Below, piece by piece: positions 1 to 24,862 of a stretch of 24,862 nt of DNA. Positions within the stretch are counted from its first letter, which is position 1. The number at the start of each line of letters is the position of its first letter. The notes beneath the pieces were generated by a model that had not been told where the DNA came from, searched no databases, and worked only from the letters and a program-made list of their open reading frames with translations. The stretch comes from Saccoglossus kowalevskii (Eukaryota; Hemichordata; Enteropneusta; Harrimaniidae), in contig NW_003116957.1 in NCBI RefSeq assembly GCF_000003605.2, positions 15,671-40,532 of the forward strand. The letters run 5' to 3'. Position numbers and translations under genes: made by a program.

Positions 1-887
1 CATGTTGCATTCGTATTAAATGTAAACCTGATTCATCCATGTTGTACTATATAAATGTGTGTCTAATTTATTCATGTTGCATTGTATTAAATGTAAACCT
101 GATTCATTCATGTTGTGCTATATAATGTGTGTCTGATTTCATTTCATGTTGCATTGTATTAAATGTAAACCTGATTCATCCATGTTGTACTATATAATGT
201 GTGTCTAATTCATTCATGTTGCATTGTATTAAATGTAAACCTGATTCATCCATGTTGTACTATATAATGTGTGTCTAATTCATTCATGTTGCATTGTATT
301 AAATGTAAACCTGATTCATCCATGTTGTACTATATAATGTGTGTCTAATTTATTCATGTTGCATTGTATTAAATGTAAACCTGATTCATTCATGTTGTAC
401 TATATAATGTGTGTCTAATTCATTCATGTTGCATTGTATTAAATGTAAACCTGATTCATCCATGTTGTACTATATAATGTGTGTCTAATTCATTCATGTT
501 GCATTGTATTAAATGTAAACCTGATTCATTCATGTTGTACTATATAATGTGTGTCTAATTCATTCATGTTGCATTGTATTAATGTAAACCTGGTTCATTC
601 ATGTTGTACTATATAATGTGTGTCTGATTCATTCATGTTGCATTGTATTAAATGTATACCTGATTCATTCATGTTGTACTATATAATGTGTGTCTAATTC
701 ATTCGTGTTGCATTGTATTAAATGTAAACCTGATTCATTCATGTTGTACTATATAATGTGTGTCTAATTCATTCATGTTGCATAGTATTAATGTATACCT
801 GATTCATCTATGATGCACTGCATTAATGTGTGTCTAATTCATTCATGTTGCATTGTATTAAATGTAAACCTGATTCATTCATGTTGT
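1..887. repeat. 70-bp minisatellite, about 12.5 copies
   Basis: CATGTTGCATTG recurs at about 1, 73, 145, 215, 285, 355, 425, 495, 565, 634, 704, 774 and 844, a 70-base period. Each unit is two related half-units of about 36 and 34 bases, one starting CATGTTGCATTGTATTAAAT and the other CATGTTGTACTATATAATG. Copies are highly similar, with a few substitutions and one-base indels. The array is cut by the left edge, so its full size is unknown. It degrades near 780-890. Confidence 0.95.
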
Positions 888-2721
888 GGCCGAACAACTT
901 TCACGTTGTTGTTATACGGTAGATGACTTTACATTGAACGTTCCACTATATAATAAACGCATGATCTAACTAAGGTAATTTGGGAAACACCACGTGACAA
1001 TCCCCGATATAACACTAGTGTGAGTATGTTATGTATTACAATAAGTTCTTTGGAATAACAAATTTCACTGCTCAGACTATGCAGTAATGACAGTGTACCT
1101 ACCTATACCTTATAGACCTATATCGTTCTGGGTTTGAATAGTTTGGCAAAAATACAAAACGCCACTACTATGCTGATTTTGACATCATGGAAGGAGTTTA
1201 GGAATGCCTTTTTTTATATAGTTCATTCTGTAATCCATTCAAATTCACCGCAAAGAAGGCAATGTTCGTTAGCCTGGCTTGTTACTACATCGTGTGTCTG
1301 GTAAAAGAAAAGAGGCCCCTAAACGAAACCACTGCATTTCATTTCAATACAATGTAGCTATAGTAACTATTTACTTCTCAGAGTACTGTCCATATTTAGT
1401 CTAATTTGATGAGTGTAGTTAGAAGGAATAGGAATCGTTGAATCAGAGTAAGAAAACAATGTTAGAAGATGGAATAAGGAGAAGGAAAATTAAACATGTC
1501 AATGAAGTCACTATACCTGCAATATATACAAAATATTTTGGTATCCAAGCCTAGTTATTCAAATTACCTAATTCACATACCTCGTGTATACCTCGTCAGG
1601 TTCATCTATTCATCTATTCGGGAATGTCGTCATCTAGATGTATATATCTTTACGGATGTGTTCATGCATTGCTTCTGAAATATGTCCATGGAGATCCAAT
1701 AATATGTTCAGGAACGCGTCTATACAATTCCATACACCTTTGCTCAAATGATTTGGCAATGTCGTGTGCTGTATTGACGTTTCGTAAATAATAATAAACA
1801 AAGTGTTTTAGTGCAGTGGGCGTTGATGTATACACTACATTACAAACTTTATGTACGTAATATAATATGTGTATGTTTTTATTAATCATCATAATGTACG
1901 AATTATAGAAAGATTGCAGTAGAATGAATGGCGACCGTACAAGTGAAGTTTTCAATCAAATATGTAACAAAAACAATGGTACATTCTTGCCTCTATACGA
2001 GTTCATACAATTCAAACAAACAAATAATGCTTAACTTGGACAATTATTATGAAACACAGCAATTACAGACACATTATAATTATAAATCTAATCTAATGGC
2101 TTTTAAAATCCAAGAAACGGAATATTGCTTTTCGATTACCGATCAGATCATAATTAATAATACAAGACTCAACAGCAACTAAAACTTCAAATTTCAGATT
2201 CTAAAAAACAAATCTGAATAATGTATATATTGAATAGTAAAAATGTCAATTATAATTTCTCCATCAATTTCTGCAAAAATCAAAATTTTGCAATTGTGCT
2301 GCTTTGCCACTTATCTATGTATGTGGTATATGCACAGCTAACTTGTGATATGTATGTTGTCTATAATGCGTGATATATTTATTAGAAACACCACAGAAAG
2401 TGTGAATTTACATGTACAAACCACCTATTTTGTTTTGAGTAAACTCTACGAGGGCGCAAGCCCGAGTACAATTTACAGCAAGACTATGGCAAAAACTTTG
2501 TGTTTATTCCTGTTAACCCACTTTTTCATTTAGAAGGTCCATTTCAATGTCAAGTGGTATTCTATAAATTATTCATGAGCAAATGACAAAGCGTACACTA
2601 TTTGTTATGTATCTATGTAAATTATTACACTTTCAGCACTGAAAATTAAGCCCATTACTGAATCATTCAATTTTATCGTTTGTTTAATAGTATAATTGAG
2701 ACACACTCACTCGAAAGAGTG

Positions 2722-2807
2722 GGTTATTGGATATAACGCATATTTTGGTGCGAGTATTTCAAATTGCGCAGACTCTGACCAAAACTGTGGCGGTATATCC
2801 AATAACG
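2722..2807. repeat. Imperfect inverted repeat (fold-back)
   Basis: The left arm at 2722-2748 (GGTTATTGGATATAACGC and on) matches the reverse complement of the right arm at 2778-2807 (GGCGGTATATCCAATAACGC) with a few mismatches. The loop is about 30 bases. Weaker pairing extends outward on both sides. It may be a relic of a small fold-back transposon. Confidence 0.6.
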
Positions 2808-3028
2808 CACACTTTACTTGTTTCCATTTGATAAACCAACGGACATCCAATGACCAAAGTGGTATAACTACAACTACGGTGTGATACATGTATATCCACA
2901 GCTACCTTGTAATATAAATTATACTACGGTTACCTCATGCGATATCCGTGTATATACATTTATAATACAAATTATTCTGCAGTTACCATGATACATCATA
3001 TAAGCGTTGTTAGTATAAATAACCTGAG

Positions 3029-3034
3029 TTTATT
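3029..3034 (-). terminator. Candidate poly(A) signal AATAAA
   Basis: AATAAA reads on the minus strand about 185 bases past the proposed stop codon, a normal 3' UTR distance. It is the first canonical hexamer downstream that I noticed. Only position supports it. Confidence 0.35.
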
Positions 3035-3217
3035 TGGCCCATCAAAACCTGGCAGTATATTCCATGATTTTGGGATCAGTTTATGTTGTTGTTTGATGTA
3101 CTAACTGTACTAACTAACAACGTAAACTAGTATCTTAAAATACTCTGAATGTATTGAATATTAAGCTCAACTCAATAAAACAGTCGTGGTCAGCGTTTCC
3201 TTAAATTCTTTTTTTTT

Positions 3218-3225
3218 TCAAGGCT
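3218..3225 (-). CDS. Exon 28: tentative terminal coding stub and stop
   Basis: Exon 27 ends on a strong donor, so another exon is needed. Downstream, a strong acceptor (TTTTTCCTCCACAG) begins at 3226. The next bases, AGCCTTGA, complete a Glu codon, add Pro and stop, giving the C-terminus MASEP. The frame fits and the end suits an S1 domain. No homology can confirm so short a stub. Confidence 0.45.
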
Positions 3226-6200
3226 CTGTGGAGGAAAAACACACAAATATTAATGCGTCTTGAAAACAGGTAATAAGACGAGTATCCAATCTTTTTAAAC
3301 ACAGACGTCTTGTGAACTACTGTTCTTTCATCGCAAACACGGGTACATGCAATACACGATTTGTTTTAAAATGGTAGTGACTTAGTGAGAATTACTTTGA
3401 AACGATACAATAAATAAACTGGGAAAGTACGAATTGAATTGTCGAGGTCGAAAAAGCATACCCTGGATAATGTCGATGCAATTCTACTGGTCAGCCATAC
3501 CACAACAATTATTTGTTACATATATATTATTGTATAATTGTTGTAATTTGTAATTTTCTGAAAATAAACTCTTACCTGAAGCCATTATCTCGTTCATCCA
3601 TGCAATTCCCTCCGTAACACGGGAATATACGCCAGGGTAATATGAGCTAGCACAGCCACCGCGTCCCCAACTGGTCAATCCAGCGAGATACCAGCGCCCG
3701 TCAGTTTTCTGGCTCACCAATGGGCCTCCACTGTCTCCCTGAAGAAAAAAAAACACACAGCGCATTAACTTCATATACGTCAGGTAAATTAACGTACATA
3801 TGATATTTATGTTTTGCCAATGAGTATTTGTTCAAAAGTGTTAATAACCGAGACATTCCGAAAACAGTAAAATTGTAACCACTTACGTAACAAGTATCAA
3901 TACCACCGGTATCCAGATAAGCTGCACATATCATCGATGACGAGATATCGCCACCATATCTATCATTGCATGTACCTTGGTTCACAATAGGTACTACAGC
4001 TTCTTGTAGGACATCGGGTGTTCCATAAGCTGTATAGAGATATGTGCGATTAACTTTCGATACATGTGCATATTGTTCAAAGTAGCAAGATATATATGAC
4101 ATTAACACAATATATATGACAACTCTCAAATTATTTTTCATTTAGTTTACAGACACCAATCGTTAAATTATTTAATCGTTAAACAATTTACAATATACCC
4201 CTTATAAAAACATACAAACATACGGTGTACTTACATGTTTCAGACAATTGTCCCCATCCAGTTATAACACACACATCGCCATCAGCAAAAAAAGCATCAT
4301 TGCCATCTGGGGGAAGGCATATAGGTCGGATGTAATCGGTAAATATTATCGGCGTTTCAACGTACAACATGGCAAAGTCATACTGGTTGAAAGTTGTAGA
4401 GTAGCTTGGGTGGATGTACATGGCGCTCACTGGCGTTCGGTACTCATGCACGGAACCAGCAGATAATGACGTAAAACCCATACGTAGCTCTAAGTTGCTT
4501 ACACTTGATGAATAACTGAAACAAATAAACTTGGAATTAATTAAGGTTTCCAATACCTGTCTCATTGACGATTATCGAGAGTCAGTTTAAACTTGAGATA
4601 ATGAATAGCAAAAAAAAACTTACACACAATGTGCTGCTGTAACTATCCAGTTAGAATCAATGAGAACAGCGCCACAATTATGGGCAGAGTGCTCATGTAT
4701 GGAGACTTGCCATGGATGTGTACCTAACGATGCTGCTGATCCTCCTACAATTCTATTCGATTCTGCCGGTGCTGACCCACACAAGTCATTGACTATAAAA
4801 CCAATTAATGTGAATGGGTTATCGTACGGTTATTGAAGATAGTTACTACTATATTAATATCAAACAATTCCAGCCATTGAAAGAGTTTACTGATTAATAT
4901 CTAAGTCTCACCTGTTGGTATACCAATACACACAGAACTATCATTTGTGTGTGGCAATAAGTCACAGTCAATTGGCCAAGCAATTCCACCAGTATTGAAC
5001 TTAGTTTCGCATGACGTTTTAACCTGGTCACAGAAGTGCATGCACGGTGGTCGATACAGGCCTTCCTCGCTGCACTCTGGTGCAAACAATGCGCACATAA
5101 ATAAATCCATGTGTTCGTGACAGGGCGTTCCAGCTCTGTTGTAGCGCATGTTATCCAAAAAATTAACAAGTGCTTGGATATTACCAGAACGATCACTACC
5201 ACTCGTGTACTTCGATAGTCTCGCCATACTGAGGGGCATGTCCCTACATGTTTCAACGGTGATATCCCTACAATCTGTAAAACATTATGTAAGTATGTTT
5301 TGTGTCACAATTTATTAAAGTTCATAGCAAAATAGAACAGTGAAGAAAATTGTGTATCATCTTAAAGTATTATGTTGACATCAAAAAAGCATCAAAAAGC
5401 TGGAAATAAACGTTATTGTACCTAATTTACATATACAGACGAGTCCAAATCAGACAAGTATAAATCAGGTTGCATTAACACACACACACACATATATATA
5501 TAAGGTATATTTCTTAATTTATAGTGTGGGGATATCGCCAAATGTGAAAATGAATAACATACCACATCGCGTTCCACCCCAACCATGATGACACACACAC
5601 GTGTAATCAGCCAACATATCAATGCAGATGCCACCGTTTTCACAGGGATTACTGGAACATTCATCGATTTCTGCAAAAGAATTTGACAGTATTTATTATT
5701 GTTTGAACAATTTCATACACCGCAATCTAGCACTGTTTAAAAGTTATAGGAAAATATGTTACAAACAAATATTTACGATATTTAGTACAAACCTAATTCA
5801 CAGAATTCACCCGTGTAACCATGGGAACAAGCACACGTTGACCTATCTTCATCAACCGGCAAACATGTTCCTCCGTGTACACAGGGATTGCTCATACAGG
5901 GTGTGACTCCTGAAAATAAAAATCAAGCACTATCGTCATCATCTATCAATCAATTCGCCTGTTTGTACCACGTGTGTTTCTCATTTCCTGTATTAAAATA
6001 AAGGTTATAATTATATTACTGTTCCGGGTTGTACCACTATGTATAATACTTACTGACGCAGTCGTATCTTTCATTTTTAGTTGGCATATCTTCACAGTTT
6101 ATTGGCCAGTCATAGCCATTGAGAACATACACTTCGGCACATGCATATTCTACATCTTGACAGAATGTCTTGCATGGTTGTCTGTATGTACCATTAATTC

Positions 6201-9200
6201 CACACTCAGGGGATAGCAATGAACACATGAATAACTCAATATGTGCATGACAGCCGTCGATGTCAGTCAGATTATCCATTTGTTTCATGGCTTGTTCACG
6301 TGATAGACCAAGATGACTGTAGAAAGTGGATCCCCCGTAAGGGAGATGATTCACACACTGTGGAATGCCAATATTTTCACAATCTAAATATGGGTATAAC
6401 AGCAGAATTCATTAGTTGCTATGTAGTGTGTATAGCATTAAAGCAGTGTGTGATAGGAAACAACGTATACACAAGATAGACAGCATGTGAGCACGGTGTG
6501 AGAACCTAAAGTTTCCATATCCGTATATTAATACCACCGTCAGAAAAGTAAGACAATCAAGGTAATATACAAGCTGTACACATAGTTCATATTTACATTA
6601 AAGAAATTATCATATTTAGTAATGTATAGGCCATCGCACTGTGACGTCACATGCTCACGTTTTTTGCCTACTGGCATGCGAATGTGTGATAATAATTGTT
6701 GATCACTGATCACCACTGGCTCACAGTCTGTGGCGACAACAATGCCCATAAGTTATTTTATTAACAGGCACACATATATACTTATCCAATAACAGAAGCA
6801 GCGCAAAACGCTGTTATGTTATCCTTGGATTGAACGGCTGGTTTTTACCAACTAGTAACTGCTCGCACGGACAAACAAACAAGTAAACAAGTGCTAATGG
6901 CGCACAATTCAAATTTGCAGATAAGAGCATCCTCTAAACCCATTGGTTGTGTATGTGTGTGGATATTATATGCATATTCAAATTCATGCAAATCACTTAC
7001 AGAAGTCATCCTTCAAATCTATGTGAAAACCTGTGTTTGTATTCGATCCATCTGTAGTAAATCGAAGCCATATTAGGGTGGATTCAGAGTTCCAGTCTGG
7101 GGGTGAAACGTCACCAGAGTAAATAAAAGCTTGTGTTGATAAATCATCTGGGTCATCGCCGAAACCCCCACTGAAGTAGTCTTCGTCATAATTTGTGTTG
7201 AAAGCAATAAAATGAACATCAATTGCCCTGGTTGGATCGGCTTGAACTATCCATACACAGTCTATAAGGTCATCATAAGGAAGTGGGTAGTTTGGCGACG
7301 TGATAGAAACAACCTCATTAATGCCTAAATTGATGGATTCGGTGCAAGCTAGAAACAAATAAAACAGTTCTATTACATAATACTGTACAACCTAAGACCA
7401 ATTAGAAATCATCATTCTTAACAATTTTCCCGGCCTAGAAGACGTAAATATCTTACATTACTGTGTATTTAATTAACACCAAAATACATTCACTCATGTT
7501 CACAAGTCTGAATGACCATGTGATATTTCTATTGTACAAATTCAAAATTACAACCAATAAACGATCTTTGAAACAAATACAATATTGCTGAAGCGAGTGG
7601 TATGTGTTAATGTTTCCCATAGATTTATGTGTGTTATCTAATTCAACTGTGATATGAGATCATTGCTAAGATGGTTAAACAAAATGCCAACGAATTATTG
7701 TGCAAATGGATTTAATTCCCACTCATTTCATCACAAATACGTTAAAAGTTATCTTTTTCCTTGCGAATGCATTCACCTTTTTGTGCAATGAGACTTAACA
7801 CTTATCTATTTCATTGCAAACGCGCTCACCTTCTCATGCATGGGACTTAAAACCCAACCATCTCATAGCAAATACAATCACTTTTACGAGCAAAGAGACT
7901 TAACATTCATATTTCCTCACAAATGCACTCACCTTCTCGTGCAGTAACACTTAACACCCAACCCTTTTGATAGAATGAACCGTCTGAATCCCAGCTTATC
8001 CATATGTTGCTTGTAGGTGATAACCAATCGTCTGGCGCCACGGAGCCTGATTGGTATATGACACGTGTAGATATGTCATACGGGTCTAAACCATAACCAA
8101 TGCTTATGAAGTCGAAATTTGATTCAGTATCAAAATAGTCAAAATGAATTGAAATAGTTGCTCCAGCATCAGCAGAGATATACCAATAGCACAAATCGTT
8201 GTTCCCATAGTTATCGGGGTAGCCCGGTGACGTCATTACAAATGTTTTCCCGTTTGGAATGTGATTACTTCCTCCACATCCTGCAATGAAAGATAGTTAA
8301 TAAAGTATGGTAAAAATAATCATTGACAATCATACCATTCACGCAATCGCATTGAATTTATACTATTATTATGTACTTTTCTAGTGACTGGTATAGTAGT
8401 GTACTGTTCATGTAGTGATAGTGAGAGGTGGCTTAACGGGAAACGCCTCTGCTTACAGCGACGAGACACATTTGCTGAGTTGTTTATAATTTTGATTACT
8501 GACTGCGGTGTGTACGCTGGCTGCTATTGTGGTACCCTAAGTGTACTATTCACGTAGTTAGGGTTTTAGTATGTATACTTTAACTGTTTTCAGCGCGTAA
8601 TTTTGGCCGATGGCTAGTCTTGCACGTGCAGTTTTGTTTGCGTGATTTGTGTGCACATAGTGCTGGATAAACTGGGATATTTAACATCATGCTTTTGGGT
8701 GGTGTCGAGTGCTGAGTAGCATACTGGTTTCTGTGTGCCAAACGTTTGACAGGAAGATACGTACAACAGTGTGGTTCAGAACTGTAAAGCCACTCCAAAG
8801 AGTAGAATGCCATGCACCAAGTTATCAATAATCACCTACCCAAATGATACTGTCACGTAAAATCACTTACAAATCAACCTTCAAATCTATGTGAAAACCT
8901 GTGTTCCGATGCATGAACTGTTATCAATAATAACCTTCCCAAATAATACTTTCACGTAAAAAAAAAATTGCAACCCATATCAATTGAAAGAGGGTTTGTT
9001 TTGCGGTGCAGTCTGTCGTTGTGTTGAAAACTGTAAAGTGTAAAATTTAAAAAAAATCCAATCAGGAATGACACGATTGTGACACAGAGTAAAAATATGC
9101 ACTAAATGTAAATAAATCATACCTACATATTTTAAACATTAGTGTAATCCAATAGCACTAAAATAAATGATGCAACCTTACCACAGTTGAATTCATCACT

Positions 9201-12200
9201 TTTATCTGAGCATTCGGCAGTACCATTACACATTGCTTCATTTGGTACGCATTCGATATAGTTACTACAAGGGGAATGGAATGCAGGGCAGTACGGAGAC
9301 GGGGTTGAAACTGTAAAAAAAAACAGAAAATAAATGTATATACGTAACCATGACATGAACCAAAATCATAATCATGCCTCAAACAGCCCAATGCTACAAT
9401 ATAATTACACATATTCTGTATTATATAACAATCTATTATAATATAGAGTAGGAAGATGGAATTTCCAAGGTCAGAAAAGATAGTTTCTATTGCATCGATC
9501 ACGCAGTTACTTTTATTAGTTAAACTAGATCGGATAAATATCAGACAAACGAACATTGGAAATGAGGGAAATCAAAAACTATAAATTGTAACACATGATG
9601 TGCCGTGGTGTGTTATAAAAACTTTACACTTTTACACAGAATGAAGAATAAACAGTCAGTAGCTTCTAGCTGTACTCTAAGTGACGTAATATCGGAAGCA
9701 GTTTGTGAAATCAGCCTAATACTTACGCATGCGTAAGATCATTTGAAAACAAGGTATCCGTATTAGGTTGACACTAAAGACTGATTCATATGAATGACTT
9801 CTGCCAGGTCACTGGAATTGTCACATGAAATCCCTGCGGAAATGGCGTCACAAGCTAAACACATAAGCAAGGGGGTGCTATGCAATTTTAGATATGTTAC
9901 CAAGATGCCTAGGACATTTAAGCTAGTATACGCATTCCCAATAAATGGGTTTAAGATCATAGATATAATTTAAATTGCCTTGGTTTGTCGCCTTGGTTTT
10001 CTCCAATAGCGAGCATTGTTTGTTTGTTTGTCTTGTTTGTTTGTTTTTATAGAAGATGCAAGGAAAATAGTCATATCAACCAAGTGTTCAAACACATAAA
10101 CCTAGTCAGGTGAAATTCTTGCGCTTGGTGTATTCTGGCTGGGTGTTTATAGTAAAGTTGTCAAAAACTTGGGTGACAAGTAATAATTGTAATAATCGTA
10201 ATTCACTACATACCAGGATAGCAGTACCATTCGTCACTTCCGTCAAGGCAATCATTATTACCATCACAATATTCTGACCATGGTATACATTGGTTATTCA
10301 TACATTGGTACTGATTTGTACAATTATAATCTGTGGTCGGAAAATGACAAACCCATTTTAGAAAAGGGACGCTTTCGTGTTACAAAATGGAGAATATGGA
10401 CGTTGGTGATATAAGAGTTTTTAAAATTGTCTATAACGATATACTACTAGAAATTATGAAATGTTCAAAATTATCGAACTATTACCAAAACTATTATGAA
10501 AGCGATTAACTAAAAGAGCGTATAATTCTCTTTTATTTATTTTCAGTCGCAATGGGGATACTATTGCAATTAAATTGGAAAGCATACAACACTCTTTTGA
10601 AAAGTTGTTTATAAAGTTGTTGAACTAAATATGACTTTGGAGAAACACTTTAATTTGCATTTGCATTCATCATTTCACACGAGACATGTCATCTCATCAG
10701 AAGAAGTATTGCACATTAAAATTAAAATGAAACAAAAAACTCTAATGATAATAGATGGATATATGCCGAATTTAGGGCCATACTATCAATAACGTTAATG
10801 GAATTCAGTCTGTTGTTATGGTTACTCACCAGTACATATACATTCACATGGTGCGTAGTCGCAATGTGCAAATGGTGAACAACTATCGCACGTTGGTAAG
10901 ACTGTGAAGAAATAAGAATAAAAATGACGATACATTATAACTTTAAATAATCAACAAATGTTTAGTTTACAAGCTATAATACTTCAAATATAATAAGCGT
11001 GTTTAACAAATGATGTTGGATGCTGCGTGAGAAAACCGCGGGCAATATCTCACCAAGAAAAAAAATCAAGGTAGTCCGAAAACGTGTGATACGCTGTATG
11101 GATATAAACTGACATATATATTACCTGTTTCACATAAATGCCCAGTGTATCCAGGCCAACAGATGCAATAACCATATGTCGTACAGTTCCCACTAAAACA
11201 GCCGAACATATTGCAATCAAAGAGCTCTGTTATAGAAAACAAAATTTTATGAATATGGTACAATGTTTTGTTTTAAAATAATAATCATATAATTGAAAAT
11301 AAACATAATTTGAGTTAAATGATAATAGAGTGATTACTATACCTGTTTCACATAGAGATCCAGTGTAACCAGCAGGGCAATAGCAAGAATCATACATACA
11401 TGTTCCGCCATTGAGACACATGACATCGACATCTTCACAATGTTTGATTTCTATACAGGTTAAGAAAGATACAATGATGATAGTAATAGTATGTTACAAT
11501 ATGGGTGATATGGTTCATTATACATCTGTCACCGTAACGCCATAAGTTACAGCCTGCCGTAATTTTGCGGTATTTTATGGTTTATTTTCATCCTGCCATA
11601 TAAGGAAATGCGAATATAGAATATGGAATGATTACGCGCGTAAGCATTCTCTAATAACAAAAACAAACATGGCTGCCACTAGGGTTTGACCGGACCCCAC
11701 ACAGAGAAGTTCGCTGATTCTGTTCTAAACGTTTTGGATTTCGGCATTCCCATAATGTATCCTCGGAAGGAAAAGATGTATAATAATAAGGTTATTAAGA
11801 GGATACCTAAAGGTAGGTACTCAGACAGTACGCAGTCGCATCGACCTCCGTTGCGCGTCGATCGATACTCCCGCTGTACTGTCTTTGTGCATACTTTGAG
11901 GTATCCTCGTAATAATCTCATATTATAATATGCATTGTATGAGACAATATGGTACAAAGTTTATCCTGTAGCCTCGATAATCGATAATATACACAATGAT
12001 ATCTCACCTGTTTCACAAAACATTCCTGTATAATCTATTGGGCAGCTACATGTATAGTAATTGTCGTAAGAGTGAGAACAGTATCCCCCATTAAGACATC
12101 CATATCCACACATAGGAGGCGGTATTGTAGTAGGAGCGTAACCTGCAATACGATGAGCCTATTCAGTGTACATTCAGCTAATAAATGTAATCATCACACG

Positions 12201-15200
12201 TTGTCTTATAATACTCATGAAAACAAGCAGCCTGTGGTTAATACTGCTCAGAAAGAAATGTCAAATCAGTAATCTGGTTTTTCAATTATTTTCAGTAAGA
12301 AAACTAAAAACGCTTTTAACCAAAAATGACAGAAGTGTTCACGAAAACTTGAAAATTAAAAGTATCGTCATCATGATGAAATTTACAAATCTTACAGAAC
12401 CCTACCCAAGGTGCCTGCCTACATATACAACATTGAATTAAATGGGCAAGCAGTTTTCTACAAGTGGGAAATATCATTTTCTGCCAAAAATAACAAAAAT
12501 ATTTACTAAAATTAGAGAATTTAAGTTATCGTAAATAACAGAGGTCCATCTAATGTCCATATAAAATATTGAAACAATTAGACACCGTTTTCAAAAACAA
12601 GGCAGAGAATCACGCGTTATGCGTGAAATCGAACGTAAAAACAGGACAAACAAAGGTCATAGCGTCGTAGTGACGTCAAACATCGCGTGGGATTCGACAA
12701 ACGCGAAAGTATTTTGGGGACATTTCCATGCTTAATAATGTGCTGTCCACATTTGATGGTAGACAATTTCGATTAAGTAAGGATATTCGGAAGCAATATT
12801 CCTCTGTCGAAGATCGGCCGGTCGGTGTGAGCTACGAAATAAGGAAATTCGAGTTCAAAATCAAATCGTTCGATTTTTGCGGCAGACGTTCGACGCGCGT
12901 CTTTCATGCATCTCGCGAGATCTCGCAATTGTACGGAAAATCCTCTATTGGAAATATCACCACCAAATTAGCAAATCGCTCACATGACATCGAATAGTTA
13001 AATAATAACACATGTTTCGGAAGGCGATATCACGATTTGTTGCCTGCTCAAGGGATGATGGGCATGACCATAGTATTGATGATGCCAGAGCCGAATGCGA
13101 GGATGACGTCGATGAAACTACTACGCAACGATACTGCGCATAATAAATTGTCGTTCGCTACACTGGTGTTGTCTCGCCGCCGTTGTTTTCGGAGCTGCCT
13201 TCAAGAGTTTTAAGGAAACTTAGCCATCCGAAATAGACAGCGAACCTACCAGAATGGATATTAAGTAAGATACTCCGTTTTGATGTTTATGGTATTCTTT
13301 ATATGAAGCAAAAATGTACAGCGAAGCCGCCAATGAAACGTCGCAACCGGGATCGCTGCTGCGCGTTTTACGCTGTGAGAATTTCTACGTGTGCCACGCC
13401 GACGCTCACCGAGAACGCTCTATAGCTGAGAAACGTGTGAATAGAAGGTGTGGTACGTTCGCAAGAAAATCATTGCAGTCACTTCCACGGCACTCTGACA
13501 TTTTTTATCTGGTGAGTCGTGAAATTACTTGCGTTTGAGAATTTCTCAATTCATTTCAATTATTTTATACTCGATGAATTGAGTGATTCACACTGNNNNN
13601 NNNNNNNNNNNNNNNNNNNNNNNNNNNNNNNNNNNNNNNNNNNNNNNNNNNNNNNNNNNNNGATGTGATAAATTAAATAACACATGGTCATTCGGGCAAT
13701 ATCACGATTTGTTGATTGCCAAAGGGATGGCGCAATATTTATAACGCCAGAGCCGAATATTACCCTCACAAACATGTGTTATTATTTACATATTCCATGT
13801 TGTATATATTGCCTACTATGTTATAATCCTGGAGAGCATATTGTTGCACGCAGGAAGTTCATTGTTATGCTCGGTTTGGTATTGTCAGACTGAAAGTGTG
13901 CATTGTTATTTACAGACAGTGCAAATATTAATAATTCAGTTTACTAGTATATATTTACGAATCGCTAACTTACAATTATTCTCATCACTACAATCCGAAC
14001 AGTAGCAATTGTTATTGCAATGTTCATATGATGGGTAACATTCATCGGTATACCAACAAGACATATATCCTTCTGGACACGGATATGGTGATGCAGAGGG
14101 TGAACCTGCAACGACAGTAAATGACTGAATTTAGTGGGGTCGGACAAGGTTTTCATTAGCTATTTGCATGAATTGAATCAAAATTGTCATAATTTTCTAA
14201 TTTACGTAATAATTAACATTACATGCATTAATAATATAACGAGCTTTAGATTTACGTCATCTAACACATGACACAATCATTTTAACGATTACGTCATCCA
14301 ACACATTGTGACAGGATTCAGCGATTATGCCAACTAACACAATGCAAAAACAAAACAATTTAAATAATTAAGTCATCTAACACAAAACAATACAACATCC
14401 CCGACCAACACGCTGAACGTTTTAGTTGTGAAATAATAATAATAAAATTTTAAATTCAACTCATCAAAACTCAGTGAAAATAAATTCCATACAAAACAGC
14501 CAATATATCTTTTTCAGTGAAAATTTGTTAAAGCTATTAAGGTGGAGATGCAGGTTCGTGGGCACTTTGGAGTGAAAAATTTTTTTTTTGCTTTTTATTT
14601 TCCAAAAATGTCTTGGCTATAGACTGTTGAAATTGTGTAGAATTGTGAATACTGGAACATACGCAAAAAACTATTTTAAAATATAGATAACAGGTGCAAA
14701 ATTATCTCTTTTGAATGCTTAGCAAGATTTAGCAAGGCTGTACATAAATAATATAAAAAAAAACATGGTGAAAAAAAGAAATGACGGGATCTCCATATTA
14801 TGCACTGTATTTAACTTTTTACAAAACGATAATACATTTAAATTTGACACTGTAACAGCCATTTTATTTACTAGTATGAGCATCAGCAAACTTCTTACTG
14901 AGTGAATTGTTATGCAAATTAGCAATTATCTCAGCTTCTTTTTAGTGCACATTCCAGAACTTTAAAAAAAATAGCTTCTAGACCTTTTGTTTTGAAATTT
15001 TCACAAATGATTGACAATGTGTTTATCTTCAAAACGCCGTCGGGGCATTGTTTTAGTTGAATAGTGTTACAGCAATCGTACAGACAACTAGCCTGGGTGT
15101 TAATTTATGCATAAACTTGAAGTAGTGAAATTTGAGCTGCTCCCCTACAAAATTGACAACTGGTAGACAGTTTTCAAGACGGCGCTTTCTTCATAGTGAA

Positions 15201-18200
15201 CAGATGTACCCATAAACCAATTTTGACAGGAAACAGAAGCATGGTTTAGCAGCTATTTTTTTTAAATCACTTGTGTCCCAAAAAGCACATTTTTGTGCAT
15301 ATTTCAAACTACAGTGTCCATAAAAATAAAATACTAACAAAACTTTAAAATTCATATAATAAGCTTTCCGAAAATATATAGTTTTGTGGACAAGGGAGGT
15401 CATCTTGGTTTCCTAATTAACTAATTAAAATACCTGTCAGGTAAACTGCATCTGTTTACCAACTGCATCTATGCAACTGCATAGGCTATTAAACATGTAG
15501 TACGTACTACATGTATGCGTGAGCACCAGCGCCCATCCGTCTCTCGTCACAGACGAATCTGAGTTCCATCTAATCCATACGGTAGATACAGACGATGTCC
15601 ATTCAACGTACTGATACTTGGAACTAGATTGGGTGACAGCTTCGGGTTTGCTTTCAAGATTTTTAAAGGAGCTTTAGCCATTCGAAATAGCCAGCGAACG
15701 TGCCAGAATGGATATTAAGTACGATACTCCGTTTTGATGCTCAGGGATTGTTATATGAAGCAAAAATTTACGGCGAATCGGCCACTGAAACGTCACAATC
15801 GAGATCGTTGCGGCACATTCTACGCTGTGAGCATTTCCACGCGTGTCACGCCGATGCTCATCGAGAACACTCTAAGCTGAGTGACTTATGAATAGAAGGT
15901 GTTGTACGTTCGTGAAAAAGTCATTGCAGTCACTTCCACGGCACATTTTTATCTGGCGAGTGGTGAAATAACTTGCGTTTGAGAATTTCTCAATCCCCGG
16001 CTCAATCCATTTCAAAAATGCTATACACGGTAAATTGCGTGATTCACACTGCTGAAACACGGTTACTGAAAAAAGCGTATTTCGCAATTTTTTTCAGCAA
16101 ACAATGTATGTATACTATTAAGTAATGTGAAACTTGTTATAATGCATGAAATAAAATATTGCATACTTCCAATGTAAGTGTTGTTATTTTGTGGGTGAGC
16201 GGGTGTGCATGGTAGATATTTGTTATATGTGATAATATAAATAACACATGGTGATTCGGTAGTATCATGATTTGTTGCCTCCCACGGGCTGTTGGTCATG
16301 ACCACCATCCCTTGGGCAGGCAATAAATCGTAATATTGCCCTTACAAAGATGTGCTGTGTTATACTCTTGGAGAGCATATTGTTGCGCGTAGGGAGTTCA
16401 TTGTTTATACTCGGTTTTGTATTGTCAGACTGAAAGTGTGCATTGTTATTCACAGACAGTGCAAATATTAATAATTCAGTTTTTATGTTTATGAATTACT
16501 AACTTACAATTATTCTCATCACTACAATCCGAACAGTAGCAATTGTCATTGCATTGTTCATATGATGGATAACATTCAGCATTATTCCAGCAAGGCGCGT
16601 ATCCTTCTGGACACGGATATGGTGATGCTGAGGGTGAACCTGCAACGATAGTAAATGACTGAATTTAGTGGGGTCGGACAGGAATTTCAGTAGCTATTTG
16701 CATAAATTGAAGCAATGAAACTATGAAAATTGTCATCATTTACTAATTTACGTAATAATTAAAATTACATGCAAAGTTATATTACGCATATATCTGGTAG
16801 ACATTACTCTGTAATGAGCTCCAACACATGACACAAAGATTTATACGAGATTGCGCCATTCAAAACATAATACATGTATAACAAACTGAGAATTACGTCA
16901 CCTAACACATGACACAATAATTTCAATGATTACGTCACCCAACACAACAATCTCAAGATTAGATTATCAAACACATAATGTCGGGATGTCAACGATTATG
17001 TCAACTAACACAATGAAAACAAATAATAATTATGTCATCTAACACATAATGACACAGCAATCTCAACAATTACGTCATCTAACACATAATGACACAGTAA
17101 TCTCAACTGTTACGTCATCGAACTCAGTGACACAACAATCTCAACCAACACGCTAAAAGTTTTTGTTGTGAAATAATGAGTTGTGTCGGTATAAGTGGGA
17201 CACATATTTTTATAATGTCTACCATTAGTAAGTTACTGTGAAATACTTTTATTTTCGCTGAAGGAATGGTTCAGTGAAAATAAATTCCATCAAATATATC
17301 CTTTGTCCTATTTGTTAAATTCAACTCATCAAAAATCAGTGAAAATAAATTCCATACAAAACAGCCAAAAAATCTTTTTCAGTGAAAATTAATTCCAACT
17401 ATTAAACTCCTACGTACTATATGTATGCGTGAGCACCAGCGCCCATCCGTCTCCAGTGACAGAAGAATCTGAGTTCCATCTAATCCATATGGTAGACACA
17501 GGCGATGTCCATTCAACGTACTGATACTGGAAACCAGATTGGGTGACAGCTTCGTGGTCCCCATAGCCGATGTGGAGAAAATCACAACACTCTTCCGTAT
17601 TGAAATGTGTGGACCGCACGTGAATGTAGCCACCTGGATATGCCTTCACAATCCACTCACAGTCGTCTTCGTTGTTATAATTGTTAGGGTAGTTTGGTGA
17701 GGTCAGTGTGACAGAGCTGCCATCATATACGACTATGTCTCCCCCACAAGCTAAATAAATACATACATAACAAAATCAGTTTAGTTAGAAAGCATAGCCC
17801 ACAATAATTTTTCATTTTTGCCATGTGTGCAAGTATTTGATCAAGTAATTCGCCATTTTCAGTTTAAACTCGATCTTCTGCTTATAATATCAATAGAGGA
17901 CTCAAAAATAACTTCAATGGTAATTTGTAATATCCAATTGACAAAGAGAATGTGTGTTGGGAAGGAACAATAACTGCATTGTTTTTATCAACATTTTGTG
18001 TGACTTACGAGGATGTTGTCCAAGCAGACGGACAATAGTGTGAACATGAGAGTAGTAACTATTAAAACTTAAATAATTTATGTGATATACCAGATTTATT
18101 ATTTCAAGTTTATCATGTAATAATAAATAATCTTTTCAAAAAGTGTTTATAAAGCTGTTTATATATTGGTGAAACTGTTGGACTTCTTGAAAGCCATCGT

Positions 18201-21200
18201 TTCCCTCGTACACATTTTGTTGTAACATTTTGCATTTATTTTCTGTTATTTTCCTGAATTACGTTAATTTTAGACACAATTTGCATAAGATTCATTTGCT
18301 AAAAGATTTTATCCACATTTTTGAACAAATATAAACAAAATACGAAGGTTTATTTGGAAAAGTTGAAATTGGTGCTTCTTAAACGATACGTACTCGGTAA
18401 CTCGTCGCCAGTGATATTAACACATGAGATTCCATTTGGGACAGGCACACATAATTTATCATCAGGACATCCTCCGTTTAGTATCATGACACAGTCGTTG
18501 GTTCCTAGCGAAAAAATAACAGATATATATCATACATAATTACGTTAAAATTATTACAAAATATGACGTGTGTTGGCTCAAATAAAGTAGTACAGACTCT
18601 AAATGATTTTACTGTTTCATATATCAAAACGGAAATGGTTTTTTAGACTCGCCCAGTTTGGGAAATTTTAGTGTTTGGAAGTTTAAGTTTGCAGAATCTC
18701 TCGCGTCAAACAAGATTTAAGGGGAAAAAAGAATAATAAAATTGCCACGGCAGTCCACTTTAATCAAGCGTGTAGAATACATTTCACTATGCGGCTGATT
18801 GTTAATGTTCATGTGAGTGGAATTTAATGGTAAATAATAAAAACAGGTTTGCAAGCGGGATACTAAGAGAGCAAGCCTTTCCCTCGAACTGTGGAGATTT
18901 GTTTTTTTAAATTCTAAAATTGTTCACCTTACCTCAGAATCCTACTTGACCCCCTCCCCCCTCCAATGTAAAAAAGAAAACTAGCTACGATCTCGGCAAC
19001 TCGTGTTTTATGTAGACAAAACATGATGACACATGATTGTCGTGATAAACCTGGATATCATACGCTATGAAGATATTCACATCACCACGGTCAGCACATG
19101 TACATACGATGACAACAAATAGTAAAACTGACCCAATAACCTATCATATGAATTGATGGGCCTGTTCGGCTCGAGCCAGCAAATTTATCCGTCTGAACAC
19201 ACTGGCCTCGATCCTCAATTTACGATGTTCCGCTCCGATAAATCATTGGCGTTTGAACTGGACTGCGATACGGCATTTTATTGGTATTGATATTGTCACA
19301 CGCAACGTAATATTACCGTAATTGGTATAGTACATGTGTGATGGTTCAAATACCAAAATGGCAACAGTAACAAAAAGACTTCCCTGGCGGCGATGATAAA
19401 ATACGAATACGGAGCCAACAGATGAGGTTTCAACTGGTACTGGTATTATTATACTCTGCAAACATCAAGTAGAATAACGCGGTAAAACTCCACTACTCCA
19501 ATAACTAGATACTTAAACTCCAATACAATTCAACGAGATCTCCGATCTGATCTCAGTGCTGAACAGCTCCCCTATATATACCCGCACTGTCTATAAATAG
19601 ACCATTACATCAGCATACATAATGAGTCTTGAACTTACTACAAATTTCTAGAATGTTCCATTACCTTCCATTGCCTCCTACAGTGCTCTATTACCTATTC
19701 AACCAGTTTCTAAAATAATATAGAATATTCCACCCAGACACAGTACGGTTCTAGAACATTCTCAGTGACACGGAAGTGGTAAATAAGTCGTATGCGACAG
19801 ATATTATGCCAACATTTTCACCCTTGGCTTTGTGATCGCTCAATACCGTGCCAACGCCGGTCAATAGCAAGGTTCGCCAACTTGCATTCGCCGAACAAAA
19901 CAAGATTCTTGTGAATTGTTTTAACTAGCCACATCTTTCTAGATAACGCATTCACATTCTATTTCTTTAATTTCAAGATCGACCTAAGTTAGCGCGCTTC
20001 TAGAACTCGTAAGCGGGAACACTGTATTATTTACATGTTTCCCAAATTATTTATTTATTAATGCAATTACTTATATTTGCAATTATTGTGGTGTTCTTAG
20101 TAACCGGAGTCACGTGTCTGGTCGAAGACTCCGAATACGTATATGCGCTCTGAATTTGGCAGAGAAAATTTCCGCGAAAACTAAAAAAAAAATTACTCTT
20201 CAAGTGACACACAAAAGTATGACATCGAAAAAAAGACTTTGTTCTTTTGAATTATGCCCTCTGAACACAACACATAAGATGCACACAAATTTCCCCTGAC
20301 TGAAGTGTGGCTTGTTCAGTAATAAAGTCATTTTTTTCCAGAAAATAAGTGATGTTTTGACTTTGATTTTACCCAAGCCAGGTTTCGCGGGAACACTTAT
20401 TATAGTATTTGATCGATGACACTAAGCCAAAACATAATTTTCCAGCTTCAGAATTACTACCGTATTGTTGACACCGCCCTAATCGATAACACCCCTTGAC
20501 TAAACGACAGGTCGATTACAAGAACATTGCATTATTAAAACTACATTACATACCTTGCGATATCGTATCAGCATTATAGACTGAAATCTTGCTTGGAAAC
20601 GGAATGCCTGTCTGCAGAATATCCAACGTGCCGTGACCATTTCTTTCTATTCGGACGATCCTGTTAAGATACATGTCTGTAAGGTAAAAATAATCTGCAT
20701 CCAAAGTCAACCCATTGCTATAGGCATTGTTCCAGGAAGGGACTGTACACGTGCCTCCAGTGTCCTATTGCCGCCATTCATATCACAAGATTCCAAGTAG
20801 CCCCTGGACGGATCATACCAATACACACGAGATACTGAAAAAAAAATGTGTATGAACGATTAACATTTTATGCCGGGAATGGTGCCTTAGGTTTAACGTA
20901 AGCCAAACGATTATGATATAGACTGGCAATAAGGTGAGTGGTGGAATTCAGTTTGAGCATCAGCCAATCAAAACGATTTTTTGATATACAAAGTTAATAA
21001 AGGGGAGAGGTGCACTTCAAGTTGAACGTCAACCCATCCAACTATTATGGTATGTAAAGATATTAATAAGGGGAATAGTGCACTTAGGTACCCACGCGAT
21101 TATAATATGTAAAGGGAAATGGTAAATAGTTTTATATTACCAATTGGACAGATAGAGAGCAATTGGTCCAAAAAACAATTTTCAAAAAACTCACGCTGAA

Positions 21201-23802
21201 GGTCCACAGTTATAGCAAGATTGTACATGGAGTTATCCTGCAAAATAACTTGCATATTTTGTCCGTCCATGTGTGATTTGTATATCGACTGCATGCCTGC
21301 TACATATGCATACCTGAAATAAAGTAACAATTAAATACACTTTGATAACATAATATATACTGTTAGACATGTGACATTATGTGTTATCGATTGCTTGTCA
21401 GCTACACATGCAGACAAACGTTAACACTGTAGCCTACAGGGATTATCTTGGTGGTTCTGTTCAATGCGTAATAACCTTATTATTATACATCTTTTCCTTC
21501 CAAGGATACATCTAGGGAAAGCCGAAATCCAAAATGTTTAGAACAGAATCAGCAAACTTCTTTGTGTGGAATCCGGTCAAACTCTGATGGCAGCCATGTT
21601 GGTTTTTATTATTAGAGGACGCGCGTCATCATTCCATATTTGGAATTCGCATTTCTTAATATGGTGACAGATGTATAATAATAAATGATTATGCGAATAC
21701 ATATTTCACAATAACAATTGGTATTTGTAATTACCCATTAACAGGGTCCAATGCAATGTCAGACAAGCCCTCATATTCGTCGTATACATATAATATTGTC
21801 CTAGTTCCCTGTAGATTGTGTATAGAGGCCACTTCCAAGGTGTGTTTTGAAGCGTCTATCCAATAAAGTAGACCTGTAATGGTGTCTATTCGTATTGAAA
21901 TAACATCTGTGAACAGAACAGTTTATATTAGGTTATATAGATTAAAGAGCGATGGTCGTACTGTTTTAGATATGTGCTATGTTTTAGATGACGAACAAGT
22001 GAACGGCCAAACAGACAATGTGTTTACACCCTTCTATGCCACTTTGTCTACACGTTATTGCTCCTTGCTAGAAGGTTCTAATTATAGAAAACATATATGA
22101 AACAGTACTAGAGTTCTTACGCTCAAGGTGATTGTCAAACACTACTTCATTTACAGAAGATCCGTAATAGGTTTTCCCTATAACCTGCAGATCCGGGTTA
22201 GACCAATACACAACATCGTCATGATAAGCAACTGCTGTCAGCACCGAGGAATTAGTGAAAACAACCTGCTCCAGTATCGGTACCGCAGTATTCAGGTGAA
22301 CAGCGAACACTCCAGATGAGCCTGCAGTCATTGCAATGTTACGACCTGGAAAGTAAGAAAGACTAGTATAGCTCATGTGATGTAAGTTGTGGAAAAAGCA
22401 TTGAAAAACTGGGAACTGATGACTTGTTTAGCTCATTTAATGTGCGAGATAGATATTGTCAACAACCTTAAAGCGCGGTGGTCGTCGGGCAGCACGTGTT
22501 CGAATTTTATGTACATAAACAATGTATTTTACACGCGTTGTATACGTCGCTATGAGTCCCATATTGAACAGGACGCGGCGTGACGACTGCCGCCCTTTAA
22601 TAATTACGTTATCAGTATTAACAATTGTTTAAACCTCAAGGCTACGAAATAAAACGCTCGAGTTTGGTGGGATTTTAGGAAAAGCTATTGAAAATTTGAA
22701 CTATTGATGATAATTATTTATTTACCACGTGATATATAGTTACAGAAACAATTAACCCAACATATATTCTTCATTGAAACAAAGTAAACATTAATACGAC
22801 TTGGCTTACCATCAATATCATAACATACAATACGGAATCCATTCGAACCAGTGTTTAATAAACCGCTATCGTATGTAAGCGATCCAAAATGAAAAGACGT
22901 AGTCACGGTGAAAGAGTCAAGCATGCCGATAGCCGGAAATGACAATCCCGTAGAATCATAAAACCAGACGGCGTCGGCCATGTTAAACCATTCGACTTTA
23001 CATAGTAATTGGTGATTCAGCTCTGTAACAACGGTAATGTTACATATGGGGTCACCCTTGCTTGGTGGTGGTCTTAAAGTTGTGTCAATCGTGACATACT
23101 GGCCAGCTGATAGAGAATACAGCTTATCGCAGCCAACGTCTGCAAGGAAAGTGTTTTCTAGCATTAAGTATCACAAAGCTTGTTCATTCAAAGAACACTA
23201 ATTTTTTTCACAAAAATAATTAAAGCGTAATTGTATATAAAGAACGGAATTCAAATGATTTAGTGATTATTATTGTAAATAGCTTCGTCAACTTACCTAA
23301 ATCTTTAACTGATATTGAATTTGAGTCAACAACTAATCCCTCGGAAGCGAATGGATCAGACGATGGGTTTGCTATGACGTCATTCAATGTTTGTTGCACA
23401 TTCGCGGTTTGGATGCTTGAGTTTCCTCCGAACGTAAGATCCGTTTTGCAAATAATACTTCCATTACTAGAATGAATAAATTGTAGTTTTTCAATATTTA
23501 TAAATTTCGATGGCAGTTGAGTTCAACAAGCCTATCAAAGAGCAAAGTGTGCAACGACGTCATTAGGAACGTTCGAAATGTTATTCAATCGGCCAATATC
23601 AGCTTCTCGTTTCAGTTTGAATTGCGAAATTCATGAATATTTGTCAAAAACACGGGAATGATTCTGTTGCGCCGGGAGTATAACCTCACATTAACAAACG
23701 GGTCTCACCGATATTTGGTTCAAAAAAAATAATTAAACGAACAAACCTGATTGCTGTCAAAATGACGCCAGTAAGACCAAACGTTGCGAATGTGTTATTC
23801 AT
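3218..23802 (-). CDS. Mosaic SEA/CUB/YWTD/LDLa/EGF/Frizzled trypsin-like protease gene (5' partial)
   Basis: One gene is inferred from 28 minus-strand exons whose GT-AG splice sites and phases chain without conflict. The coding total is 5,102 bases, or 1,701 codons including the stop if one missing base in exon 7 is restored. Domain order is SEA (second half), CUB-like, six-bladed YWTD propeller, EGF-like, CUB, two LDLa-like, four EGF-like, two LDLa, two CUB, Frizzled, two EGF, Frizzled and S1 protease. Almost all module borders are phase-1 introns. The start codon, and any signal or transmembrane anchor, lie beyond the right edge. A SEA domain with a C-terminal S1 domain suggests a type II transmembrane serine protease, and Fz plus LDLa plus S1 recalls corin (family knowledge). 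Physiological substrate and location are unknown. The exon chain could in principle join two genes, but phase and domain continuity argue against that. Confidence 0.85.
3576..3738 (-). CDS. Exon 27: protease catalytic Ser and C-terminal helix
   Basis: The exon starts in phase 0 exactly at GDSGGP (TTTTCTTCAG acceptor) and ends in phase 1 at TCAG|GTAAGA. It encodes [35 protein letters not shown] and [19 protein letters not shown]. The catalytic Ser uses an AGT codon. Gly216 and Gly226 (SWG and GVY) keep the S1 pocket open. Position 201 is Ser, so Cys136 loses its usual partner. If the donor were not used, the frame would read 31 more residues to a stop at 3484. Confidence 0.95.
3887..4029 (-). 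CDS. Exon 26: protease, strand to S1-pocket Asp
   Basis: This 143-base exon (CTATACAG acceptor, TTAC|GTAAGT donor) starts in phase 1 and ends in phase 0. It encodes [27 protein letters not shown] and [18 protein letters not shown]. Cys168 and Cys182 are paired candidates. Asp in IDTC is position 189, predicting trypsin-like cleavage after Arg or Lys. Position 192 is Tyr rather than the common Gln. Confidence 0.95.
4235..4515 (-). CDS. Exon 25: protease catalytic Asp region
   Basis: This 281-base exon (TTTCAG acceptor, phase 2 in; ACAT|GTAAGT, phase 1 out) encodes [48 protein letters not shown] and [19 protein letters not shown] carries the catalytic Asp102 where NDIALL is usual. Cys122 and Cys136 are present. 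The ITGWG strand is canonical. Confidence 0.96.
4624..4792 (-). CDS. Exon 24: protease propeptide, activation site and catalytic His
   Basis: The exon runs from a TTATAG acceptor (phase 1) to TGTGT|GTAAGT (phase 2). It encodes [33 protein letters not shown] and [18 protein letters not shown] is a standard S1 zymogen cleavage site after arginine. The Cys in LCG can pair with Cys122 (RPICLP, exon 25), so the cleaved catalytic chain would stay tethered. The AAHC histidine is the catalytic base. C42 and C58 (chymotrypsin numbering) are both present. Confidence 0.96.
4912..5274 (-). CDS. Exon 23: Frizzled cysteine-rich domain 2
   Basis: The 363-base exon is phase 1 at both ends (TTTACAG acceptor, ACAG|GTGAGA donor). 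It encodes [50 protein letters not shown] and [10 protein letters not shown], ending CIGIPT. All ten Fz cysteines are conserved. A longer insert, [11 protein letters not shown], follows the first helix compared with Fz domain 1. This domain directly precedes the protease propeptide, as Fz and SRCR modules do in corin-type enzymes. Confidence 0.96.
5478..5502. repeat. CA/TA microsatellite
   Basis: A run of CA dinucleotides followed by TA dinucleotides lies in the intron between exons 22 and 23. Confidence 0.9.
5563..5670 (-). CDS. Exon 22: calcium-binding type EGF module
   Basis: This 108-base exon is phase 1 at both ends (TTTGCAG acceptor, TGTG|GTATGT donor). It encodes [19 protein letters not shown], then [14 protein letters not shown]. 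The IDEC start and the 'C.D....YtC.C' pattern are the cbEGF consensus. Calcium would stiffen the EGF pair that joins the two Fz domains (inference). Confidence 0.96.
5793..5909 (-). CDS. Exon 21: EGF module
   Basis: This 117-base exon (TTTTCAG acceptor, TTAG|GTTTGT donor) is phase 1 at both ends. It encodes [18 protein letters not shown], then [16 protein letters not shown]. It is a complete six-cysteine EGF. It sits between the two Frizzled domains and joins exon 22 to read CELEIDEC. Confidence 0.95.
6054..6383 (-). CDS. Exon 20: Frizzled cysteine-rich domain 1
   Basis: This 330-base exon is phase 1 at both ends (ATTTAG acceptor, GTCA|GTAAGT donor). It encodes [48 protein letters not shown] and [11 protein letters not shown], ending DCV. 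All ten conserved cysteines of the Fz CRD are present, along with the 'F.CsL..PeC' and 'WP..C' motifs. Fz domains bind Wnt lipids or other partners, and in corin they help substrate recognition (family knowledge). NLT and NGT are potential glycosylation sites. Confidence 0.96.
6384..7000 (-). other. Intron 19-20
   Basis: A 617-base intron. A 69-codon minus frame at 6540-6749 lacks splice context or a recognised motif. I see nothing else. Confidence 0.7.
7001..7348 (-). CDS. Exon 19: CUB domain with two cysteines
   Basis: This exon has the same 348-base length as exon 18 and phase 1 at both ends (TTCTAG acceptor, TTCT|GTAAGT donor). It encodes [35 protein letters not shown] and [11 protein letters not shown]. 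It is a CUB domain in which the second disulfide pair is missing, as in exon 18. A 44-base copy of its 3' end lies in the intron at 8861-8904. Equal length and shared cysteine loss suggest exons 18 and 19 are duplicates of each other. Confidence 0.94.
7349..7756 (-). other. Intron 18-19, left part
   Basis: AT-rich intron with no open frame of interest and no exon-like cysteine pattern. A weak fifth unit of the neighbouring tandem repeat may start near 7717. Confidence 0.7.
7757..7971. repeat. 51-53 bp tandem repeat overlapping the end of CUB exon 18
   Basis: About four degenerate units continue from the exon's 3' end into the intron. Each contains a copy of the exon-intron junction. The GT of the donor in successive units is at 7932, 7881, 7829 and 7776, spaced 51, 52 and 53 bases. 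The unit at 7829 keeps an intact AAG|GTGAGC donor. The first unit codes for the last CUB strand ([11 protein letters not shown]), and the others are intronic. Confidence 0.8.
7933..8280 (-). CDS. Exon 18: CUB domain with two cysteines
   Basis: This 348-base exon (TTGCAG acceptor, GAAG|GTGAGT donor) is phase 1 at both ends. It encodes [48 protein letters not shown] and [14 protein letters not shown] hallmarks are clear. Only the first disulfide pair is present. The TES..DF acidic residues resemble calcium-binding CUBs. The 3' end of the exon, including the donor, seeds a tandem repeat in the following intron (7757-7971). Confidence 0.94.
8281..9181 (-). other. Intron 17-18 with CUB relic, direct repeats and possible SINE head
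   Basis: A 901-base intron. It holds a 44-base copy of the end of exon 19 (8861-8904), flanked by a direct repeat of about 50 bases (8811-8862 and 8908-8961). At 8429-8440, TGGCTTAACGGG matches the Pol III A-box consensus, followed by text resembling a tRNA-derived SINE head with no clear B box. Confidence 0.6.
8861..8904 (-). pseudogene. Relic of CUB exon 3' end with splice donor
   Basis: The minus strand reads [10 protein letters not shown] and then a GTAAGT donor, matching exon 19 ([12 protein letters not shown] then GTAAGT) almost base for base. The rest of a CUB exon is absent upstream. It is probably what remains of an extra copy of the CUB exon. Confidence 0.75.
9182..9310 (-). CDS. 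Exon 17: LDLa module
   Basis: The exon is 129 bases, phase 1 at both ends (TTTTTACAG acceptor, TGTG|GTAAGG donor). It encodes [20 protein letters not shown], then [20 protein letters not shown] and NC. The six LDLa cysteines and SDE are present. An NGT glycosylation sequon sits where the usual CDG would be, so calcium binding may be altered. A short Ser-Pro-Thr linker precedes it. Confidence 0.93.
9311..10213 (-). other. Intron 16-17
   Basis: A 903-base intron. It has a 16-base perfect palindrome, CTTACGCATGCGTAAG, at 9722-9737 and a GTTT microsatellite at 10016-10047. Frames of 65 to 132 codons on the minus strand are shadows around exon 17 or have no domain. Confidence 0.7.
10214..10330 (-). 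CDS. Exon 16: LDLa module
   Basis: This 117-base exon (CCACAG acceptor, CCTG|GTATGT donor) is phase 1 at both ends. It encodes [20 protein letters not shown], then [16 protein letters not shown]. It is a textbook LDLa module: six cysteines, with the acidic calcium ligands CDG..DC.DGSDE all present. NCT is a potential N-glycosylation site. Confidence 0.95.
10331..10829 (-). other. Intron 15-16
   Basis: A 499-base AT-rich intron in which I see no feature. Confidence 0.7.
10830..10901 (-). CDS. Exon 15: minimal EGF-like cysteine-rich module
   Basis: This exon is only 72 bases, phase 1 at both ends (TTCACAG acceptor, ACTG|GTGAGT donor). It encodes [18 protein letters not shown] followed by ECICT. 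Six cysteines are packed into 24 residues. It resembles the first part of an EGF fold without the last loop. Good splice sites and phase support it, but its domain family is uncertain. Confidence 0.82.
11125..11226 (-). CDS. Exon 14: EGF module 3 of 4
   Basis: The 102-base exon (ATAACAG acceptor, ACAG|GTAATA donor) is phase 1 at both ends. It encodes [14 protein letters not shown], then [19 protein letters not shown]. All six EGF cysteines are present. The donor-side sequence CCTGTTTCACAT (plus strand) is shared with exon 13, showing their common origin. Confidence 0.93.
11343..11450 (-). CDS. Exon 13: EGF module 2 of 4
   Basis: This 108-base exon is phase 1 at both ends (TATAG acceptor, ACAG|GTATAG donor). 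It encodes [18 protein letters not shown], then [18 protein letters not shown]. All six EGF cysteines are present. No calcium-binding D/N-x-D/N-E pattern is visible at the start. Its 3' end resembles exons 12 and 14, consistent with tandem exon duplication. Confidence 0.94.
11511..11790 (+). mobile_element. MITE-like element, copy 1
   Basis: About 280 bases related to the reverse complement of 21477-21684. Both ends carry the terminal motif TTATACATCT or its inverse, AGATGTATAATAATAA, although the left one here is decayed. Shared interior text includes AACATGGCTGCCA and TTTTGGATTTCGGC. This copy has about 70 extra bases after TACATCTGTCACC. No coding capacity is seen. It lies in the intron between exons 12 and 13. 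Confidence 0.75.
11798..11910. repeat. Fold-back element next to MITE copy 1
   Basis: Left arm GAGGATACCTAAAGGTA and on to CAGACAGTAC pairs with right arm GTACTGTCTTTG and on to CTTTGAGGTATCCTC. The loop is about 40 bases and CpG-rich (GCGCGTCGATCGA). It looks like a separate small hairpin element inserted at the edge of the MITE. Confidence 0.7.
12008..12142 (-). CDS. Exon 12: EGF module 1 of 4
   Basis: This 135-base exon is phase 1 at both ends (TTGCAG acceptor, ACAG|GTGAGA donor). A proline-threonine linker, YAPTTIPPP, precedes [16 protein letters not shown] and [16 protein letters not shown]. All six EGF cysteines and the terminal 'YTG..C' motif are present. The linker suggests a hinge after the LDLa twins. 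Confidence 0.93.
12143..13189. other. Intron 11-12, distal part with CpG-rich stretch
   Basis: No exon is recognisable. From about 12600 the sequence becomes CpG-rich compared with its surroundings and contains TCTCGCGAGA at 12911-12920. A plus-strand frame of 89 codons at 12728-12997 has no known motif. A segment at 12999-13050 (GATATCACGATTTGTTGCC) recurs near 13694 and 16252, so at least this end is repetitive. Confidence 0.55.
13596..13661. other. Assembly gap (66 N)
   Basis: A run of N within duplication unit 1. The corresponding part of unit 2 (about 16055-16240) is sequenced, and the gap size may be nominal. It lies in an intron and removes no recognised exon. Confidence 0.99.
13974..14105 (-). 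CDS. Exon 11: LDLa-like module, twin B
   Basis: This 132-base exon is phase 1 at both ends, with the same acceptor and donor as twin A. It encodes [30 protein letters not shown] and SDENNC. It differs from twin A at seven of 44 residues, all in the middle loops. The final 45 coding bases are identical. The Asp of twin A's CNDN is Asn here, which might weaken calcium binding (inference). Splicing both twins keeps the frame, and skipping either would too. Confidence 0.9.
14225..14420. repeat. Degenerate TTACGTCA minisatellite, unit 1 copy
   Basis: Repeats of roughly 40 bases share TACGTCATCTAACACA. TTACGTCA occurs at 14252-14259 and 14289-14296. It is homologous to the larger array at 16838-17150. 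Confidence 0.7.
14542..15484. mobile_element. 943-bp insert flanked by 8-bp direct repeats
   Basis: GCTATTAA occurs at 14534-14541 and again at 15485-15492. Duplication unit 2 has the joined sequence (ACTATTAAAC near 17400) without the insert. The insert is AT-rich and has no coding frame with a recognised motif. Its ends (GGTGGAGATGCAGG and TGCAACTGCATAG) share only a vague inverted match. An 8-base target duplication would suit hAT-like or other DNA elements, but the family is not identified. Confidence 0.65.
15493..15514. repeat. 22-bp perfect palindrome at CUB relic donor
   Basis: Left half ACATGTAGTAC and right half GTACTACATGT are exact reverse complements. The palindrome covers the GTACGT donor of the CUB relic. 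The intact exon 9 donor region has only part of it. Confidence 0.9.
15508..15644 (-). pseudogene. Truncated CUB exon relic with open frame and donor
   Basis: The minus strand reads [35 protein letters not shown] and WALVLTHTC before a GTACGT donor. This is the last 137 bases of CUB exon 9 with a few substitutions and no stop. There is no first half and no evident acceptor at its 5' edge, where it abuts unit 2. It should be noncoding unless a cryptic acceptor is used. Confidence 0.8.
16508..16639 (-). CDS. Exon 10: LDLa-like module, twin A
   Basis: The exon is 132 bases, phase 1 at both ends (GCAG acceptor, AATT|GTAAGT donor). It encodes a short SPSASPYP linker, then [30 protein letters not shown] and SDENNC. 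The ending 'C..C SDE..C' and cysteine order are LDLa-like. LDLa modules bind calcium through acidic residues near SDE and dock ligands (family knowledge). A CYC insert gives eight cysteines rather than six. A near-identical twin lies at 13974-14105 through tandem duplication. Confidence 0.9.
16838..17150. repeat. Degenerate TTACGTCA minisatellite, unit 2 copy
   Basis: About eight degenerate units of roughly 40 bases share T(A/G)CGTCATCTAACACA and AATGACACAGCAATCTCAA. TTACGTCA lies at 16893-16900, 16930-16937, 17070-17077 and 17110-17117. The array is in the intron between exons 9 and 10. Confidence 0.8.
17270..17395. repeat. Short direct repeats TCAGTGAAAATAAATTCCAT
   Basis: The 20-base motif recurs near 17270 and 17337, with a partial copy near 17379. 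It also appears near 14472 in duplication unit 1. No function is apparent. Confidence 0.7.
17418..17750 (-). CDS. Exon 9: CUB domain
   Basis: This 333-base exon (TTTAG acceptor, ATA|GTACGT donor) is phase 1 at both ends. It begins [19 protein letters not shown], then [16 protein letters not shown], and ends [12 protein letters not shown]. The CGG start, the SPNYP turn, the first cysteine pair, the DFLHIGYG strand and the IWIRWNSD strand are typical CUB features. A second cysteine pair appears as adjacent residues in EECCDF rather than about 20 residues apart. The 3' part of this exon was copied in the local tandem duplication (relic at 15508-15644). Confidence 0.93.
17751..18393 (-). other. 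Intron 8-9
   Basis: A 643-base AT-rich intron. I see no repeat or exon-like pattern in it. Confidence 0.7.
18394..18504 (-). CDS. Exon 8: EGF-like module closing the propeller
   Basis: This 111-base exon is phase 1 at both ends (GCTAG acceptor, CCGA|GTACGT donor). It encodes [20 protein letters not shown] and then [15 protein letters not shown]-family propellers are followed by an EGF-like module with an NGGC..LC motif that packs against the propeller, and the spacing here fits that. Only four cysteines are present, so the module is shortened and lacks its third disulfide. There is a potential N-glycosylation site, NIT. Confidence 0.85.
18505..20553 (-). other. Long intron 7-8
   Basis: A 2,049-base intron without any exon-like cysteine or domain pattern. 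The middle, about 19200-20400, differs in texture and holds heat-shock-type elements and TATA boxes, described separately. It may be a decayed LTR or another element. A 72-codon minus frame at 19243-19461 has no recognised motif. Confidence 0.6.
19573..20005 (-). promoter_or_regulatory. Heat-shock-element cluster with TATA boxes (candidate promoter)
   Basis: Read on the minus strand, TTCTAGAA lies at 19998-20005, a three-unit heat-shock element (TTC..GAA..TTC pattern) at 19749-19761, a two-unit site at 19723-19730 and a three-unit site at 19646-19659. Then follow TATA-like CTATTTATAG (19591-19600) and TATATATA (19573-19580). The order and spacing resemble a heat-shock promoter firing leftwards, in the sense of the host gene. 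It could equally be the promoter of an LTR relic. Function is not shown. Confidence 0.4.
20554..20834 (-). CDS. Exon 7: YWTD propeller blades 5-6, broken by a one-base frame shift
   Basis: The exon has a good acceptor (TTTTTCAG) and donor (CAAG|GTATGT). It opens with [20 protein letters not shown] and ends with [18 protein letters not shown] and downstream residues in another frame. The first frame meets TGA at 20707-20709, and the second is closed upstream by TAG at 20765-20767, so the shift lies between these points. The exon is 281 bases, whereas phase-1 entry and exit require a multiple of three, so one base appears to be missing. Sequencing error, a polymorphism and a true inactivating deletion cannot be told apart from this sequence alone. 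The blade homology on both sides is otherwise intact. Confidence 0.85.
20707..20767 (-). other. Frame-shift interval inside propeller exon
   Basis: Between the in-frame TGA of the entry frame (20707-20709) and the TAG that closes the exit frame upstream (20765-20767), the reading frame must move by one base. The entry frame reads [12 protein letters not shown] and the exit frame reads [12 protein letters not shown]. Joining them would make a normal inter-blade linker, so the lesion is probably near 20730-20750. Confidence 0.8.
20835..21194 (-). other. Intron 6-7
   Basis: A 360-base intron. Loosely repeated motifs of about 65 bases (ATTATGATATAGA..AATAAGG..GTGCACTTA) occur from 20900 to 21110. 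No exon is seen. Confidence 0.6.
21195..21313 (-). CDS. Exon 6: YWTD propeller blade 4
   Basis: This 119-base exon begins with one base completing a glycine codon (TTTCAG acceptor) and ends in phase 1 at CAGC|GTGAGT. It encodes [18 protein letters not shown], then [11 protein letters not shown]. The 'i..shmDG.n' and 'laitvD' elements are those of a propeller blade. YVAG replaces the YWTD tetrad, so this is a degenerate blade. It runs directly into LSRVYWYD in exon 7. Confidence 0.9.
21477..21684 (-). mobile_element. MITE-like element, copy 2
   Basis: A 208-base element with perfect 16-base terminal inverted repeats: TTATTATTATACATCT at 21477-21492 and AGATGTATAATAATAA at 21669-21684. It is the inverted, shorter relative of 11511-11790. 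It occupies about half of the intron between exons 5 and 6. Confidence 0.8.
21735..21906 (-). CDS. Exon 5: YWTD propeller blade 3
   Basis: The 172-base exon starts in phase 1 after a CACAG acceptor and ends in phase 2 at TGG|GTAATT. It encodes [18 protein letters not shown], followed by [13 protein letters not shown]. The LLYWID strand and the 'iAlDp..G' turn are the classic LDLR class B repeat pattern. The two flanking introns are the only unlike-phase pair inside the propeller, so this border is not a shuffled module edge. Confidence 0.92.
22121..22345 (-). CDS. Exon 4: YWTD propeller blades 1-2
   Basis: This 225-base exon is phase 1 at both ends (CCAG acceptor, GAGC|GTAAGA donor). It encodes [17 protein letters not shown] at its start, then [18 protein letters not shown]. 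The second stretch is a recognisable YWTD-type strand, with YWSN replacing YWTD. This is the beginning of an LDL-receptor class B six-bladed propeller that runs through exons 4 to 7. In LRP and LDL receptors the fold binds protein ligands or controls their release (family knowledge). No ligand can be inferred here. Confidence 0.88.
22346..22809 (-). other. Intron 3-4
   Basis: A 464-base intron with no feature that I can support. A plus-strand 64-codon frame here is probably chance. Confidence 0.7.
22810..23139 (-). CDS. Exon 3: divergent CUB-like domain
   Basis: This 330-base exon is phase 1 at both ends (GCAG acceptor, GATG|GTAAGC donor) and encodes 110 residues. It starts [18 protein letters not shown] and ends [13 protein letters not shown]. 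The first cysteine, the mid-domain aromatic strands and the terminal 'GF.i' strand suit a CUB fold, as does the length. The usual SPNYP turn and typical cysteine spacing are not clear, so CUB-like is an inference. The four cysteines are in the contexts GC, IC, LC and VC, and the last sits in the final strand, where ordinary CUB domains have none. The exon lies between SEA and the propeller. Confidence 0.8.
23297..23466 (-). CDS. Exon 2: SEA domain C-terminal half with GSIIC cleavage-type motif
   Basis: The exon begins with one base completing a serine codon after a CTAG acceptor and ends in phase 1 at TTAG|GTAAGT. It opens with [15 protein letters not shown] and closes with [14 protein letters not shown]. 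These match the SEA consensus, in which a GSVVV-like motif is followed by a strand and an ending of the type 'l.id..si.v.d'. In many SEA domains the Gly-Ser bond of this motif is cut autocatalytically while the halves stay associated (family knowledge). In membrane-anchored S1 proteases, the SEA domain lies between the membrane segment and the stem modules, which fits its place upstream of everything else here. Confidence 0.85.
23747..23802 (-). CDS. Exon 1 of window: SEA domain, middle segment
   Basis: This 56-base exon starts in phase 0 after a CCAG acceptor and ends in phase 2 at a GTTTGT donor. It encodes [18 protein letters not shown], which continues into exon 2 across a serine codon split by the intron. 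Hydrophobic spacing matches the helix and strand just before the SEA cleavage loop. The first half of the SEA domain is not in view and should lie in an exon further right. The assignment rests mainly on continuity with exon 2, because the exon alone is too short to identify. Confidence 0.75.
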
Positions 23803-24862
23803 CTGGAAACAAACATACATGAAACATATATCCGCTGTTAATTGAAAGGCGATGGTCGTCACACCACGCATGCGCGAGGTATATGGCACGGACCAACGAA
23901 TACAATCCGATACGTCACAATGCTTTAACCATTGGCGATTGTAAGGCATTGAAGAAGTCACCGGCTGTAATTAATGCATGTCGCGCCAAGGTCAAAACTC
24001 GTATATTAGATTGCGCAATGAACTGTGGGAAAATCGATGTTTATCAATGCAAATGTCGAACATGCGCGGGGCGACGACAATTGCCATTTGAGTGCAATGT
24101 CACCGTGACAGTTTGGACCAATCAAATGAATGTTCAAAATGGAAATTTCACATGCATATTAATGATCACAAGTATTCACTATGTTTCTATGTACTGTTAT
24201 TGTCTATAATCCAATGGGAATATAATTGAACATTGAAATACACCCCAAACGGCGATACTACCTATATCAAATGTCTGATTAACATATTTTAGAGAAATAC
24301 AATGAAATATAGAACCACCCCTCTCAAGTTCATTGGCTCTCAAGATACTAAACTTTGAATTTTCACGATACTAAATGTAACCTTAGTTGAAGACAACATT
24401 ATAATTCCCGATTCCCGAAGTACCGTCAGACGCGAAGTAAATCTATGTGTGCATGGGTAGTCTACCAAGCAAGGGGGAGGGTAGGACAAAAATATAAAAA
24501 GTCAAAAGACAACCGGCGGGCATGCAACCTTGGAAGAAGTCAGTTTTTCAAAGATAGCGGAATGAGTGTGGGTGGATACAGACGAGGGCAGCTAGAAGTA
24601 CTATTTAAGACGTGGATTTCCAGTTGAAAATATGATTTTTCAGAGAAAATGGACTGAAATAGAAATGGTACGTGTGTGTTTCGCTGAGTAAATACGACCG
24701 TGACATAGTTTATCAACTCCCAAAATACCCGCAAAAAATATGAAAATATTACTCTATAGCTAAAGATAATTTGCATGCTGGTTTTTCTTGCTTCGGCAGA
24801 ATAGTGTGCACATTTTCAGAGCTTGGTACGAGTAGTATAAAACACATGAGATTTAAAGCGCG
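23803..24862 (-). other. Upstream intron region of the protease gene
   Basis: The first half of the SEA domain should be encoded upstream, yet I find no minus-strand exon with SEA-like text and a phase-0 donor. The region is presumably intron and the next exon lies beyond the edge. A plus-strand cysteine-containing frame of 108 codons at 23883-24209 is unexplained. Confidence 0.55.

What the first reader, a model, noticed from the sequence alone, without database searches (positions are those of the whole stretch)
3218..23802. Protease combining SEA, LRP-type propeller, CUB, LDLa, EGF and two Frizzled domains
Seen: one phase-consistent exon chain encodes SEA, CUB-like, YWTD propeller with EGF, CUB, LDLa pair, four EGF-like, LDLa pair, CUB pair, Fz-EGF-EGF-Fz and an intact S1 protease. 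Known: corin has Fz, LDLa, SRCR and S1; matriptase has SEA, CUB, LDLa and S1; LRP5/6 pair YWTD-EGF propellers with LDLa and act with Frizzled. I know of no protein that joins a YWTD propeller to Fz domains and a trypsin domain. Inference: this may be a membrane-tethered protease that captures Wnt or lipoprotein-like ligands.
Basis: partly seen in the sequence, partly recalled or inferred. Interest (0 to 1): 0.88.

Follow-up and report, generated by a model that had tools for sequence, protein, structure and literature searches.

The report
Mosaic serine protease with LRP propeller
An invertebrate gene appears to encode one long protein that joins a lipoprotein-receptor-type propeller and two Wnt-receptor-type domains to a working-looking trypsin-like protease, an uncommon mix within a familiar class of modular proteases, though the join rests on an assembly gap and no transcript has been seen.

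Summary
The minus-strand exon chain is largely real: 28 exons, 27 of 27 introns GT-AG, about 1,700 residues: half of a SEA-like domain, a CUB-like exon, an LRP-type YWTD propeller (six blades by eye) with a short EGF, CUB, LDLa x2, EGF-like x4, LDLa x2, CUB x2, Fz-EGF-EGF-Fz and an S1 protease with triad and Asp189. The join is still likely: the CUB and LDLa on the propeller side have their closest relatives, by a modest margin, in the LDLa-CUB exons of the protease side or its paralogue. Three other loci share the Fz-EGF-EGF-Fz-S1 order with other N-terminal arms; against the closest, the core is under strong purifying selection. No close second propeller was found. Verdict: an N-terminally extended member of a lineage's modular S1 protease family; a new variant of a known kind. 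Wnt capture is untested.

The parts
23747..23802 (-). E1, SEA-like second half, part 1; an acceptor precedes the ATG, so an internal exon
   Evidence: no Pfam SEA hit; SEA call is by eye
23297..23466 (-). E2, SEA-like second half, part 2
   Evidence: no Pfam or PDB SEA hit
22810..23139 (-). E3, 'CUB-like' exon, no recognised family
   Evidence: no hits; single-sequence model pLDDT 51
22121..22345 (-). E4, YWTD propeller
21735..21906 (-). E5, YWTD propeller
21195..21313 (-). E6, YWTD propeller
20554..20834 (-). E7, last part of the propeller, with a frame break between about 20764 and 20700
18394..18504 (-). E8, short EGF (4 Cys) that continues the LRP alignment of the propeller
17418..17750 (-). 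E9, CUB
   Evidence: nearest relatives in the genome search, its fossil copy aside: C2858 CUB1 and E18
16508..16639 (-). E10, LDLa-like
   Evidence: nearest outside its tandem copy: E17
15501..15644 (-). fossil 3' half of a CUB exon, copy of E9, no 5' half; presumed skipped
13974..14105 (-). E11, LDLa-like, tandem copy of E10
13596..13661 (.). run of N (scaffold gap) inside a dispersed repeat 13197-13800
12008..12142 (-). E12, EGF-like
   Evidence: EGF 0.0015, just under the cut-off
11343..11450 (-). E13, EGF
   Evidence: 1e-6
11125..11226 (-). E14, EGF-like
   Evidence: (weak)
10830..10901 (-). E15, odd short Cys-rich exon
   Evidence: (no hit)
10214..10330 (-). E16, LDLa
9182..9310 (-). E17, LDLa; in-frame Met and hydrophobic stretch upstream at 9356
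7933..8280 (-). E18, CUB
7001..7348 (-). E19, CUB
6054..6383 (-). E20, Fz1 (10 Cys)
5793..5909 (-). E21, EGF
5563..5670 (-). E22, EGF
4912..5274 (-). E23, Fz2 (10 Cys)
4624..4792 (-). E24, S1: activation site R|IVGG and catalytic His
4235..4515 (-). E25, S1: catalytic Asp
3887..4029 (-). E26, S1: specificity Asp189 just before the exon end
   Evidence: numbering recalled
3576..3738 (-). E27, S1: GDSGG, catalytic Ser; Ser in place of the paralogue's Cys201
   Evidence: numbering recalled
3218..3225 (-). E28, last coding bases and stop

Best explanation
One gene encodes a large extracellular zymogen of the S1 (trypsin-like) kind. Its core, LDLa-CUB-CUB-Fz-EGF-EGF-Fz-S1, is shared with paralogues; in this copy the N-terminal arm was lengthened with SEA-like, CUB-like, LRP-type propeller-EGF, CUB, LDLa and EGF modules, partly by duplication of its own LDLa and CUB exons. 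Shown from sequence: the modules, an intact catalytic triad, Asp189, an R|IVGG activation site, and Cys residues placed to hold the light chain to the rest after cleavage. Inferred: it is cut at R|IVGG by another trypsin-like protease or itself, stays disulphide-linked, and the non-catalytic arm docks it on ligands or matrix so that it cleaves after Arg/Lys close by. Guessed: the Fz and propeller modules bind Wnt-type or lipoprotein-type ligands.
For: Exon chain with 27 of 27 GT-AG introns. Domains by Pfam and PDB. E8 continues the LRP2 alignment after E7, so the 2,049-base intron there is unlikely to be a gene border. Across the N-gap: E9's best non-self matches, its own fossil copy (75.6 bits) aside, are C2858 CUB1 (76.9 bits) and E18 of this window (75.2), the next gene 67.4 (76 matches, 150 of 164 candidates scored); E10's best outside its tandem copy is E17 of this window (29.3 bits, next 26.4; 23 matches). 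No start exon stands out between E7 and the protease: 4 relaxed candidates against 1-4 (mean 2.5) in 20 Markov controls. Paralogue C2858 shares CUB-CUB-Fz-EGF-EGF-Fz-S1 at 57-77% residue identity, no stops in 10 of 10 exons compared, dN 0.24 with dS saturated (3.6 by NG86) over 776 codons.
Against: No transcript data were at hand. The two halves meet at a 66-base N-run within a repeat with 40 listed matches (two in this window; 40 of 253 candidates scored), where a scaffold misjoin is possible. The margins are modest. The 4 start candidates are at the top of the control range and the plus strand gave 0. Frame break in E7. No paralogue with a propeller was found: the close propeller matches all lie in this window, and SEA/CUB-like has no second copy found, so the arm's conservation cannot be tested. 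E17 has an in-frame upstream Met with a signal-like stretch, and so has its C2858 counterpart, as a shorter gene would; but 2 internal S1 exons show the same. One disulphide Cys (201) of the protease is lost.
Confidence: 0.68

Rival explanations
1. Two genes, or a scaffold misjoin: an LRP-like gene fragment (SEA, propeller, CUB, LDLa) upstream and a separate modular Fz-S1 protease downstream, brought into one reading by the assembly gap or by over-long exon chaining.
For: N-gap 13596-13661 inside a dispersed repeat; symmetrical phase 1-1 exons join in any order; C2858 shows no match to the window's propeller or E12-E15 exons in the 22 kb fetched upstream of its first LDLa exon (tblastn E up to 0.01); signal-like Met before E17 in both paralogues.
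Against: The gap flanks are the two parts of one repeat copy in the order and orientation seen in the window's other copy; the CUB and LDLa of the propeller side have their closest relatives in the LDLa-CUB exons of the protease side or its paralogue; no start exon above the control range.
Confidence: 0.2
2. A decaying gene: once a full mosaic protease, now a pseudogene or with a dead N-terminal arm.
For: Frame break in E7, fossil half-CUB exon, lost Cys201.
Against: The 27 other exons are open with canonical splice sites; core under purifying selection against C2858, though the test averages over both branches; draft assemblies often hold single-base errors (general knowledge).
Confidence: 0.1
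3. The protein is a Wnt- or lipid-ligand-directed protease: Fz pair and propeller imitate a Frizzled/LRP receptor pair and bring the ligand to the protease, as a decoy or processing enzyme.
For: Both Fz domains keep 10 Cys and their best PDB matches are Frizzled-10 (Fz2) and sizzled (Fz1); the propeller matches LRP6 among others; a modelling paper predicts selective Wnt binding by corin's two Fz domains (PMC6747125, passages read).
Against: No binding data; lipid groove not tested; the propeller matches LRP8, LRP4 and LRP6 about equally (68.3, 67.8, 67.5 bits), so it shows no Wnt-co-receptor preference; the same paper calls the Wnt relevance of corin, MFRP and similar proteins largely unknown or incompletely proven.
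Confidence: 0.15

Closest known systems
Corin (Fz-LDLa-SRCR-S1 type II transmembrane protease)
   Same: two Fz domains, LDLa repeats and a C-terminal S1 domain
   Different: corin has eight LDLa and an SRCR before S1, and no CUB, EGF or propeller is named (domain lists: PMC9138375 and PMC10376093, passages and legends); here Pfam lists no SRCR; a separate Fz-LDLa-S1 locus lies at C1652
Matriptase-2/TMPRSS6 and enteropeptidase
   Same: their S1 domains are among the best PDB matches; CUB and LDLa (and perhaps SEA) in the arm
   Different: they lack Fz and propeller (TMPRSS6 list: PMC10376093 passages; enteropeptidase recalled); module order differs
LRP and LDL-receptor family
   Same: YWTD propeller followed by EGF; LDLa modules
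   Different: one propeller only, no transmembrane segment seen, ends in a protease
MFRP (membrane frizzled-related protein)
   Same: CUB, LDLa and Fz modules together (recalled)
   Different: no protease, no propeller (recalled)

Membership tests
S1 trypsin-like protease | catalytic His-Asp-Ser and R|IVGG activation site | tested here: met
   Pfam Trypsin 2.5e-60; aligned with hepsin, E 7.6e-51
S1 trypsin-like protease | Asp189 (cuts after Arg/Lys) | tested here: met
   GGIDTCYGDSGG aligned to hepsin GGIDACQGDSGG; numbering recalled
Type II transmembrane serine protease | N-terminal transmembrane domain | not testable with these tools
   5' end off the contig; no TM in the visible chain
Type II transmembrane serine protease | C-terminal S1 domain after a modular stem | tested here: met
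Corin | two Fz, eight LDLa, one SRCR, S1 | tested here: not met
   four LDLa-like, no SRCR listed by Pfam at E up to 0.1, CUB/EGF/propeller present
Matriptase/TMPRSS6 | SEA, two CUB, then LDLa, S1, no Fz | tested here: not met
   Fz pair lies between CUB and S1
LRP receptor | YWTD propeller with EGF | tested here: met
   but the E8 EGF has 4 Cys and E7 a frame break
LRP receptor | C-terminal transmembrane segment and cytoplasmic tail | tested here: not met
   chain ends in S1 and a stop at 3218
SEA domain | whole SEA profile match | tested here: inconclusive
   only a half is in the window; no SEA hit in Pfam or PDB
Frizzled-type CRD | 10 Cys and Pfam Fz match | tested here: met
Frizzled-type CRD | binds the Wnt lipid | not tested

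The most novel reading that the evidence does not exclude
A single polypeptide that carries the two ligand-binding module types of the Wnt receptor pair, an LRP-type YWTD-EGF propeller and Frizzled-type domains, on a trypsin-like protease, and so acts as a self-contained Wnt- or lipid-ligand-directed protease.
Probability: 0.12. Interest if true: 0.85.

Novelty: new variant of a known kind. Interest (0 to 1): 0.42.

Why it matters
If the transcript exists, it shows how a modular protease gains a receptor propeller by exon shuffling, and it offers a natural test of whether Fz and propeller modules on a protease bind Wnt-type ligands, an open question for corin too. The locus also preserves the process: a repeat-associated tandem duplication added one LDLa exon and left half a CUB exon behind.

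Tried and rejected
Looked for gene borders by start-exon scans: the strict scan gave one candidate between E7 and the protease, 19024-18946; the relaxed scan gave 4, at the top of the range of 20 Markov controls (1-4, mean 2.5), with 0 on the plus strand. In-frame Met plus hydrophobic stretch (9-residue mean 2.2 or more) upstream of E17 noted, but internal S1 exons E26 and E27 show it too: 3 of 28 exons. Looked for a second propeller or SEA/CUB-like copy in the genome: beyond the window only 5 distant LRP-like matches (24-35% identity) and none, respectively (33 and 4 candidates scored). Looked for an allele to settle the E7 frame break: the only near-identical matches are the window itself. 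A 26-base GT..AG stretch in E7 was considered as a tiny intron and rejected as too short (by eye). AlphaFold of E3 alone gave pLDDT 51, not used. Lineage: the mitochondrial contig's codon use (ATA as Met, AAA as Lys, AGG absent) speaks, by recalled code tables, against a cnidarian, echinoderm or tunicate; not taken further. Literature: eight answered searches listed no paper on this combination.

Full report
What is there. The window is C1058:15671-40532 of an unnamed 572 Mb animal genome and reaches the end of its 40,532-base contig. On the minus strand 28 exons run from 23802 to 3218; 27 of 27 introns are GT-AG and phases join throughout if a frame break inside E7 is allowed for. The reading is 1,700 residues with 112 Cys and 13 N-glycosylation sequons.

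Domains. Pfam finds Trypsin (2.5e-60), two Fz (2.4e-29), two CUB (5.9e-30), a third CUB in E9 (2.3e-13), LDLa (6.1e-12), EGF and Ldl_recept_b (2.8e-5, 24.9 bits against a cut-off of 21). The propeller with E8 aligns with LDL-receptor-family propellers; chains with one matched stretch score 68.3 bits (LRP8), 67.8 (LRP4), 67.5 (LRP6) and 60.8 (LDLR), so no member is clearly closest; 60 of 68 matches were shown. Six blades are counted by eye. The protease is closest among PDB chains to hepsin, TMPRSS6 and enteropeptidase (60 of 93 shown). The SEA call and E3 as CUB get no supporting hit in Pfam or PDB. The SEA-like part is a C-terminal half; E1 starts right after an acceptor, so the rest, and any signal peptide or anchor, lies off the contig. 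E10 and E11 are weak LDLa and E15 is unrecognised.

In E7 (20834-20554) the reading leaves its frame between about 20764 and 20700. At 13596-13661 there is a run of N. Its flanks, 13197-13595 and about 13662-13800, belong to a dispersed repeat: 40 matches are listed for the first, two of them in this window (40 of 253 candidates scored), and 66 for a stretch that holds the second (40 of 192 scored, several matches per place). So the propeller half (E1-E11) and the protease half (E12-E28) meet at a scaffold gap inside a repeat.

One gene or two. For one gene: the E8 EGF continues the LRP alignment of E7. The CUB E9, on the propeller side, finds its closest non-self relatives, after its own fossil copy (75.6 bits) is set aside, in C2858 CUB1 (76.9 bits) and E18 of this window (75.2), ahead of the other genes among 76 listed matches (next 67.4; 150 of 164 candidates scored). 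E19, the second CUB of the protease side, scores only 50.5. The LDLa E10 finds, after its tandem copy, E17 of this window first of 23 listed (29.3 bits, next 26.4; the C2858 counterpart of E17 has 24.9). The margins are modest, but both point the same way: modules on both sides of the gap appear to be duplicates of each other. The repeat copy around the gap is collinear with the copy at 15650-16277. Start-exon candidates between E7 and S1 number 4, against 1-4 (mean 2.5) in 20 Markov controls and 0 on the plus strand. Against: symmetrical phase 1-1 exons make phase matching uninformative; C2858 has no detected match to the window's propeller, SEA-like or E12-E15 exons in the 22 kb fetched upstream of its first LDLa exon; and E17 and its C2858 counterpart both have an in-frame upstream Met with a hydrophobic stretch, although internal S1 exons E26 and E27 show the same.

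Relatives in the genome (tblastn exon matches in fetched stretches; not gene models). C2858 carries three LDLa matches, then CUB-CUB-Fz-EGF-EGF-Fz-S1. C2346 plus strand carries EGF and CUB modules, then LDLa-CUB-CUB-Fz-EGF-EGF-Fz and two of the four S1 exons; the other two were not matched. C2346 minus strand carries EGF, EGF, Fz, Fz, EGF, EGF, Fz, S1. C1652 has Fz, seven LDLa-like open frames and S1 exons, a corin-like set; SRCR was not searched for there. Between the window and C2858, ten exons compared have no stop, 57-77% identity, dN 0.24 and saturated dS over 776 codons. No close second copy of the propeller or of SEA/CUB-like was found. So the core is an established, selected family of this genome, and the propeller arm, as far as seen, is this copy's own.

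How the arm grew. A unit from within the CUB exon E9 (17554) to 15650 was duplicated to 15644-13197, at 80-91% identity in the main collinear pieces; this gave a second LDLa exon (dN 0.08, dS 0.25) and a stranded 3' half of a CUB exon at 15644-15501.

Mechanism. Shown by sequence: triad, Asp189 and R|IVGG; Cys in the propeptide and Cys122 that could hold the two chains together (numbering and pairing recalled). Inferred: activation by cleavage at R|IVGG and docking through the arm. Guessed: Wnt or lipoprotein ligands. The loss of Cys201 while Cys136 stays leaves one Cys unpaired in the protease.

Known kin. Corin (two Fz, eight LDLa, SRCR, S1; PMC9138375 and PMC10376093, passages and legends read) and TMPRSS6 (SEA, CUB x2, LDLa x3, S1; PMC10376093) share kinds of modules but not the order. 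A beetle survey lists corin as Fz, LDL(2), SRCR (PMC11172050, passages read). Patthy's group state that erroneous predictions may contribute more to architecture differences than true rearrangements (PMC3927612, abstract and section list read), which is why a transcript is needed here. A survey of amphioxus GPCRs (PMC2246102, passages read) shows new module mixes in another animal but nothing on this protein. No animal proteome was available, so whether the same order is annotated elsewhere remains open.

Noticed in passing
1-887: Minisatellite of 12.6 copies of a 70-base unit, 94% matches.
   Followed up: no
17554-15650 and 15644-13197: Repeat-associated tandem duplication that added an LDLa exon and left a fossil half-CUB exon.
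   Followed up: yes
13197-13800: Dispersed repeat: 40 matches listed in the genome for its first part, window copies included, others up to 86% identical.
   Followed up: partly
11644-11797 and 21469-21622: Inverted pair, 154 bases, 89% complementary, in two introns of the gene; looks like two copies of a mobile element.
   Followed up: no
3576-3738: Protease has Ser where the paralogue has Cys201 (PLVSQ; paralogue PLVCQ) while Cys136 stays (numbering recalled).
   Followed up: partly
12605-12939: 336-column alignment, 95.5% identical, to C2346 (L018:4282-4617), probably another dispersed element.
   Followed up: no
L040 (G000:C4830:13523-14863 with flanks): Mitochondrial contig: nad1 and cox2 on one strand, cox1 on the other between them; ATA reads as Met, AAA as Lys, AGG absent in the three genes.
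   Followed up: partly
G000:C2346:264793-380000: Several S1, Fz, CUB and LDLa exons in both orientations, a likely cluster of related modular proteases.
   Followed up: partly
L013:2092-2155: Possible signal-peptide exon (phase 1 out) about 570 bases before the first LDLa exon of paralogue C2858, which would make that paralogue secreted.
   Followed up: no
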